The notes beneath the pieces were generated by a model. The model was not told the DNA's origin. It ran no database searches and worked only from the letters and a program-made list of their open reading frames with translations. Shown in pieces: positions 1 to 64,000 of a stretch of DNA of 64,000 bases. This DNA is from Terracoccus sp. 273MFTsu3.1 (GTDB lineage Bacteria; Actinomycetota; Actinomycetes; Actinomycetales; Dermatophilaceae): positions 62,001 through 126,000 of the forward strand of contig NZ_KB911825.1 in assembly GCF_000383675.1 (NCBI RefSeq), read 5' to 3'. A program made the position numbers and the translations under genes. Position 1 is the stretch's first letter. Every line of letters starts with the position of its first letter.

Positions 1-460
1 GCCCCACGGTCGGGTCGAGCGGGTTGATGCCGCGCTCGATCGAGGGGGTGAACACCTCGGAGCAGAGGTAGACGGCGGTGCCGTCCTCGACGCAGGCGAG
101 GGCGTGGCCGAGCCCTTCCGCGAGGTAGACCGCGCGGCGGTCGACGGTGTCGAGCACGACGGAGTCCCACTGCCCGAAGGTCGGCGACCCGACCCGGACG
201 TCGACGACGAAGTCGACGAAGACCCCGCTCGTGGCCGTGACGTACTTGGCCTGCGAGGGCGGCACGTCGGCGAAGTGGATGCCGCGGAGCGCTCCTGCCG
301 ACGAGACGGAGATGTTGGTCTGCCTGACCTGCATCTCGTGGCCGATGGCCTCGGCCAGACGGTCGACGCGGAAGCCCTCGGCGAAGACCCCACGGTCGTC
401 GGGGAACTGGCGCGGCGTGATCTCGAAGGCTCCGTCGATGCGGAGCGGGCGGATGTCCAT
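1..460 (-). CDS. rmlC: dTDP-4-dehydrorhamnose 3,5-epimerase, C-terminus outside window
   Basis: RmlC epimerizes C3 and C5 of dTDP-4-keto-6-deoxyglucose in dTDP-L-rhamnose synthesis. The gene reads leftward and runs off the window edge, so about 153 N-terminal residues are visible. They start at an ATG (460-458) with MDIRPLRIDGAFEITP and continue with the family signatures DDRGVF, LRGIHF and a stretch ending in YLAEGLGHAL. The catalytic His of the RGIHF motif is present. It starts 13 bp after the rmlA stop, so the two genes are probably one leftward operon. The other two rhamnose genes, rmlB and rmlD, lie at 6.3-8.2 kb in the opposite direction. Confidence 0.93.
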   Translation of the reverse strand, partial: MDIRPLRIDGAFEITPRQFPDDRGVFAEGFRVDRLAEAIGHEMQVRQTNISVSSAGALRGIHFADVPPSQAKYVTATSGVFVDFVVDVRVGSPTFGQWDSVVLDTVDRRAVYLAEGLGHALACVEDGTAVYLCSEVFTPSIERGINPLDPTVG

Positions 461-473
461 CAGGTCCTTGCCT

Positions 474-1352
474 TCACGGGGTGTCCTTGCCCTCGGCGAG
501 GAGGGCGTGCAGGTAGAGACCGTAACCGCTCTTGGCCTGGTCGTCGGCGTGCCGTCGCATGCCGTCGTCGTCGAGCCACCCGTTGCGCCAGGCGATCTCC
601 TCGACGCAGCCGATCTTCTGGCCCTGCCGCGCCTCGACGACGTGGACGTACTGGCTGGCCTCGATGAGTCCCTCGAACGTGCCGGTGTCGAACCACGCCG
701 TGCCGCGGGGCAGGACGCTGACCGACAGCGTGCCGCGACGGAGGTACTCGTCGTTGACGGCGGTGATCTCGAGCTCGCCGCGCGCGCTGGGTGTCAGGTC
801 GCGGGCGATGGCGACGACGTCGTTGTCGTAGAAGTAGAGACCCGGGACGGCATAGCTCGACTTCGGGTGCTCGGGCTTCTCCTCGATGGAGATGACGTGG
901 CCGTCGGGGTCGAACTCGACGACGCCGTAGGCCGTCGGGTCGGCGACCCGGTAGGCGAAGACGTGGCCGCCCTCGACGTCGGCGTTGTCGGCGAGGCGGG
1001 TGCCGAGCCCCGGGCCGAAGAAGATGTTGTCGCCGAGGACGAGCGCCACCCGGTCGTCGCCGATGAAGTCGGCACCGAGCACGAAGGCCTGGGCCAGGCC
1101 CTCGGGACGCGGCTGGACGGCATACGTGATCGTCATGCCCCACTGGGACCCGTCGCCGAGGAGGCGCCGGAACTGCTCGACGTCGACCGGGGTCGTGATG
1201 ACGAGGACCTCGCGGATGCCGGCCATCATGAGCGTCGAGAGCGGGTAGTAGACCATCGGCTTGTCGTAGACGGGCATCAGCTGCTTGCTGATGCCGCGGG
1301 TGATCGGGTGCAGCCGGCTGCCCGTGCCCCCCGCGAGGATGATCCCCTTCAT
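474..1352 (-). CDS. rmlA: glucose-1-phosphate thymidylyltransferase
   Basis: RmlA makes dTDP-glucose from dTTP and glucose-1-phosphate, the first step of dTDP-L-rhamnose synthesis. The 292-residue protein has the usual family length. Its N-terminus carries the nucleotidyltransferase signature [11 protein letters not shown] with the downstream Lys of [11 protein letters not shown], and it also shows VLGDNIF and [10 protein letters not shown]. The ATG at 1352 begins the conserved MKGIILAGG. No Shine-Dalgarno precedes it, but a TACGCT -10-like box lies 8 nt upstream, so the mRNA may be leaderless. That box overlaps a copy of the GTATGCCG octamer at 1364-1371. Confidence 0.97.
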
Positions 1353-1398
1353 GGTCGGCCAGCGTATGCCGTGTGCGACGTCGTCGTGGACGGGTGCG

Positions 1399-2343
1399 TC
1401 ACGCGACGGCGCGCCACGTCTCGAGGCTCGCGTCGGAGCGCCAGGTCGCGTCCGCGACGGCCAGCCAACCGCCCTCGTCGACGACGCTGATGGAGACCGT
1501 GCCCTCGGCGCCACCGAGCGAGGTCTTGACGCAGGCGACCTTCGAGGCCGCGCCGCCGGAGAGCTTGGCGACCTCGACCCCGGCGCAGTCGTCCGTGGCG
1601 CGGGCGACGTAGACGGCCGGCGCGCTGCCGTCCACCCGGGCGCCGACGGCGAGCGCGCCCTCGACGGTCGCCATCCGGGTCCACGAGCCTCCGCCGTCGC
1701 CGGAGCGGACGAGGCGGCCGTCGGCGCAGAGGACGACGGCCCGCGTGGCACTGACCCGGGCGAGGTCGACGACGGTCGTGGTGCCGCAGGGGCGCGCGTC
1801 GGGACGCCTGGGCGTGATGACGACTTTCGGGTCCCCACCCGGGAGGCGTGACCAGCCGCCCTCGACCGCCCGCGGTCCCCGCCACGTCGTGGCGTCGTCG
1901 TCGGTGGCGTACTCGCCCACAGAGCACCCGGCGCCCTTGGCGCCGATGACGAAGCCACGGTCGGCGTCGACGGGCTGGACGCGCCCCAGGGCCTGCACCG
2001 GGGCAGCTCGTGGGGTCCACGTGCGTCCGCCGTCAGCGGTGACCGTCAGGCTCGCGCCGCCGTCGCGGCACGTGCCGAGCGTCCCCCGCCAGGCGCGCCG
2101 GCCGTCGACGGCCGCGATGACCTGGCTGACGGGCGTCGCGCCGGCGGCCGGGGCGGTGGTGGTGGTCGGCGCCGAGGTGGACGGCGTGGACACCGCCGCC
2201 GGGGGCTGCGCGGACGCCCCCGCGGCGTCGGGCCGGAAGGCGAGGGCGACGAGGACGAGGTCCACGACGACGAGGGCCAGCAGGCCCACGAGCGCCAGCC
2301 GACCCACCGAATTGTCCGACATCCACCGAATCACGACCTTCAC
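1399..2343 (-). CDS. membrane-anchored protein with Asp-box (BNR-like) repeats, unknown function
   Basis: I do not recognise a named family. The 314-residue product has a single hydrophobic segment at about residues 15-36, then a Ser/Thr/Pro/Ala-rich linker (about 41-75), then an extracytoplasmic domain. That domain contains Asp-box-like motifs: DGGRTWT near 104-110, DDATTW near 148-154 and GDGGGSWT near 215-222. Such motifs mark beta-propeller proteins of the sialidase/YCF48 type. Several Cys residues could form disulfides. The start is uncertain: GTG at 2343 or an in-frame ATG at 2322, neither with a clear Shine-Dalgarno. It lies between rmlA and the divergent wzz-kinase gene, so a link to polysaccharide export is possible but unproven. 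Confidence 0.75.
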
Positions 2344-2411
2344 TCTACGGACCCACTGGACCGAATCCGTGCATCTCGGACAGGCGGCACTAGGATGCGC
2401 GGGAGTGATGT

Positions 2412-2427
2412 GTCGGAAATGTCCGAC
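2412..2427. promoter_or_regulatory. inverted repeat upstream of the wzz/tyrosine-kinase gene
   Basis: GTCGGA and TCCGAC form a perfect 6-bp inverted repeat with a 4-nt spacer, 45 bp upstream of the GTG at 2473 and in the divergent region with the gene at 1399-2343. A TAGGAT -10-like hexamer lies at 2391-2396. The half-site GTCCGAC recurs at 2314-2320, just inside the divergent gene. This is a candidate operator; the regulator is unknown. Confidence 0.4.
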
Positions 2428-2472
2428 TGAGTCGTGACACCAGGGCGCGACCGACGAGGAGAGACGACGACT

Positions 2473-4101
2473 GTGGAGCTGCAGGACTACCTGAACGTCA
2501 TCAGGAAGCGGTGGATGATCATCGCAGCGGTGGCTCTCGTGACCCTCGGTCTGGCGGCCGCCTACACGGCGCTGACGCCACGCACGTATGCCGCGACGAC
2601 CCAGTTCTTCGTGTCGACGTCGGGCGACGACACGACCTCCTCGCTCGCGCAGGGCAACACGTTCACGCAGGCGCGCGTCAAGTCCTACTCGCAGCTGCTC
2701 GAGTCACCGAAGGTGCTCGACCCCGTCATCAAGAAGGTCGGGCTCGACACGACGGCCGATCGCCTCGCCTCGCAGGTGACGTCGACGATCCCGCTCGACA
2801 CCGTCATCATCGACGTCAGCGTGACGAGCGGGTCGCCGGCCAGCGCTCAGCGCATCGCCGCGGCCGTCGGAGACGTCTTCCCCCAGACGATCCAGGAGAT
2901 CGAGCGCAAGCAGGGGCAGGAGAGCCCGGTCAAGGTGACGGTCGTCAAGGAGGCCGCCGTCGACTCCACGCCGGTGAGCCCGAAGCCGACCCGCAACCTC
3001 GCCCTCGGTCTCGTCCTCGGCCTGCTGCTCGGCTTCGGCGTCGCCCTGCTGCGCGACGTCCTCGACAAGTCGGTGAAGTCCCAGCGCGACCTCGAGGCGG
3101 TCACCGACCGCACCATCCTCGGCGGCATCGCGTTCGACACGGACGCGTCGGCCCACCCGCTCATCGTCCAGGTCGACCCGCGCTCGCAGCGCGCCGAGGC
3201 CTTCCGGTCGCTCCGCACCAACCTCCAGTTCATCGACGTCGCCAACCCGCCGAAGTCGATCGTCGTCACCTCCTCGCTGCCTGGCGAGGGCAAGTCGACG
3301 ACGACCGCCAACCTCGCGCTCAGCCTCGCCGAGACCGGGCTCAAGGTCGTCGTCATCGAGGGCGACCTGCGCCGGCCGCGACTGCTCGACTACCTCGGCT
3401 TCGAGGGATCCGTCGGCCTGACCGACGTGCTCGTCGGGCGCGTCGAGGTCGACGACGTGCTCCAGCCCTTCGGTCGCACGGGCCTGCGCCTGCTCGGCGC
3501 CGGCCCGATTCCGCCCAACCCGAGCGAGCTCCTCGGGTCGGCCAACATGGAGCAGCTCGTCGAGGACCTCAGCGAGCGCTTCGACTACGTCCTCATCGAC
3601 GCCCCGCCCCTGCTGCCGGTCACCGACGCCGCCGTCCTCAGCACGATCGTCGACGGTGCCATCGTCGTCGTCGGCGCGGGCGTGGCCCAGCGCGAGCACG
3701 TGCGCCGGGCGCTCGACTCGCTCGAGGCCGTCAACGGCTCCGTGCTCGGCCTCATCATCAACCGGGTCAAGGCCAAGGAGAGCGGCGGCGGCTACGGCAC
3801 CTATGAGTACGACTACCGCCCCGAGAGCGAGCGCCAGCGCGCCAAGGGGCGCTCGGTCAAGATCCAGCGCCGCCCGATCGCCTCCGACGCGGACCTCGGA
3901 CCCGTCACCCCGCGACCGTCGACGACCGGCGTCCGCGGCGTCGCCGAGTCCGGTGCGGCCGTCAACGGGGTGGCCCCGGTGGCCACCGGCCCGGCGGCTC
4001 CCGCCACTCCCCCGGCGCCGACGGCGCCGTCGGCGCCCTCCCGGGCCCCGCACGCCGAGCACCAGCCCGGCTACCCGGCGGGCGACTCGATCTACCGGTG
4101 A
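2473..4101 (+). CDS. Wzz-type polysaccharide co-polymerase fused to a BY-kinase
   Basis: This membrane protein controls chain length and export of surface polysaccharide and autophosphorylates on tyrosine. An N-terminal Wzz domain is flanked by membrane segments at about 14-36 and 175-193. The cytoplasmic ATPase has Walker A SLPGEGKST (about 268-276), Walker A' VVVIEGDLRRP (about 292-302) and Walker B YVLIDAPPL (about 372-380). A tyrosine cluster (YGTYEYDY, about 441-448) and a terminal Tyr are likely phosphorylation sites. The Pro/Ala-rich tail is about 100 residues long. I chose GTG 2473, which has GAGGAG about 11 nt upstream and gives the typical start MELQDYLNVIRKRW. An ATG-like start at 2434 would add 13 residues. 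Fused Wzz-kinase proteins are normal in Actinobacteria. Confidence 0.93.
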   Translation: MELQDYLNVIRKRWMIIAAVALVTLGLAAAYTALTPRTYAATTQFFVSTSGDDTTSSLAQGNTFTQARVKSYSQLLESPKVLDPVIKKVGLDTTADRLASQVTSTIPLDTVIIDVSVTSGSPASAQRIAAAVGDVFPQTIQEIERKQGQESPVKVTVVKEAAVDSTPVSPKPTRNLALGLVLGLLLGFGVALLRDVLDKSVKSQRDLEAVTDRTILGGIAFDTDASAHPLIVQVDPRSQRAEAFRSLRTNLQFIDVANPPKSIVVTSSLPGEGKSTTTANLALSLAETGLKVVVIEGDLRRPRLLDYLGFEGSVGLTDVLVGRVEVDDVLQPFGRTGLRLLGAGPIPPNPSELLGSANMEQLVEDLSERFDYVLIDAPPLLPVTDAAVLSTIVDGAIVVVGAGVAQREHVRRALDSLEAVNGSVLGLIINRVKAKESGGGYGTYEYDYRPESERQRAKGRSVKIQRRPIASDADLGPVTPRPSTTGVRGVAESGAAVNGVAPVATGPAAPATPPAPTAPSAPSRAPHAEHQPGYPAGDSIYR

Positions 4102-4133
4102 GCCGGGCGTTCACCGCCCTCGGCTGAGCAGCG

Positions 4134-4169
4134 AGAAGACCCCGTGACGTGACGGTCACGGGGTCTTCT
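4134..4169. terminator. bidirectional terminator
   Basis: A perfect 15-bp inverted repeat (AGAAGACCCCGTGAC and its complement) with a 6-nt loop lies between two convergent genes, the tyrosine kinase and its likely phosphatase. The stem ends are A/T-rich on both sides, giving TCTTCT on either strand, so it can stop transcription from both directions. Confidence 0.88.
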
Positions 4170-4177
4170 GTCTCGCG

Positions 4178-4789
4178 TCAGCCCAGGGTCTGTGCGCGCG
4201 AGGAGCCGGCGACGCTGCCGAGCGCGGCCACGACGACGGCGAGGAACTCCTCGATGCGGTCGAACGCCTCGGTGTGCGTCCTGGTCGAGCGTCCGTAGGG
4301 GTCGACGACGTCGACGTCGACGGCCTCCTGCGGCGCGACGGTGCCGCGGGCGGCGGAGGCCTCGGTGACGACCTGCGGCAGCCACGGGTGAGTGGGGACG
4401 ATCGGCCGCCACGTGTGCGACGAGCGGCACAGGTCGGCGAAGTCGCCGAGGGCGAAGATCCGGCGCATCGCGGACGGGTGCAGGCGCGCCACCTCGCCCC
4501 GGTGGGCGCGCGTCATGGTCAGCACCAGCTGCGACCCGTCGAGGAGCTGCGGCGTCACGGAGCGCGCCGCGAAGGCGGTGACGTCGGCGCCGAGGCGCCT
4601 CAGCTGCTCGCTCGTCTCGGACTCGATGCCGGACCCGACCATGGCGCCGGTGCCGGCACTCGATATCGGGACCCCGGTGTCGGGCAACAGCTGGCGCAGT
4701 CGCCTCTCGGCATAGGGCGACCGGCAGATGTTGCCGGTGCAGACGAAAAGGATGCCGCGGGTCTGAGGAGGGGTTTCCCCGAGCATCAT
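4178..4789 (-). CDS. low-molecular-weight protein-tyrosine phosphatase
   Basis: It probably dephosphorylates the convergent BY-kinase, as Wzb/PtpA-type enzymes do. The P-loop C(X5)RS is present as CTGNICRS at residues 17-24, and the general-acid motif DPYGRS is at about 163-168. At 203 residues it is longer than the usual 140-160. The extra sequence lies mainly at about 118-158, between the core fold and the DPYGRS loop. Two adjacent ATG codons (4789 and 4786) could start it. A TACGAT -10-like box is at 4832-4827. Kinase and phosphatase are encoded tail to tail around one terminator. Confidence 0.92.
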   Translation of the reverse strand: MMLGETPPQTRGILFVCTGNICRSPYAERRLRQLLPDTGVPISSAGTGAMVGSGIESETSEQLRRLGADVTAFAARSVTPQLLDGSQLVLTMTRAHRGEVARLHPSAMRRIFALGDFADLCRSSHTWRPIVPTHPWLPQVVTEASAARGTVAPQEAVDVDVVDPYGRSTRTHTEAFDRIEEFLAVVVAALGSVAGSSRAQTLG

Positions 4790-4928
4790 GCCCCCAAGTT
4801 CTCTCGGCGTGATCGGGTGAGTCTCGATCGTAAGCGCGACTCCTGTGGCGTACGTGCAGGAATCGGCCTTTTGGGGGTTATGTCTCAGCGAGCGTGCAGC
4901 GTGCCGCCGTGGCCGAGCTCGCCACGGG

Positions 4929-8211
<3,283 letters not shown>

Positions 8212-8277
8212 TGTCAGGTTCGTGGTGGTGTGCCCGTAGACTCACGGTGCCACTTCCGAAGTTGACGAGGTTTCCCG

Positions 8278-8865
8278 ATGTTCGTACACGACAGTGCCGA
8301 GGTCGCTGACGACGCCACCGTCGGTGAAGGCACGAAGGTCTGGCACCTCGCCCAGGTGCGAGAAGGCGCCGAGATCGGCGCGAACTGCGTCATCGGGCGC
8401 GGGGCCTACATCGGTGTCGGCGTCACCATGGGCGACAACTGCAAGGTGCAGAACTACGCCTTGGTCTACGAGCCCGCCGCAGTGGAGAACGGCGTCTTCA
8501 TCGGGCCCGCCGTCGTCTTCACCAACGACCACTTTCCTCGCGCCGTTGACCCTCGCGGCCAGCTGAAGTCCGGTGACGACTGGGAGGCGGTCGGCGTCAC
8601 CGTGCGTTCAGGCGCGTCCATCGGCGCTCGAGCCGTCTGCGTCGCGCCCGTGACGATCGGCCGCTGGGCCATGGTCGCCGCGGGTGCCGTGGTTACCAAG
8701 GACGTGCCGGACTTTGCGCTTGTGGCCGGCGTCCCCGCCCGCCGCCTGCGATGGGTCGGACCAGCAGGAGTGCCGCTCGAGCAGCATGGCGACGTGTGGC
8801 GGTGCCCCGAAACCGGAGACACGTTCGCCGAAGACGACGGCGTCCTCACCCCGACCAATCCCTGA
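8278..8865 (+). CDS. WbpD-like UDP-sugar N-acetyltransferase (hexapeptide repeat)
   Basis: A 195-residue left-handed beta-helix acyltransferase with many imperfect hexapeptides (VGEGTKVWHLAQV, IGANCVIGRGAYIG, IGRWAMVAAGAVVTKDV). The FTNDHFPRA motif is typical of the WbpD/WlbB group, which N-acetylates the 3-amino group of UDP-2-acetamido-3-amino-glucuronate. The next three genes encode the matching dehydrogenase, aminotransferase and oxidoreductase, which supports this assignment. It could also serve the PglE-like aminotransferase at 19-20 kb. A TAGACT -10-like box is at 8237-8242. From here the G+C content drops visibly and codon use loosens. Confidence 0.85.
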   Translation: MFVHDSAEVADDATVGEGTKVWHLAQVREGAEIGANCVIGRGAYIGVGVTMGDNCKVQNYALVYEPAAVENGVFIGPAVVFTNDHFPRAVDPRGQLKSGDDWEAVGVTVRSGASIGARAVCVAPVTIGRWAMVAAGAVVTKDVPDFALVAGVPARRLRWVGPAGVPLEQHGDVWRCPETGDTFAEDDGVLTPTNP

Positions 8866-8896
8866 ACACGCACTCGACCTCCAGAGGACTGCCCAC

Positions 8897-10186
8897 GTGA
8901 AGATCACCACCGTCGGACTTGGCAAGATCGGCCTGCCCTTGGCGGTTCAGTTCGCATCGATGGGCCACGAGGTAGTCGGCGCTGACGTCAACGCGTCCGT
9001 GGTTGGGCTGGTCAATGCCGGGACGGAGCCGTTCCCTGGCGAAGAGCATCTCGCCGAGAAGCTGTCAGAGGTCGTCGACGCCGGCCGGCTCAGCGCCACC
9101 ACGGACACTGCTGCAGCTGTGAGCCAGAGCGACGCCGTCGTCGTCGTCGTTCCGCTCTTCGTCGACGAGGACGGAGTGCCGGACTTCGGCTGGATGGACT
9201 CAGCCACTCGTGACATCGCTGCTGGCCTTCGACCCGGAACTCTCGTCGCCTACGAGACGACACTTCCGGTCGGAACCACTCGCAGCCGATGGAAGCCGAT
9301 GCTCGAGGAGGGCTCGGGCCTGTCCGAGGGCGTCGACTTTCACCTCGTCTTCTCACCCGAGCGGGTGCTGACGGGCCGCGTCTTTGCCGACCTGCGCAAG
9401 TACCCGAAGCTGATCGGAGGCCTCAGCCCCGAGGGAGCGAAGGCGGCCTCCGCCTTCTACGAGGCCGTGCTGGAGTTTGACGAGCGCCCAGACCTTGGGC
9501 GCGGCAACGGCGTGTGGGACCTCGGCTCCGCCGAGGCCGCAGAGATGGCCAAGCTGGCCGAGACGACCTACCGCGACGTCAACATCGGCCTCGCGAACCA
9601 GTTCGCCGTGTTTGCTCAGCGTGCCGGGATCGACGTGTACCAGGTGATCGAGGCCTCGAACTCCCAGCCGTACAGCCACATCCACCGCCCGGGCATCGCC
9701 GTTGGCGGGCACTGCATCCCCGTCTACCCGCGCCTCTACCTCTGGAACGACGAGGATGCGACCGTCGTCCGCGCAGCCCGCGAGGCCAACGCCGCCATGC
9801 CAGCCTTCGCCGTCGGAATGGCTCGCGGCGCGTTCGGCGATCTCGCTGGGGCCCAGGCCGTGGTCCTGGGGGCAAGCTACCGCGGAGGCGTCAAGGAAAC
9901 GGCCTTCTCCGGGGTGTTCGGCACCGTCGAGGCCCTTCGCGCCGAAGGCGCCGAAGTGACTGTGCACGACCCGATGTACACCCACGATGAGCTGAGAACG
10001 CTGGGTTTCACGCCGCACGATCTCGGGAGTCAGGTGGACCTCGCGGTCCTGCAGACAGACCACGGCGAGTACCGCGGATTGACCGCAGCAGACCTGCCCG
10101 GCGCCACCGTCATCGTCGACGGGCGCAGTGTGCTGGACGCCGATGCCTTTCCCGATGCTCGGGTCCTGACCATCGGCCGCGGCTGA
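8897..10186 (+). CDS. UDP-N-acetyl-hexosamine 6-dehydrogenase (WbpA/WecC type)
   Basis: This nucleotide-sugar dehydrogenase probably oxidizes UDP-GlcNAc to UDP-GlcNAc-uronate, as WbpA does; UDP-ManNAc (WecC) is the other option. The 429 residues begin at GTG 8897 with MKITTVGLGKIGLPLA, a Rossmann motif. They show LPVGTTR near 123-129, FSPERV near 152-157 and the catalytic Cys273 in GGHCIPVYP. The GGHC context is typical of N-acetyl-hexosamine dehydrogenases, unlike the GGGC of the Ugd in this window. It is 31 bp downstream of the acetyltransferase gene and in the same operon. Confidence 0.9.
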   Translation: MKITTVGLGKIGLPLAVQFASMGHEVVGADVNASVVGLVNAGTEPFPGEEHLAEKLSEVVDAGRLSATTDTAAAVSQSDAVVVVVPLFVDEDGVPDFGWMDSATRDIAAGLRPGTLVAYETTLPVGTTRSRWKPMLEEGSGLSEGVDFHLVFSPERVLTGRVFADLRKYPKLIGGLSPEGAKAASAFYEAVLEFDERPDLGRGNGVWDLGSAEAAEMAKLAETTYRDVNIGLANQFAVFAQRAGIDVYQVIEASNSQPYSHIHRPGIAVGGHCIPVYPRLYLWNDEDATVVRAAREANAAMPAFAVGMARGAFGDLAGAQAVVLGASYRGGVKETAFSGVFGTVEALRAEGAEVTVHDPMYTHDELRTLGFTPHDLGSQVDLAVLQTDHGEYRGLTAADLPGATVIVDGRSVLDADAFPDARVLTIGRG

Positions 10187-10209
10187 CACGAACGGATAGG
10201 ACAACAACC

Positions 10210-11295
10210 ATGGATTTCATCCCACCCGCGAAACCGATCATCGGCGACGATGAGAGGGCTGCCGTGGACCGTGTCCTGCAGTCCGGCATGATCGCGCAAG
10301 GCCCGGAGGTCGCGGCCTTCGAGCAGGAGTTCGCTGAGCACTTCTCGCTGGGGCGAGCTTGTGTCGCAGTCAACTCAGGCACCTCTGGGCAACATCTGGG
10401 TCTTCTCTCATGCGGCGTCGGTCCCGGAGATGAGGTGATCGTTCCGTCGTTCACCTTCGCAGCGACCGCGAATTCTGTGGCACTCACCGGGGCGACCCCC
10501 GTGTTCGCCGACATCGATCCAGACGATTTCTGCCTGTCCCCCACGGCAGTGGAGGCAGCTATTACGGAGAGGACGGTCGGAATCATGCCCGTCCATCTCT
10601 ACGGTCACCCGGCCAAGATGGACGGTCTTGTCGAGCTTGCAAACCGCTACGGCATCCAGGTTTTTGAGGATGCCGCGCAAGCTCACGGCGCCTCACTGAA
10701 CGGGACCCCGGTGGGAGCGTTCGGATCCTTCGCCATGTTTTCTCTCTATCCGACGAAGAACATGACCTCCGGCGAGGGAGGCATGGTCTCGGTGGCCGAC
10801 CCAGACATCGAGCGGCTCGTCCGGCTGTATCGGAACCAAGGCATGGAGAAGCAGTACCACAACGAAGTTGTGGGCTTGAACAACCGCATGACTGACATTC
10901 ACGCCGCGATCGGACGCGTCCAGCTGACCAAGGTCGACGCGTGGAACGAAACTCGGCGACGCAACGCTGCCTTCCTGTCCGCACACCTCGAGGGAGTCCA
11001 GACTCCGACCGTGGCGGACGGGGCTGTGCATGTCTTTCATCAATACACGGTCCGCGTCCGGGAGGACCGAAACGGCTTCGCAGCGGCTCTCAAGGCGGAG
11101 CACAACGTGGGCTCCGGGATGTTCTATCCAGTCCCTAACCACCGTCTCCGCCCCTTTGACGTCAATGTCGACCTCCCGGAAACGGAGAGGGCTGCGGCCG
11201 AGTGCCTCTCATTGCCCGTCCACCCATCCCTGCACGAGCAAGACCTCGAGCGAATCGTCAACGCCGTCAACTCCCTCGTCAAGGCAGGCGTGTGA
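10210..11295 (+). CDS. PLP-dependent sugar aminotransferase (DegT family, WbpE-like)
   Basis: It probably transfers an amino group from glutamate to the 3-keto sugar made by the next gene's product, as WbpE/WlbC does. The 361 residues have the DegT/DnrJ/EryC1 layout: NSGTSGQHL near 55-63, VPSFTFAATAN near 78-88, the PLP-ring Asp154 in EDAAQAHGA, and the Schiff-base Lys183 in SLYPTKNMTSGEGG. NNRMTDIHAAIG is also typical. The stop overlaps the next gene's ATG (TGATG at 11293-11297). Confidence 0.92.
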   Translation: MDFIPPAKPIIGDDERAAVDRVLQSGMIAQGPEVAAFEQEFAEHFSLGRACVAVNSGTSGQHLGLLSCGVGPGDEVIVPSFTFAATANSVALTGATPVFADIDPDDFCLSPTAVEAAITERTVGIMPVHLYGHPAKMDGLVELANRYGIQVFEDAAQAHGASLNGTPVGAFGSFAMFSLYPTKNMTSGEGGMVSVADPDIERLVRLYRNQGMEKQYHNEVVGLNNRMTDIHAAIGRVQLTKVDAWNETRRRNAAFLSAHLEGVQTPTVADGAVHVFHQYTVRVREDRNGFAAALKAEHNVGSGMFYPVPNHRLRPFDVNVDLPETERAAAECLSLPVHPSLHEQDLERIVNAVNSLVKAGV

Positions 11296-12299
11296 TGCCC
11301 GTCCTACGTGCAGGCCTGATCGGTTTAGGGATGATGGGCCGTCATCACGCAAGGGTGCTCGCCTCGCTCGACGGGGTGGAACTTGTGGGGGTGGCGGACC
11401 CGTCGGGCGACACTCACGACGCAGCAAATGGTCGGGAGGTCCTTGGAGGCGTAGATGACATCATCCGCACAGGCGTGGACTACTGCGTCGTTGCCGTCCC
11501 AACGATCTACCACGAAGAAATCGGGTTGGCCCTCGCCTCGGCAGGGGTCCACGCACTGATTGAGAAGCCCCTTGCGCCGGACGTGAGCGCCGCACAAAGA
11601 CTTGCCGACGCCTTCGAATCCGCGGGGTTGGTCGGGGCCGTGGGCCACATCGAGCGATACAACCCGGCCCTCCAGTCCGCGAGAGCCCGCATCGCGGCCG
11701 GTGAGCTCGGCCGCATCTATCAGGTCACGACCCGTCGTCAGGGACCCTTTCCTGCCAGGATCTCCGACGTGGGAGTGGTCAAAGACCTCGCCACCCACGA
11801 CATCGACCTCACTGCCTGGGTCACGCAGCAGGAGTTCGTACGAATCAGTGCCAATACGGCTCACCGAAGCGGGCGAGATCACGAAGACCTCGTGGCAGCT
11901 ACAGGCCTGCTGACCGACGGAACCGTTACCAACCATCTCGTCAACTGGCTCTCACCTCTCAAGGAGAGGGTGACTACCATCACCGGCGAACTCGGCGCGT
12001 TCGTGGCGGACACGCTCACCGCGGACCTGACCTTCTACGCCAACGGCTCCGTTCGAGTCGTCCGCGACGACATCGCTCAGTTCCGCGGCGTCTCAGAGGG
12101 AGACATGATTCGCTTCGCGATCGCCAAGCCGGAACCTCTGCGGGTCGAGCACGAGCAGTTCCGAGATGCGGTTCTTGGTAAAGACGCTGACATCGTCAGC
12201 ATGCGGCAGGGAGTCGACACCGTTCGCGTGGCGGAGGCATGCATCGAGTCGGCACAGTTGGGTTCGAACATCTCGCTCGTGAACCACTCGGCGCTCTGA
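11295..12299 (+). CDS. Gfo/Idh/MocA-family UDP-sugar 3-dehydrogenase (WbpB-like)
   Basis: It is predicted to oxidize C3 of the UDP-N-acetyl-uronate, giving the keto substrate for the adjacent aminotransferase (WbpB/WlbA role). The 334 residues have the NAD motif GLIGLGMMGRHHA at about 7-19, EKPLAPD at 90-96 and an active-site stretch KDLATHDIDL in the C-terminal domain. The start at 11295 overlaps the previous stop. With the two preceding genes and the acetyltransferase at 8278, the full A-B-E-D set for UDP-2,3-diacetamido-glucuronate is present. No WbpI-like 2-epimerase is visible. Confidence 0.88.
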   Translation: MPVLRAGLIGLGMMGRHHARVLASLDGVELVGVADPSGDTHDAANGREVLGGVDDIIRTGVDYCVVAVPTIYHEEIGLALASAGVHALIEKPLAPDVSAAQRLADAFESAGLVGAVGHIERYNPALQSARARIAAGELGRIYQVTTRRQGPFPARISDVGVVKDLATHDIDLTAWVTQQEFVRISANTAHRSGRDHEDLVAATGLLTDGTVTNHLVNWLSPLKERVTTITGELGAFVADTLTADLTFYANGSVRVVRDDIAQFRGVSEGDMIRFAIAKPEPLRVEHEQFRDAVLGKDADIVSMRQGVDTVRVAEACIESAQLGSNISLVNHSAL

Positions 12300-12315
12300 T
12301 GAGGCCTTGACCGCT

Positions 12316-13467
12316 ATGAGGCCTCCGCGCGCACTGGTGACCACGACCATCGCCCTTTCCGCAGACAAGTTTCATCGAGAGCTCGTCAGGCAGCTACAGA
12401 ATGACGGCTTCGATGTCTGTGTCGTCTCGTCCCCGGGTCAAGGACTTGCGAACATGCGTCGCGACCTAGGGGTTAGGACGCGCGAACTCTCGATGACGCG
12501 CGACATATCTCCAGTGGCCGATCTCCGTGGACTGGTGAGTTGGTTGCTCTTGTGTCTACGCGAGAGGCCTGAACTCGTCGTCGCAGCAACACCAAAGGCC
12601 AGCCTCCTGAGCCTGATTGCGGCTCGGGTGACACGCGTACCTCGGCGTCTCTACTCTGCCGTGGGCTTGCGGCTGGAAGGGGCTCACGGGGGCCGGCGGC
12701 GGCTCTTGGTCGCCATCGAGCGTGTAACCACAGCTGCTTCCACGGAGGTCGTGGCCAACTCGCGCTCTCTCGCAAAGCGCTACGAGGAGTTGCGGCTCGT
12801 ACCCGTGGCCAAGTTGCGGCAGACCGTGCCTGGCAGCAGTCACGGGGTTGACTGCACTCACTTCTCACCCCGACGAGCAGATGCTGATCTCGCTCAGCGG
12901 CTGGGCCTGGATCTTTCAGTGCCTGTAGTGGGTTTTGTCGGGCGGCTGACTCACGATAAAGGCATTGAGACATTAGTGGCGGCAGCGAAGCTCTTGGCGC
13001 ACCTGGGGCGCGGCATTCAACTCCTAATCGTCGGCCCACAGGACGAACCAGACTCGAGTGACTACTTGAAAATGCTGAAGGATTCCGGTCTGCAGGTGTC
13101 GTCCGTCGGTTCTGTCGACGACGTGCGTCCATACTTCTCACTGATGTCAGTCCACGTCTTGCCAACGTTGCGCGAAGGATTCCCCAACGTGGTGCTCGAG
13201 GCGAGTGCCATGGGCATCCCCACTGTCACCACAGACGCTACTGGGTCTGTCGACAGCGTGCTTCCCGGCGTAACAGGACTGCTCGTACCGGCTCGAGACC
13301 CACAAGCTCTAGCGCATGCCATGTCGAGGCTAATTTCTGAACCGCAAACGGCAGCCAGCTACGGTTGCGCCGCCAGGGCGTGGGTCACCCGAGACTTCAC
13401 ACCCGAAGCTGTGGTCCGGTCTCTCCTCGACAAACCAATCGCCGTGCTAGCGGAAGAGGAGGCGTAG
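12316..13467 (+). CDS. glycosyltransferase family 4
   Basis: A 383-residue GT-B enzyme that probably adds one sugar to the undecaprenyl-linked repeat unit. The C-terminal half has the donor-site pattern: GRLTHDKGIETL near 209-220 and the EX7E motif in REGFPNVVLEAS (Glu287 and Glu295). The N-terminal half resembles the WbpT/PglA-type acceptor domain (VVAATPKAS). I chose the ATG at 12316 with GAGG about 11 nt upstream; an in-frame TTG at 12307 is the alternative. Donor specificity cannot be read. G+C is clearly lower here than in flanking housekeeping genes. Confidence 0.85.
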   Translation: MRPPRALVTTTIALSADKFHRELVRQLQNDGFDVCVVSSPGQGLANMRRDLGVRTRELSMTRDISPVADLRGLVSWLLLCLRERPELVVAATPKASLLSLIAARVTRVPRRLYSAVGLRLEGAHGGRRRLLVAIERVTTAASTEVVANSRSLAKRYEELRLVPVAKLRQTVPGSSHGVDCTHFSPRRADADLAQRLGLDLSVPVVGFVGRLTHDKGIETLVAAAKLLAHLGRGIQLLIVGPQDEPDSSDYLKMLKDSGLQVSSVGSVDDVRPYFSLMSVHVLPTLREGFPNVVLEASAMGIPTVTTDATGSVDSVLPGVTGLLVPARDPQALAHAMSRLISEPQTAASYGCAARAWVTRDFTPEAVVRSLLDKPIAVLAEEEA

Positions 13468-13470
13468 GCG

Positions 13471-14802
13471 ATGCGCGTGCTCTGGACTCGTCTCACTGCT
13501 GCCGTCCTGACCGTCTACTTGCTCCTAGGTCAGCGTTTGACCATAGACGCTACGACAGGCGGGCGCGGCGCGGTGAGCTTGCCCGAGATAGCATTTCTCG
13601 CATCGGCAGCAGGTCTGTGGTTGATTCTCCACATTCGCGTCGACGGACCTCAAGCCAAAGGTCTCTTCCTGTCCACCGCCGGTCCACTCTTCACGTTGCT
13701 CACGGTTTTGCCTTTCGTAGGCGTACTTGTTGGCGACTATGAACCACGCGCGCTCTACAGCATCATCGTTGTGCTCGTCCCGACATCGATTCTCGTACTA
13801 GGCACGGCAGCAGCACGCTGGGACGTTGACATTCGCGTTCCGATCCTCGTCGCTATCGTGGGGCACGGCCTCTATGGCATCGGGCAGTTGCTGGCGCGAG
13901 TGGGAGTCATGCCTTCAGCGCTCTGGGGTTGGGCCACCAGTTGGGACGCACAGACACAGAGCGCGTACAGCGAGGCATACCTGATTTCCTCGCGAAGCAC
14001 CGGCCTATTCGTGAACCCCAACGAATTCGGACTGTGGAGTGTTCTGGCAGTGATTTTTGGTGCGCTCTACCTGCAACCACGCCGTCGCGCGCTCGCGATC
14101 GCCTTTGGCGCCATAGGTGTTTTCGCATCCCAGTCGAGGACGGCCTGGCTTGCGTTGGCACTATTGCTGATCACGATTCTCGTCGCGAGTCTGCTGAAAC
14201 CTCAGACCGCCAAGTCGGGACTGATTGGGCTTTCACTCGCTGCGCTCACTACAGCCATCATCACGCTCTTTGGTGGACTCTCCCGGCTCGTCGAAGCAGG
14301 AGCCGTGAGCCGTTTCAATACAGGCCTGGGTGCACTTATAGGCTCGGGTTCAGGCGAGGATGCAAACCTCAGCGGACGATACGTGGGATGGGAGCGCGCG
14401 AACGAGTTCGTGCAAGACTATGTCTTCGGAACGCTGGGGCCGCCCCAGTTGAAGTTCGGCGGCTCGATCGACAATCAGTTCGTCAGCTACTACCTGCAGG
14501 GAGGACTGCTGCTTGTCTGCGCCTACATTTTGCTACTGACCGCCCCCTTCCTGATTCTCCGCGGCCGTATACAACAGGCATGGAAGCTGATGATCGTGGC
14601 AGTCACCTTCGCGATCTTCTCCTACACCGCCAGCCCGATGGACAGTCCGGCGGCTAGCTCGCTCGCATGGGTCTGCGCGATTCTTACCGTCCAAGCCTCG
14701 CTCCGAGGAGGTTTGACGGAGGTTTCCGATGAGATGAACGACCATCCTCCGGAGCCCAGCGTGCGGTCAGAGCATCACATCAGAATGGGAACGTACTCAT
14801 GA
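13471..14802 (+). CDS. Wzy-like O-antigen/exopolysaccharide polymerase
   Basis: A 443-residue polytopic protein with about ten hydrophobic segments. A larger extracytoplasmic loop at about residues 280-335 contains SGRYVGWERANEF, a typical O-antigen ligase/polymerase signature. STGLFVNPNEFG around residue 175 is also characteristic. It would join repeat units on the outer face of the membrane, working with the Wzx at 16.9-18.3 kb and the Wzz domain at 2.5 kb. A WaaL-type ligase cannot be excluded, but ligases are less expected in a Gram-positive. It ends in an ATGA overlap with the next gene. Confidence 0.82.
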   Translation: MRVLWTRLTAAVLTVYLLLGQRLTIDATTGGRGAVSLPEIAFLASAAGLWLILHIRVDGPQAKGLFLSTAGPLFTLLTVLPFVGVLVGDYEPRALYSIIVVLVPTSILVLGTAAARWDVDIRVPILVAIVGHGLYGIGQLLARVGVMPSALWGWATSWDAQTQSAYSEAYLISSRSTGLFVNPNEFGLWSVLAVIFGALYLQPRRRALAIAFGAIGVFASQSRTAWLALALLLITILVASLLKPQTAKSGLIGLSLAALTTAIITLFGGLSRLVEAGAVSRFNTGLGALIGSGSGEDANLSGRYVGWERANEFVQDYVFGTLGPPQLKFGGSIDNQFVSYYLQGGLLLVCAYILLLTAPFLILRGRIQQAWKLMIVAVTFAIFSYTASPMDSPAASSLAWVCAILTVQASLRGGLTEVSDEMNDHPPEPSVRSEHHIRMGTYS

Positions 14803-16913
14803 CCTCTCACCTCAATTACGTGCTGATCGGTCAGGGGAACTGGGTTCGCAAACTTGCCGAGGGCCTCCGAGACACAGGCTTCCCCGTGCAAGAGGTACCG
14901 CTCGACTCGGCACGGTCCGCACTCAACTGGGAGGCGCTTAGGCGAATTCGGGCAGCAGACGTGGTGGTCCGGGTCGGATTCCGCCCGGGAGCCCGCACCT
15001 GGCGGGGCCGAGCTTTTGACGGCGCGTTACGAATCTTTGGGCGTCGAGCGATCTCGGTCTGCTACTGGATCGGGACGGACGTCCTGAACTTCACCGACGA
15101 TCTCTCCCACGGCGCACCGGCCGCGGGTTGGCGGTCCCCCGCGCTGGCCGTGGACCACCACCTCGCTGGCTCTGAGCCACTCCACGGCGAGCTGGCCAAG
15201 GCGGGCATCGCTGCCTCCGTCGTGGGATTTCCTTGGCGCACCGTCCAGGCGCCCACCGATCCACCCCCGTTCCCCGAACAGTTCACCGTGCTCACGTATA
15301 TCCCCGATGGCCGCGCAGAGTTCTACGGAGGTCCAGTCGTTCTCGAGGCGGCACGCAGACTCCCAGGGATTTGCTTTGAGGTCATGGGCGGGGAAGGAAT
15401 CTGGGCTGAAGACCCTCCCGAGAATGTGCATTTCCGCGGTTGGGTCCGAGACCCAGCTGAGGCCTATGCCAGTTCGTCGTGCGTGCTGAGGATTGTGCGC
15501 CACGATTCGATTGGCGGCACCGCAGTCGAGGGGCTCTTGTTCGGGCGCCCAGTCCTCTACTCTCAGGAACTCGACCATACGATGAAGGTCGAGCCCACGC
15601 CGGAGTCCGTCACTCAGGCACTCAAGGAGCTGTCCTGCGAATGGAAAGCGGGAAGACTAAACCCAAGCGCAGAAAACGCCCGATGGGCGAGCCGCACCTT
15701 CGACCCCACGCGGAGGTTCGAACTGCTCGGGCAGCACCTCGCGGAGATCAGCGGACTGCCGCGGCCCCCCCGCCTCAGCTACATAACCCTCCAGGCGACG
15801 ACCGAAGGCCAAGCCGCCCACGCCCACGTGCACGAGATAGTGAAGGGCCTTGCCGCCGCTGGCTGGTCAGTACGTCTTCTCAAGCCGAAGTACGGTCAGG
15901 GGTCCCCATCCGCCGCCAGCCGACTGGTTCAGTTCGGTTTGATCCAAGGCCGGGCCATCACCAGCGTTAGGCGCGGTGACGCCTTTTACATCCGTTCGCA
16001 CTTCGCTGCGTGGCCCGCTGCGCTGCTCGCCAAAGTACTTCGAGTGCCCGTGGTCCAAGAGGTGAATGGACCGCACGAAGATGCTTTGGTCGCCTGGCCG
16101 GGACTGCGGCGAATCCGACCATTGGTTGAGCGGGCCAACCGATCACAGATGCGATCTGCTGACGCAGTGATCACGGTCACTCCCCAGCTCGTTCGCTGGC
16201 TGCGGCTAGACGCAGGCGTTGAGCGGGGGCACCTCGTCTCTAACGGTGCTGACGTTGAGCTCTTTACGCCCCATGCCCCACGACGCGAAGACCTCCCCGA
16301 TCGTTACGTCGTCTTCTTCGGCGCGTTGGCGCCGTGGCAGGGAATAGATATTGCTCTCGAGGCGGCGTCATCCCAGCTCTGGCCCGAGGATGTCTCGCTG
16401 GTGGTCGTAGGTGACGGCCAGTTGCGCGACCTCGTCGAGCGCAAGTCAGACGGGAGCCACATCATCTACCTCGGCCGGCAGCCTTATGCCGAGATACCGG
16501 GTCTCGTGGCGGCGTCTCTGGTCTCGCTACTGCCCATGGCTTCATCAGCTCAGGATCGAGGGCAGAACAGCACACGCGACCACACGACCAGCGGTTTGGC
16601 ACCCCTGAAGCTGTTCGAGTCGATGGCGTGCGGCGTCCCAGTCATCGCCTCCGACCTCCCCGGGATGGCCGAAACCATATCTAGCGCGGACTGTGGCATC
16701 CTCGTTGAGCCGGGAAGCGCCATGAGCTTGGCGGAGGCAGTACGTCAGATCGCCAACGATCCCGCGCGAGCCGCGGAGATGGGACGGCACGGTCGCGAGA
16801 GCGCCGTCGACGAGCACTCGTGGCGCAGCCGAGCCGCTGACACCGCCGAGGTGCTCACGTCAGTCGTATCGCGTTCAAGTCTCCATCACGCCACGGAGCT
16901 GGAAGAGGCCTAG
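14799..16913 (+). CDS. tandem glycosyltransferase, two GT-B domains in one chain
   Basis: The 704-residue chain is about twice the length of one GT-B enzyme. Residues 1-320 form one unit: IGQGNWVRKLAEGL near the N-terminus, then a half with FEVMGGEG and FRGWVRDPAEAYASSSCVLR. Residues 325-704 form a second, complete GT4-like unit with HAHVHEIVKGLAAAGW, SNGADVELFTPH and PLKLFESMACGVPVIASD. The second carries a clearer donor-site motif. The protein may add two successive sugars, or use the first half mainly for acceptor or membrane binding. Its start overlaps the polymerase stop, and its stop overlaps that of the convergent wzx gene. Confidence 0.8.
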   Translation: MTSHLNYVLIGQGNWVRKLAEGLRDTGFPVQEVPLDSARSALNWEALRRIRAADVVVRVGFRPGARTWRGRAFDGALRIFGRRAISVCYWIGTDVLNFTDDLSHGAPAAGWRSPALAVDHHLAGSEPLHGELAKAGIAASVVGFPWRTVQAPTDPPPFPEQFTVLTYIPDGRAEFYGGPVVLEAARRLPGICFEVMGGEGIWAEDPPENVHFRGWVRDPAEAYASSSCVLRIVRHDSIGGTAVEGLLFGRPVLYSQELDHTMKVEPTPESVTQALKELSCEWKAGRLNPSAENARWASRTFDPTRRFELLGQHLAEISGLPRPPRLSYITLQATTEGQAAHAHVHEIVKGLAAAGWSVRLLKPKYGQGSPSAASRLVQFGLIQGRAITSVRRGDAFYIRSHFAAWPAALLAKVLRVPVVQEVNGPHEDALVAWPGLRRIRPLVERANRSQMRSADAVITVTPQLVRWLRLDAGVERGHLVSNGADVELFTPHAPRREDLPDRYVVFFGALAPWQGIDIALEAASSQLWPEDVSLVVVGDGQLRDLVERKSDGSHIIYLGRQPYAEIPGLVAASLVSLLPMASSAQDRGQNSTRDHTTSGLAPLKLFESMACGVPVIASDLPGMAETISSADCGILVEPGSAMSLAEAVRQIANDPARAAEMGRHGRESAVDEHSWRSRAADTAEVLTSVVSRSSLHHATELEEA

Positions 16914-18322
16914 GCCGGCACCGAGCTCTTCCTTAAGGCCCTCAGCGCCAGCCACTCGCCGCGAAAGGCCCAGATGACCACCGGGGCAAGGGCAGCCCAC
17001 GCGACCGCGTACCACAGGCCGGAGGTTGCCCCCCACGCCACCGTTGCCAAAGCGCCCACCACGGACAGCGAGGTGATTGTGTATAGCCGTCTGCGATTGA
17101 AAGTCCGCCACGTATGTACTGACGCTTCGGTCCTCGTCACGAAGTAGACGAAGTAAGCGACGGTGTTCGCCACCACGGCTCCTCTGGCGCCGAAATGAGG
17201 CGTCAACACGAGGTTCAGGGTCACGCTACAGGCGAGACCTGCGAGTGTGCACCACACAGACCACACCGTCCGCCGGGTGATGTTGATGCCGATGCCCGAT
17301 GCTTCGGACAGAGTGTAGAGGAGTGGTTGCAGGATGCTGCCTAGTACGAGGTACTTGACGTCGTCATACGCTGCTGGCAGCAACACGTCGGTCAACCAGG
17401 AGAGGGAGCCGACGACGACCAAGAGCGCAGTCACCACAGCCAGTACCTGATACATGACGGTGTCGACCCTGCCCAAATCAGTGCCCTCCGCCACCCATCT
17501 GTAAACAATAGGTGCCCACACGACGGAAAAGATCGTCTGCACGACGACGGCTGCTCCTGCAAACGTCAGAGCCACCGAATACACCCCGAGCTCGGCCAGC
17601 GTTGAGAGGTACCTCAGCGCCACCGCGCTCGTCGCCGTTAGCGCCCAGTACGCCAAGCCAGCGAAGATGAGAGGGAAGCTGTAGCGGATCAGCGCCCGAA
17701 CAAGCTCTCTGTCGACACGCGCGCGGGCCGCGAGGATCCACTGCCCTCTCGTGGCCCACCCAGTGATCGCGGCGGTTGCTACCCAGGAAGCTAGTACCGC
17801 GGTCGACAGGCTGAGGAAATCGCGCCTGACGGCAAGCATCAGCACGAGCGCAACCGACCCAAGAAATACAGCCTTCGGGATGAGTTGGCTTGCGGAGAAG
17901 GCAAGCGCCCTTTCCTCCATCCGCAGAATGAGGGAGAGGAACCTGGAGATGATCGCGGCGGCGCTACAGGCGAGTGCCACCGCAAACGTACGGGCGTCAT
18001 CGCTGCCGAGGAGCAGGTCCGCCAGAGGTCCGGAGGCGAAGAGAGCAGGGACTGCCACGGAGCCGAAGAGCACGACGCTGGGGACGACGCAGCTACGGAG
18101 AAGTACGGCCCTGTCCTTGGTCTCGTGGAAGTTTCGGACGTACCCCTGGTCGAGGCCGAGAGTCGCGAGCAGGACTGAGAAGGAGACGAAGATCTGCAAG
18201 AGGTTGTATCTCGCGACATCCTCTGGAGCGAAGGCCCAAGCCACTATCGGTACCGCCACCAGGCTTATCAGGGCTGTGGCAATCGGGCCCACGGCGAAGC
18301 CCAATAGCGTTCGGCTCCTCAT
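16910..18322 (-). CDS. Wzx-like polysaccharide flippase
   Basis: A roughly 470-residue MATE/MOP-fold membrane protein with 12-14 hydrophobic segments. It is predicted to flip the lipid-linked repeat unit across the membrane. Features include the N-terminal GFAVGPIATALISLVAVPIV, the YNLLQIF...GLDQGYVRNF region typical of PST exporters, and RYSFPLIFAGLAYWAL in the middle. I chose the ATG at 18322 (MRSRTLLGF), where the membrane fold begins; a start at 18373 would add 17 residues of low similarity. The gene faces the tandem glycosyltransferase, and the two share the tetranucleotide CTAG as stop codons. Confidence 0.85.
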   Translation of the reverse strand: MRSRTLLGFAVGPIATALISLVAVPIVAWAFAPEDVARYNLLQIFVSFSVLLATLGLDQGYVRNFHETKDRAVLLRSCVVPSVVLFGSVAVPALFASGPLADLLLGSDDARTFAVALACSAAAIISRFLSLILRMEERALAFSASQLIPKAVFLGSVALVLMLAVRRDFLSLSTAVLASWVATAAITGWATRGQWILAARARVDRELVRALIRYSFPLIFAGLAYWALTATSAVALRYLSTLAELGVYSVALTFAGAAVVVQTIFSVVWAPIVYRWVAEGTDLGRVDTVMYQVLAVVTALLVVVGSLSWLTDVLLPAAYDDVKYLVLGSILQPLLYTLSEASGIGINITRRTVWSVWCTLAGLACSVTLNLVLTPHFGARGAVVANTVAYFVYFVTRTEASVHTWRTFNRRRLYTITSLSVVGALATVAWGATSGLWYAVAWAALAPVVIWAFRGEWLALRALRKSSVPA

Positions 18323-18380
18323 AGATCGTCCCGAAGGCGTAATGGGACGACACACGCACGCGGCATCCCGCATACACGTG

Positions 18381-19004
18381 TCACGAGTCGAACCTGCCGT
18401 CAGGAAGGGGCCGGGTCAGCAGCGGCATCGTCTCGTGGTCCGGCGCGCTGATTCCCTCGCGTCTCGTGACGGATGTGAGGGTGCGCCACAGGATCCGCAG
18501 ATCAAGCGTCAAGGACGCGCGCTCGACGTAGTCGACGTCGAGGCGCAGACGGTCGTCCCACCCGATCGCGTTGCGTCCCGAGACCTGAGCGAGGCCCGTG
18601 ATCCCCGGTCGCACGTCGTGGCGTCGCGCCTCTTCGGGCGTGTACAGCGGAAGGTAGGCCACGAGAAGCGGTCGCGGTCCCACGAGTGACATGTCTCCGC
18701 GCACCACGTTCCAGAGCGTCGGGAGCTCGTCGAGGCTCGTCGAGCGAAGCCAGCGTCCCAGGTCGGTCATCCGCGAGGAGTCGTCGACCAGGCCCAGTGC
18801 CTCGTTGACCGGCACCATGGTCCTGAACTTGTAGAGGGTGAAGGGCACGCCCTTGAGGCCAGGTCGAGGCTGGGCGAAGATCACCGGACTTCCCAGACGC
18901 CGGGCCACGATGAAAGCGATCACGCACTGGACGGGCAGACTCACGATGAACAGGGGAAGCGACACCGCTAGGTCGAACGCGCGCTTGGCAGTATGCCGTC
19001 TCAA
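18381..19004 (-). CDS. PglC/WbaP-type initiating sugar-1-phosphate transferase
   Basis: A 207-residue monotopic phosphoglycosyl transferase that starts repeat-unit assembly by moving a sugar-1-phosphate onto undecaprenyl phosphate. A single re-entrant hydrophobic helix lies at about 10-33. The catalytic Asp92-Glu93 pair is in SLDELPTLWN, and LYKFRTM, VGPRPLL and RPGITGLAQVSGR follow the family pattern. The minimal length without the long WcaJ-type N-terminal membrane region points to the PglC branch. It is 3 bp from the aminotransferase stop, in a leftward operon with the aminotransferase and 4,6-dehydratase. An octamer copy lies at its start (18991). Confidence 0.92.
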   Translation of the reverse strand: MRRHTAKRAFDLAVSLPLFIVSLPVQCVIAFIVARRLGSPVIFAQPRPGLKGVPFTLYKFRTMVPVNEALGLVDDSSRMTDLGRWLRSTSLDELPTLWNVVRGDMSLVGPRPLLVAYLPLYTPEEARRHDVRPGITGLAQVSGRNAIGWDDRLRLDVDYVERASLTLDLRILWRTLTSVTRREGISAPDHETMPLLTRPLPDGRFDS

Positions 19005-19006
19005 GG

Positions 19007-20140
19007 TCAGCGCTCCAGCTGAGCCACGAGGACGGCGATCACGCGATCCACGTCGTCATCGCAGAGATTCGCTCCGCTCGGCAGGGTCACGCCGGTACGG
19101 AAAAGCTCGTCAGAACCGCCCGTGACAAACGACCGATAGGGAGCGTAGACGGGCTGCAGGTGCATGGGCTTCCAGACGTGGCGGGCTTCGATGTCAGCGT
19201 GGTTCATCACAGACACGACCTCGTCGGCCACTCCCGGCCCTGGGCGGTCGATGATCACCGTCGTCAGCCAGCAGTTGTCCGCCTCATCGTTGTCGGCACC
19301 CGACCGCCCGAGAAAACGGAGGTCGGTGTACGGTGCGAGCGCCTTGGCGTAGCGGTCACGGATCTCTCGTCGCCGGGCGATCATCCCATCGAGGCGCTCG
19401 AGCTGGCCTCGCCCGAGGGCAGCCAGGATGTTCGACATCCGGTAGTTGTAGCCGACGTCCTCGTGCTCGTACCACGGCACGGGCTGACGGGCCTGGGTCG
19501 AGAGGTAACGGGCGCGGTCCAACAGGTCCAGGTCGTCACTGAGCAACATGCCGCCGCCGGACGTGGTCATGATCTTGTTGCCGTTGAACGACAGGGCTGC
19601 CGAGCGTCCGAACGAACCTGCGCCTCGACCCGCATGGGATGCGCCTAGCGCTTCGGCGGCGTCCTCGACGACCACGACTCCACGCTCATCGAGCGCGGGG
19701 AGGAGGCGGGTGTAGTCGACACAGCGGCCGAGGAGGTCGACAGGTACCACCGCGGGCACGTCCTTACCCTCGGCTCGAAGCGTGTCCACGACCTCGACCA
19801 TCAGGTCCACGTCGACGTTCCCGTCGCTCACCTGAGAGTCGACAAGCACGGGTTCGGCACCCGTGTAGAGGATCGCGTTCACGGTCGCCGCGAAGGTGAG
19901 GCTCGACACAGGGATGTACGTCCCCGGGCCGGCTCCGGCATCGATGAGTGCGAGGTGGAGCGCCGCCGTGCCGGACGACAGGGCGAGGGCACCCGACACA
20001 CCGACGCGGTCGGCCACAGCCGCCTCGAAGGCGTCGACGTGCGGACCGAGGGGCGCGATCCAACCGGACCTCAAGGCATCGAGGACGTACGCCTCCTCGA
20101 GCTCGGTGACCTCAGCCTTGGACAGGTGGATGCGGCTCAT
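19007..20140 (-). CDS. DegT-family sugar aminotransferase (PglE-like)
   Basis: It is predicted to aminate C4 of the UDP-4-keto-6-deoxy sugar made by the neighbouring 4,6-dehydratase, giving a UDP-4-amino-4,6-dideoxy-GlcNAc (bacillosamine-type precursor). The 377 residues begin with MSRIHLSKAEV and include ALSSGTAALHLAL near 53-65, Asp160 in VEDAAEALGA, the PLP Lys189 in SFNGNKIMTTSGGG, and YNYRMSNILAALG. ATG 20140 overlaps the dehydratase stop (ATGA) and gives the family's usual beginning. No separate PglD-type acetyltransferase is adjacent. Confidence 0.9.
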   Translation of the reverse strand: MSRIHLSKAEVTELEEAYVLDALRSGWIAPLGPHVDAFEAAVADRVGVSGALALSSGTAALHLALIDAGAGPGTYIPVSSLTFAATVNAILYTGAEPVLVDSQVSDGNVDVDLMVEVVDTLRAEGKDVPAVVPVDLLGRCVDYTRLLPALDERGVVVVEDAAEALGASHAGRGAGSFGRSAALSFNGNKIMTTSGGGMLLSDDLDLLDRARYLSTQARQPVPWYEHEDVGYNYRMSNILAALGRGQLERLDGMIARRREIRDRYAKALAPYTDLRFLGRSGADNDEADNCWLTTVIIDRPGPGVADEVVSVMNHADIEARHVWKPMHLQPVYAPYRSFVTGGSDELFRTGVTLPSGANLCDDDVDRVIAVLVAQLER

Positions 20141-21960
20141 CGCTGAGTCGCTTCCGCTGAGAAGTGCTCGTTGACCAGCGCGCCGCGCTTCATCCAATCA
20201 CGCCCGTCCTCGGCACCCGCGAACGTCACGTCGAGCACGGCTTCGGGGTGGATCGAGGGAACGTCCACGCTGTCCACGAGCGGGTGGCCCGTCGCTCGCC
20301 GGCGCTCGTTGGGCGAGAAGAGCTCCTCGCCCATCTTCTCGCCGGGCCTCAGACCGGTGAAGACGACGTCGATGTCGCGGCGCCCGCTCATCCGGATGAG
20401 GGTCTTGGCGACCTCGAGGATCTTCACCTGCTCACCCATCTCGAGCACCATGACCTCACCGTCGACGCCGATCGACGCCGCCTCGAGCACGAGCTGGCAG
20501 GCCTCCGGGATGAGCATGAAGTAGCGCACGACGTCGGGGTGGGTGACCGTGATCGGACCACCCATCTCGATCTGGGCCGTGAACGCGTGCACGACCGACC
20601 CCCGCGAGCCGAGGACGTTGCCGAAGCGCACCGACACGTAACGCCCGCTGGCCCGCCGGGCGAAGTCGGCCGTGAGTCGCTCGGCGAGGCGCTTGCTGTA
20701 GCCGAGCACGCAGGTCGGGTTGGCGGCCTTGTCGGTCGAGATGTTGACGAAGGTGGAGACACCGGCGGCCTCGGCAGCGGTCAGGACGTTGAGGGTCCCG
20801 ATGACGTTGCTCTTCCACGCCTCGAGCGGGTGCGCCTCGAGCAGCGGCAGGTGCTTGAGAGCCGCGGCATGGAAGACGACCTCGGGCCGTGCCCGGTCGA
20901 AGGCTTCGGCGAGCGCCTTGGGGTCGCGGATGTCGGCGAGGATGAGGTCGTCGGAGTCGAGCAGCCCGTGGCCGGAGAGGCTCATCTCGGTCGCCTGCAG
21001 TCCCGACTCGTCGCGGTCGAGCATGTAGAGCCGGGACGGGCCGAAGCGCGCGATCTGGCGGCAGAGCTCCGAGCCGATGGAGCCACCCGCGCCCGTGACG
21101 AGGACGCGACGCCCGGAGATCTGGTCGGCGATGGCGGTCGTGTCGAGCTGCACCGGACGTCGCCCCAGCAGGTCGGCGACGTCGAGGTCGCGCAGGTCGT
21201 TCGGGGTGGGGCGTCCGCCGATGATGTCCTTGAGCGGCGGCAGGCTGACGACGTCGAGCCCGGCGTCCGCGGCGCGGGAGGCCAGGTCACGCAGGGTGGC
21301 CGCCTCGGCGTTCGGCAGGGCGAGGACGAGAGTGTCGGCCTCATAGCGCTCGGCGACCGCGGCGAGGTCGGCTCGCGTGCCCCGCACGCGCAGCCCCTCG
21401 AGTCGCAGGCGGTGCTTCGAGGGGTCGTCGTCGAGCAGGGCGACCGGCACGAAGGGCCCGGCACCGTCGTACTTCATGCTGCGCAGCAGTCGGCGCCCGG
21501 CCTCGCCGGCGCCGAGGACGATGGCGCGACGCTCGGCCGCGGTCTGCATCGCCCGGTGGGACCGCACGGTCCGCACGACGAATCGGAGGGCGAACATCAG
21601 CCCGATGGCGAGGGCTCCGGCAGTCAGAGGCACACCGCGCGGGATGACGGGAGGGCTCACCATGAGCGACCACAGGAAGAGGATGGCGCCGACGATCGCT
21701 GTCGTCGTCATGAGCTCGACGATCTCCTCGAAGGAGCCGAGGACGTGGCTGATCGAGTAGGGCCCGACGAGGTAGCCGACGGCGAGCTGTCCGACCATGG
21801 CGGCGAGCGCGAAGTAGGCCGTGCCCTTGAGGTAGGTCTCGTCGATGCCGAAGTCGAGGCGGATCCACAGCGCGGCGAAGAGCATGACGACCCAGATCAA
21901 GGCGTCGACGGCAGCCCAGCCGAGGCGGACCCATCGAGCCCTGCGTACCTGTGCTGTCAC
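20137..21960 (-). CDS. membrane UDP-GlcNAc 4,6-dehydratase (WbpM/PglF/CapD family)
   Basis: A 607-residue protein with four N-terminal membrane helices (about 12-34, 46-65, 85-100 and 108-128), a nucleotide-binding CoA-binding-like domain (about 144-245) and a C-terminal dehydratase domain. That domain has GAGGSIGSE at 290-298, HAAALKHLP near 364-372 and STDKAANP at 408-415. It would turn UDP-GlcNAc into its 4-keto-6-deoxy form. WbpM/PglF enzymes replace the usual SDR Tyr with Met; here the position four before Lys423 is Leu419, with Tyr at 421. Start is GTG 21960. It heads the leftward operon with the PglE- and PglC-like genes. Confidence 0.92.
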   Translation of the reverse strand: MTAQVRRARWVRLGWAAVDALIWVVMLFAALWIRLDFGIDETYLKGTAYFALAAMVGQLAVGYLVGPYSISHVLGSFEEIVELMTTTAIVGAILFLWSLMVSPPVIPRGVPLTAGALAIGLMFALRFVVRTVRSHRAMQTAAERRAIVLGAGEAGRRLLRSMKYDGAGPFVPVALLDDDPSKHRLRLEGLRVRGTRADLAAVAERYEADTLVLALPNAEAATLRDLASRAADAGLDVVSLPPLKDIIGGRPTPNDLRDLDVADLLGRRPVQLDTTAIADQISGRRVLVTGAGGSIGSELCRQIARFGPSRLYMLDRDESGLQATEMSLSGHGLLDSDDLILADIRDPKALAEAFDRARPEVVFHAAALKHLPLLEAHPLEAWKSNVIGTLNVLTAAEAAGVSTFVNISTDKAANPTCVLGYSKRLAERLTADFARRASGRYVSVRFGNVLGSRGSVVHAFTAQIEMGGPITVTHPDVVRYFMLIPEACQLVLEAASIGVDGEVMVLEMGEQVKILEVAKTLIRMSGRRDIDVVFTGLRPGEKMGEELFSPNERRRATGHPLVDSVDVPSIHPEAVLDVTFAGAEDGRDWMKRGALVNEHFSAEATQR

Positions 21961-22281
21961 GCTGTACTCACCACAATCCCTGACGTGCCCCGGTTCACGT
22001 ACGCGTCACGGGTTCTGCGACGGCCGACGACATCGTCCCGAACCCGACGTGACTGGCGACTTTCTGCACCAATTCGGTCAAACCACGCGTAAGCCGAATG
22101 ATAGCCGTCAATCGGTATATCACCGGACATGTCACATTCCGTGGACACGTCGACGCGCGCGTCGGCGGACGGCATACGCCAGCGTTCGCATCCCCTCAGG
22201 GGCGGAAGGGGTCCACTACGCTGCGAGCACCGGGAGCCTCCCGGCGCGGTTCGGCCTCGACGTCTGTGCTGGAGGAGCCCG
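21961..22281. other. 321-bp divergent intergenic region
   Basis: This region separates the leftward dehydratase operon from the rightward aquaporin gene. I see no gene. It contains an unusually A/T-rich stretch at about 22090-22140, a minus-strand TTGACG there, a plus-strand TATATC, and one copy of the octamer at 22170-22177. Promoters for both flanking genes must lie here, but I cannot assign -35/-10 pairs with confidence. Confidence 0.6.
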
Positions 22282-23124
22282 ATGTACACCCCCAAGATGA
22301 GTTCACGCCTCGCCGTCGAGGCGCTCGGGACCTTCTGGCTCGTCTTCATCGGCTGCGGCTCGGCCATCTTCGACGCGAAGTTCGTCGCCCGGACCCTCGA
22401 CGGTCAGGTCATCGACTACGGCATCGGGCACCTCGGCGTCGCCATCGCCTTCGGCCTGGCGGTCACGACGATGGCGTATGCCGTGGGGCACGTCTCCGGA
22501 GCGCACTTCAACCCCGCGGTCACGATCGGCATCGCCGTCGCGAAGCGCTTCGAGTGGCGTGAGGTCCCGGGCTACGTCGGCGCCCAGCTCGTCGGCGGCC
22601 TGCTGGCCGGCGGCGCCCTCGCCGGGCTGCTCTCCTCGACGGGACGCCCCGTCACCGGCAACCTCGCCGCCAACGGCTTCGGCGCCCACTCCCCCGGGGG
22701 GTTCGCGCTCGGCGGGGTGCTCATCGTCGAGGCCCTCGTCACGGCCTTCTTCGTCTACATCATCCTCGGCGCGACGAAGGACGACGCCCCCAAGGGCTTC
22801 GCTCCACTCGCGATCGGCTTCGGCCTGCTCCTCGCGCACCTCGTGGCCATCCCGATCAGCAACGCCTCGATCAACCCGGCCCGCTCGACCGCCGTCGCCT
22901 TCTTCAACGGCAACGGTGCTCCGGGGCAGCTGTGGGCGTTCTGGGTGGCGCCGATCGTCGGCGGTCTCATCGCCGGGAGCACCTTCGCCTGGATCACCGG
23001 CGAGCGCCGCGACGACATGGACATCAGCGGCTCGACCGACATGGTCGAGAACGCCGCCGTCGACGACGAGGGTCGACCCGTCCTCGACATCGACTCCGAT
23101 GAAGGCCAGCGCTCTATTTCCTGA
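22282..23124 (+). CDS. aqpZ: aquaporin Z-like water channel
   Basis: A 280-residue major intrinsic protein with six membrane helices and both NPA half-helices: HFNPAVT near 75-81 and SINPARS near 204-210. The Arg after the second NPA is the selectivity-filter arginine. The short loops and lack of a glycerol-facilitator Asp after the second NPA favour a water channel. The acidic C-terminal tail of about 35 residues is longer than in E. coli AqpZ. ATG 22282 has GGAGGAG about 6 nt upstream. One octamer copy lies at 22476 in the codons for MAYAVG. Confidence 0.93.
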   Translation: MYTPKMSSRLAVEALGTFWLVFIGCGSAIFDAKFVARTLDGQVIDYGIGHLGVAIAFGLAVTTMAYAVGHVSGAHFNPAVTIGIAVAKRFEWREVPGYVGAQLVGGLLAGGALAGLLSSTGRPVTGNLAANGFGAHSPGGFALGGVLIVEALVTAFFVYIILGATKDDAPKGFAPLAIGFGLLLAHLVAIPISNASINPARSTAVAFFNGNGAPGQLWAFWVAPIVGGLIAGSTFAWITGERRDDMDISGSTDMVENAAVDDEGRPVLDIDSDEGQRSIS

Positions 23125-23127
23125 ATA

Positions 23128-23144
23128 TGAAGATATGATCTTCA
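23128..23144. promoter_or_regulatory. palindrome over a leaderless -10 box of satD
   Basis: TGAAGAT and ATCTTCA form a perfect 7-bp inverted repeat around ATG. Inside it, TATGAT (23134-23139) is one base from the consensus -10 and ends 6 nt before the satD ATG. There is no Shine-Dalgarno, so the transcript is probably leaderless and the palindrome would sit on the promoter core. The SatD protein itself has a C-terminal helix-turn-helix and could be the repressor; that is inference. Confidence 0.6.
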
Positions 23145-23145
23145 C

Positions 23146-23796
23146 ATGTCAGATCTGAAGGTCACACCTTCACCGGTGGCGCTCATCGGCGACATCGTCG
23201 AGTCCCGCACCCACCGCGAGCGCCAGGCCCTGCACGACGCCTTCGAGGCGGCCGTCGCCCGGGCGAACGCCGAGGTGCCGATCGACGACCCTGCCGTCAT
23301 CACCGTCGGTGACGAGTTCCAGGGCGTCTACCCCACCCTGGGAGCGGCGCTGCGGGCCAGCTTCGTCGTCCGCACCGAGCTCTTTCCCCGGGCGGACGTC
23401 CGCTTCGGGCTCGGTCGCGGCGACGTCACGACCCTCGACCCGGTGCGCGGCATCCACGACGGGCCCGCCTACTGGGCCGCTCGCGAGGCCATCACTCTGG
23501 CGGAGGACCGGGCACAGCGCGCGCAGACCCGGACGTCACGCACGGCCTACGTCGCCCCCGACGAGCCGCCTGCCACCGTCGCGGCGGTGCGGGCAGCGCT
23601 CGACTGTCTGGACTTCATGGTTGGCTCCATGTCGACCACCTCACGCGAGATCCTGGGAGGACTCATGCACGGTCACGCGCAGCACGACGTCGCCGACCAG
23701 GTCGGCATCAGCCCGTCCGCCGTCTCCCAGCGTGTGCGCCGTGACGGCATCGGGGTCGCCCTCGAGGCCATGACGACGCTCGGCGAGCTGCCGTGA
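23146..23796 (+). CDS. SatD-family protein with C-terminal helix-turn-helix
   Basis: A 216-residue cytoplasmic protein of the SatD family, whose biochemical role is not established. The N-terminal domain shows ALIGDIVESR and TVGDEFQGVY (about 12-21 and 53-62), reminiscent of nucleotide-cyclase-type folds. Residues about 170-200 form a helix-turn-helix (HDVADQVGISPSAVSQRVRRDG). The following membrane protein overlaps it by a GTGA, which is the conserved SatD-DUF3307 pairing. In streptococci satCDE is linked to acid tolerance; no such role can be claimed here. The promoter palindrome just upstream suggests autoregulation. Confidence 0.85.
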   Translation: MSDLKVTPSPVALIGDIVESRTHRERQALHDAFEAAVARANAEVPIDDPAVITVGDEFQGVYPTLGAALRASFVVRTELFPRADVRFGLGRGDVTTLDPVRGIHDGPAYWAAREAITLAEDRAQRAQTRTSRTAYVAPDEPPATVAAVRAALDCLDFMVGSMSTTSREILGGLMHGHAQHDVADQVGISPSAVSQRVRRDGIGVALEAMTTLGELP

Positions 23797-24635
23797 CGTG
23801 GCTGGCGATCGTCCTGGCCGGTCTCGGCGTGGGCGACATCGTCCGCTCGACGGCGTGGCGGCCGGGCCGTGTCGTCGGGCACGTGGCTGCGCCGGTCGTC
23901 ATCTTCGCTCTCGCCCTCGTCGCGGGCCTGCACGGCTGGGCCGACGTCCTCGTCCTCGCGCTGGCCGCCGTCGGCGGCGCCGCCTGGGCCGAGCTCTCAC
24001 GTCGCACCCAGATGACAGGCCGGGGCGCACTCGCACCGCTGGCGGTCTTCGCGGTCCTCGTCGTCGGGGTGCTCGCCTTCTCGGGGGCGGCATCTCCCGC
24101 AGGAGGCCCCCTCGCCACGTGGCTCGGCTGGGCCGACCTCCCTGGCACGGGTCCGCTGCCTGCCGAGCGGGTCCTGCTCCTCACCGGGCTCGTCCTCTTC
24201 AACGTCGCGACGGCCAACGTCATCGTGCGCCTCGTCCTTCTCACCATCGGCGCCCTGCGCCCGTCCGACGTCACCAACGCCAACGCGGCCGCCGCGGCCG
24301 CAGCCTCCCTCACCGGACGTGCCGCTCCCCCGACCAGCGGCCAGCCCGCCGACCGTCTCAAGGGGGGGCGCCTGCTCGGACCCATGGAACGCCTCGTCAT
24401 CCTGGGCCTCGGCGTGGCCGGGGAGTTCGGCGCCGCCGGTCTCGTCATCGCCGCCAAGGGACTGCTCCGTTTCCCCGAGATCCAGGCGGCCGCCCGCTCG
24501 GCGAGCGGCGACCCCACGGGGACGGGCTCCTACCCGGGCGGCCCCGCCGGCATCGACGACGTCACCGAGTACTTCCTCGTGGGGAGCTTCGTCAGCTGGC
24601 TCATCGCCCTCGGCTCGCTCGCCCTCACCGTCTGA
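23793..24635 (+). CDS. DUF3307-family membrane protein (SatE-like)
   Basis: A 280-residue membrane protein with about seven hydrophobic segments. The second half follows the DUF3307 pattern: LKGGRLLGPMERLVILG, a Gly-rich helix ending in AAKGLLRFPEI, and EYFLVGSFVSWLIALG at the C-terminus. An Ala/Ser/Pro-rich loop is at about 170-190. It starts at GTG 23793, overlapping the satD stop by four bases, so the two are co-translated. Function is unknown; co-occurrence with SatD is the main clue. Confidence 0.8.
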   Translation: MTWLAIVLAGLGVGDIVRSTAWRPGRVVGHVAAPVVIFALALVAGLHGWADVLVLALAAVGGAAWAELSRRTQMTGRGALAPLAVFAVLVVGVLAFSGAASPAGGPLATWLGWADLPGTGPLPAERVLLLTGLVLFNVATANVIVRLVLLTIGALRPSDVTNANAAAAAAASLTGRAAPPTSGQPADRLKGGRLLGPMERLVILGLGVAGEFGAAGLVIAAKGLLRFPEIQAAARSASGDPTGTGSYPGGPAGIDDVTEYFLVGSFVSWLIALGSLALTV

Positions 24636-24789
24636 GGCCCACGCGGCGCCCCCCACGCGTGATCGTCGTCACGCCCGTTGCGTACGCGTGCGGCGGGCCC
24701 GCGCTGAGCACAGGCGCCCGTCCGGGCGAGCACGCACCCACTGATAGCGTCGGAACGTCCAGCGCCACACCGATGTGAAGGGCCTACCT

Positions 24790-25779
24790 GTGAGCACTAC
24801 CCCCGTCAAGGTCGCCGTCACCGGCGCCGCCGGCCAGATCGGCTACAGCCTCCTGTTCCGCATCGCGAGCGGTGCCCTGCTCGGGCCCGACACCCCGGTG
24901 GAGCTGCGCCTGCTCGAGATCACCCCCGCGCTCAAGGCGCTCGAGGGTGTCGTCATGGAGCTCGACGACTGCGCCTTCCCGACCCTCGCCGGCGTCCAGA
25001 TCGGCGACGACGCGACGAAGGTCTTCGACGGCGTCAACCACGCGCTCCTCGTCGGCGCGCGCCCCCGCGGTCCCGGCATGGAGCGCGGTGACCTCCTCGA
25101 GGCCAACGGCGGCATCTTCGCGCCGCAGGGCAAGGCGCTCAACGAGGTCGCTGCCGACGACATCCGCATCACGGTGACCGGCAACCCGGCCAACACCAAC
25201 GCGCTCATCGCGATGAGCAACGCCCCGGACATCCCGACCGAGCGCTTCTCGGCCCTGACGCGCCTGGACCACAACCGCGCGATCAGCCAGCTCGCCGCCA
25301 AGCTCGGCGTGCCGGTGACCGAGATCAAGAAGATGACGATCTGGGGCAACCACTCCGCGACCCAGTACCCCGACCTCTTCCACGCCGAGGTCGGTGGCCG
25401 TAACGCCGCCGAGGCCGTCGGCGACCAGGACTGGCTGGCCGGCACGTTCATCCCGACCGTCGCCAAGCGCGGCGCGGCGATCATCGAGGCCCGCGGCGCC
25501 AGCTCGGCCGCGTCCGCAGCCTCCGCGACGATCGACCACGCCCGCACCTGGGTGCAGGGCACGCCCGACGGCGACTGGGTGTCGATGGCCGTGCGCTCCG
25601 ACGGCTCCTACGGCGTGCAGGAGGGCCTGATCTCCTCGTTCCCCGTCACGGTCGAGGACGGCCGGTGGAGCATCGTCCAGGGCCTCGACATCGACGACTT
25701 CTCGCGGGGCAAGATCGACGCGTCCGTCGCCGAGCTCGCCGAGGAGCGCGACGCCGTCAAGCGTCTCGGCCTCATCTGA
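24790..25779 (+). CDS. mdh: malate dehydrogenase
   Basis: A 329-residue NAD-dependent malate dehydrogenase of the cytosolic-type branch found in Actinobacteria, part of the TCA cycle. Motifs: [12 protein letters not shown] at 11-22, substrate Arg92 and Arg98 in [20 protein letters not shown] at 132-138, LTRLDHNRA near 156-164, and the catalytic His188 in WGNHSA. I chose GTG 24790 because GAAGGG lies about 7 nt upstream and the protein then starts [16 protein letters not shown] at 24775 would add five residues. A TAGCGT -10-like box is at 24745-24750. Confidence 0.96.
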
Positions 25780-25798
25780 GCCGACCGCTCACGTCGAC

Positions 25799-25830
25799 GG
25801 GCGCCGTCCACCACGAGGTGGGCGGCGCCC
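25799..25830 (+). terminator. terminator of mdh
   Basis: A 14-bp GC-rich stem (GGGCGCCGTCCACC pairing with GGTGGGCGGCGCCC, one T:G wobble) with an ACGA loop lies 20 bp after the mdh stop. A short TT follows. It sits between convergent genes and may act in both directions. An octamer copy (25836-25843) follows immediately. Confidence 0.8.
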
Positions 25831-25853
25831 TTCGCGTATGCCGTGTGCCCGGC

Positions 25854-26786
25854 TCAGCGACGCCAGCCCAGCCGGGCGGCCCTCGCCTTGAGCGCCTCGG
25901 TCAGCGAGGGCGACATGCCCTGCGGCCGCACGTGCGTCCCGCGCAGCCGCCAGTACTTCGCCTCGGCCCACTTCGTGACCTCGCCCGGGTGCCGCACCCA
26001 GAGGCGAGCAAGTCGTGCCCGGTGGACTGCCTTCTGCCGCAACAGGTCCCGGGTCGAAACCTCGCGGTCGTAGACGAGCTCGAGGTCGAAGCGCTCGTTG
26101 ACGACGCGGGGCGAGACACGGGCGCCGGCGGTCAGGTTGAGCAGGTTGCCGCCGTGGATGACCTGCACCCACATCGGCGGCGCACTCACCTCCCGCACGG
26201 GACCCCACTGCCGCGCGCGAGCGTGCTGGGCGGCATACACGGTGCTCGGCGGCGAGTCGAGGCGACGTCGCTCGACGAGGGTGAGGAACGGGCTCGAGAG
26301 CTGGTCGTAGCGGTAGGTGGCGCCGCTCCGGTCGATCTGGATGCCGCGCGGGAAGTCGACGAAGAGGCCCTCGACCGGCGCGAACTCGTGTTGCGCAGCC
26401 GCCATGAAGTCGCGCGCGATGGCGTCGTCGCTGTCGAGGCGGGTCGTCAGCAGCCAGGGCGGCGCGGCCCCGGCTGCACTGCGCTCGGCGATCGCGCGCC
26501 CGAAGATCGACGGCGCCCAACGCTCGTGGCTCCAGATCGGGGTGAACGTGCCCTCGGCGAGGGCCTCGACGTCGCCGCGGAAGTCGTCGCTGCAGCGGTC
26601 GTCGAAGAGGACGAGCCAGGTGAAGTCCGCGCCGTGCTGGCTGCGCACCGAGGACCAGCAGGCGTCGACGAAGAAGCCGAGACGGTAGCGCAGCCACTCC
26701 TCCTGCGCCGGGACGTCTGCTGAGAAGACCGCGCTGAAGCGAGTCAGCAGGTAGTGCTCGAACGCGTGGGGCGGAGAGGTCGGCAC
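25854..26786 (-). CDS. putative rhamnosyltransferase-family protein
   Basis: The 310-residue protein matches the pattern of the family annotated as putative rhamnosyl transferase: HYLLTRFS near the start, LGFFVDACWSSVRSQ, FTWLVLFDDRC, and LLTTRLDSDDAIARDF containing the likely donor-binding DSDD. No membrane segment is evident, so it is probably cytoplasmic. It starts at GTG 26786, 10 bp after the DUF3017 stop; a start at 26843 would overlap that gene. It may consume the dTDP-rhamnose made by the rml genes 18 kb away. The specificity in the family name is weakly supported. Confidence 0.75.
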   Translation of the reverse strand: MPTSPPHAFEHYLLTRFSAVFSADVPAQEEWLRYRLGFFVDACWSSVRSQHGADFTWLVLFDDRCSDDFRGDVEALAEGTFTPIWSHERWAPSIFGRAIAERSAAGAAPPWLLTTRLDSDDAIARDFMAAAQHEFAPVEGLFVDFPRGIQIDRSGATYRYDQLSSPFLTLVERRRLDSPPSTVYAAQHARARQWGPVREVSAPPMWVQVIHGGNLLNLTAGARVSPRVVNERFDLELVYDREVSTRDLLRQKAVHRARLARLWVRHPGEVTKWAEAKYWRLRGTHVRPQGMSPSLTEALKARAARLGWRR

Positions 26787-26796
26787 GGTCGAGCGG

Positions 26797-27117
26797 TCAG
26801 CGCGTGCTGCGGCCGACGGAGGTGCGGTCGGGCACGTCGGCACGGACGTTGACGGTGGCCGACGCGATGAGCACCCCGATGCCCAGCGTCAGCAGGATGA
26901 CGACGTCGAGGGTGCGGGAACGGACGTTGAGCCCACCCGCCTTGCGTGAGGGTCGGGCCACGAGCCGGATCAGCGCGCCGAGGAAGAACGCACCGGCCAT
27001 GATGCGTCCGCCCCACCGCACGTCGAGGAACGAGATGACGAGGACCCCGACGGCGGCCAGTCCGGCGACGAGGTACCACCAGCCGAGGACGACGAATCCG
27101 CTACCCCGCCACTGCAT
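26797..27117 (-). CDS. DUF3017-family small membrane protein
   Basis: A 106-residue protein with three hydrophobic segments (about 9-29, 36-50 and 73-90) and basic loops (RPSRKAGGLNVRSRTLD). DUF3017 genes typically follow folD in Actinobacteria, as here, 9 bp after the folD stop. No function is known. ATG at 27117. Confidence 0.85.
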   Translation of the reverse strand: MQWRGSGFVVLGWWYLVAGLAAVGVLVISFLDVRWGGRIMAGAFFLGALIRLVARPSRKAGGLNVRSRTLDVVILLTLGIGVLIASATVNVRADVPDRTSVGRSTR

Positions 27118-27126
27118 CGGGGCTGC

Positions 27127-27990
27127 TCAGGCGCCGGACGCGACCGAGGACTCGGCCGCCTCGACGATGTTGGTGAGCAGCAGGGCGCGGGTCATCGGGC
27201 CGACGCCGCCCGGGTTGGGGCTGACCCACCCGGCGACCTCGGCGACGTCGAGGGCGACGTCCCCGGCGATCTTGCCGTCGACGCGGCTGACACCGACGTC
27301 GAGCACCGCGGCTCCGGGCTTGACCATGGCCTTGGTGACGATGCCGGGCACCCCGGCTGCGGCGATGACGATGTCGGCCTGGCGCACCTCGGCGGCGAGG
27401 TCCTTGGTGCCGGTGTGGCACAGCGTCACGGTGGCGTTCTCGCTCTTGCGGGTCAGGATGAGGCCGAGCGGGCGGCCCACGGTGAGCCCGCGCCCGATGA
27501 CGACGACCTTGGCGCCGGCGATCGGCACGTCGTGACGACGGAGCAGCTCGATGCATCCCATCGGCGTGCACGGGAGCGGGGCCGGCTTGCCGAGTGCGAG
27601 CCAGCCGAGGTTCATCGGGTGCAGGCCGTCGACGTCCTTGGTCGGGTCGACGCGCGAGAGCAGGGCCATCTCGTCGAGGCCGGTCGGCTGCTGGACCAGG
27701 AAGCCCGTGCAGGTGGGGTCGGCGTTGAGCTCGTCGATGACGGCCTCGACCTCGGCCTGGCTGGCGGTGGCCGGCAGGTCACGGCGCAGGCTCGTGATGC
27801 CGATCTCGGCGCAGTCCTTGTGCTTGGCGTTGACGTACCAGTGGCTGCCCGGGTCGTCGCCGACGAGCACCGTGCCGAGGCCGGGCACGACCCCCTGCTC
27901 GCGGAGGCGAGCGACCCGCTGGGTCAGCTCGACCTTGATCGCCTTGAGGGTGGCCTTGCCGTCGAGGATCTGTGCCGTCACGGTGGACAT
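27127..27990 (-). CDS. folD: bifunctional methylenetetrahydrofolate dehydrogenase/cyclohydrolase
   Basis: FolD interconverts 5,10-methylene- and 10-formyl-tetrahydrofolate, supplying one-carbon units for purines (purN and purH lie at 59-62 kb). The 287 residues have the catalytic Lys56 in [22 protein letters not shown] near 98-108, [11 protein letters not shown] near 117-127, TPMGC near 143-147 and the NADP site [26 protein letters not shown] near the C-terminus is diagnostic. I chose ATG 27990 ([11 protein letters not shown]); a start at 28008 would add six residues. Confidence 0.97.
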
Positions 27991-28024
27991 CCTGCCACCC
28001 CTGCCCACGCAGCGTGGTCACGGC

Positions 28025-29227
28025 TCAGTCGGCCAGCAGGTGCATCAGCTCGGCGAAGTTGCGCTCCCACGTCATGGACTCTGCCCGCGTGCGCAGGGCC
28101 TGGCCGCGGGCGACCCGCTCGGTCGGTGACGTGACGAGCGCGTGGAGCGCGTCGGCGAAGTGCACGGTGTCGCGCGGGTCGACGTAGACGCCGTCGGGCC
28201 CGAGGTACTCCGGTATGCCGCCGCTGCGCGCCGAGACCACCGCCAGCCCCGAGGCCATCGCCTCGGTGACCACCTGGCCGGCAGGCTCCTGCCATTCGAC
28301 GGGCATCGCGAAGACGTCGGCCGCACCGTAGACGGCGGGCAGCGCGCGCCGGTCGACGAACGGGGTGAACCGGACGAGATCGCCGAGCGGCGCGGCAGCG
28401 CGCCGCAGCTCGCGCTCGTAGGCGGAGAGTCCGTCGGCAGGACGGAGCCCGGCCGAGCCGACGACGTGGACCCGGAAGTCGCGGGTGCGCCTGGCCAACA
28501 CCTCCGCCGCGGCGATGAGGTGGTGGACCCCCTTGTGCGGCGTGACGTTGCCGACGGAAAGGATGGTCACTGGCGCACCGGGGACGGCCGGGACGGGCCG
28601 GAAGGTCTCGGAGTCGACGCCGTTGCGCAGGACGTGCAGGTTCTCGGGTCGGTGACCGATCCGGTCGACGATGGTCGCGACGAGGTGGTCGCTGACCGCC
28701 ACGGTGACGTGGGTCCGGGCGATGACCCGACGGATCTCCGAGGCGCGCCACGAGCGGAAGACGTCGTTGCCGAGGTGCAGCACCACCTTGCCCCCGAAGC
28801 GGCGCACGAGCCGGTCGGTCACGGCGCCGGCGTAGTTGTAGACGACGAGCGCCTCTGCATCGGCGGGAACGGCGTCGAGCGCCTCCCGGTGGAACCGCGC
28901 GACGAGCGGTCGGCGCCCGAGGGTGGCACCGCATACGGCATCGACACGGCGCTCGAGGTCGGTGAACCACTCGCGCCGCGTCGAGCGCGACGAGGCGTAG
29001 CGCACGAGCGTGCCGTCACCGTAGTCGTGCCGGCGACGGTCGCTGACGATGACGTAGGTGCGGCCCCCGAGCGACTCGTGGGCGCGCGCCTGCGCGTTGA
29101 TCTTCGTCGACATGGCGTTGCCCGTCGCCGTCGAGTACTCCGAGAAGACGTAGGCGAGCTGGGCCACCGGGGTGACGAGCGGCACGGTCGAGGAGGACGC
29201 GTGCGCGTGCTGCCTCGACGGGTCCAT
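28025..29227 (-). CDS. glycosyltransferase family 4
   Basis: A 400-residue GT-B transferase. The N-terminal half begins near LAYVFSEYSTATGNAMSTK; the C-terminal donor half has LSVGNVTPHKGVHHLI, VFAMPVEWQEPAGQVVTEAMASG with the EX7E glutamates, and SGGIPEYLG. I chose ATG 29227, with AGGA about 9 nt upstream; ATG 29236 is in frame and three residues longer. It is separated from the main polysaccharide locus by housekeeping genes and its acceptor is unknown. At 28213 the octamer forces the very rare Ile codon ATA in this gene. Confidence 0.85.
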   Translation of the reverse strand: MDPSRQHAHASSSTVPLVTPVAQLAYVFSEYSTATGNAMSTKINAQARAHESLGGRTYVIVSDRRRHDYGDGTLVRYASSRSTRREWFTDLERRVDAVCGATLGRRPLVARFHREALDAVPADAEALVVYNYAGAVTDRLVRRFGGKVVLHLGNDVFRSWRASEIRRVIARTHVTVAVSDHLVATIVDRIGHRPENLHVLRNGVDSETFRPVPAVPGAPVTILSVGNVTPHKGVHHLIAAAEVLARRTRDFRVHVVGSAGLRPADGLSAYERELRRAAAPLGDLVRFTPFVDRRALPAVYGAADVFAMPVEWQEPAGQVVTEAMASGLAVVSARSGGIPEYLGPDGVYVDPRDTVHFADALHALVTSPTERVARGQALRTRAESMTWERNFAELMHLLAD

Positions 29228-29361
29228 CGTCCTCATTCCTGCATCGCGCGGGCCCCGAGAACGCGTGGCACGGCGCCACGGGACCGAGCGTACGAGATGC
29301 ACGAGGCGCGGGTGAGCACAACGGACAGGACGCGCCGCGACGTCCGCCTCACCGGATGAGG

Positions 29362-30621
29362 TCAGGTCAGGTGGGCGAGGGGGACCTCCGGGTCGGCGAG
29401 GCGGTCACGGTCCACGACGGTGCGGTCGCGCACGAGCCGCTTGACGTCGTCGATGGTGTCCCAGACGTTGACGTGCATGCCCGCGAGCACGCGCACGCCG
29501 TCCCCCTCGGGCACGACCCAGAACGCCATGAACTCGTTGCTCGACGGCTCGCCGCGGAGCAGCACCTCGGCGTCGGCCCCGCGCGGGACGTAGCCGGCGT
29601 ACTCGAGGCCGATGTCGTACTGGTCGGAGAAGAAGAACGGGATCGGGTCGTAGGTGACGTCCTGGCCGGCCATCGACCGGCCTGCCGCGAGCCCGCCGTC
29701 GTGGGCGTTGGCCCAGTGCTCGACGCGGACGAACGCGTCGAGCGCCGTCGAGCGCCAGCTCGCGACGTCACCGGCGGCCCACACGCCCTCGGCCGAGGTG
29801 CGCAGCGCCTCGTCGGTCGTGATGCCGTTGGCGGTGTCGATGCCGGCGCCCTCGGCGAGCCCCGTGTTCGGGGTGATGCCGACGCCGACGACGACGGCAT
29901 CGGCCGGGAGGGTGTCGCCGGACGTCGTCACGACCCCGGTCACCGAGGTCTCGCCCTCGATGCGCTCGACGCCGTCGCCGAACCGGAACTCGACCCCGTG
30001 CCCCCGGTGCAGCTGCGCGAACCAGCCGCCGACCTGCTCGCCCATGACGGCGAGCAGGGGCGCGGCCTGGGGCTCGATGACGGTGACGCTGCAGCCGGCG
30101 TCGCGGGCCGCCGCGGCGACCTCGAGGCCGATCCACCCGGCGCCCACGATGACGATCCGGGCCCCGTCGGTGAAGCGCGCCTTGAGGGCCTCGGACTCCT
30201 GCATCTCACGGAGGTAGAGCACGCCGACGAGGTCCGCGCCGGGCACGTCGAGCGCGCGTGCCGACGATCCCGTCGCGATGAGGAGCCGGTCGTAGGAGAG
30301 CACGTCGCCGTCGGCCAGTGTCAGCCGGTGCTGCTCGGCGTCGAGGGACGTGGCGGCGGTGCCGAGCCGCAGCTCGACACCCTGCTCGGTGTACCAGTCG
30401 CGGTCGTGGGTGAAGGCCGTCTCCATCTCGTCCTCGCCCTTGAGCACGGCCTTCGACAGCGGCGGCCGCTCGTAGGGCAGCCGGTCCTCCTCCGTCACGA
30501 GCACGATGGCACCGTCCGTGTCGCTCTCGCGGATCCCCTCGATGGCCTTCGCCGCGGCGAGCCCTCCGCCGACGATGACGTATGCCGTGCGCCCCTGCTG
30601 TCCGGTCGTGTCAGTGGTCAT
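29362..30621 (-). CDS. FAD-dependent ferredoxin/rubredoxin-type NAD(P)H reductase
   Basis: A 419-residue two-dinucleotide-binding flavoprotein: FAD motif YVIVGGGLAAAKAIEGI near 14-30, NAD motif IVIVGAGWIGLEVAAAA near 157-173, and the second FAD site GVWAAGDVASW. There is no CxxC redox disulfide and no rhodanese or Rieske domain. The C-terminal domain resembles reductases of monooxygenase and dioxygenase systems (putidaredoxin reductase type). No ferredoxin or oxygenase gene is next to it, so the partner is elsewhere. ATG 30621 gives the usual short N-terminus; 30663 is an upstream option. Confidence 0.88.
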   Translation of the reverse strand: MTTDTTGQQGRTAYVIVGGGLAAAKAIEGIRESDTDGAIVLVTEEDRLPYERPPLSKAVLKGEDEMETAFTHDRDWYTEQGVELRLGTAATSLDAEQHRLTLADGDVLSYDRLLIATGSSARALDVPGADLVGVLYLREMQESEALKARFTDGARIVIVGAGWIGLEVAAAARDAGCSVTVIEPQAAPLLAVMGEQVGGWFAQLHRGHGVEFRFGDGVERIEGETSVTGVVTTSGDTLPADAVVVGVGITPNTGLAEGAGIDTANGITTDEALRTSAEGVWAAGDVASWRSTALDAFVRVEHWANAHDGGLAAGRSMAGQDVTYDPIPFFFSDQYDIGLEYAGYVPRGADAEVLLRGEPSSNEFMAFWVVPEGDGVRVLAGMHVNVWDTIDDVKRLVRDRTVVDRDRLADPEVPLAHLT

Positions 30622-30667
30622 GTCCACACCTTCACATGCGAGCCGGTGCCCGTCGAGACCCACGCTC

Positions 30668-30703
30668 CCCCCTCGAGTGGGCGCGTCGTCCCACTCGAGG
30701 GGG
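30668..30703 (-). terminator. strong hairpin terminator after the ABC exporter operon
   Basis: CCCCCTCGAGTGGG pairs perfectly over 14 bp with CCCACTCGAGGGGG around an 8-nt loop. It lies just downstream of the leftward ABC exporter genes and upstream of the reductase gene. No T-run follows, as is common for terminators in high-GC actinobacteria. A CCACTCGAGGG element also occurs in the hairpin at 59329-59392. Confidence 0.78.
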
Positions 30704-30717
30704 TTGCAACGACGAGG

Positions 30718-32775
30718 TCAGGAGGTCCAGGCGCGCCAGAGGGCGGCGTACTCCCCCTCCTGCTCGACGAGCTCGTCGTGGCTGCCGAGCTCGGCGACCC
30801 GCCCGTCGATGACGACCGCGATGCGGTCGGCGTCGTGCGCCGTGTGGAGGCGGTGCGCGATCGCGACGACGGTGCGCCCGGTGAGCAGCGCGTTCATCGA
30901 GCCCTCGAGGTGTCGGGCCGTGCGGGGGTCGATGAGCGAGGTGGCCTCGTCGAGCACGATGGTGTGGGGGTCGGCGAGGATGAGTCGGGCCAGAGCGATC
31001 TGCTGGGCCCGGCCGGGAGTCAGCGCCTGGTGCCCCGAGCCGAGCTTCGTGTCGAGGCCCTCCGGCAGGCGCTCGACCCAGTCGAGGGCGTCGACGGCAC
31101 GCAGGGCCTCGCGGACCTCGTCGTCGGTCGAGCCCTCGCGCGCCAGCACGACGTTGTCGCGAACCGACCCGATGAAGACGTGGTGCTCCTGGGTGACGAG
31201 GGCGACCTCGGTGCGCAGCTGGTCGAGCGGGAGCGACGTCAGCTCGACGCCGCCGACCGTCACCGAACCGGTGCGGGGCCCGTGGATGCCAGACAGCAGG
31301 CGACCCAGCGTCGACTTGCCGGAGCCGCTCGGACCGACGATGGCGAGGCGCTCCCCCGTGCTGAGGTCGAGGTCGATGCCGTGCAGCACGTCGTGACCGG
31401 CGCGGTAGGCGTAGCGCAGGTCGGTGCCGACGAGCTCGGGCCCGGTGGGCCGGTCGGCGCCCGCCTCACGGTCGGGCGGAACGGTCGCGATGCCGAGCAG
31501 TCGGGTCGTCGACGCGATGCCGACCTGGACCCGGTCGACGGTGTGCACGAGCATGTCGAACGGCCCCCACAGCGCCTCGGTGTAGAGGATCGCCGTGGTG
31601 ATCTGACCGAGGGTGGCCCAGCCCTGGGCGTAGCCGATGGCGCCGAGGAGCAGCACGAGCACCCGCGGCAGGCTGAAGGCGATGTCCATGACGGCGAAGA
31701 GCAGGTTGCGCAGCGTCATCGTGTAGCGCTCTGCCTGCCCGGACACCTCGATGTCCTCGTCGCCGCGACGCAGCCGGTGATGCGTCAGGCCCAGGGCCTC
31801 GACGGTGCGGGCGCCCTCGACCGTCTCGGTGAGCGTCGTGTTGATGCGCGAGTAGGTGCCGCCCTCGGTGAGATAGCCCTTCGGCGCGCGCCCGAGGTAG
31901 CGGCGCACCTGGAAGAGCGCGAGCGACATGAGGACGATCGACGGCAGCGACAGCAGCGGCGAGTTGCTCACCATGGCGACGAGGGTCAGCACGACGGTGA
32001 TGCTCGCGATGATGGCCTCGGGCAGCGCCCAGCGCACGCTCTCGCTCATCGTGCCGACGTCGCGCGTGACTCGCGTGACGAGGTCGCCGGAGCTCGCACT
32101 CTCGACGCGCGAGAGCGGCAGCCGAAGGATCGCGTGCACGATGTACTCGCGCGCCGTCGCGAGGACGCTCTGGCCGAGCACGGTCGAGGACATCTTGGCC
32201 GCGAACGTGAACGCGCTCTGCACGACGACGAGCCCCGCGACGACGAGCGCCGCGGAGTTGGCCCCGGCCAGGGCGGCGTCGACCCGGCCCGCCTCGACGT
32301 CGGCGACCGTCGAGTCGACGAGCTCACCGAGCAGCCGCGGCACGAGCAGGCCCGCCGTGGCGGCGAGCGCGTTGGCGAGGACGACGGAGACGACGAGCAG
32401 CCGCTCCTGCGAGAGCAGCCCGCCGATGAAGCGCACGACGCGCGCGTTGTCGGCGATGGGCAGGCCGGTGCGGGCGTTCATCGTGTCGGCGACGAACTCC
32501 TGGGCCCGCCGCTCGCGCAGCAGGTGGCGCCGGTGCAGCGCGCTGAGGCGCTCCCCGACCGACGCGGACTGCGGCGGGCGCAGCTCGTCGGGCACGGCGG
32601 GGGCGTGGACGGCGGAGTCCCACGTGCGGGCGGACTCGGCGGCGAGCACGTCGGGCAGCGGCGAGACCCACGTGGCGTCCGCGACGTCCGTGGTGTCAGC
32701 GATGCCGGTCACCCCTGGGGCACCCGCGGCGTCCGGGGCCCCGGTCGTCGCGACCGTGCTGTCGGCGCGGCTCAT
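30718..32775 (-). CDS. ABC exporter half-subunit, intact Walker A/B but altered signature
   Basis: A 685-residue exporter subunit with an unusually long polar N-terminus (about 1-110), a six-helix membrane domain (about 115-420) and a nucleotide-binding domain. Walker A GPSGSGKST (481-489), Q-loop LVTQEHHVF, Walker B TIVLDEATS (604-613) and H-loop His641 are intact. The signature is LTPGRAQQ (585-592) instead of LSGGQ. It starts at ATG 32775, overlapping the stop of its partner by four bases, so the two form a coupled pair. In a heterodimer its Walker A would face the intact signature of the partner. The substrate cannot be inferred. Confidence 0.9.
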   Translation of the reverse strand: MSRADSTVATTGAPDAAGAPGVTGIADTTDVADATWVSPLPDVLAAESARTWDSAVHAPAVPDELRPPQSASVGERLSALHRRHLLRERRAQEFVADTMNARTGLPIADNARVVRFIGGLLSQERLLVVSVVLANALAATAGLLVPRLLGELVDSTVADVEAGRVDAALAGANSAALVVAGLVVVQSAFTFAAKMSSTVLGQSVLATAREYIVHAILRLPLSRVESASSGDLVTRVTRDVGTMSESVRWALPEAIIASITVVLTLVAMVSNSPLLSLPSIVLMSLALFQVRRYLGRAPKGYLTEGGTYSRINTTLTETVEGARTVEALGLTHHRLRRGDEDIEVSGQAERYTMTLRNLLFAVMDIAFSLPRVLVLLLGAIGYAQGWATLGQITTAILYTEALWGPFDMLVHTVDRVQVGIASTTRLLGIATVPPDREAGADRPTGPELVGTDLRYAYRAGHDVLHGIDLDLSTGERLAIVGPSGSGKSTLGRLLSGIHGPRTGSVTVGGVELTSLPLDQLRTEVALVTQEHHVFIGSVRDNVVLAREGSTDDEVREALRAVDALDWVERLPEGLDTKLGSGHQALTPGRAQQIALARLILADPHTIVLDEATSLIDPRTARHLEGSMNALLTGRTVVAIAHRLHTAHDADRIAVVIDGRVAELGSHDELVEQEGEYAALWRAWTS

Positions 32776-34670
32776 CGGGACTCCTCGGCGAGGTGGGAGA
32801 GGACGGACGGGTCGGCGTCGCCGCCGCGGACGACGACCGAGCGGTATGCCGGCGACTCGGCGAGCAGGTCGGCGTGCCGTCCCTGGGCGGTGGCGACCCC
32901 ACCCTCGAGGAGGATGACCTCGTCGGCGTGGTGGAGCAGCAGCGGCGAGGCGGTCATGACGACCGTCGTGCGGCCGGCCCGGTGCTCCCCGAGACGGGAG
33001 GCGATGCGGGCCTCGGTGTGGGCGTCGACGGCCGACGTGGGCTCGACGAGCACGAGGACGTCGGGATCGGCGGCGAGGGCGCGCATCAGCACGAGCCGCT
33101 GGCGCTGGCCGCCGGAGAGCCCGCGACCGCGCTCCTCGAGCTCGCCCTGCCACCCGCCCGGGAGGGCGTCGAAGACGTCGTCGGCGGCTGCGGTGTGCAG
33201 CGCTCGCTCGGCCTGCTCCCGCGTCAGCCGGCCGAGCGGGTCGACGGCCGAGCGCAGGGTCCCCGCGAACACCTGCGGTGAGGTGTCGCTCACGAGGACG
33301 CGACGGCGTACCTCGTCGAGCTCGACGCGGGAGAGGTCGACGCCACCGACCGTGACGCCCCACGGCTGACGGGCCCGCTCCTCGTCGCGGTGGGCCTGGG
33401 CCTCGCGGGCCTCGGCGCGCGCCGAGCGCTCCCGCTTGGCGGCGCGGCCCTTGAGCTCCTCGGGGATCTCGTCGCTGACGAGCGCACCCTCGTCGCTCGG
33501 CAGGTAGCGGCCGAGCCGGTCGGCGAGGGCCGCGGAGTCGTCGGGCACGGCCGAGACGACCATCGTCAGGATGCCGGGTCGGATGGTCGCGCCGGACTCG
33601 CCGTCGACGATCTCGGCGCTCGTGTCGAGGTCGGCCGGCTCGTCGGGGTGAACCCACGGCGGGCGCTGCGACAGGACGGCGACGGCCTTGCGTGCGGAGA
33701 CCACCGAGCGGGTCCACTTCTGGGCGAACTCGACGAAGGTGCGCATCGGCTGGACGAGGAAGAGTCCGTAGCCGAGGAAGCTGACGAGCTGGCCAACCGT
33801 GAGCCGGCCCTGGGCGACCTCGCGCGTGCCGAGCCACATCAGGGCGACGACGAAGCCACCGGAGAGCAGGACGCCGACGGACTCGACGGCGGCGAGCCAG
33901 CGACCGGCCGAGACACCCGACTGGCGCACGCGCTGGGACTGCCCGGCGTAGTTGCCGCCGAAGGTCGCCTCACCGCCGATGCCGCGCAGGATCCGCAGGC
34001 CGCCGACGATGTCGGTCGCCATGGACGTCAGCTCGGAGTTGCGGGAGCGCTCGACGCCCTGCCAGCGCTGCATCGGCCGCAGCAGCGGCGTGCCGAGGAC
34101 GACGAGCAGCGGCGCCGAGACGAGCACGAGGACGCCCATGCGCACCGACGTGCTGAGCACGATGGCGGCGACGACGAGGTAGGCGGCGAGCTGCGAGATG
34201 GCCCGCGTGCTGACCTCCATGAGGGCGCCGAACTGGTCGCCGTCGCTGCCCGAGACTGACAGCACCTCGCCGGTCGGCGTGCGCCGGGTCAGGACGTGGC
34301 CGAGCTGGAGCGCCTTGCGCGTGACGAGCTTCGTCGTGCCGTAGAGGGCGATGAGCCACTCGCGGACGATGACGGTGTGGAAGAGGATGCCGCTGCACGC
34401 GCCGAAGACGGTGACGGCGGCCAGCACGAGGACCCACTGCATGGTGGCCGCGGGGTCGCCCGCGACGATGCCGGTGTCGATGGCCCGACCCACGATCCAC
34501 GGCCCGACCGTCTGCGGCACCATCCAGATGAGGGCGACGAGCAGGCCGGCCCAGAACAGACCGCCGTTCTGCCGCACCATCCACCAGAGGAAGGCCCGCG
34601 GCGAGCGGGTGTCGGGCGTCTCGGCGCCTCGGTCGGTGTAGGCCCGTATCGGGGGCGGAAAGTCTCGCAT
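32772..34670 (-). CDS. ABC exporter half-subunit with degenerate Walker A
   Basis: The 632-residue partner of the previous gene. The membrane domain spans about 35-320. The nucleotide-binding domain has an intact signature LSGGQRQR (518-525), but the Walker A position reads VSAVPDDSAA (about 372-381) with no GxxGxGKS/T. Walker B is LVEPTSAVD with Val for the key Asp, and the H-loop His is replaced (MTASPL). A charged Arg/Glu-rich insertion (about 395-437) separates the Walker A region from the next strand. The protein probably cannot bind ATP productively and serves as the structural half. A TAGGGT -10-like box ends 9 nt before the ATG. Confidence 0.9.
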   Translation of the reverse strand: MRDFPPPIRAYTDRGAETPDTRSPRAFLWWMVRQNGGLFWAGLLVALIWMVPQTVGPWIVGRAIDTGIVAGDPAATMQWVLVLAAVTVFGACSGILFHTVIVREWLIALYGTTKLVTRKALQLGHVLTRRTPTGEVLSVSGSDGDQFGALMEVSTRAISQLAAYLVVAAIVLSTSVRMGVLVLVSAPLLVVLGTPLLRPMQRWQGVERSRNSELTSMATDIVGGLRILRGIGGEATFGGNYAGQSQRVRQSGVSAGRWLAAVESVGVLLSGGFVVALMWLGTREVAQGRLTVGQLVSFLGYGLFLVQPMRTFVEFAQKWTRSVVSARKAVAVLSQRPPWVHPDEPADLDTSAEIVDGESGATIRPGILTMVVSAVPDDSAALADRLGRYLPSDEGALVSDEIPEELKGRAAKRERSARAEAREAQAHRDEERARQPWGVTVGGVDLSRVELDEVRRRVLVSDTSPQVFAGTLRSAVDPLGRLTREQAERALHTAAADDVFDALPGGWQGELEERGRGLSGGQRQRLVLMRALAADPDVLVLVEPTSAVDAHTEARIASRLGEHRAGRTTVVMTASPLLLHHADEVILLEGGVATAQGRHADLLAESPAYRSVVVRGGDADPSVLSHLAEESR

Positions 34671-34809
34671 GGCCTGTCCACCCTAGGTCGCGCCGCCGAC
34701 AGCGCCCCACTTCTTTTCTCCCCCGGCAGATGCGTGTCGGAACCGGGGAGAGGGATCGGGCCGCGCGGCCGACGACGACCGCGCGACCCGGGCTGAGGAG
34801 GCCGCTCCG

Positions 34810-37788
34810 TCAGCGCTCGCCCGCGGCCGCAGCGAGAGCGGTCAGGGCCTGCGTGAAGCACTGCTCGGGCGGCGTCACGAGACCCGCTCCGACCTGGCCC
34901 GTGCCCGCGACGCGGCCGGCCATGCCGGTGTTGATCTGGGGCAGGATGCCGGTCCGCGCGACGGCGGCCACGTCGATGCCGGTCGGCGTGCCGCGGAACT
35001 CGAGGATCGGCACCTGGTAGGCCGTGTGCTCGCCGACGGTGATCTCGTACATCGTCTGGGTGGCCCGCAGCGCGAACGGCACGTCGCCGCCGACGAACTT
35101 CACGATCGCCGGCGCGGCCGCCATCGCGAAGCCGCCGATGCCCGCCGTCTCGGTGATCGCGGAGTCGCCGATGTCGGGGTTCGCGTCGTCCGGGCCGTAG
35201 GACCCGAGGAAGAGGCCCTCGGGCGTGTTGGCCGGGCCGGTGAACCACGCGTCACCCGTGCCCGAGACGCGGATGCCGAAGTCGGTGCCGTTACGGGCCA
35301 TCGTCGTCACGACCGAGGATCCCGGGATGCCATGGGCTGCAAGGGTGCTCAGCTTGCAGGCCGGCATACCGAGGTTGAGGAAGAAGTGCTCGTTGGCGCC
35401 GGAGAAGCGCACCGCCTCCGCGATGTCGGTCGACGACGCGTCGGCCGTGATCATCGTCGGGAGCAGCTCGCGCAGGAGCATGAGGGACCCGGCGCGGTTG
35501 CGGTTGTGGCCCTCGTCGCCCATCTGGAGCATCTGGGCGATGATCGCCTTGACGTCGATCGGGCCCTGCTGCTCGATGCGGGCGCGCACGGCCTGCTGGA
35601 GGATCGGGCCGAGCACGGAGTTCATCCACCGCAGCCGGTCGATGACCTCGGGGCCGTAGGCGCCGTAGCGCAGGACCTTGCCGAGCCCCTCGTTGAGCGA
35701 GCACCACGACGTGTTGTCGTGCACCTCGTCGCGCAGCTCGTAGACCCACATCGACGGGCTGATGACGCCGGCCATCGGGCCGACCGCGTCGCGGTGGTGG
35801 CACGGCTCGAGCGTGACGCCGTCGCCCTTCTCGAGCATCGCCTCGGCCTCCTCGGCCGTGTCGGCGAGCCCCTCGAAGAGCATCGCGCCGATGAGCGCAC
35901 CCTTGAGCGGCCCTGAGGCTCGGGCGAACTCGATGGGCGGCCCAGCATGCAGGAAGGTGCCGCGTTCGAGCCCGAGCACCTCGCGGGCCGGGCGGACGTC
36001 GACGAGGTCGGCACCTGCCGCAGTCATCCGACGCAGCGCCTCGGCGTTGGCGGCGTCGCGGCGGGGGTCGGCCAGGACGCGACCGAGCTCGGCCGCCGTG
36101 CCTGCCATCGGCGGCTGCCACGAGGCCTCCGTCACCGACACCGCCTGCGCCCGAAGGGCGTCCGAGAAGAGCGAGACCCCGGCGGCCGCGACGGTGACGT
36201 CCGCGGCGAGCAGTCCGTGGAGCGGCTCGGCACCGACGTCGGTCACCGTCCCGGCCACGGGGGCGTATGCCGTGTCGCGCCTCGCGCTCTCCGGTGCCGT
36301 CACGTCGTGGCCGAGCAGCTGCAGGGCGCGGCGCGTGGCTGCGGCGTTGGAGAGCAGGACGTCGGCGCCGGCGTCCGCGAGGGCCTTCGCCGACCGGTCG
36401 AGCCCCTGCGGGTCGGAGGTGGTGCCGGTGACCGAGACGACGACGCGCAGGTCACGGCCGGTCGCGGCGGCGGTCTCGCGGGCGGCGCGGACGGCGGCAA
36501 CGAGCTCCGGGGCGGGGTCCGCGTGCGCGCCGTGGCCGAGCACGAGGTCGAGGAGGAGCACGCCGCACGTCGGGTCGGCGGCCTCGACGGCGATGCGGTC
36601 GAGGCGCAGTGACGGGTCGATCATCGGGTGGGCGCGCCCGCGGGTCATCGTGTCGTCGCCGAAGTCGATGACGACGTGGCCCGGGTCGCGCAGGTCCGCG
36701 CCCAGCGCGAGCTCGGCCCGCAGCGGGATGTTGGAGCGGATGTCGCCGAGCACCGGGCCTGCGACGAGCATCGCCTCGTCGGCGAGGGTGCCACCGCAGA
36801 AGAGACCACGCAGCGATCCGGAGGACGTGGGTGCGGATGGGCCCGCTGCCTCCCACGTCGGCCAGACCGGCACGTCCGAGCCCACGGAGGTCAGCACCGA
36901 CTCGACGGCGGCGGTGAGGTCCGGCCGCCCGGCCCCGAGCGTGGCCCAGTGGACCGGCTTGCCCAGCCCGGCGGCATACGCCTCCAGGTCGGCGAGCACC
37001 TCGGGGGCGGGCGGCTTGGAGACGACGACGACCGACGTGGTCTCCGGATCGGCGGCGAGCGCGGCGAGGGCCCGTTTCGTCGAGCGAGCCGCGACGGCGG
37101 ACGACAGGTCGCGGCCCCCCACACCGAGGCAGTGGCTGATGCCGACGCCAGCGGCGTCCAGCAGGCACATGACCTGCTGGGCACCCGTGCCGGACGCCGC
37201 GACGAGGCCGACGGAGCCCGGCCGCACGACGTTGGCGAACCCGAGGGCGACGCCACCGACGACGGCCGTGCCGCAGTCGGGCCCCATGACGAGGACGTCG
37301 GCGTCGGCAGCGGCGTCCTTGAGGCGCACCTCGTCCTCGACCGGGACGTTGTCGGAGAAGACCATGACCGACACCCCGGCGCGGACGGCGTCGAGCGCCT
37401 CGGTGACGGCGTGCTCCCCCGGCACCGAGACGAGCGCGAGGTCGGCGCCCGAGAGGCGGATCGCACCGCCGAGCGTGCGAGCCGTCGGCGCCTCGCCGAA
37501 GCCGGTGGACGAGCCTGCGGCAGAACGGCTCTCGGTGAGCGCAGACTCCAGCGCAGCCTGTCCGGCAGCGATGCCGGCCTCGTCACCGCGGATGGCGACG
37601 AGGAGGTCGTTGGGCGCCGAGTCGGGCACGTCGAAGCCCATGCCACGGATCACCTCGAGGTTGAGCTCGGTCGCCATCGCGACCTGCGCAGCCTCGACGC
37701 CGGGGGCGGCGGCGACGGTGCGCGAGACCTGCATGAGGGTCACGGAGTCGAGGTAGGAGCCGGTTCTCAGCTCGACGTGGTCAGCCAC
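34810..37788 (-). CDS. fused FdrA/YlbE-like protein (AllF-AllG fusion), putative carbamoyltransferase component
   Basis: A 992-residue protein joining two proteins that are separate in E. coli. Residues 1-520 match FdrA (AllF): an N-terminal VELRTGSYLDSVTLMQVS, a CoA-ligase-like region with GPDCGTAVVGG and VAASGTGAQQVM, GVGGRDLS near 223-230, and FCGGTLADEAM near 330-340. Residues about 525-992 match the DUF1116 family (YlbE/AllG): FLHAGPPIEF, EPCHHRDAVGPMAGVISPSMWV, DEGHNRNRAGS and GNGTDFGIRVSGT-type patterns. In E. coli, AllF, AllG and AllH form oxamic transcarbamylase. GTG 37788 has AAGGA 7 nt upstream and overlaps the DUF2877 stop. Confidence 0.85.
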   Translation of the reverse strand: MADHVELRTGSYLDSVTLMQVSRTVAAAPGVEAAQVAMATELNLEVIRGMGFDVPDSAPNDLLVAIRGDEAGIAAGQAALESALTESRSAAGSSTGFGEAPTARTLGGAIRLSGADLALVSVPGEHAVTEALDAVRAGVSVMVFSDNVPVEDEVRLKDAAADADVLVMGPDCGTAVVGGVALGFANVVRPGSVGLVAASGTGAQQVMCLLDAAGVGISHCLGVGGRDLSSAVAARSTKRALAALAADPETTSVVVVSKPPAPEVLADLEAYAAGLGKPVHWATLGAGRPDLTAAVESVLTSVGSDVPVWPTWEAAGPSAPTSSGSLRGLFCGGTLADEAMLVAGPVLGDIRSNIPLRAELALGADLRDPGHVVIDFGDDTMTRGRAHPMIDPSLRLDRIAVEAADPTCGVLLLDLVLGHGAHADPAPELVAAVRAARETAAATGRDLRVVVSVTGTTSDPQGLDRSAKALADAGADVLLSNAAATRRALQLLGHDVTAPESARRDTAYAPVAGTVTDVGAEPLHGLLAADVTVAAAGVSLFSDALRAQAVSVTEASWQPPMAGTAAELGRVLADPRRDAANAEALRRMTAAGADLVDVRPAREVLGLERGTFLHAGPPIEFARASGPLKGALIGAMLFEGLADTAEEAEAMLEKGDGVTLEPCHHRDAVGPMAGVISPSMWVYELRDEVHDNTSWCSLNEGLGKVLRYGAYGPEVIDRLRWMNSVLGPILQQAVRARIEQQGPIDVKAIIAQMLQMGDEGHNRNRAGSLMLLRELLPTMITADASSTDIAEAVRFSGANEHFFLNLGMPACKLSTLAAHGIPGSSVVTTMARNGTDFGIRVSGTGDAWFTGPANTPEGLFLGSYGPDDANPDIGDSAITETAGIGGFAMAAAPAIVKFVGGDVPFALRATQTMYEITVGEHTAYQVPILEFRGTPTGIDVAAVARTGILPQINTGMAGRVAGTGQVGAGLVTPPEQCFTQALTALAAAAGER

Positions 37789-38734
37789 GGTGGAGTCCTT
37801 CCTGGGATTCGGGTCGTGGGGCGTGTCGCGGGTCGGGGCGGGGGACGGACTCGAGCGCGTCGACGGCGCGCAGCGCACCGCTGACGCCCGACAGGAGGTC
37901 GCGGCCGGAGGTGTGCCCGATGGCGAGCACCCGGTCGACGAGGTCACTGACGTCGCTTCCCGCCGATGGGTCAACCAACAGGCCCGACGGCGCAACAGTC
38001 CGGCTCGGGCCCGGTGTGGCGCCGGCCGACCTGTTGGTCGACCCGCCGCCGGAGACCAGGCGGGTCACGAGGCGCGCGACGTCGGGGACGGCATACCCCG
38101 CCCCCGCGGCGACGAGGAGCGCGGCCGACAGGCTCGTCGTCCACGGCAGCACCGTGCGGACGGCGGTGCGCACGGCCGACAGCGCGCGCCGGGCCTGCGG
38201 AGCGTCGACCGCGGCCAGGGTGAGCAGGACGCCGCAGAGCGCGTCGTCGCCGCTCGGGGTCAGGCCGCGCCCGACGCCGACGAGTCCGCGGACCCCCGGG
38301 TCGGTCGAACCACCGGCGAGGGCTGCCGCGGTGAGGTCGTGGGCGAGGTCGCCGAGGACTCCGGGCTCGGGGAGGCCGCCGTCACCGGCGGAGCCGCGCG
38401 GCGCGGGACGCACTCGCGCCGGCCGGAGCAGCCGGGCCGCGACGACGTCGGCGCGCGGCAGACGCACCCGCCCCTCCCCCACGACGACGTGGCCGCCGGG
38501 CTCGACGCCCCAGCGGACCTCAGTCGACGGCAGGGCGAGACGGACGCCGATGGGCAGTGCGACGGCGTCGGAGGCGAGCACGGCGAGGACCCGCTCGTGG
38601 GCGCCGAGATCGAGGTAGAGGCATGTCGGGAAGGCGGCGAGCACCCGGCAGCGCCGTGGGGCGCCGGCCACCTCGCCCGCCACGAGAGGCGACACGGCGG
38701 CCGGCAGCAGCGTCAGGTCGAGACCGTCGTCCAT
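37781..38734 (-). CDS. DUF2877 (AllH-like) subunit
   Basis: A 317-residue DUF2877 protein, the family of YlbF/AllH, third component of oxamic transcarbamylase. Typical motifs are GLVGVGRGLTPSGDDALCG, LPWTTSLSAALL, GAGYAVPDVARL and IGHTSGRDLLSGVSGAL. A low-complexity Gly/Ser/Pro insertion lies at about 225-265. ATG 38734 has GGAGG 11 nt upstream; GTG 38746 is an alternative. It is the first gene of the leftward pair, overlaps the AllF-AllG fusion by 8 bp, and is divergent from pucR. Confidence 0.82.
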   Translation of the reverse strand: MDDGLDLTLLPAAVSPLVAGEVAGAPRRCRVLAAFPTCLYLDLGAHERVLAVLASDAVALPIGVRLALPSTEVRWGVEPGGHVVVGEGRVRLPRADVVAARLLRPARVRPAPRGSAGDGGLPEPGVLGDLAHDLTAAALAGGSTDPGVRGLVGVGRGLTPSGDDALCGVLLTLAAVDAPQARRALSAVRTAVRTVLPWTTSLSAALLVAAGAGYAVPDVARLVTRLVSGGGSTNRSAGATPGPSRTVAPSGLLVDPSAGSDVSDLVDRVLAIGHTSGRDLLSGVSGALRAVDALESVPRPDPRHAPRPESQEGLHRG

Positions 38735-38846
38735 GCCCGCGCGCACCTCCGCCGTCAGACCGCTTCCGTCGGTGCCGTCCAGCCCGGACCGGCTCCGTGG
38801 CGCCCCACCTGCCGCGGACCGCTGACGTGACGCTATCGACGGTGGG

Positions 38847-38876
38847 TAGGGTGCGCTCATGGTGAAAGTTGCCAAC
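38847..38876 (+). promoter_or_regulatory. leaderless pucR promoter and start-codon-proximal operator-like site
   Basis: TAGGGT (38847-38852) ends 6 nt before the pucR ATG, matching the leaderless pattern. GTTGCCAAC (38868-38876), an imperfect inverted repeat GTTG-N-CAAC, lies 9 bp inside the gene. Related TGCCAA/TTGGCA sites occur before the molybdenum hydroxylase (42426), hyuA (51603 and 51625) and the carbamate kinase region (57125), so it may be an operator shared by the region. Confidence 0.45.
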
Positions 38877-40583
38877 GATCCGGCCCTGCCCGAGGGTGAC
38901 TTGCCAGCCGCCGGGCGCTCCGGCGAGCCCGAGCCCGAGGTCTCCGGCATCTCGCTCCGGCTCATCGCCGGTCTCGCCGCGACGGCGCACGGGGTCGTCC
39001 GCGCCGATCCGGCACGCCTCGACGTCAGCGTCGACAGCACGACGCCGCTCCGCTCCGCGCTGCGCGACGACGCTCCCGCCCGGCTGACCCACCGGCTCGT
39101 GCTCGCCGACGCGGCCGCTCTCGCGGAGGAGGACGGTGACACCGCGTCGCTCGCCGACACCGCCGCCGCGCTCGACACGGCCGGAGCAGCAGGGCTCGTC
39201 GTCTCCGGGCTGTCGGGCAAGCCGCTCGCCGCCCTCGTCAAGGCGGCCGACGCGACGGGCCTGCCGCTCATCGACGTCCCGCTCGACCACATCGCGACCT
39301 TCACGACCGACGTGCTGAGCGCGATGCTCGAGCACCAGACCGCGATCCTGCGCCGCCTCGAGGACGCCGACCGTGCCCTCGTGCAGATCGTCCTCGCCGG
39401 CGGCTCCCTCGACGACCTGTGTGAGCAGGTGGTCGGCTTCCTCGACGGCGCCGTCATGGTGACGACGACCGACGGCCGCGTCATCGCCCGCGCCGGTTCG
39501 CAGCGCGAGCTCGACCACGCGCTGTCCCTCGAGTGCTTCGACCGCACGGGGCGGCTGCTCACCGAGGCCGAGCCGATGGGCCCCCGACCCGACGGCCCGA
39601 CCGCCAACCGCTCTGCCGTGCGCATCGTCGCCGGCCACCTCGACCACGGCGTGCTCATGGCGTTCTGCAGCCACCGCCACCTGACGGTCGACGACGTGCG
39701 CCTGCTCGAGCGGGCCGCGACGGTCGCCGCGCTGGCCATCACCAAGGACCAGGCCGTCTCGGCGGTCGAGAGCAAGTACCGCGCCGAGTTCCTCCGCGAC
39801 GCCCTCGCCGGCCGCGCCGGCTCCCCCGTCGACGCCGTCGCCCACGCCAGCTCGCTCGGCTGGGACATCGACCGGCCCATGGTCGTCGTCGTGGCCGAGA
39901 CCGACGAGGACGACGACCGCTCGACGCGTGACGCCGACGAGGTGCGCTTCCTCCAGCAGCGCTTCGCCCGCGCCTGGACCCACGCCGTGGCGGTGCGCGA
40001 CTCCCGTTCTCCCGTCATGGGATTCAGCCGCGAGGTGGTCGCCCTCATCGGTGTCCCCTCCGGCGCCGAGACCGACCAGGTCATGCGCATCGTCGGCGAG
40101 TACGTCCGGGTCGTGCGGGGCGACGGCGGCGGCGGCCGGCGCAGCTTCTCGGCCGGGGTCTCGCGGGCCATCACCTCGGTTGCCGGGCTGCCCCAGGCAT
40201 ACGACGAGGCGCTCTCGGCGGTCACCGTCGGACGCCAGATGCACGGTGACGGCGCCACGACCCACGTCGACGGCCTCGGCATCTACCGCCTGCTCGCGCT
40301 CATCCCCGACGGCGCCGACCTCCGCCGCTTCGTCGCCGAGTCGCTGCGCGAGCTGGCCACCGACGACTCACCGGAGTACGCCGGCCTGCGCCAGACCCTG
40401 AGCATCCTCATCGACACCAACATGAACGTCGCCGAGACGGCGCGCCTGCTCTTCTTCCACTACAACACGCTGCGCTACCGCATCGGCAAGCTCGAGAAGA
40501 TCCTCGGCCCGTTCACGACCGACCCCGACCTGCGCCTCACCCTCGCCCTCGCGCTCAAGATCCACCAGATGCGCGGCATCTGA
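38859..40583 (+). CDS. PucR-family transcriptional regulator
   Basis: A 574-residue regulator. It has an N-terminal PucR/purine-catabolism domain (about 30-170, SGLSGKPLAALVKAADATGLPLIDVP), a GAF/GGDEF-like central region (about 180-460), and a C-terminal helix-turn-helix with the PucR signature MNVAETARLLFFHYNTLRYR (about 522-541). PucR proteins control purine and related nitrogen-source catabolism, often responding to a pathway intermediate. It is divergent from the AllH/AllF-AllG genes and next to an NCS2 permease, so it is the likely local regulator. The transcript appears leaderless. Confidence 0.9.
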   Translation: MVKVANDPALPEGDLPAAGRSGEPEPEVSGISLRLIAGLAATAHGVVRADPARLDVSVDSTTPLRSALRDDAPARLTHRLVLADAAALAEEDGDTASLADTAAALDTAGAAGLVVSGLSGKPLAALVKAADATGLPLIDVPLDHIATFTTDVLSAMLEHQTAILRRLEDADRALVQIVLAGGSLDDLCEQVVGFLDGAVMVTTTDGRVIARAGSQRELDHALSLECFDRTGRLLTEAEPMGPRPDGPTANRSAVRIVAGHLDHGVLMAFCSHRHLTVDDVRLLERAATVAALAITKDQAVSAVESKYRAEFLRDALAGRAGSPVDAVAHASSLGWDIDRPMVVVVAETDEDDDRSTRDADEVRFLQQRFARAWTHAVAVRDSRSPVMGFSREVVALIGVPSGAETDQVMRIVGEYVRVVRGDGGGGRRSFSAGVSRAITSVAGLPQAYDEALSAVTVGRQMHGDGATTHVDGLGIYRLLALIPDGADLRRFVAESLRELATDDSPEYAGLRQTLSILIDTNMNVAETARLLFFHYNTLRYRIGKLEKILGPFTTDPDLRLTLALALKIHQMRGI

Positions 40584-40838
40584 CCGGCCACCCCTGGCGT
40601 ATGCCGTGTCGCGCGGTTCGAGGTACATCGCACCGTGGCCCGGGCGTGACCCTCCACGGCGGGAGGCGGCGGACCGCCGGGACCGGGGGTGACGGCATAC
40701 GTCATGACGTGCCAGAGGGGCACCCTCGGCGTGTATCAACGTTTGACGAACGCAATGCCCTGCGGTGGGAGTAGTTTTCGCCCATCCCGGAGTGGGACGT
40801 GACCCACATCACCGCATGTGGCAACCATAGGAGTCGGA
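40584..40838. other. 255-bp spacer before the permease gene
   Basis: No gene is visible. The spacer holds two octamer copies in opposite orientations (40599 and 40693), a CGGCGG-A-CCGCCG palindrome between them, a TTGACG at about 40743, and GTGGCAAC at 40818-40825, which resembles the TTGGCA/TGCCAA sites of neighbouring promoters. The permease promoter lies here, but I cannot fix a -10. Confidence 0.55.
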
Positions 40839-42323
40839 ATGGCTTTGGGCTGGAAACTGCACGGGGACGGCAAGACGATGGGCCCCGACGACGTCGTCGC
40901 TCCAGACGAGCGACTGTCGTGGGGCAAGACGATCGGTCTCGGTGCGCAGCACGTCGTCGCGATGTTCGGTGCGACGTTCGTCTTCCCCCTGATCATGGGT
41001 CTCAACGCCCAGCTCGCGATCATGATGAGCGGTATCGCGACGATCTGCTTCCTGCTGATCGTCAACGGAAAGGTCCCGAGCTACCTCGGCACGTCGGCGA
41101 GCTTCGTCGGTGCCGTGGCGGCCATCCGGGCGCAGGGCGGCACGTCCGCCGAGGTCACGGGCGCCATCCTCGTCGCGGGCGTCGTGCTCGCGCTCGTGGG
41201 TGTGGCGATCCACTTCCTCGGCTCGTCGGTGCTGCACAAGGTGCTGCCGCCCGTCGTGACCGGTGCGGTCGTCATGCTCATCGGCTTCAACCTGGCGCCG
41301 GTCGTCGCCAACATCTACTGGCCGCAGGACCAGTGGGTCGCCCTGCTCGTCATGGCGTTCACCATCATCTGCGCGGTCGCCTTCAAGGGGTTCGTGTCGC
41401 GCATCGCGGTCTTCCTCGCCCTGATCTTCGGCTACGTCATCTCGTGGCTCTTCGACAAGGTGTTCGGCCAGATCACGTCCTACGACGCGGGCGCCGGCAA
41501 GGTCACGACTCACTTCCGCACGAACTTCGACAACCTCGCCAGCCAGCCGTGGTTCGGCCTGCCGCCGTCGACGACGACCGGCGCCGACGGCAAGGAGCTC
41601 GTCGGCATCCACGCGCCGTCCTTCTCGGTCGCCGCGATCCTCCTCGTGCTCCCGGCCGTCATCGCGCTCATCGCGGAGAACACCGGCCACGTCAAGGCCG
41701 TCGCCGAGATGACGAAGACCGACCTCGACCCCTACATGGGTCGCGCCATCGCCGCGGACGGCATCGGCACGGTCATCGCGAGCTCCGTCGGTGGCTCGCC
41801 GACGACGACGTACGCCGAGAACATCGGCGTCATGGCGGCCACCCGCGTCTACTCGACGGCCGCCTACTACGTGGCCGCGATCGTCGCCATCGTCTTCGGC
41901 CTCTCGCCGAAGTTCGGGGCGCTCGTCGCGTCGGTCCCCGGCGGCGTCCTCGGCGGCATCACGGTCGTGCTCTACGGCATGATCGGCCTGCTCGGCGCGA
42001 AGATCTGGAAGGAGAACGGGGTCGACTTCGGCAACCCGATCAACCTCGTCCCGGTCGCGGCCGGCATCGTCATCGGCATCGGCAACGTGTCGCTCGTCTT
42101 CACGTCCGACTTCACGCTCGGCGGCATCGCCCTCGGCACCATCGTCGCGGTCGTCGCCTACCACGTCGCCCGCGCCGTGGCGCCGGCCGACCTGCGTGAA
42201 CGCGCCGACGCCGCAGGAGGCACGATGATCTCGCTCGGCGAGCGCGAGGGTGACTACGGCGACGCCGACGGCGTCGACGACCTCTACCAGGACGCGCCGA
42301 ACGGTCCCGACCGGCGTCACTGA
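40839..42323 (+). CDS. NCS2 uracil/xanthine permease, UraA-like
   Basis: A 494-residue transporter of the NCS2 (UapA/UraA) family with about 14 membrane segments. The substrate-binding glutamates are both present: IAENTGHVKAV (TM8 region) and TTTYAENIGVMAATRVYS (TM10 region). The second motif is the UraA/RutG/PyrP uracil branch rather than the xanthine branch. It would import uracil or a similar base by proton symport. ATG 40839 has AGGAG at 5 nt spacing. The acidic C-terminal tail (about 35 residues) is longer than in UraA. The neighbouring Mo-hydroxylase and barbiturase-type genes fit a pyrimidine substrate. Confidence 0.88.
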   Translation: MALGWKLHGDGKTMGPDDVVAPDERLSWGKTIGLGAQHVVAMFGATFVFPLIMGLNAQLAIMMSGIATICFLLIVNGKVPSYLGTSASFVGAVAAIRAQGGTSAEVTGAILVAGVVLALVGVAIHFLGSSVLHKVLPPVVTGAVVMLIGFNLAPVVANIYWPQDQWVALLVMAFTIICAVAFKGFVSRIAVFLALIFGYVISWLFDKVFGQITSYDAGAGKVTTHFRTNFDNLASQPWFGLPPSTTTGADGKELVGIHAPSFSVAAILLVLPAVIALIAENTGHVKAVAEMTKTDLDPYMGRAIAADGIGTVIASSVGGSPTTTYAENIGVMAATRVYSTAAYYVAAIVAIVFGLSPKFGALVASVPGGVLGGITVVLYGMIGLLGAKIWKENGVDFGNPINLVPVAAGIVIGIGNVSLVFTSDFTLGGIALGTIVAVVAYHVARAVAPADLRERADAAGGTMISLGEREGDYGDADGVDDLYQDAPNGPDRRH

Positions 42324-42374
42324 GCCCCCCGGCTCGCGCCGACGCACCACCACGCACCACCACGAAGCACCGGC

Positions 42375-42409
42375 CCGTGGGCTCCCGATCTCGGATCGGG
42401 GGCCCACGG
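42375..42409 (+). terminator. terminator of the permease gene
   Basis: A 16-bp stem (CCGTGGGCTCCCGATC with one T:G wobble) around a TCG loop lies 52 bp after the permease stop. It separates the permease from the molybdenum hydroxylase operon, which must have its own promoter. Confidence 0.85.
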
Positions 42410-42425
42410 CCCGTTCAGGGCAGAA

Positions 42426-42434
42426 GTTGCCAAA
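42426..42434. promoter_or_regulatory. GTTGCCAA site upstream of the molybdenum hydroxylase operon
   Basis: GTTGCCAAA differs by one base from the GTTGCCAAC inside the pucR 5' end. It lies 68 bp upstream of the GTG at 42502, directly after the permease terminator. A second, AT-richer stretch with ACTAGT follows at about 42464. Candidate PucR or other regulator binding site. Confidence 0.35.
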
Positions 42435-42501
42435 AGCCCACGGGCAGCGATGCACAACCATCACTAGTCCCCACCGGGGGTCGGAAGGCAGGATCAGTTC
42501 G

Positions 42502-43473
42502 GTGAAGCCCGCCCCCTTCGAGCACCACGCACCGCTCACCGTCGAGCAGGCCGTCTCCGTCCTCACCGAGGTCGGGCACGACGGCAAGGTCCTCGCGGGC
42601 GGCCAGAGTCTCATCCCGATCCTCAACATGCGGCTGGCGTCGCCGGCGCACCTCGTCGACATCAACCGCGTCGCCGGCCTCGACACCGTCGAGGTGACCG
42701 CCGAGGCCGTTCGCGTCGGCGCCCTCGTGCGGCACGCCGGTCTCGAGCGCTCCGAGAGTGCGTATGCCGCCCTCCCCCTCCTGCGCCAGGCGCTCGTCAA
42801 CGTCGCCCACCCGGCCATCCGCAACCGCGGCACGACGGTCGGCTCCATCGCCCACGCCGACGCGGCCGGCGAGATGCCCGCGATCCTCGCCCTGACCGAC
42901 GGGGTCGTCGAGGTGGCAGGCCCGTCCGGGACGCGCGAGATCGCGTGGTCCGACTTCTTCCTCGGCGCCCTCGAGACGTCGCTCGCGGCCGAGGAGCTCG
43001 CCGTCGCGGTGCGCTTCGGCCGCTTCCCGGCCGGCACCGGCACGGCCTTCACCGAGGCGGCCCGACGTCACGGCGACTACGCCATGGCCGGCGTCGGGGT
43101 AGCCCTGACGGTCGCCGACGGCGTCGTCTCCGGCGCTCGGGCCTCGTTCGTCTCCGTCACCGACGTGCCCTCGGTCCTCGACCTCGGACCGGTCCTCGAC
43201 GGGGTCGAGCCGGGCTCGGGCGAGTGGGACGCCGCGCTCGACACCGCCGCCGAGGCGGTGCGCGGGCACGTCGACCCCGAGGGCGACATCCACGCGAGCG
43301 CCGACTACCGCCGCATGCTCGTCACCGAGCTGACCCGCCGGGTCCTCCCCCAGGCGGCCGACCGTGCCACGACCCCCGCACCGAACGCGGCGTTCGATCG
43401 CGGAAGTGCTGTGACAACACTGAGTTCGACATCGAGCACTGCGTTCGGTGGACAAGGAGCCAGCCATGACTGA
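42502..43473 (+). CDS. molybdenum hydroxylase FAD subunit (CoxM-like)
   Basis: The 323-residue medium subunit carries FAD and passes electrons from the iron-sulfur subunit to the acceptor. The FAD-binding motifs AGGQSLIPILNMR (about 33-45) and TTVGSIAHADAAGEMP (about 112-127) are present. The second is one Gly shorter than the usual TVGGSIAHADP. The last 30 residues are a low-complexity tail. GTG 42502 follows AGGCAGGA at about 9 nt. The gene overlaps the iron-sulfur subunit gene by 8 bp, and the order M-S-L matches cox-type operons. No nearby XdhC or Mo-cofactor gene is visible. Confidence 0.92.
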   Translation: MKPAPFEHHAPLTVEQAVSVLTEVGHDGKVLAGGQSLIPILNMRLASPAHLVDINRVAGLDTVEVTAEAVRVGALVRHAGLERSESAYAALPLLRQALVNVAHPAIRNRGTTVGSIAHADAAGEMPAILALTDGVVEVAGPSGTREIAWSDFFLGALETSLAAEELAVAVRFGRFPAGTGTAFTEAARRHGDYAMAGVGVALTVADGVVSGARASFVSVTDVPSVLDLGPVLDGVEPGSGEWDAALDTAAEAVRGHVDPEGDIHASADYRRMLVTELTRRVLPQAADRATTPAPNAAFDRGSAVTTLSSTSSTAFGGQGASHD

Positions 43474-44008
43474 CACGACCCCCGCCACCGAGACGCTCCA
43501 CGACGTGACGGTCTCCGTGAACGGCGTACGCCACTCGGCCGCCGTGCCCGCCCGCCGGCTGCTCTCGGACTTCGTGCGCCACGACCTCGAGCTGACCGGA
43601 ACCCACGTCGGCTGCGAGCACGGCGTGTGCGGGGCCTGCACCGTCCTCGTCGACGGGCAGCCGATGCGCTCGTGCCTCATGTTCGCCGTCACGGCGCAGG
43701 ACCACGCGATCACCACCGTCGAGGGGCTCTGCTCGGCGCCCGACGCCCGCACCGTCCCGACCGGCGAGTCGATGAACCCGGTCCAGCAGGCCTTCGCCGA
43801 GTGCCACGGTCTCCAGTGCGGTTTCTGCACCCCGGGCTTCCTCACGACCGTGACGGCCTACCTCGAGGAGAACTCGTCACCGACGAGCGAGCAGGCACGA
43901 GAGGCGATCTCGGGCAACCTCTGCCGCTGCACCGGCTACCAGAACATCGTCAAGAGCGTCCTGCGCGCCGCCGAGATCAAGGCCGAGCGGGCGGAGGAGC
44001 ACGCGTGA
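43466..44008 (+). CDS. molybdenum hydroxylase [2Fe-2S] subunit (CoxS-like)
   Basis: A 180-residue small subunit with two [2Fe-2S] centres. The plant-type cluster uses Cys50, Cys55, Cys58 and Cys70 (CEHGVCGAC...C). The second uses Cys118, Cys121, Cys153 and Cys155 (CGFC and CRC). ATG 43466 has a perfect AAGGAG with 6 nt spacing. It overlaps both neighbours (8 bp with the FAD subunit gene, GTGA with the large subunit gene), so the three subunits are made together. Confidence 0.95.
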   Translation: MTDTTPATETLHDVTVSVNGVRHSAAVPARRLLSDFVRHDLELTGTHVGCEHGVCGACTVLVDGQPMRSCLMFAVTAQDHAITTVEGLCSAPDARTVPTGESMNPVQQAFAECHGLQCGFCTPGFLTTVTAYLEENSSPTSEQAREAISGNLCRCTGYQNIVKSVLRAAEIKAERAEEHA

Positions 44009-46455
44009 CGACCCAGATGTTCGGTGCGCCGATCAGGCGCAAGGAGGACCCTCGCCTCGTCACGGGCGGCGGGCGCTACCTCGACGACCTCGGGCACGAC
44101 GCCCTCGCCGCGGCGTTCGTCCGCAGCCCGCACGCCCACGCCCGCATCGTCGACATCGACGCCTCCGAGGCCATCGAGGTCGAGGGCGTCGTCGGCATCT
44201 ACGTCCACGAGGACCTCCCCGGCCGGGTCGGCGAGCCGTTGCCCTTGCTCATCCCGCACCCGACGCTGACCCACGGCCGCACCGGCTACGCCCTGGCCAA
44301 GGACGAGGTCAACCACGTCGGCGAGCCGATCGTCATGGTCGTCGCGACCGACCGCTACGTCGCCGAGGACGCCTGCCAGCGCATCCGGATCACCTACGAC
44401 CAGCTGCCCGTCGTCGTCGGCATCGAGGCCGCCCGCTCCGGCGAGCTGCTCGTGCACGACGACGTGCCCGACAACGTCGCGGCCCACATGCTCCAGGAGG
44501 TCGGCGACGTCGACGCCGCGATGGCCTCCGCCCCGCACACCCTGACGCTCGACCTCGACATCGAGCGCAGCGCCTGCATGCCCATGGAGGGCAAGGGCGT
44601 CTACGCCCGCTGGGACCGCGACCGCGGCGAGCTGCGGATGTACTCCTCGACCCAGACCTCGACCGGCGTGCGTGCCGCTGTCGCCGCCAAGCTCGACCTG
44701 CCCCTCGCGAAGGTCGAGTGCATCGCCCCCGACGTGGGCGGCGGCTTCGGCGTCAAGATCGTCCACCCGTGGCCCGAGGAGGTCCTCGTCCCGTGGGCCG
44801 CGATCCTCCTCGGTCGCCCGGTCAAGTGGGCCGAGGACCGGCGCGAGCACTTCATCAGCGCGGCGCACGAGCGCGGCCAGCTCCAGCGGGTCACCGTCGG
44901 CTTCGACGACGAGGGCCACCTGCTCGCGCTCGACGTCAAGCTCTGGCACGACAACGGCGCCTACACGCCCTACGGCATCATCGTCCCGATCATCACCTCG
45001 ACCCAGCTTCTCGGCCCCTACAAGCCGGGGACCTACCGCTGCGAGTTCTGGTCGCTCTACACGAACACCGTTCTCGTGACGCCCTACCGGGGCGCCGGGC
45101 GCCCGCAGGGGTGCTTCGCGATGGAGCGCACCATGGATGCCATCGCCGACGAGCTCGGCCTCGACCGCGCCGAGGTGCGCTCGCGCAACTTCATCCTCCC
45201 GTCCGAGATGCCGTGGGACCACGGCCTGCTCTTCCAGGACGGCCGCCCCCTCAAGTACGACTCGGGCGACTTCCCGGCGAGCCTCGCCAAGCTCAAGGAC
45301 CTCGTCGGCTGGGACGACTTCGCCGACTACCGGCGCCAGGCCGAGGCCGAGGGCCGCAAGGTCGGGCTCGGCATCGGCTGCTACGTCGAGGGCACCGGGG
45401 TCGGCCCCTACGAGGGCGGTCACATCCAGATCGAGACGAGCGGCCGCGTCAACGTCTCGACGGGCCTGACGTCGCAGGGCCAGGGCCACGAGACCGTCTT
45501 CGCCCAGATCGTCGCGCAGGAGCTCGGCGTCCGGATGGAGGACGTCTTCGTCACCACCGGCGACACCCGCAAGATGGCGTATGCCGTGGGCACCTTCGCG
45601 TCGCGCGCCGCGGTCATGAGCGGCAGCGCCATCGCCCTCGCCGCCCGCAACGTGCGGGCCAAGGCGCTGCGCATCGCCGCCGACGCCCTCGAGGTGTCAC
45701 CAGAGGACCTCGAGATCGTCGAGGGCACGGTGCGGGTCAAGGGTGCTCCGGCGACGTCGATGAGCCTCGGCACGGTGTCGGTGCTCTCCAACCCGCTCCG
45801 CTACGCCTTCGACGAGGCGGCCAAGGCTGCGACGCAGTTCGCCGGCACCTTCGACCCCGACAAGCCCCCCGTGGCCGACGACGAGGAGCCGGGCCTCGAG
45901 GGCAAGGACTTCTACTCCCCCACCCAGGCGACGTTCGCCAACGGCATGCACGCGGCGATCGTCGAGACCGATCCCGTCACGGCCGAGATCAAGATCCTGC
46001 GCTACTGCGTCATCCACGACTGCGGCACGATGATCAACCCGATGATCGTCGAGGGCCAGGTCCACGGCGGCGTCGCGCAGGGCGTCGGAGGCGCACTCTA
46101 CGAGCGGATGGCCTACGACGAGTCGGGCCAGCTGCTCAACGCGAGCTTCATGGACTTCCTCATGCCCTACGCGTCCGAGGTGCCGACCATCGAGGCCGAC
46201 CACCTCGAGACCCCGTCGCCGCTGAACCCCTTGGGCATCAAGGGCGCCGGCGAGGCGGGCTGCATCCCCGTGTCGGCCGTCATCGCGTCGGCCATCGAGG
46301 ACGCCGAGGGCTTCCCGATCACCCGGATGCCGATCTCGCCCTACGACCTCTGGGAGCTGCGCCGCCGCCACGCGGACGGCGAGATCCCGTCCCTGCACCG
46401 CACGAGCCGAACGACCAGCACGCCGAGCACGTCATCGAAGGAGCCGACCGCATGA
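44005..46455 (+). CDS. molybdenum hydroxylase catalytic subunit (CoxL/XdhB-like)
   Basis: An 816-residue molybdopterin-binding subunit of the xanthine oxidase family. Its active-site loop is PYRGAGRP (about 359-366), so it lacks the AYXCSFR loop of true CO dehydrogenase. The catalytic Glu lies in GIKGAGEAGC near 745-754. GQGHETVFAQI and GGGFGVK are cofactor-contact patterns. Together with CoxM and CoxS it would hydroxylate an N-heterocycle or aldehyde using water. The uracil permease and barbiturase-type genes suggest uracil to barbiturate; xanthine-type or other substrates are alternatives. GTG 44005 overlaps the previous stop. Confidence 0.93.
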   Translation: MTTQMFGAPIRRKEDPRLVTGGGRYLDDLGHDALAAAFVRSPHAHARIVDIDASEAIEVEGVVGIYVHEDLPGRVGEPLPLLIPHPTLTHGRTGYALAKDEVNHVGEPIVMVVATDRYVAEDACQRIRITYDQLPVVVGIEAARSGELLVHDDVPDNVAAHMLQEVGDVDAAMASAPHTLTLDLDIERSACMPMEGKGVYARWDRDRGELRMYSSTQTSTGVRAAVAAKLDLPLAKVECIAPDVGGGFGVKIVHPWPEEVLVPWAAILLGRPVKWAEDRREHFISAAHERGQLQRVTVGFDDEGHLLALDVKLWHDNGAYTPYGIIVPIITSTQLLGPYKPGTYRCEFWSLYTNTVLVTPYRGAGRPQGCFAMERTMDAIADELGLDRAEVRSRNFILPSEMPWDHGLLFQDGRPLKYDSGDFPASLAKLKDLVGWDDFADYRRQAEAEGRKVGLGIGCYVEGTGVGPYEGGHIQIETSGRVNVSTGLTSQGQGHETVFAQIVAQELGVRMEDVFVTTGDTRKMAYAVGTFASRAAVMSGSAIALAARNVRAKALRIAADALEVSPEDLEIVEGTVRVKGAPATSMSLGTVSVLSNPLRYAFDEAAKAATQFAGTFDPDKPPVADDEEPGLEGKDFYSPTQATFANGMHAAIVETDPVTAEIKILRYCVIHDCGTMINPMIVEGQVHGGVAQGVGGALYERMAYDESGQLLNASFMDFLMPYASEVPTIEADHLETPSPLNPLGIKGAGEAGCIPVSAVIASAIEDAEGFPITRMPISPYDLWELRRRHADGEIPSLHRTSRTTSTPSTSSKEPTA

Positions 46456-47111
46456 AGATCACCGGATCCGCCACCCTCGCGGCCGACCCGCAGCAGGTGT
46501 GGGACGCCTTCCACGACCCGGCCGTGCTCGCGCGCTGCCTGCCGGGCTGCGAGCGCCTCACCGAGCTCGGCCCCGACCACTACGCCATGACCGTGACCGC
46601 GGGTGTTGCCGCCATCAAGGGCACCTACGACGGCGAGGTGTCGCTGCGCGACCCGCAGCACCCCGGCTCCTTCACGATGAAGGCCTCGGGGGCGGGAGCC
46701 CCGGGCACCGTCGACGCCGACGTCGTCGTGCGGCTCGCACCGTCGAGCGCCGGTGGCACCGACCTGACTTACGACGCGGACGCCTCCGTGGGTGGTGTCA
46801 TCGGCGGCGTCGGCCAGCGCATGCTCGCCGGTGTCACGAAGAAGATGGCGGGACAGTTCTTCTCGGCCGTCGACGCCGACATCTCGGGCGTCCGCCCGGC
46901 CACCCCCAGCGCCCCCACGGCCCTCACACCGTCCGCAGCACCCGGCACACCTGCCGGTGCTGCTGCGCCCGGCACGCCAGTGTCGTATGCCGGTCGGCCG
47001 GCTGCCACGGGGTCGTTCGCCGGGCGCGAGTACGCCCTCGGCGTCGTCACCGGCGGTGCCGTCGCGCTCGTCGGTGTCCTCGTCGGCTGGGCGATCGGTC
47101 GGAGGAGCTGA
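46452..47111 (+). CDS. CoxG-like SRPBCC protein with C-terminal membrane anchor
   Basis: A 219-residue protein. Residues 1-150 form an SRPBCC/CoxG domain (MKITGSATLAADPQQVWDAF, CLPGCERL near 33-40, KGTYDGEVSL). A Pro/Ala-rich linker (about 150-190) leads to one C-terminal membrane helix (about 195-215). In CO-oxidizing bacteria CoxG tethers the molybdenum hydroxylase to the membrane so it can donate electrons to quinone. The same role here would make this an oxygen- or quinone-linked dehydrogenase. ATG 46452 overlaps the large-subunit stop (ATGA). Confidence 0.9.
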   Translation: MKITGSATLAADPQQVWDAFHDPAVLARCLPGCERLTELGPDHYAMTVTAGVAAIKGTYDGEVSLRDPQHPGSFTMKASGAGAPGTVDADVVVRLAPSSAGGTDLTYDADASVGGVIGGVGQRMLAGVTKKMAGQFFSAVDADISGVRPATPSAPTALTPSAAPGTPAGAAAPGTPVSYAGRPAATGSFAGREYALGVVTGGAVALVGVLVGWAIGRRS

Positions 47112-47113
47112 CG

Positions 47114-48037
47114 ATGCGCGCCTTCACCGCCGCGGCCGTCCAGGTGGCCCCCGTCCCGGCCCCGCTCAGCGCCGAGACGATCCGCACCAACCTCGACACG
47201 TGCGTCGACATGACACGGAGGTGTGTCGCAGCCACCGGGGCCGAGCTCGTCGTGCTCCCCGAGACCGCGACGACCGGGTTCACCCCGGGCTGCTCCAAGG
47301 AGGAGCTCTGGGACCTCGTCACCGAGCTGCCCGGACCGATGGTCGAGCCGATCCGGGACGTGGCCCGCGAGCTCGGCGTGCACGTCTGCGTCGGCACCTA
47401 CGAGCGGGGACCGGAACGCGGCGTCGTCTACAACTCGTCGGTGCTCGTCGGCCCGTCGGGTGACGTGCTCGGGATCTACCGCAAGACGCACCCGTTCTGC
47501 TCCGAGATCGTCAGCGGCGGCGGCTGGGTCACCCCGGGCGACACCGTGACGGTGTGCGACACCGAGCTCGGCCGCATCGGCATGATCATCTGCTTCGACG
47601 GCGACTACCCGGAGCTCTCGCGCATCCAGGCGGTGCAGGGGGCCGAGGTCATCTGCCGGCCGTCGGCGCTGCTGCGCTCGGCCGACATCTGGGACCTCAC
47701 GTCGCGCGCGCGTGCCTACGACAACCACGTCTACGTCATCGGGGCCAACGCCGTCGGTGCCGACCCCGCCGGCGTGCTCTACTTCGGCAACTCGCACATC
47801 GTGACGCCGATCGGCCACGTCGTGGCCAAGGCCGCGACGCACCCGGGCTGGGTCTCGGCGCGGCTCGACCCGGCCGACGCGCTCGCGTCGCTCACCCCGG
47901 GGTCCAACGTCGGGCAGTCCTTCGACCACCTGCGCGACCGCAACCTCGACCTCATCCGCAACCACCGGGCCGAGCTCGAGGGTGCCGCCGAGACGTCGTT
48001 CCCGCACGCCCCGATCCACCGCGGCGACGCCGGCTGA
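47114..48037 (+). CDS. nitrilase-superfamily amidohydrolase
   Basis: A 307-residue C-N hydrolase with the Glu50 (LPETATTGF), Lys124 (YRKTHPF) and Cys160 (IICFDGDYPE) catalytic triad. GTYERG and YNSSVLVGP follow the family. It probably cleaves an amide or N-carbamoyl compound; the exact class cannot be read from the active-site loop, which is not the CYGRHHP of beta-ureidopropionase. In the pathway I propose it could hydrolyse malonamate to malonate and ammonia, or remove an N-carbamoyl group. It follows coxG by 2 bp with GGAGGAG overlapping the coxG stop. Confidence 0.88.
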   Translation: MRAFTAAAVQVAPVPAPLSAETIRTNLDTCVDMTRRCVAATGAELVVLPETATTGFTPGCSKEELWDLVTELPGPMVEPIRDVARELGVHVCVGTYERGPERGVVYNSSVLVGPSGDVLGIYRKTHPFCSEIVSGGGWVTPGDTVTVCDTELGRIGMIICFDGDYPELSRIQAVQGAEVICRPSALLRSADIWDLTSRARAYDNHVYVIGANAVGADPAGVLYFGNSHIVTPIGHVVAKAATHPGWVSARLDPADALASLTPGSNVGQSFDHLRDRNLDLIRNHRAELEGAAETSFPHAPIHRGDAG

Positions 48038-48045
48038 CCTCCGGC

Positions 48046-48070
48046 GTCGGGCCGGCGGCCACCGCCCGAC
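48046..48070. terminator. weak hairpin between convergent genes
   Basis: GTCGGGC pairs with GCCCGAC over 7 bp around an 11-nt GC-rich loop, just after the amidohydrolase stop and before the convergent RDD gene. No T-run follows. It may be a terminator; the loop is large, so confidence is modest. Confidence 0.4.
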
Positions 48071-48096
48071 GACCGCCGTTCGCTGCCGTCGAAGGC

Positions 48097-48654
48097 TCAG
48101 TCCTCCGGCGGGAGCACGATCGCCCGCGGCGTCGACGTCGGCTCGTCGCCGCGACCCCCCTTCGACGTCCAGTCGTAGACGACGGAGGTGCGGAGCAGCA
48201 GGTCGGGCAGCGAGCGATTCTCCCGGCTGACGACGACCCAGAAGAGCACGATCGGGAACATGACGCACGCGGCGGCGCGCAGGAACGCCCGCGTGAGGCC
48301 GATCGTGCGCCCGCCGTCGTCGACGACCCGTAGGCCGAGCAGGCGGTTGCCGAAGGTGCGGCCCGTCGTGGCCCACGCCACCGTGAGGTATGCCGTGAGC
48401 AGCCCGAGCACGAGCAGGAGCAGCCGCAGGCCGCCGGGATCCGGGAAGTGGAAGGACTGCGGACCGAGCAGGAAGATCGTTCCCGACCACGCGGCATACA
48501 TGAGGGCGACGCCGAGGAGCGCGACGACGAGGTCGACGGCCCCGGCGGCCACCCGCGTGACGATGCCCGCTCGATGGCCCTGGACCGAGCGCGCCGGGCC
48601 GGGCAGGACGATCCGGGAGACCGGGTCCCGGCCGGGCCGCGACGGTGACGTCAT
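48097..48654 (-). CDS. RDD-family membrane protein
   Basis: A 185-residue protein with an RDD domain: GIVTRVAAGAVDLVVALLGVAL holds the Arg and Asp of the first helix, and TGRTFGNRLLGLRVVDDGGRTIG is the conserved loop between helices. Three to four hydrophobic segments are visible. The ends are polar and disordered. RDD proteins are poorly understood; some act in sodium or compatible-solute transport. It lies 13 bp downstream of the nine-residue-repeat gene in the same direction, so the two likely work together. Confidence 0.87.
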   Translation of the reverse strand: MTSPSRPGRDPVSRIVLPGPARSVQGHRAGIVTRVAAGAVDLVVALLGVALMYAAWSGTIFLLGPQSFHFPDPGGLRLLLLVLGLLTAYLTVAWATTGRTFGNRLLGLRVVDDGGRTIGLTRAFLRAAACVMFPIVLFWVVVSRENRSLPDLLLRTSVVYDWTSKGGRGDEPTSTPRAIVLPPED

Positions 48655-48667
48655 GACGCCCCGCCGC

Positions 48668-49687
48668 TCATCCGGCCGACCCCGGGATCACAGGACCGGG
48701 CGCGATCTCGGTGGCCGGGAGGGCAGGGCCGGGTGTGCGCGGACGACGCCGGAGCATCCGGTCGACGACGTGCGCGACGCGCTCGTCGGCGCCGACGCCC
48801 TGCCAGCGCACCTCACGCATCCCCTCGGACGCCATGGCACCGGACGAGCTCTGGATGATGCCGGGCAGGTCGATCTCCTCGACGACGTACTCGGCGAGGC
48901 CGATGAGGTCGAGCCTGCCGACGACGGCGTCGAGGTCCAGCCGCTGCGCGACGGCGTTGACGTCGACCCGGTCCAGGATCGCGTCGAGGTCGATGCGGGC
49001 GGCGATGGCGTCGATGTCGACCCGGCCGACGATCGCGTCGATGTCGACCCCCGAGACGGCACGGTCGAGGTCCACCCGGGCGACGATCCCGTCGATGTCG
49101 AGCCGCTCGATGACCGCCCCGATGTCGACCCTGGACACCGCCCGGTCGAGGTCCACCCGGGCGACGATCCCGTCGATGTCGAGCCGCTCGACGATGGCGT
49201 CGACGTCGACCCGGGAGACGATCGCGTCGATGTCGACCCGGGCGACGATCGCGTCGATGTCGACCCGGGCGACGGCGCGGTCGAGGTCCACCGTGCCGAC
49301 GACCGCATCGAGGTCGACGTGGTCGACGACGATGTCGGTGAGGTCCACGACGTCGAGCACGGCCTCGACGACGGCCGCGGCCACCCGTTGGGCCGTCACC
49401 TCGACGCGTCGACCGAGCTCGCCCCGTCGCGAGTGCCCACGACGGAGCAGCTCCTGCGACCAGTCCGCCCGTCGAAGCCGCGAGCCCAGGTCGGTCACGG
49501 CCGCCCTCAGCGGAGCCGTCACGACGGCCGTGACCAGCGTCGGTGGGCGGATCCGCTCGACGACGCGGCCGGCGGTCTCGACCCCGACCGCGGCCAGACC
49601 GAGCACCAGCTCGGCGAGGTCCGAGGCCGACAGAGGCTCGTAGCGCGCGACGGTCTCGTCCGTCCCGGCTGCCGTGGTCTCGTCCAT
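48668..49687 (-). CDS. protein with sixteen tandem nine-residue VDxDxxVxR repeats
   Basis: A 339-residue protein of no family I can name. Residues 1-120 are a helical, Ala/Arg-rich region (DLAELVLGLAAVGVETAGRVVE). Residues 124-267 are sixteen contiguous nine-residue units of consensus (V/L)D(I/L/V)DAIVAR. The regular spacing of Asp, a hydrophobic pair and Arg suggests an amphipathic helical or solenoid array. It has no membrane segment or signal peptide. The C-terminal 70 residues are polar, with a basic RMLRRRPR patch. It precedes the RDD gene by 13 bp. ATG 49687 follows GAGGACGAGG. Confidence 0.75.
   Translation of the reverse strand: MDETTAAGTDETVARYEPLSASDLAELVLGLAAVGVETAGRVVERIRPPTLVTAVVTAPLRAAVTDLGSRLRRADWSQELLRRGHSRRGELGRRVEVTAQRVAAAVVEAVLDVVDLTDIVVDHVDLDAVVGTVDLDRAVARVDIDAIVARVDIDAIVSRVDVDAIVERLDIDGIVARVDLDRAVSRVDIGAVIERLDIDGIVARVDLDRAVSGVDIDAIVGRVDIDAIAARIDLDAILDRVDVNAVAQRLDLDAVVGRLDLIGLAEYVVEEIDLPGIIQSSSGAMASEGMREVRWQGVGADERVAHVVDRMLRRRPRTPGPALPATEIAPGPVIPGSAG
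48887..49318 (-). repeat. 27-bp tandem coding repeats, with an 81-bp near-duplication
   Basis: The sixteen protein repeats correspond to a 27-bp period in the DNA. Units 7-8 and 10-11 are nearly identical at nucleotide level, at a spacing of 81 bp, while most other units differ in sequence but keep the amino acid pattern. This indicates old divergence plus a recent unit duplication, and selection on the protein rather than a simple minisatellite. Confidence 0.85.
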
Positions 49688-49833
49688 GCCTCGTCCTCAC
49701 GCCTCGGTGCGCCGTGACCCACGCGGCCGGCGCCGCTGACTCGTTTCCGTGTCCAGCATGCGTCCGCACGCACGCCCGAGGCATCACCCCCGACGAGTGA
49801 AGGCCCGTCGGCACGGTCCCCGGCCCCGGTCGC

Positions 49834-51054
49834 TCAGGGGTCGGGTGAGCGCAGTCGAGCGGCGCGGGCGGCGAGGTGCCGACGCTCCGCCTCGTTCGTC
49901 GCGGTCGCGGCAGCCCGGTCGAGGAGGTCGGCCGCCCCGGCTGCGTCGCCCGCCATCTCGAGCAGCTGTCCGCGCACCCCGAGCCAGCGGTGCGTCGTGC
50001 CGAGCCGGTCCTCGACCTCGTCGACGAGCTCGAGGGCAGCCTCCGGGCCCCGCGCCATGGCCACCGCCACGGCCCGGTTGAGCGTGACCACCGGGTTGCC
50101 GGTGACCTGCTCGAGCAGCCCGTAGAGCGAGAGGATCTCGTCCCAGTCGGTGGCCGAGGCGGTGGGCGCCCGATCGTGGACCGCGGCGATGGCGGCCTGC
50201 AGCTGGTACTCCCCCACGGCCCCGAGCGCCATGGCCCGGCCGAGCAGGTCGAGCCCCTCGGCCACGAGCGAGACGTCCCACCTCGAGCGGTCCTGGTCGG
50301 GCAACGGCACGAGCGCACCCGAGGCGTCGCTGCGCGCCGGAGCGCGCGCCTCGAGCAGCAGCATGAGCGAGAGCAGGCCCAGGGCCTCGGGGTGGTCGGG
50401 AGACCCCTCGACGAGCATCCGGGTCAGGCGGATCGCCTCGCGGGACAGCGAGGTCCGCTGCACCGTGTCACCGTGCGTGCTCGCATAGCCCTCGTTGAAG
50501 ACGAGGTAGAGCACGTGGAGCACGGAGCGGGCACGCTCCTCGCGGTCGGCACCGGACGGCATACGAAAGTCTGCGCCGGAGGCACGGATCGTCGCCTTGG
50601 CGCGGCTGATCCGCTGCGCCATCGTCGCCTCCGGCACGAGGAAGGCCTGGGCGATCTCCGCGGTCGTCAGACCGCCGACGGCGCGCAGCGTCAGGGCGAT
50701 CGCCGAGGCCGGGGTCAGTGACGGGTGGCAGCAGAGGAAGAGGACCGTGAGGCTGTCGTCGTGGTCGAGGGGGTCGCGTGCCGGGACCTCCCAGGCGATG
50801 ACGCGTGCCTCGCGCTCGCGCCGGGCCGCGTCACTGCGCCACAGGTCGACGAGTCGCCGCGAGGCGGTCGTGACGAGCCACGCCCGCGGCTCGTCGGGAA
50901 GCCCGTCGACGGGCCAGCGCCGGGCTGCCACGAGCAGGGCCTCCTGGACGGCGTCCTCGGCGGAGTCGAAGTCGCCGAAACGGCGGCTGACGATGCCGAC
51001 GACCTGCGGCGCGAGCGTGCGCAGCAGGTCGTCGACGGCGGGTGCCGAGGTCAG
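49834..51054 (-). CDS. ECF42-type sigma factor with C-terminal TPR-like extension
   Basis: A 406-residue extracytoplasmic-function sigma factor. Region 2 is at about 15-75 (RRFGDFDSAEDAVQEALLVA), region 4 at about 105-165 (LTTAEIAQAFLVPEATMAQRISRAK). A long C-terminal extension (about 170-400) has GPEAALELVDEVEDRL and NEAERRHLAARAARL helices. ECF42 sigmas are genomically paired with DGPF (YCII) proteins, as here. No ATG, GTG or TTG fits the frame between the YCII stop and the conserved region. The only overlap-type start is CTG at 51054-51052, giving CTGA with the YCII stop, so initiation is probably at CTG or by coupling. Confidence 0.85.
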   Translation of the reverse strand: MTSAPAVDDLLRTLAPQVVGIVSRRFGDFDSAEDAVQEALLVAARRWPVDGLPDEPRAWLVTTASRRLVDLWRSDAARREREARVIAWEVPARDPLDHDDSLTVLFLCCHPSLTPASAIALTLRAVGGLTTAEIAQAFLVPEATMAQRISRAKATIRASGADFRMPSGADREERARSVLHVLYLVFNEGYASTHGDTVQRTSLSREAIRLTRMLVEGSPDHPEALGLLSLMLLLEARAPARSDASGALVPLPDQDRSRWDVSLVAEGLDLLGRAMALGAVGEYQLQAAIAAVHDRAPTASATDWDEILSLYGLLEQVTGNPVVTLNRAVAVAMARGPEAALELVDEVEDRLGTTHRWLGVRGQLLEMAGDAAGAADLLDRAAATATNEAERRHLAARAARLRSPDP

Positions 51055-51491
51055 CGGGTGCCGCCCGCGGTGCGCAGGAAGGCGTCCATCTCGTCGGTGT
51101 TCGCGGGTGCCTGCTCCATGACCTGGCGCACGTGGATCGGCTGCCGGGTGGGCACGCCGCCGCGGCCCGGTACGGCTGACATGAGCGAGGCGATCTCGAG
51201 GGCGCGCTCCTCCGAGTCGACCTCGACGACCTGGAAGCCGGCGAGCCACTCCTTGAACTCCTGGAACGGTCCGTCGGTGACGACCGGCGCGGCACCGTCG
51301 GACCGGACGATCTTGGCGAGGTCGGGGCCCGTGAGGATCGTGGACGAGACCAGCTCGCCGTTGGCCTCGAGCTCGCCGACGAGCCTCTCGTAGTAGTCGA
51401 GGTGGGCCTGGACCTCCTCCGGGGTCCAGTCGGACATCGGGGCCGGGTCGTCGCCGGCCTGGAAGTCCACGCCGATGAGGTACTTCGCCAT
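51051..51491 (-). CDS. YCII/DGPF-domain protein, ECF42 partner
   Basis: A 146-residue DGPF-domain protein (MAKYLIGVDFQAG, TPEEVQAHLDYYERLVGELEANGE, VVTDGPFQEFKEWLAGFQVVEVDS). The domain's DGPF motif is at about 87-90. It is one of the targets or partners typically linked with ECF42 sigma factors; biochemical role unknown. ATG 51491 has AAGGAG about 10 nt upstream. It overlaps the sigma-factor gene by four bases and is divergent from hyuA. Confidence 0.88.
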   Translation of the reverse strand: MAKYLIGVDFQAGDDPAPMSDWTPEEVQAHLDYYERLVGELEANGELVSSTILTGPDLAKIVRSDGAAPVVTDGPFQEFKEWLAGFQVVEVDSEERALEIASLMSAVPGRGGVPTRQPIHVRQVMEQAPANTDEMDAFLRTAGGTR

Positions 51492-51624
51492 GTCTCACTC
51501 GCTCCTTCGTCGTGTCGTGCCAGCGTGGCACGCTCACCCGGGGGACGGAGCGGAGGGCTCGCCCTCGACATCGGCGCGGCCGGTCGGCCGGTTCTGGCGA
51601 GGGTTGGCACGGAACGCGGCACGT

Positions 51625-51643
51625 GTTGGCAGCATGTGCCAAC
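51625..51643. promoter_or_regulatory. TTGGCA-N5-TGCCAA palindrome between the YCII gene and hyuA
   Basis: GTTGGCA and TGCCAAC form a perfect 7-bp inverted repeat with a 5-nt spacer, 35 bp upstream of the hyuA ATG. Another half-site, GTTGGCAC, lies at 51603-51610. It is the clearest version of the TTGGCA/TGCCAA element seen near the pucR, molybdenum hydroxylase and carbamate kinase promoters, so a shared regulator is likely. Confidence 0.55.
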
Positions 51644-51678
51644 GCCCCGGGAGGCGTCCCGCCGGTTGAATCCTCACC

Positions 51679-53814
51679 ATGACAGCAGGCACCTCCGCAC
51701 GCCGCCGGATCCGCATCGGCATCGACACCGGTGGCACGTTCACCGACGTCGTCGCGCTCGACGAGGACTCGGGCGAGCTCGTCACGACGAAGACGCCCTC
51801 GACGCCGAGCAACCCCGCCGACGGCTTCCTCGCCGGCGTCCGCAAGGTCCTCGACCTCATGGACGCGAGCGGTGACGACATCAGCGCCGTCTCGCACGGC
51901 ACGACCGTCGCGACGAACAAGCTCCTCGAGGGCAAGGTCGAGGCGCTCGGCTTCATCACGACGGAGGGCTACGAGTTCATCCTCGAGATCGCCCGCCAGG
52001 CGGTCCCCGACGGCTACGGCAACTCCTACTTCTGGGTCAAGCCCGCCCGCATCGTGCCGGCCGACCACGTCAAGACGGTCGGCGGCCGGTTCGACTTCGA
52101 GGGCAACGAGATCCGCCCGTTCGACGAGGAGCGCGCCGTCACGGTCGCCCGCTGGTTCAAGGACCGTGGCATCACGACGATCGGCGTCTGCTTCCTGCAC
52201 TCCTACGCCGACGACAGCCACGAGCTCGCGATGCGTGAGGTGCTCCGTCGCGAGCACCCGGACGCCGTCGTCTCGATCAGCTCGGAGGTGCTGCGCGAGT
52301 ACCGCGAGTACGAACGATCCATGACGACCCTCGTCGACGCCGCGGTCAAGCCCAACGTGTCCCGCTACGTCGCGAACATCCACCACCGGCTCGACGAGTT
52401 CGTCGGCAGCACCGAGAAGCTGCCCTTCTACATCATGAAGTCCAACGGCGGCGTGCTCTCGGCCGACGAGGTCGTGCACCAGCCGATCACGACGGTCCTC
52501 TCGGGCCCGGCCGCGGGAGCGCTCGGTGCCGGCCTCATCGCCGGCCGTGCCGGCTTCGACAAGGTCCTGACGTGCGACGGCGGCGGCACGTCGACCGACG
52601 TGTCCGTCGTCCTCGCGGGCGAGCCGACCCTGACGACCGAGGGTACCGTCGGCGCCTACCCGAGCAAGATCCCGATGATCGACGTCGTCACCGTCGGGGC
52701 GGGCGGTGGCTCCATCGCGTGGATCTCCCCCGAGGGCTCGCTCAAGGTCGGCCCTCAGTCCGCGGGCGCCGACCCCGGTCCCCTCTGCTACGCCAAGGGG
52801 GGCACCGAGCCGACGATCACCGACGCCCACGTGACGCTCGGACGCATCCCCCCGCACCTGCTCGGCGGCGAGATCCCCCTCGACGTCGAGGCGGCCCGCA
52901 CGGGCGTCGCCGCGCTCGCGGACCGCCTCGGGCTCGACTTCGAGCGCTGCGCGACCGGGATCCTCGAGATCTCCGCGTGGAACCAGGCCAATGCCCTGCG
53001 CCAGGTCTCGGTCAAGCGGGGCCTCGACGTGCGCGACTTCATGCTCGCCACGTTCGGCGGATCGGGCTCGCTGCTCGCATGCCGGCTCGTCGACATCCTC
53101 GGCCTCGCCGGCGTCGTCGTGCCGCAGAACCCCGGCAACGTCTCCGCCTTCGGCCTGCTCACCGTCGACGTCAAGAACGACTACGTCCAGACGTCCGTGG
53201 CGCGCCACCACGCGCTCGACCACGCCGCCGTGCAGAAGACGTTCGACGACCTCACGGCCAAGGCCGCGAGCGCCCTCGACGGCGAGGGTTTCGCGCGCGA
53301 GAGCCACCGCTACACGCGCACCGTAGACCTGCGCTACTTCGGCCAGGCCTACGAGGTCCGCGTCGCCGCGCCCGAGGGAGACGTCGACGAGGCGTATGCC
53401 GCGGGCGTCGCCTCACGCTTCCACGACGAGCACCGCGCGCTCTACGGCTACGACTTCCGGGGCGACCCGACCCAGCAGGTCGAGTGGGTCAACCTCCGCG
53501 TCACGGGTGTCGGCCCCATCACCCGCCCCGAGCTGCGCGACCTCGCCCCGTCGGAGGGCGCGGCCGACGTCCGCGAGCGGGCCCACCGCAGCGTCCGCCC
53601 GGTGTGCTTCGACGCCGACGCCGGCTACGTCGACACGGACGTCTGGTGGCGCCCCGACCTGCTCGCGGGCGACACGGTCGAGGGTCCAGCGGTGATCGAG
53701 GAGTTCGGGTCGACGGTCCCGGTCCACCCCGGCTTCGTCGTCCGTGTCGACACGCTCGGCAACCTCGTCATCACCCGGTCCACCGCCGCCCCGACGACCA
53801 CCCCGGAGGCCTGA
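51679..53814 (+). CDS. hyuA: HyuA-type hydantoinase/oxoprolinase subunit A
   Basis: A 711-residue ATP-dependent subunit of the N-methylhydantoinase/5-oxoprolinase family. The phosphate-binding motif GIDTGGTFTDVV is at 14-25 and SHGTTVATNKLLEGK at 72-86. CDGGGTSTDVS is the actin-like nucleotide-binding motif near 299-309, and GGGSIAW follows. With HyuB it would open a cyclic imide or lactam at the expense of ATP. The substrate could be a hydantoin, a pyrimidine-derived ring or another amide. Start is ATG 51679; the hyuB ATG is 1 bp past its stop. Confidence 0.92.
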   Translation: MTAGTSARRRIRIGIDTGGTFTDVVALDEDSGELVTTKTPSTPSNPADGFLAGVRKVLDLMDASGDDISAVSHGTTVATNKLLEGKVEALGFITTEGYEFILEIARQAVPDGYGNSYFWVKPARIVPADHVKTVGGRFDFEGNEIRPFDEERAVTVARWFKDRGITTIGVCFLHSYADDSHELAMREVLRREHPDAVVSISSEVLREYREYERSMTTLVDAAVKPNVSRYVANIHHRLDEFVGSTEKLPFYIMKSNGGVLSADEVVHQPITTVLSGPAAGALGAGLIAGRAGFDKVLTCDGGGTSTDVSVVLAGEPTLTTEGTVGAYPSKIPMIDVVTVGAGGGSIAWISPEGSLKVGPQSAGADPGPLCYAKGGTEPTITDAHVTLGRIPPHLLGGEIPLDVEAARTGVAALADRLGLDFERCATGILEISAWNQANALRQVSVKRGLDVRDFMLATFGGSGSLLACRLVDILGLAGVVVPQNPGNVSAFGLLTVDVKNDYVQTSVARHHALDHAAVQKTFDDLTAKAASALDGEGFARESHRYTRTVDLRYFGQAYEVRVAAPEGDVDEAYAAGVASRFHDEHRALYGYDFRGDPTQQVEWVNLRVTGVGPITRPELRDLAPSEGAADVRERAHRSVRPVCFDADAGYVDTDVWWRPDLLAGDTVEGPAVIEEFGSTVPVHPGFVVRVDTLGNLVITRSTAAPTTTPEA

Positions 53815-53815
53815 C

Positions 53816-55858
53816 ATGTGCTTCTCCTGCCAGACCGCGGCCACCCGCCTCGCCCCCGTCGACGCCGCCACCGGGTCGCAGCAGCCCGCGCACGTGGCCG
53901 GCCCCGCAGCCGGCCACGACGGCGCTGCGGTCAACCCTGCGGGGCTCCCCACGGCATACGAGCACGGCAACCGCCTGACGCCCGAGGGCACGACGGTCGA
54001 CCCGATCCTCGTCGAGATCGTCGAGGGCACGCTCGCGAGCGTCGAGATGGAGGTCGAGACGGCCATCGCCCGCACGTCGCGCTCGCCCATGATCCGCGAC
54101 GCGCACGACTTCCGCGCCGGCATCCACGACCGCCAGCTGCGCAAGCTGACGGGCCGCTCGTACAGCGCGCTCGTGCACCCGATCGCCCGCGACTTCCCGC
54201 TCGCCGAGATGAGCGAGGGCGACGTCTTCTTCCACAACGACGTCTACGAGTCCGAGGGCGGCATCGGCCACCTGCCCGACCTCTGCGTCACCGTGCCGGT
54301 CTTCTCCGGCGGCGAGGTCGTCGCCTTCGTCCAGGCGTTCGGTCACCACGACGACATCGGTGGCGCCGTGCCCGGCTCGATGCCGAGCAACGCGCAGACG
54401 GTCTTCGAGGAGGGCCTCTCGGTCCCGCCGATCAAGCTGTGGGACCAGGGAGTTCCCAACCAGGCGGCGCTGCGCATCATGACGCGCAACAGCCGCATGC
54501 CCGACAGCCTCGCCGCGGACCTCGACGCCGAGTGCTCGGCCTGCCTCATGGGCGCCCGGCGCCTCGGCGAGCTCTTCGAGCGCTACGGCCGCGACACGAT
54601 CGAGGCCGCCTTCGACGCGATCCTGGACAAGACGACCGAGACCTACCGCCGCGAGATCCTCAGCAAGATCCCCGACGGCACGTACGTCTGGGAGGACTAC
54701 GCCGAGCACGACGGGGTCGACGAGCCCAAGCTGCACACCCAGCGGATCACCCTGACCAAGCAGTCGAGCGGCGGTCCCGGCCCCGGTGACGGTGGCCCCA
54801 AGCTCGTCATCGACTTCACCGGCACGGCGCCGCAGGCCAAGGGCCCGATCAACCACTGCGGCGACTACGTCGGCGGCAACTTCCTCAAGAAGTGGCTCGC
54901 GCCCATCCTGCGCAACCTGGCCGACACCCCCGAGCGGATGGCCGAGCTCGACGTCAACGAGGGCATCGTGCCGCTCATCGAGATGAGGTTCCCGGAGAAG
55001 GGCACGCTCCTCACGCCCATCTACCCCGCGCCGACGAACGCCCGCACCTTCGTCATCCTGCGCCTGCTCGGCGTCCTCGCCGGCGTCGTCGCCAAGGCCG
55101 TCGACGGCAAGATGCCGGCCGACCAGGAGACGATCCGCTACACCGGCGTCTACGGCAAGGACCGCGACGGCAACGACTACCTCATGCGCGAGGTGCTCGG
55201 CGGAGGCTCGGGTGGCCGCTACTACGCCGACGGCGAGGACACGATCCACGTCGTCCCCGACAGCCGCAACCTGCCGACCGAGTTCACCGAGAGCCGCTTC
55301 CCCTTCATCGTCGAGCGCCTCGGTCTCGCCGTCGACTCCGGTGGCGCCGGCCGGCACCGCGGCGGCCTCGGCTACGAGAAGCACATCCGGATGCTCAAGG
55401 ACGCCCACTTCATGTCAATTGCCGACCGGTCGATCCTCGCCTGCTGGGGCGTCAAGGGCGGCAAGGCCGGTCGTCCCTTCGAGGTCACGGTCGACGTGGG
55501 CGGTCCGGAGGAGCGCACCGTCGACGCCCTCGCCGACGCCGAGGTCGTCAAGGCCGGCCAGGTCATCCGCATCCGCACCACGGGTGGCGGCGGCTGGGGC
55601 GACCCGCTCGACCGGCCCTACGAGGAGGTCGAGCGCGACCTGCGCTGGGGCAAGGTCTCCTTCGACGGCGTGCGCCGCGACTACGGCGTCGTCGCGACCG
55701 GCGACCTCGACGAGCCCGTCATCGACCGCGCCGCGTCGGACGCGTTGCGTGAGCAGCTGCGCGGCGACCGCGCGGACGAGCAGCCCTTCTTCGACCGCGG
55801 CCCCGGCTACGTGACGCTCGCCGCGGGACGGACTGCGGCGGATGTCGACTGGGTCTGA
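53816..55858 (+). CDS. hyuB: HyuB-type hydantoinase/oxoprolinase subunit B
   Basis: A 680-residue subunit B. The family core starts near residue 60 (TVDPILVEIVEGTLASVEME) and continues with SPMIRDAHDFRAGI, GDVFFHNDVYESEGGIGHLPD, DFTGTAPQAKGPINH and SGGAGRHRGGLGYEKHI. The catalytic pair is spread over the chain and cannot be pinned down. About 55 residues precede the core, which is longer than in typical HyuB. They begin with a CxxC motif (MCFSC) and are otherwise Ala/Pro-rich. It is immediately downstream of hyuA and 3 bp from the NmrA-like gene. Confidence 0.92.
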   Translation: MCFSCQTAATRLAPVDAATGSQQPAHVAGPAAGHDGAAVNPAGLPTAYEHGNRLTPEGTTVDPILVEIVEGTLASVEMEVETAIARTSRSPMIRDAHDFRAGIHDRQLRKLTGRSYSALVHPIARDFPLAEMSEGDVFFHNDVYESEGGIGHLPDLCVTVPVFSGGEVVAFVQAFGHHDDIGGAVPGSMPSNAQTVFEEGLSVPPIKLWDQGVPNQAALRIMTRNSRMPDSLAADLDAECSACLMGARRLGELFERYGRDTIEAAFDAILDKTTETYRREILSKIPDGTYVWEDYAEHDGVDEPKLHTQRITLTKQSSGGPGPGDGGPKLVIDFTGTAPQAKGPINHCGDYVGGNFLKKWLAPILRNLADTPERMAELDVNEGIVPLIEMRFPEKGTLLTPIYPAPTNARTFVILRLLGVLAGVVAKAVDGKMPADQETIRYTGVYGKDRDGNDYLMREVLGGGSGGRYYADGEDTIHVVPDSRNLPTEFTESRFPFIVERLGLAVDSGGAGRHRGGLGYEKHIRMLKDAHFMSIADRSILACWGVKGGKAGRPFEVTVDVGGPEERTVDALADAEVVKAGQVIRIRTTGGGGWGDPLDRPYEEVERDLRWGKVSFDGVRRDYGVVATGDLDEPVIDRAASDALREQLRGDRADEQPFFDRGPGYVTLAAGRTAADVDWV

Positions 55859-55861
55859 GCG

Positions 55862-56698
55862 GTGACGACGGTCCTCGTCATCGGCGCGGCCGGCAAGACC
55901 GGCCGCGCCGTCACGCGCTCCCTCACGTCACACGGCGTCACCGTGCGCGCTGCCGTGCGATCGCCGGAACGGTCCGAGACGGCGTATGCCGCTGGGGCCC
56001 GGTCGATCTCGGTCGTTGACCTCGAGTCCGGGCTCGGTCTCGACGACGCCTTCGACGGGGTCGACGCGGTCTATCACCTCGCGCCCAACGTCCACCCCGA
56101 CGAGGTCGCCATCGCCGACCGCGTCGCCAGTGCTGCACTGCGGGCCGGCGTGACCCGCTTCGTGTTCCACTCCGTGCTGCACCCGCACGACTCGTCGATG
56201 CCGCACCATCTGCGCAAGGCGGAGGCCGAGAAGGTCGTGCGCAGCCACCTGCCCGGGGCCACGGTGCTCCGCCCGGCGGCATACCACCAGAACCTCCTCG
56301 ACGCTGCCCACGCCGGTCGGCTCGCGGTCCCCTACTCGCTCGACACCCCGTTCACGAACGTCGACCTCGACGACGTGGCCGAGGTCGCGGCGACCGTGCT
56401 GACCCGCCCCGGCCACGAGGGCGTCACCCATGACCTCGCCGGGCCGGAGGTGCTCTCGGTGCGCGAGCAGGCGCACGTCGCCGCCGCCGTGCTCGGGCAC
56501 CCCGTCGAGGCCCTGCGCGTGGAGCTCGCGGAGTGGGTCGCCGGACCCGGCGCGTCGCTCACGGCCCAGGCGCGCGACGACCTGCTGGCGATGTTCGCCT
56601 CCTACGACCGCGGCGGCCTCGTGGGCGAGGCCGCTCCCCTGCGTCGGCTGCTCGGCCGCGAGCCGCGCCCGTGGGCCGGCGTCCTGACCCGCACCTGA
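55862..56698 (+). CDS. NmrA-like NAD(P)-binding protein
   Basis: A 278-residue short-chain-dehydrogenase-like protein of the NmrA group: TTVLVIGAAGKTGRAVTRSL at the N-terminus, HLAPNVHPDEV, VFHSVLHPHDSSMPHHLRKAEAEK and LRPAAYHQNL. No classical YxxxK catalytic pair is obvious, so it may bind NAD(P) as a sensor or a reductase of unknown substrate. GTG 55862 is 3 bp after the hyuB stop, so it is probably co-transcribed with hyuA and hyuB. Confidence 0.82.
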   Translation: MTTVLVIGAAGKTGRAVTRSLTSHGVTVRAAVRSPERSETAYAAGARSISVVDLESGLGLDDAFDGVDAVYHLAPNVHPDEVAIADRVASAALRAGVTRFVFHSVLHPHDSSMPHHLRKAEAEKVVRSHLPGATVLRPAAYHQNLLDAAHAGRLAVPYSLDTPFTNVDLDDVAEVAATVLTRPGHEGVTHDLAGPEVLSVREQAHVAAAVLGHPVEALRVELAEWVAGPGASLTAQARDDLLAMFASYDRGGLVGEAAPLRRLLGREPRPWAGVLTRT

Positions 56699-56720
56699 GC
56701 GCCTGCCCGACACCTGCGGC

Positions 56721-56966
56721 TCAGTCGATGTCGCGTTCCTCGATGGTCTGTCGCACGGTGCTCGTCGGGGTCGTCGCGCCGCTCGGGCGCTCCTCGCGCG
56801 TGATGATCCGCTTGCGACGGGTGCCCTTGCTCCCGTGCCAGATGAGCGCGGCGCCCGCGACCATGAGGATGACGCCGACGATGGGCAGGCTGATGACGGA
56901 CGTGTTGGCCCGCACCGCGAAGGTCAGGATGGCCCCCACGACGGCGAGCAGGACTCCGACTCCCAC
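56721..56966 (-). CDS. DUF6458-like small membrane protein
   Basis: An 81-residue protein with two hydrophobic helices (VGVGVLLAVVGAILTFAV and ISLPIVGVILMVAGAALIW) and a basic, charged C-terminal tail (RRKRIITREERPSG and on). The two-helix pattern with a short polar turn is that of DUF6458. GTG 56966 has AGAGGTGG about 7 nt upstream; longer upstream frames lack the family pattern. Function unknown. It faces the NmrA-like gene. Confidence 0.78.
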   Translation of the reverse strand: MGVGVLLAVVGAILTFAVRANTSVISLPIVGVILMVAGAALIWHGSKGTRRKRIITREERPSGATTPTSTVRQTIEERDID

Positions 56967-57185
56967 GATGCCCCACCTCTCGGCTCGGTCGGCGGCACCC
57001 CGGACGGCGCCCCCTCGGACATTATGTTCCTCGTACCCGCCCGACCGGTATGCCGCGCGTGGTTCGTGACGGCCACCACCTGCCGGCTCGGCACGGTCGC
57101 GCGCTGCACCCGACGGCATACATCTGCCAATGTGAGGGGCCGTGTTGGGCAGGAGGTGACAACGCGCCCGCTCGGCCGCGCTCCC

Positions 57186-57197
57186 TAGGCTCTCGCC
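57186..57197 (+). promoter_or_regulatory. candidate leaderless promoter before the carbamate kinase leader ORF
   Basis: TAGGCT (57186-57191) ends 6 nt before an ATG at 57198, the same spacing as at satD, pucR and purN. Transcription would start at that ATG. Within the 250-bp region upstream (56967-57217) I see no other gene, but there are two octamer copies in opposite orientations (57048 and 57114) and a TGCCAA half-site at 57125. Confidence 0.45.
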
Positions 57198-57221
57198 ATG
57201 ACGACCGAGGACGCGCCGTGA
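57198..57221 (+). CDS. seven-codon leader ORF coupled to carbamate kinase
   Basis: ATG 57198 begins MTTEDAP and stops at TGA 57219-57221, which overlaps the carbamate kinase GTG (GTGA at 57218-57221). It contains the only Shine-Dalgarno for the kinase (GAGGA, about 7 nt before the GTG). A leaderless transcript starting at this ATG would need the leader ORF to bring ribosomes to the kinase. It could be an artefact of a short chance ORF, but the four-base overlap argues otherwise. Confidence 0.4.
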   Translation: MTTEDAP

Positions 57222-58165
57222 GGGTGCTCGTGGCGCTGGGCGGCAACGCCATGACCGGGCCCGACGGCAGCGCGACACCCCAGGCCCAGCGCGCGGCGAT
57301 CGCCACGGCGAGCCACCACCTCGCCGAGCTCGTCGCCGCCGGGCACGAGGTCGTCATCACCCACGGCAACGGACCGCAGGTCGGCAACCTCCTCGTCAAG
57401 AACGAGCTCGCCGCGAGCGTCGTGCCGCCGGTCCCGCTCGACTGGTGCGGCGCGCAGACGCAGGGGACCATCGGCTTCACGCTGCTCGACACCCTCGAGG
57501 CCGCGTTCGCCGCCCGTGGCGTCGAGCGGCGCGTCGCCGCGATCATCACCCGCACGCTCGTCGACGCCGACGACCCCGGCTTCACCCACCCGACCAAGCC
57601 GATCGGGCGCTTCCTCCCGCGCGACCAGGCGCAGACGCTCATCGACCACGGCGAGCGCTGGGAGGACCGCGGCGAGAAGGGGTGGCGCCGTGTCGTCGCC
57701 TCGCCCGAGCCCGTCGAGGTCCTCGAGACGCACACCCTCCACACGCTCCTCGCAGCCGGTTACGTCGTCGTCACGGCCGGGGGCGGTGGCATCCCCGTCG
57801 TCCGCGCCGACGACGGCAGCGTCCAGGGCGTCGAGGCCGTCATCGACAAGGACCTCACCGCGGCGCTGCTCGCGCGCGCCGTCGACGCCGACGTCCTCGT
57901 CATCGCCACCGACGTCGCGCACGCCGTCGCCGGCTGGGGCACCCCCGACGCCCACGACATCGAGCACGTCACGCTCGAGCAGATGGAGGCGTATGCCGCC
58001 GCCGGCCACTTCGCGTCCGGCTCGATGGGGCCCAAGGTCGAGGCCGCCCTGCGCTTCGTCCGGTCGGGCGGTTCACGATCGATCATCACGGCCCTCGACC
58101 AGCTCGCCACCGCCGTCGACGGCCACGTCGGCACCGTCATCGAAAACCCTGAAAGAGAAAGGTGA
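57218..58165 (+). CDS. arcC: carbamate kinase
   Basis: A 315-residue amino-acid-kinase-fold enzyme that reversibly makes ATP from carbamoyl phosphate and ADP. Motifs: VALGGNAM at 5-12, [12 protein letters not shown] at 48-59, PTKPIG near 126-131, [10 protein letters not shown] near 187-196 and [12 protein letters not shown]. In catabolic settings it recovers one ATP from a carbamoyl group. In E. coli an equivalent kinase (AllK) works with AllFGH on oxalurate. Here the AllF-AllG/AllH genes are in the same region but 20 kb away. GTG 57218 overlaps the leader ORF; its stop overlaps the first GTG of the next gene. Confidence 0.95.
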
Positions 58166-58170
58166 TTCAC

Positions 58171-59307
58171 GTGCCCGAAGCCATTGAGGTGCGCAAGGTC
58201 CCCATCCACTCGGTCGCCGACGCGTCGGAGCTCGCCACGCTCATCGACGACGGCGTCATGGAGGCGAGCCGCGTCGTCGCCATCATCGGCAAGACCGAGG
58301 GCAACGGCGGCGTCAACGACTACACGCGCATCATCGCCGACCGCGCCTTCCGTGAGGTCCTCGTCGAGAAGGGCGCCCCGGCCGACCAGGTCAAGCAGGT
58401 CCCGATCGTGTGGTCCGGTGGCACGGACGGCATCATCAGTCCGCACGCGACGATCTTCGCCACCGTCCCGGCCGACCGGGCCGAGCAGTCCGACGAGCCC
58501 AGGCTGACCGTCGGCTTCGCGATGAGCGAGCCGATCAAGCCCGAGGAGATCGGCTACGTCGCGATGGTCCAGAAGGTCGCCGACGCCGTGAAGGTCGCCA
58601 TGGAGCGTGCCGGCATCACCGACCCGGCGGACGTCCACTACGTCCAGACCAAGACACCGCTCCTGACGATCCACACCATCCGCGACGCGAAGTCCCGGGG
58701 TCACGAGGTCTGGACCGAGCACACGCACGAGTCGATGGACCTCTCGAACGGGACCACCGGCCTCGGCATCGCCGTCGCCCTCGGTGAGATCGAGATGCCG
58801 ACCGACGCCGACATCATGCACGACCGGTCGCTCTTCTCGTCGGTCGCCTCCTGCAGCTCGGGCGTCGAGCTCGACCAGGCGCAGGTCGTCGTCGTCGGCA
58901 ACACCACGGGCATCGGCGGCCGCTACCGCATCGGCCACTCGGTCATGCAGGACGCGCTCGACGCCGACGGCGTGTGGGGCGCGATCAAGGACGCCGGGCT
59001 GGACCTGCCGGAGCGCCCGCACAGCAGCGACATCCAGGGCCGGCTCGTCAACGTCTTCCTCAAGTGCGAGGTGAGCCAGGACGGCACCGTGCACGGTCGA
59101 CGCAACGCGATGCTCGACGACTCCGACGTGCACTGGCACCGCCAGATCAAGTCGGCCGTCGGCGGCGTCACCGCCTCCGTGACGGGTGACCCGGCCGTCT
59201 TCGTCTCGGTGTCGGCGGCGCACCAGGGCCCCGACGGTGGCGGTCCGGTCGCCGCGATCGTCGACCTCGGCGAGGGCGAGCCCACCGGCTACCGCTGGAC
59301 CCGCTGA
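58171..59307 (+). CDS. ring-opening amidohydrolase, barbiturase/cyanuric acid hydrolase family
   Basis: A 378-residue member of the AtzD/barbiturase family, which cleaves cyclic ureides. The three family Lys/Ser regions are present: Lys41 in [13 protein letters not shown] with Ser82 in [12 protein letters not shown], Lys161 in [10 protein letters not shown] with Ser227 in ASCSSGVEL, and a third region ending in [17 protein letters not shown]. Barbiturase opens barbiturate to ureidomalonate; cyanuric acid hydrolase opens cyanurate to carboxybiuret. I favour barbiturase because of the UraA-like permease and Mo-hydroxylase, but the sequence alone does not settle it. GTG 58171 has AGAAAGG 8 nt upstream. 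Confidence 0.88.
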
Positions 59308-59328
59308 CCCGACAGCTCGGAGCTCCAC

Positions 59329-59392
59329 CCACCTTGTCGAGTGGCCCCGTCGTCACAGCAACACGTGTGACTGCGGGGCCACTCGAGGGTGG
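59329..59392. terminator. long imperfect hairpin between convergent genes
   Basis: A stem of about 27 bp with two bulged bases and one mismatch, including a perfect 13-bp core (TCGAGTGGCCCCG), surrounds an 8-nt loop. It ends 2 bp before the purH stop and lies between the barbiturase-type gene and purH. It is probably a bidirectional terminator. The CCACTCGAGGG half also appears in the terminator at 30668-30703. Confidence 0.8.
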
Positions 59393-59394
59393 TG

Positions 59395-61029
59395 TCAGTG
59401 GAAGAAGTGACGCGTTCCGGTGAAGTACATCGTCACGCCGGCGGCCTTCGCGGCCTCGATGATCTCCTCGTCGCGGATCGAGCCGCCGGGCGCCACGACC
59501 GCGCGGACGCCGGCGTCGAGCAGGATCTGAAGCCCGTCGGCGAACGGGAAGAACGCGTCGGAGGCGGCGACGGAGCCACGGGCCCGCTCCTCCCCCGCGC
59601 GGCGCACGGCGAGGTAGCACGAGTCGACCCGGTTGACCTGGCCCATCCCGACGCCGACCGCCGCTCCGTCCTTGGCGAGCAGGATCGCGTTGGACTTCAC
59701 GGCGCGGATCGCGCGCCAGGCGAACTGGAGGTCGGCGAGGGTCGCGTCGTCCGCGGCCTCTCCGGCGACGAGCCGCCAGTTCGCCGCGTCGTCGCCGCCG
59801 GTCACGGCGTCGCCCTCACCGCGCACGACGGCGTCGACCTTGTCGACGGTCTGCACGAGCAGGCCGCCGCTGATGGCGCGCGTCTCGATCGGGTCGGCGG
59901 CCGCGGCCATGCCGGCGGGCAGGCGCAGGACGCGGAGGTTCTTCTTGGCGGTGAGGATCTCGAGGGCCTCGGGCTCGTAGTCCGGCGCGATGATCACCTC
60001 GGTGAAGACCGGCTTCGCGGCAGTCGCCATCTCAGCGGTGACGGTGCGGTTCGCCGCGATGATGCCGCCGTAGGCGCTCACCGGGTCGGTCGCGTGGGCC
60101 CGCTCGTAGGCCTGCTCGATGCTGTCCCCGACGGCGATGCCGCACGGGTTGGCGTGCTTGATGATCGCGACGGTCGGCTGGTCGCCGTGATCGTGCGCGG
60201 CACGCACGGCGGCGTCGGTGTCGACGTAGTTGTTGTACGACATCTCCTTGCCGTGCAGCTGCTCCGCACTCGCGACACCGGGGCGCCAGTGGCGGTAGAG
60301 AGCGGCGCTCTGGTGCGGGTTCTCGCCGTAGCGCAGGGCTGCCGAGCGGTCGAACGTCGCACCCGTCCACGCGGGGAAGCCCGTGCCGTCGCTCGTGTCG
60401 GCGACGACGTTGCCCATCCAGTTCGCGACGGCGTTGTCGTAGCTCGCGGTGTGGACGAACGCCTCGGCCGCGAGGCGGCGACGCTCGGTCAGGGTGAAGC
60501 CGCCGGCCGCGAGGGCCTGCGTCACGTGGTCGTATGCCGTCGGGCTCGTCACGATCGCGACGCTCGCGTGGTTCTTGGCGGAGGCGCGCACCATCGACGG
60601 GCCGCCGATGTCGATCTGCTCGACGCACTCGTCCTCGCTCGCCCCGGACGCCACGGTCTCGCGGAACGGGTAGAGGTTGACGACGACGAGGTCGAAGGCC
60701 TCGACGCCGAGGTCGGCGAGTTGCTGCATGTGGCCCTCGTTGCGGGTGTCCGCGAGGATGCCGGCGTGCACCTTGGGGTGGAGCGTCTTGACCCGGCCGT
60801 CGAGGCACTCGGGGAAGCCGGTCAGCTCCTCGACCTGCGTCACGGGCACGCCCGCGGCGGCGATCGTCTTCGCCGTCGAGCCCGTCGAGACGATGGCCGT
60901 CCCGGCGGCGTCGAGGGCCCGGGCCAGCTCGTCGAGGCCGGACTTGTCGTAGACGGAGACGAGGGCCCGCTTGATCGGGCGGCGGCCGTCGGTGTCGGTG
61001 GACGTCGCGGCGGACGGGGCAGCAGTCAT
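59395..61029 (-). CDS. purH: bifunctional AICAR transformylase/IMP cyclohydrolase
   Basis: PurH carries out the last two steps of IMP synthesis. The 544-residue protein has the N-terminal cyclohydrolase domain ([37 protein letters not shown]) and the C-terminal transformylase domain ([59 protein letters not shown]). The first 15 residues are an Ala/Ser/Thr-rich extension. ATG 61029 has AGGAG with 8 nt spacing. It follows purN in the leftward direction, as in other Actinobacteria, with 157 bp between. Confidence 0.97.
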
Positions 61030-61186
61030 GGGGTGCACTCCTGGTTCGGTGACATCGGTCGCGGCGCATCCGGTCGGTCTGACCTGATGGCATCCGTTCT
61101 CGCGAGGCACCCAGGCGGTCGATGCTCCCGACGTCACTCCCCGGTGGTGTCCCACCCGCGCCAGTCGTGTGCGACCAGCGTAGCGG

Positions 61187-61843
61187 TCAGGCCCGTCCGA
61201 TCCGAACTCGTCGCCCGTCGACGGCGAAGCCCTCGCGCGCGAGTCGGCTCACGACGTCGACGAGCAGGTCACGCTCCTGGACCTTGATCCGCTCGTGGAG
61301 GCTCTCCTCGGTGTCGTCGTCCTCGACCGTCACGACCCGCTGCTCGATGATCGGACCGGTGTCGACGCCGGCGTCGACGACGTGGCACGTCGTGCCGGTC
61401 ACCTTGACGCCGTAGGCGAGGGCGTCGCGCACGCCGTGCGCGCCGGGGAAGCTCGGCAACAGGGCCGGGTGGGTGTTGACGACGGGCTGCGCCCCGAGGG
61501 TCGCCGGCCCGAGGATCCGCATGAAGCCGGCCGTGACGACGAAACGTGGTCCGGCCGCGGCGACCTGCTCCGCGAGCGCGACGTCCCACGCAGCCCGGTC
61601 CTCGAAGTCGGAGGGGCTCACGACGAACGTCGGTATGCCGGCTCGCTCGGCCCGCTCGAGCCCCGTGCACGGGCGGTCGGCCCCCACCGCCGCGATGCGC
61701 ACGCCGTAGCCCGGGTCGGCCGAGGCGTCGACAAGGGACTGCAGCAGGGTGCCGGAACCCGACACGAGGACGACGACGGGCACCTGGTCACGGGCGGTGC
61801 CACCGTCAGTCCGTGTCGATGCGCGGGCAGCGGCTCTCGTCAT
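61187..61843 (-). CDS. purN: phosphoribosylglycinamide formyltransferase
   Basis: PurN transfers a formyl group from 10-formyl-THF to GAR in purine synthesis. The 218 residues carry [13 protein letters not shown] near 25-37, [20 protein letters not shown] with the catalytic Asn and His, and [16 protein letters not shown] with the catalytic Asp. The first 20 residues are polar and disordered. A TAGACT box ends 6 nt before the ATG with no Shine-Dalgarno, so the transcript is likely leaderless. At 61633 the octamer forces the rare Ile codon ATA. Confidence 0.96.
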
Positions 61844-61855
61844 GGCGCGAGTCTA
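61844..61855 (-). promoter_or_regulatory. leaderless promoter of purN
   Basis: On the minus strand TAGACT (61855-61850) is followed by 6 nt and the purN ATG. This matches the TANNNT-N6-ATG arrangement found at four other genes of the window. No -35 consensus is evident. Confidence 0.5.
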
Positions 61856-61881
61856 GGGGCCCCCTGCGCAGGCCGAGACCC

Positions 61882-64000
61882 TCACCGGGGTCGCACCGTG
61901 AGCGTGGCCGCCCGGCTGGTACCGACACCGGCCTCGTTGGTGAACACGGCGCGGTACCGGGTTCCCGTGACCGCCTGCGTGACACCCGCGACGACGAGCC
62001 GCGTGGAGTTGCTGCCCGGGATCGTCACCCAGCTACGGCCCCGGTCCCTCGACCTCTGCCACGTCACCGTGGGTGACGGTGCCCCGCTCGCCGCGGACGT
62101 GAACGTCGCACTCGCGCCGGACCTCACGGTGACGTCCTGTGGGTCGGACGTGACGCGCGGGGCCTGGGTGACCACGGTGAGCACGGCCACACCGGTCACG
62201 GCGGAGCCGCCGATGTTGGTGAACTCGGCGCGGTACTTCGTCCCGGACTGGGACGACCGGAGATCGGTGAGAGTCAGCTGGGCGGTGGTGGCGCCGGCGA
62301 TCTGCGTCCACGTCACGCCACCGTCTGCCGAGGTAGACCACTGCACGCTCGGTTGGGGGTCACCGGAAGCCGCAGCCGTGAAGGTCGCCGTGCCTCCCGC
62401 GAGACCCTTGCTGCTGCTGGGTGAGGTCACGACACGTGGCGCAGCCGGAAGGACCGTCAGCGTGACGATTCCCGAGTTCGCCGTCCCCGTGGCGTTCGTG
62501 TACCTGACGACGTACTGTTCACCGTTCTGCGCGTACGTCACTGCCGGCAGCGTGAGGGTCGGGCCGGTGGCATCGGGGATCGCCGTGAAGGTCGGTCCAG
62601 CCGTGACGCGGTACCACTGTGCGGTCGGTGCCGGATTGCCCGTCGCGCTCGAGGTCAAGGTCACCGACTCGCCCGCGGTCACCGTGGTGTCCTGCGGGAC
62701 GAGACCCATGGAGGGCGCCACGGCCGCCTCGACGACCAGGCTCTGCTCGGAGGCGGTCGCCGCGAACACCGCGTTCGGCGAGGTGCGGACGACGAGCCGG
62801 TACGTGTCGGCCGGGAGACCCTCGAGTGTCCGCGCCACGAGGCCGTCCGCGTTCACTGCCTGGTTGACCACCTGGAAGTCCGGCGTATCCGTCTGGTTGG
62901 CAGAGCGGAAGAGCTGGAAGTCCACCCGTGCCCGGGTGATGTCCCCTGGGTGGCCGTCGTCCACCTGGGCCAACGTGGCGGTCATGACGGCGAGCCCGGG
63001 CGACGTCACCGCTCGGGTGGTGCTGGTCAGCGTGGCGTCCTCCGGGGTGACGGTGGTGGCCCCGCTGTAGCTGAGGACGTAGTGGTCGCTCGAGTGGCCG
63101 CCGCAGCCGTTGAGCGGGTAGCTACCCGGCTCCGCCGTGACCTCCCCGGCCACGGAGACGAGACCGATGAGCCGCTCGCATCCGGAGAGCGTGCCGGTGA
63201 TCCCGTCGAGGGCCAGGGGTTCAGGGACGAATGGTGACAGCGGAGACGCCGGGTCCGAGTACTGCAGTGGTCCGTCGCTCACGGTGATGAGGAACTCGCT
63301 GGGCCTGACCTGGAACGCCCTGCTGACCGGGGTCGCCGCCGGGAAGACACCGTCCCCTGCCTGCGAGGCCGTGATGCTGCACGTGCCCACCCCGGTGGCG
63401 GTGACGGTGCCCGAGTCGAGCCGGCACACGCTCTGCGATGCGGGGTCGACGGAGAGCGTGACGGGGAGCTGAGACGTCGCCGAGGCACGGACGCCCTGGG
63501 TCTCGTAGGGTCGGCCGTAGGTGATGCTCCGCGTGAACTGCATGTCGGCGGGCGTGTCGAAGCCGATCGTGTTGGACGGTTCGGAAACCGTGAACGAGCG
63601 CGTGACCGAGGCAAAGCCGCCAGCGCCGTTGGTGACCTTGACACCCACGTGACCTGATCCGCTCTGCTCGAACGCCAGGACGAGAGTCGACGAGCCAGAG
63701 ACGATGCAGAAGCCGTTGGCCGCGGTCGTGCACGAGTAGAGCCACTCGTATGTCAACGGCGCGCCGGAGTCGTCGAGCACCGATGCGGTGTAGGTGACCG
63801 GAACTCCTCGGGTGGCCTCCCACGGTCCATCGAGCCTGATCTGTGGCGAGGCCGGTGGGGCGGCGGGGTCCGGCGGCGTGCCGTGGACCATTTCGAGCAC
63901 GTTCGCGGTCCGCCCCTGGCCGTCGACGTACGTGATGTCGTCCCGAAGGCACGACATCCATGCCATCCCGCTCGGCGCGATGGCGCCGCCTCCGGGGTAG
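61882..64000 (-). CDS. secreted or surface protein with Ig-like domains, N-terminus outside window
   Basis: The visible 705 or so residues are the C-terminal part; the frame stays open to the window edge (YPGGGAIAPSGMAWMS), so the gene continues upstream. At least three repeated Ig-like units of about 85 residues end the protein. They have the pattern VTAGESVTLTSSATGNP, QWYRV, and YVVRYTNATGTANSG, repeated as GGTATFTAAASGDPQPSVQW and SGASATFTSAASGAPSPTVTW. Upstream are PKD-like and MBG-type segments with paired Cys residues. No sortase motif, membrane helix or cell-wall repeat is seen at the C-terminus, which ends in AATLTVRPR. Confidence 0.82.
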   Translation of the reverse strand, partial: YPGGGAIAPSGMAWMSCLRDDITYVDGQGRTANVLEMVHGTPPDPAAPPASPQIRLDGPWEATRGVPVTYTASVLDDSGAPLTYEWLYSCTTAANGFCIVSGSSTLVLAFEQSGSGHVGVKVTNGAGGFASVTRSFTVSEPSNTIGFDTPADMQFTRSITYGRPYETQGVRASATSQLPVTLSVDPASQSVCRLDSGTVTATGVGTCSITASQAGDGVFPAATPVSRAFQVRPSEFLITVSDGPLQYSDPASPLSPFVPEPLALDGITGTLSGCERLIGLVSVAGEVTAEPGSYPLNGCGGHSSDHYVLSYSGATTVTPEDATLTSTTRAVTSPGLAVMTATLAQVDDGHPGDITRARVDFQLFRSANQTDTPDFQVVNQAVNADGLVARTLEGLPADTYRLVVRTSPNAVFAATASEQSLVVEAAVAPSMGLVPQDTTVTAGESVTLTSSATGNPAPTAQWYRVTAGPTFTAIPDATGPTLTLPAVTYAQNGEQYVVRYTNATGTANSGIVTLTVLPAAPRVVTSPSSSKGLAGGTATFTAAASGDPQPSVQWSTSADGGVTWTQIAGATTAQLTLTDLRSSQSGTKYRAEFTNIGGSAVTGVAVLTVVTQAPRVTSDPQDVTVRSGASATFTSAASGAPSPTVTWQRSRDRGRSWVTIPGSNSTRLVVAGVTQAVTGTRYRAVFTNEAGVGTSRAATLTVRPR

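Follow-up and report, generated by a model that had tools for sequence, protein, structure and literature searches.

A candidate ATP-recovering route for oxidative uracil breakdown in actinobacteria, with an AllFGH-type carbamoyltransferase in place of ureidomalonase

Why would an enzyme of the AllFGH type share a gene cluster with a barbiturase? AllFGH is the oxamic transcarbamylase (EC 2.1.3.5), which converts oxalurate and phosphate to oxamate and carbamoyl phosphate. The question is raised by positions 34810–59307 of the window, the 64,000-nucleotide stretch of Terracoccus sp. 273MFTsu3.1 DNA that we analyzed, for which the original prediction was a pathway of pyrimidine breakdown that recovers ATP. 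Our data support that interpretation of the cluster, and we consider it probable (roughly 0.8) that these genes allow uracil to be taken up and degraded oxidatively, with one ATP recovered via AllFGH, a carbamate kinase (CK), and an amidase.

All genes on which the prediction was built were found by profile matches within the region. On the minus strand are the gene for a 992-aa AllF-AllG fusion with a GTG start (34810–37788; PF06545 AllG, E = 1.3e-96; PF00549 Ligase_CoA, E = 7.9e-31) and that for the AllH subunit (37781–38734; PF11392, E = 1.6e-19), which overlaps the start of the fusion by 8 bases. A PucR-family regulator is encoded on the plus strand, divergent from allH (38859–40583; HTH_30, 3e-18; GGDEF_2, 8.4e-16), and alignment of nine upstream regions revealed no convincing operator shared between allH and pucR. 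The plus-strand genes continue with an NCS2 nucleobase permease similar to UraA/RutG (40818–42323; PF00860, 5.8e-78) and the subunits of a Cox-type molybdenum hydroxylase: CoxM-like FAD (42502–43473, start approximate; FAD_binding_5, 3.9e-39), CoxS-like [2Fe-2S] (43466–44008, candidate start; Fer2_2, 5.6e-29), and CoxL-like molybdopterin (44005–46455; MoCoBD_1/2 and NF040766), the last a candidate uracil dehydrogenase. These are followed by a CoxG-like protein (46500–47111; PF06240, 5.2e-22), whose match begins at profile position 13 and whose real start is probably a little upstream, and by a 307-aa nitrilase-fold amidase that is a candidate malonamate amidase (47114–48037; PF00795, 7.2e-48).

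The run is broken at 48097–51491 by minus-strand genes for an RDD protein, an unassigned ORF, a DUF6596 sigma factor, and a YCII protein. Beyond the break are three further members of the run on the plus strand, HyuA-like (hydantoinase/oxoprolinase A; 51679–53814; PF01968, 4.2e-88), HyuB-like (53816–55858, candidate start; PF02538, 3.8e-136), and an NmrA-like NAD(P)-binding protein (55862–56698; PF05368, 3.7e-26). The HyuA/HyuB pair (51679–55858) was missing from the original prediction, and the NmrA-like gene is present in the clusters of some relatives and absent from those of others. The last two plus-strand genes encode CK (57218–58165, start approximate; TIGR00746 arcC) and the ring opener (58162–59307; PF09663 Amido_AtzD_TrzD, E = 5.8e-142), with the CK stop codon overlapping the start of the latter.

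Barbiturases (group VI of the AtzD/Bar family) have Asn, His, Lys, Val, and Ser/Ala at AtzD positions 195, 321, 325, 345, and 346, and cyanuric acid hydrolases have Arg195, Thr321, Arg325, Gly345, and Gly346 (PMC3758960). Alignments of the window ring opener revealed the barbiturase residues at all five positions (Asn, His, Lys, Val, and Ser) and cyanuric acid hydrolase-type residues at none of them, and its closest solved structure is barbiturase 5hwe (E = 8.8e-201). That it could instead be a cyanuric acid hydrolase, in a cluster degrading cyanuric acid or biuret, is suggested by its passing the NCBIfam cyanuric acid amidohydrolase equivalog model (468 bits, cutoff 360). We regard this as extremely improbable, since the residues, on which a cyanuric acid pathway was rejected, and the match to 5hwe contradict an exclusive specificity for cyanuric acid; in addition, AllG occurred in none of the four class genomes whose sole AtzD homologues are weaker. 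The same residues and structure bear out the earlier assignment to the barbiturase family, and there is strong support for the protein being a barbiturase, predicted to open barbiturate to ureidomalonate.

The best NCBIfam match of the permease was RutG, at 351 bits and under the cutoff of 759. The CoxL-like protein scored 1543 bits, over the cutoff, with NF040766, a model that names the family as aerobic CO dehydrogenase. Despite this match, form I CO dehydrogenase was rejected, as the active-site stretch of the protein is PYRGAGRPQ and lacks CSFR, the form I loop being AYxCSFR. The nitrilase-fold amidase carries Glu50, Lys124, and Cys160, which fit the nitrilase catalytic triad motif. In 25 loci in which both CoxG and HyuA were visible, the interval between them held a nitrilase-fold protein in 5 and an amidase-signature protein in 19. 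A CoA-transferase/carboxyltransferase-like pair, located inside the clusters of many relatives and elsewhere in the window genome, is a probable malonate sink accompanying many of the clusters.

The survey of barbiturase and AllG co-occurrence that was suggested with the prediction was strongly positive. Ignoring kinship, AllG was found in 67 of 69 genomes with barbiturase versus 12 of 276 others among 345 genomes of the class (both together in 67, one alone in 14, neither in 264), and in 31 of 33 genera with barbiturase versus 9 of 94 without. Matches of <70% identity to the window barbiturase were dropped from the class sample, as was the sub-cutoff PF09663 match of genome G085 from the family sample. 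Where AllG and barbiturase were on the same contig in the class sample, they were on opposite strands in 43/43 pairs and within 50 kb of each other in 35/43. Of 529 relatives found among genome contigs, the best 80 were examined, and in 79 of them CK immediately precedes barbiturase, which together with the joint occurrence of AllG and barbiturase in 67 of 345 genomes argues for a gene grouping beyond chance. AllFGH was visible in just one of those 80 loci, as the usual gap of 18–43 kb exceeds the 10 kb flank. Some individual genomes require comment: the PF09663 match of G018 is only 41% identical to the window barbiturase, so that G018 is no true example among the 37 family genomes scored as having both; and, counting against the proposal, the sole AllG of G148 is low-scoring (202 bits), and G300 has barbiturase but neither AllG nor, beside the barbiturase, the amidase-signature alternative described below.

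The window encodes all three subunits of the EC 2.1.3.5 enzyme, as the PF00549/PF06545 fusion and the PF11392 protein, with identities to the E. coli proteins of 47% for AllG, 37% for AllF, and 32% over 165 aa for AllH; the fusion also matches PDB 3clq and 3dmy. CK exceeds the TIGR00746 cutoff (360.2 bits versus 358.25), placing it in the ArcC/AllK family of catabolic carbamate kinases, and is 43% identical to E. coli AllK. It is this homology of AllF, AllG, and AllH, along with the presence of the hydantoinase-type HyuAB pair in the cluster, that would favor AllFGH acting on oxalurate as in E. coli and having only its locus in common with barbiturase, the oxalurate arising from an allantoin- or hydantoin-type substrate, e.g., through ring opening by HyuAB. 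Several observations make this quite unlikely. AllD, the oxalurate-making enzyme in E. coli, was not found over cutoff in any of 99 family genomes, on which basis oxalurate supply via the allantoin pathway was rejected, and the window genome had no AllD match at E ≤ 1e-20. In a tree of 55 chosen AllG rows, the 35 barbiturase-associated sequences and 3 from incomplete genomes formed one clade (100/97), to which neither E. coli AllG nor the 16 other rows belonged, with relations outside this 38-row clade being unsure as a result of long branches, including that of E. coli AllG. AllG also tracks barbiturase across the 345 class genomes, and HyuAB is not tied to AllFGH, since genome G520 has HyuAB and neither AllFGH nor CK in the 40 kb read.

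Comparison with Rhodococcus-type loci points to the substrate. The urea route is known from the group to which these genomes belong, and ureidomalonase was reportedly found in R. erythropolis. In 18 of 20 Mycobacteriaceae (Rhodococcus-type) loci read, an amidase-signature gene directly follows barbiturase and no CK is beside it, an arrangement seen in 0 of 66 class loci read, of which 56 have CK beside barbiturase. None of these 20 and 66 loci has both genes beside barbiturase, and the genes annotated near barbiturase in the window include no amidase-signature gene. Counting against the proposal, 10 class loci are without an adjoining CK, of which G112 and G105 are at contig ends and in some others barbiturase is apart from the cluster; G485, too, had neither module in the stretch read. 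G000, G032, and G072 belong to the 69 class barbiturase genomes but lie outside the 66 loci, and the loci read do not include those of G573 and G684, which also carry barbiturase. AllFGH was absent from the 40–60 kb around barbiturase in 5 Rhodococcus-type genomes; a further 13 were read over stretches of at most 17 kb, again without AllFGH. In a barbiturase tree of 47 rows, made up of the window's own, 20 from Mycobacteriaceae, and 26 others that were selected, G450 is nested in the Mycobacteriaceae clade, yet it has AllFGH and CK in place of the amidase. We saw the alternative amidase in just a single bacterial family, and thus the swap represents few independent events. In a plasmid search for barbiturase, identity was below 60% for 130 of the 132 records. 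Rhodococcus was also sought among the relatives of G198 and of G229, none of which had >85% identity to 5hwe; the Rhodococcus-type genomes were reached through another family.

Barbiturase and ureidomalonase together yield malonate and urea (PMC3758960), and no assigned ureidomalonase sequence was found in the literature searched, as far as its accessible parts extend. The barbiturase-adjacent amidase-signature protein of Rhodococcus-type genomes is a candidate for this enzyme. As HyuAB is a recurrent gene pair with no assigned step, AllFGH could conceivably cleave a related ureido acid, for example one made by HyuAB, or methylureidomalonate derived from thymine, with ureidomalonate handled otherwise. 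We consider this unlikely, as the swap at the barbiturase locus is of AllFGH and CK against a single amidase with the other genes kept, and it therefore points to the product of barbiturase itself as the substrate.

Our preferred reading is thus that AllFGH acts on ureidomalonate. We hypothesize that the permease imports the base, the Cox-type hydroxylase would oxidize uracil to barbiturate, and barbiturase, judging from its residue signature and homology, would form ureidomalonate. From their genomic context, AllF-AllG and AllH likely convert ureidomalonate and phosphate to malonamate and carbamoyl phosphate, which CK, by its family function, would use with ADP to produce ATP, NH3, and CO2. 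The nitrilase-fold amidase, or elsewhere an amidase-signature enzyme, may release malonate from malonamate, and the CoA-transferase/carboxyltransferase-like pair would probably activate and decarboxylate malonate to acetyl-CoA. With these steps, AllFGH, CK, and the amidase would replace the urea-forming ureidomalonase of Rhodococcus. HyuA/HyuB, which is present with both module types, stands outside this scheme. We also think it likely that barbiturase-associated AllFGH is a distinct subclass, a malonamate carbamoyltransferase (ureidomalonate phosphorylase), in a widespread actinobacterial uracil pathway, where it would take the place of the Rhodococcus-type amidase-signature ureidomalonase. 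No description of such a pathway was found in the literature searched.

If this is correct, pyrimidine breakdown gains a step in which phosphorolysis recovers ATP, of a kind described until now for purines, and one ATP is recovered in soil actinobacteria where the known uracil route releases urea. The AllFGH family would then act on more than one substrate, barbiturases that pass the cyanuric acid hydrolase model would have a biological setting, and a gene would be named for ureidomalonase.

The cluster resembles the R. erythropolis oxidative pyrimidine pathway (uracil dehydrogenase, barbiturase, ureidomalonase) in its barbiturase, which has the same residue signature. The R. erythropolis-like genomes G507, G653, and G520 also have the UraA and Cox-type genes, the CoA-transferase/carboxyltransferase pair is shared with G653 and G520, and HyuAB with G520. 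Unlike Rhodococcus, the window has AllFGH and CK and no barbiturase-adjacent amidase, and carbamoyl phosphate and ATP are therefore expected rather than urea. E. coli AllFGH is an oxamic transcarbamylase working with AllK and is described as having no similarity to the ATCase/OTCase superfamily (PMC11326118). The window has the same three subunit families and a carbamate kinase, for which we propose the same chemistry on a substrate one CH2 longer, ureidomalonate; it differs in the fusion of AllF and AllG, its separate AllG clade, the lack of a detected AllD, and its linkage to barbiturase rather than to allantoin genes. Ureido phosphorolysis with an adjoining carbamate kinase gene is also a feature of reductive urate degradation by E. 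coli YgeW/YqeA (PMC12507026) and of nucleobase breakdown by Rubrobacter UGTCase (PMC4016543). The window shares with both systems a CK gene and the proposed phosphorolytic cleavage of a ureido group as a nucleobase is degraded, but YgeW and UGTCase belong to the ATCase/OTCase superfamily and act in purine breakdown, whereas the window AllFGH would serve the breakdown of pyrimidines.

The cluster lies in the 64 kb of contig C6 that form the window (genome total, 4.94 Mb). The AllF-AllG fusion (34810–37788) and AllH (37781–38734) are on the minus strand. The plus strand carries, in this order, PucR, an NCS2 permease, CoxM, CoxS, CoxL, CoxG, a nitrilase-fold protein (whose Glu50, Lys124 and Cys160 fit the nitrilase triad), HyuA, HyuB, an NmrA-like protein, carbamate kinase (CK) and the ring opener, which ends at 59307. 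Every gene named in the original prediction was found here, and the HyuA/HyuB pair (51679–55858), absent from that account, is added. The plus-strand run is broken up by minus-strand genes (48097–51491) for an RDD protein, an ORF without family assignment, a DUF6596 sigma factor and a YCII protein, the last two at 49834–51491. A YCII protein (37–41% identity) was also observed near the second AllFGH and CK locus of two relatives (L121 and L122, from G016 and G064); an ORF adjoining it there is similar when judged by eye, and searches gave it no family match.

Several features of the surroundings were also noted. On one side are a malate/lactate dehydrogenase-family gene and a folD-like gene (24775–28008, other genes in between), and on the other purH and a purN-like gene (59395–61843); purH is downstream of barbiturase in many relatives too. 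A protein with several immunoglobulin-type domains (61882–63966; I-set, 1.6e-24) seems unusual for an actinobacterium. A Wzz-type protein is encoded at 2434–4101, and the stretch 8001–20000, with a G+C of 0.62–0.66 versus 0.70–0.76 in the rest of the window, is perhaps acquired DNA.

The best solved match of the ring opener was the barbiturase 5hwe (E = 8.8e-201), which we take to be that of R. erythropolis, with cyanuric acid hydrolases next at 1.5e-95 and weaker. Its nearest barbiturase relatives were mostly from Terrabacter (genome_contigs, among the best 80 of 529). According to PMC3758960, five residues set barbiturase apart from cyanuric acid hydrolase activity, and at each of these positions the ring opener carries the residue of a barbiturase. 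Judged by its sequence, then, the ring opener is a barbiturase. It also passes the NCBIfam cyanuric acid amidohydrolase model (468 bits, cutoff 360), and because a barbiturase can do so, automatic annotation may mislead. In PMC4051656 and PMC3758960, each of the two enzymes is reported to be inactive on, or inhibited by, the other's substrate.

The arrangement was compared in the best 80 of 529 named barbiturase loci, with flanks of up to 10 kb. CK was directly upstream of barbiturase in 79 of these 80 and farther off in one (L042). HyuA or HyuB was visible in at least 56 and CoxL in at least 23, counts that are lower bounds because many loci end short of these genes. In compact clusters (e.g., G016, G022), AllF-AllG and AllH occupy one strand and PucR-UraA-Cox-Nit-HyuA-HyuB-CK-barbiturase the opposite strand. 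Among the 25 loci with both CoxG and HyuA visible, the slot between them was filled by a nitrilase-fold protein at 5 and by an amidase-signature protein at 19; the one remaining locus had neither there. Two unrelated amidases sharing one slot is what a malonamate amidase would predict. Of the same best 80 of 529 loci, 45 had a CoA-transferase family III protein and 20 an AccA/AccD-like carboxyltransferase; in G022 the two precede CK, and in the window's genome adjacent homologues (58–69% identity) lie at 664 kb of contig C1. We read this pair as serving malonate activation and decarboxylation; Pseudomonas malonate decarboxylase is built from subunits related to this type.

The original prediction had suggested a survey of AllG with barbiturase-family genes, and its outcome was positive. 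In the family sample of 99 genomes, AllG (PF06545) was present in 41, the AtzD/barbiturase family over cutoff in 38, and both in 37, one of which (G018) is no true example, having an AtzD-type protein of 41% identity and a divergent AllG. In the class sample (n = 345; barbiturase at ≥70% identity), barbiturase was found in 69 genomes and AllG in 79: both in 67, barbiturase only in 2, AllG only in 12 and neither in 264 (Fisher 4e-56, uncorrected for phylogeny). AllG thus occurred in 67 of 69 barbiturase genomes versus 12 of 276 others, and in none of the four with weaker AtzD homologues only. Counted by genus, both occurred in 31, barbiturase without AllG in 2, AllG without barbiturase in 9 and neither in 85. 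Where both genes shared a contig they were always on opposite strands: in 43 of 43 class genomes (35 <50 kb apart, one 1.7 Mb apart) and in all 30 family pairs (28 at 18–43 kb, two >2 Mb apart).

Two AllG-only genomes are 80% complete: in G121 an 8 kb contig ends with an AllFG-PucR-UraA arrangement as in the clusters, and in G204 AllG is on a 4.7 kb contig. Five of the 12 (G101, G254, G212, G262, G381) have a different AllFG (40–51% identity) beside a CK of 41–43% identity, and five (G125, G245, G306, G314, G383) a divergent AllG with no CK match in the stretch read. A divergent AllG type, 36–39% identical to the window's and in a different gene neighborhood, was seen at the loci L124, L126, L127, L255, L261 and L262, with no CK match in the stretches read. 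Against the pattern are G300, with barbiturase and neither AllG nor an alternative amidase beside it, and G148, with a low-scoring AllG only; G112 lacks AllG too, and there a 5.4 kb contig breaks off at barbiturase. When 55 AllG sequences were placed in a tree, the 35 copies from barbiturase genomes taken as barbiturase-associated and 3 from incomplete genomes formed one clade (100/97). Outside it were E. coli AllG and 16 others, including second copies from barbiturase genomes: in G016 and G064 the AllFG locus with the barbiturase cluster is inside the clade and the locus elsewhere in the genome outside, as is a divergent second AllG of G052.

As to oxalurate supply, no family genome (0/99) passed the cutoff of the AllD model TIGR03175. 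Weaker matches (E ≤ 1e-20) occurred in 19 of 99, and the window's genome was not among them. The cutoff was passed by one control genome, presumably E. coli, which carries AllD.

To reach the group of R. erythropolis, a further family, f10, was selected by MspA, which we take to be a marker of Mycobacteriaceae; MspA was present in 5 of 98 genomes, all f10, and f10 was taken as that family. Barbiturase was found in 22 of 401 f10 genomes, five at 99–100% identity to 5hwe. In 18 of the 20 loci read, the gene directly after barbiturase encodes an amidase-signature protein (e.g., PF01425 in G520, at about 2025–3518 of L171), and no CK lies alongside. No AllFG or CK match was found in the 40–60 kb around barbiturase of G507, G653, G640, G622 and G520, or in shorter stretches around 13 others. 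The R. erythropolis-like genomes retain UraA and Cox genes; G653 and G520 have the CoA-transferase/carboxyltransferase pair and G520 also HyuA and HyuB. In the 66 of 69 class loci read, CK was present in 56 and a barbiturase-adjacent amidase in none, and the two occurred together in 0 of the 80 compared loci. One f10 genome, G485, had neither module in the stretch read, and another, G450, has AllFGH, CK, HyuA and HyuB and the CoA-transferase pair. The G450 barbiturase is nested within a clade of f10 barbiturases (100/96); therefore, the module changed while the barbiturase was kept.

Most simply, AllFGH, CK and amidase on the one hand, and the adjacent amidase on the other, would be alternative ways of consuming the barbiturase product. 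As cited in PMC3758960, an oxidative pathway uses barbiturase and ureidomalonase and yields malonate and urea; R. erythropolis JCM 3132 is the source of its barbiturase. The adjacent gene in Rhodococcus-type genomes is a candidate ureidomalonase. The slot and barbiturase-adjacent amidase-signature proteins are 39–42% identical, and we infer that both would act on the same malonyl-amide bond, the former in malonamate and the latter in ureidomalonate. HyuA/HyuB accompanies barbiturase in both module types and has no evident step between uracil and malonate; our guess is that it opens a thymine-derived ring.

Sequence comparison establishes the identity of the barbiturase, the AllFGH and CK families, their conserved arrangement and the alternative module. 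In the proposed scheme, the Cox-type enzyme, whose active-site stretch PYRGAGRPQ differs from the form I CO dehydrogenase motif, would oxidize uracil; ureidomalonate would be split by phosphorolysis, malonamate hydrolyzed and malonate activated. Each uracil degraded would yield one ATP, with ammonia and CO2 in place of urea. We recognized no description of AllFGH with barbiturase or ureidomalonate among the open-licence papers searched; an earlier account may exist in subscription journals. E. coli AllFGH was assayed in reverse, with oxamate and carbamoyl phosphate, and the passages of PMC11326118 consulted mention no other substrates. In nitrifiers, allFGH-allK beside triuret genes was interpreted as oxalurate degradation (PMC12625717). 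Phosphorolytic ureido cleavage is described in purine breakdown (PMC12507026 and PMC4016543), but the enzyme family there differs from AllFGH.
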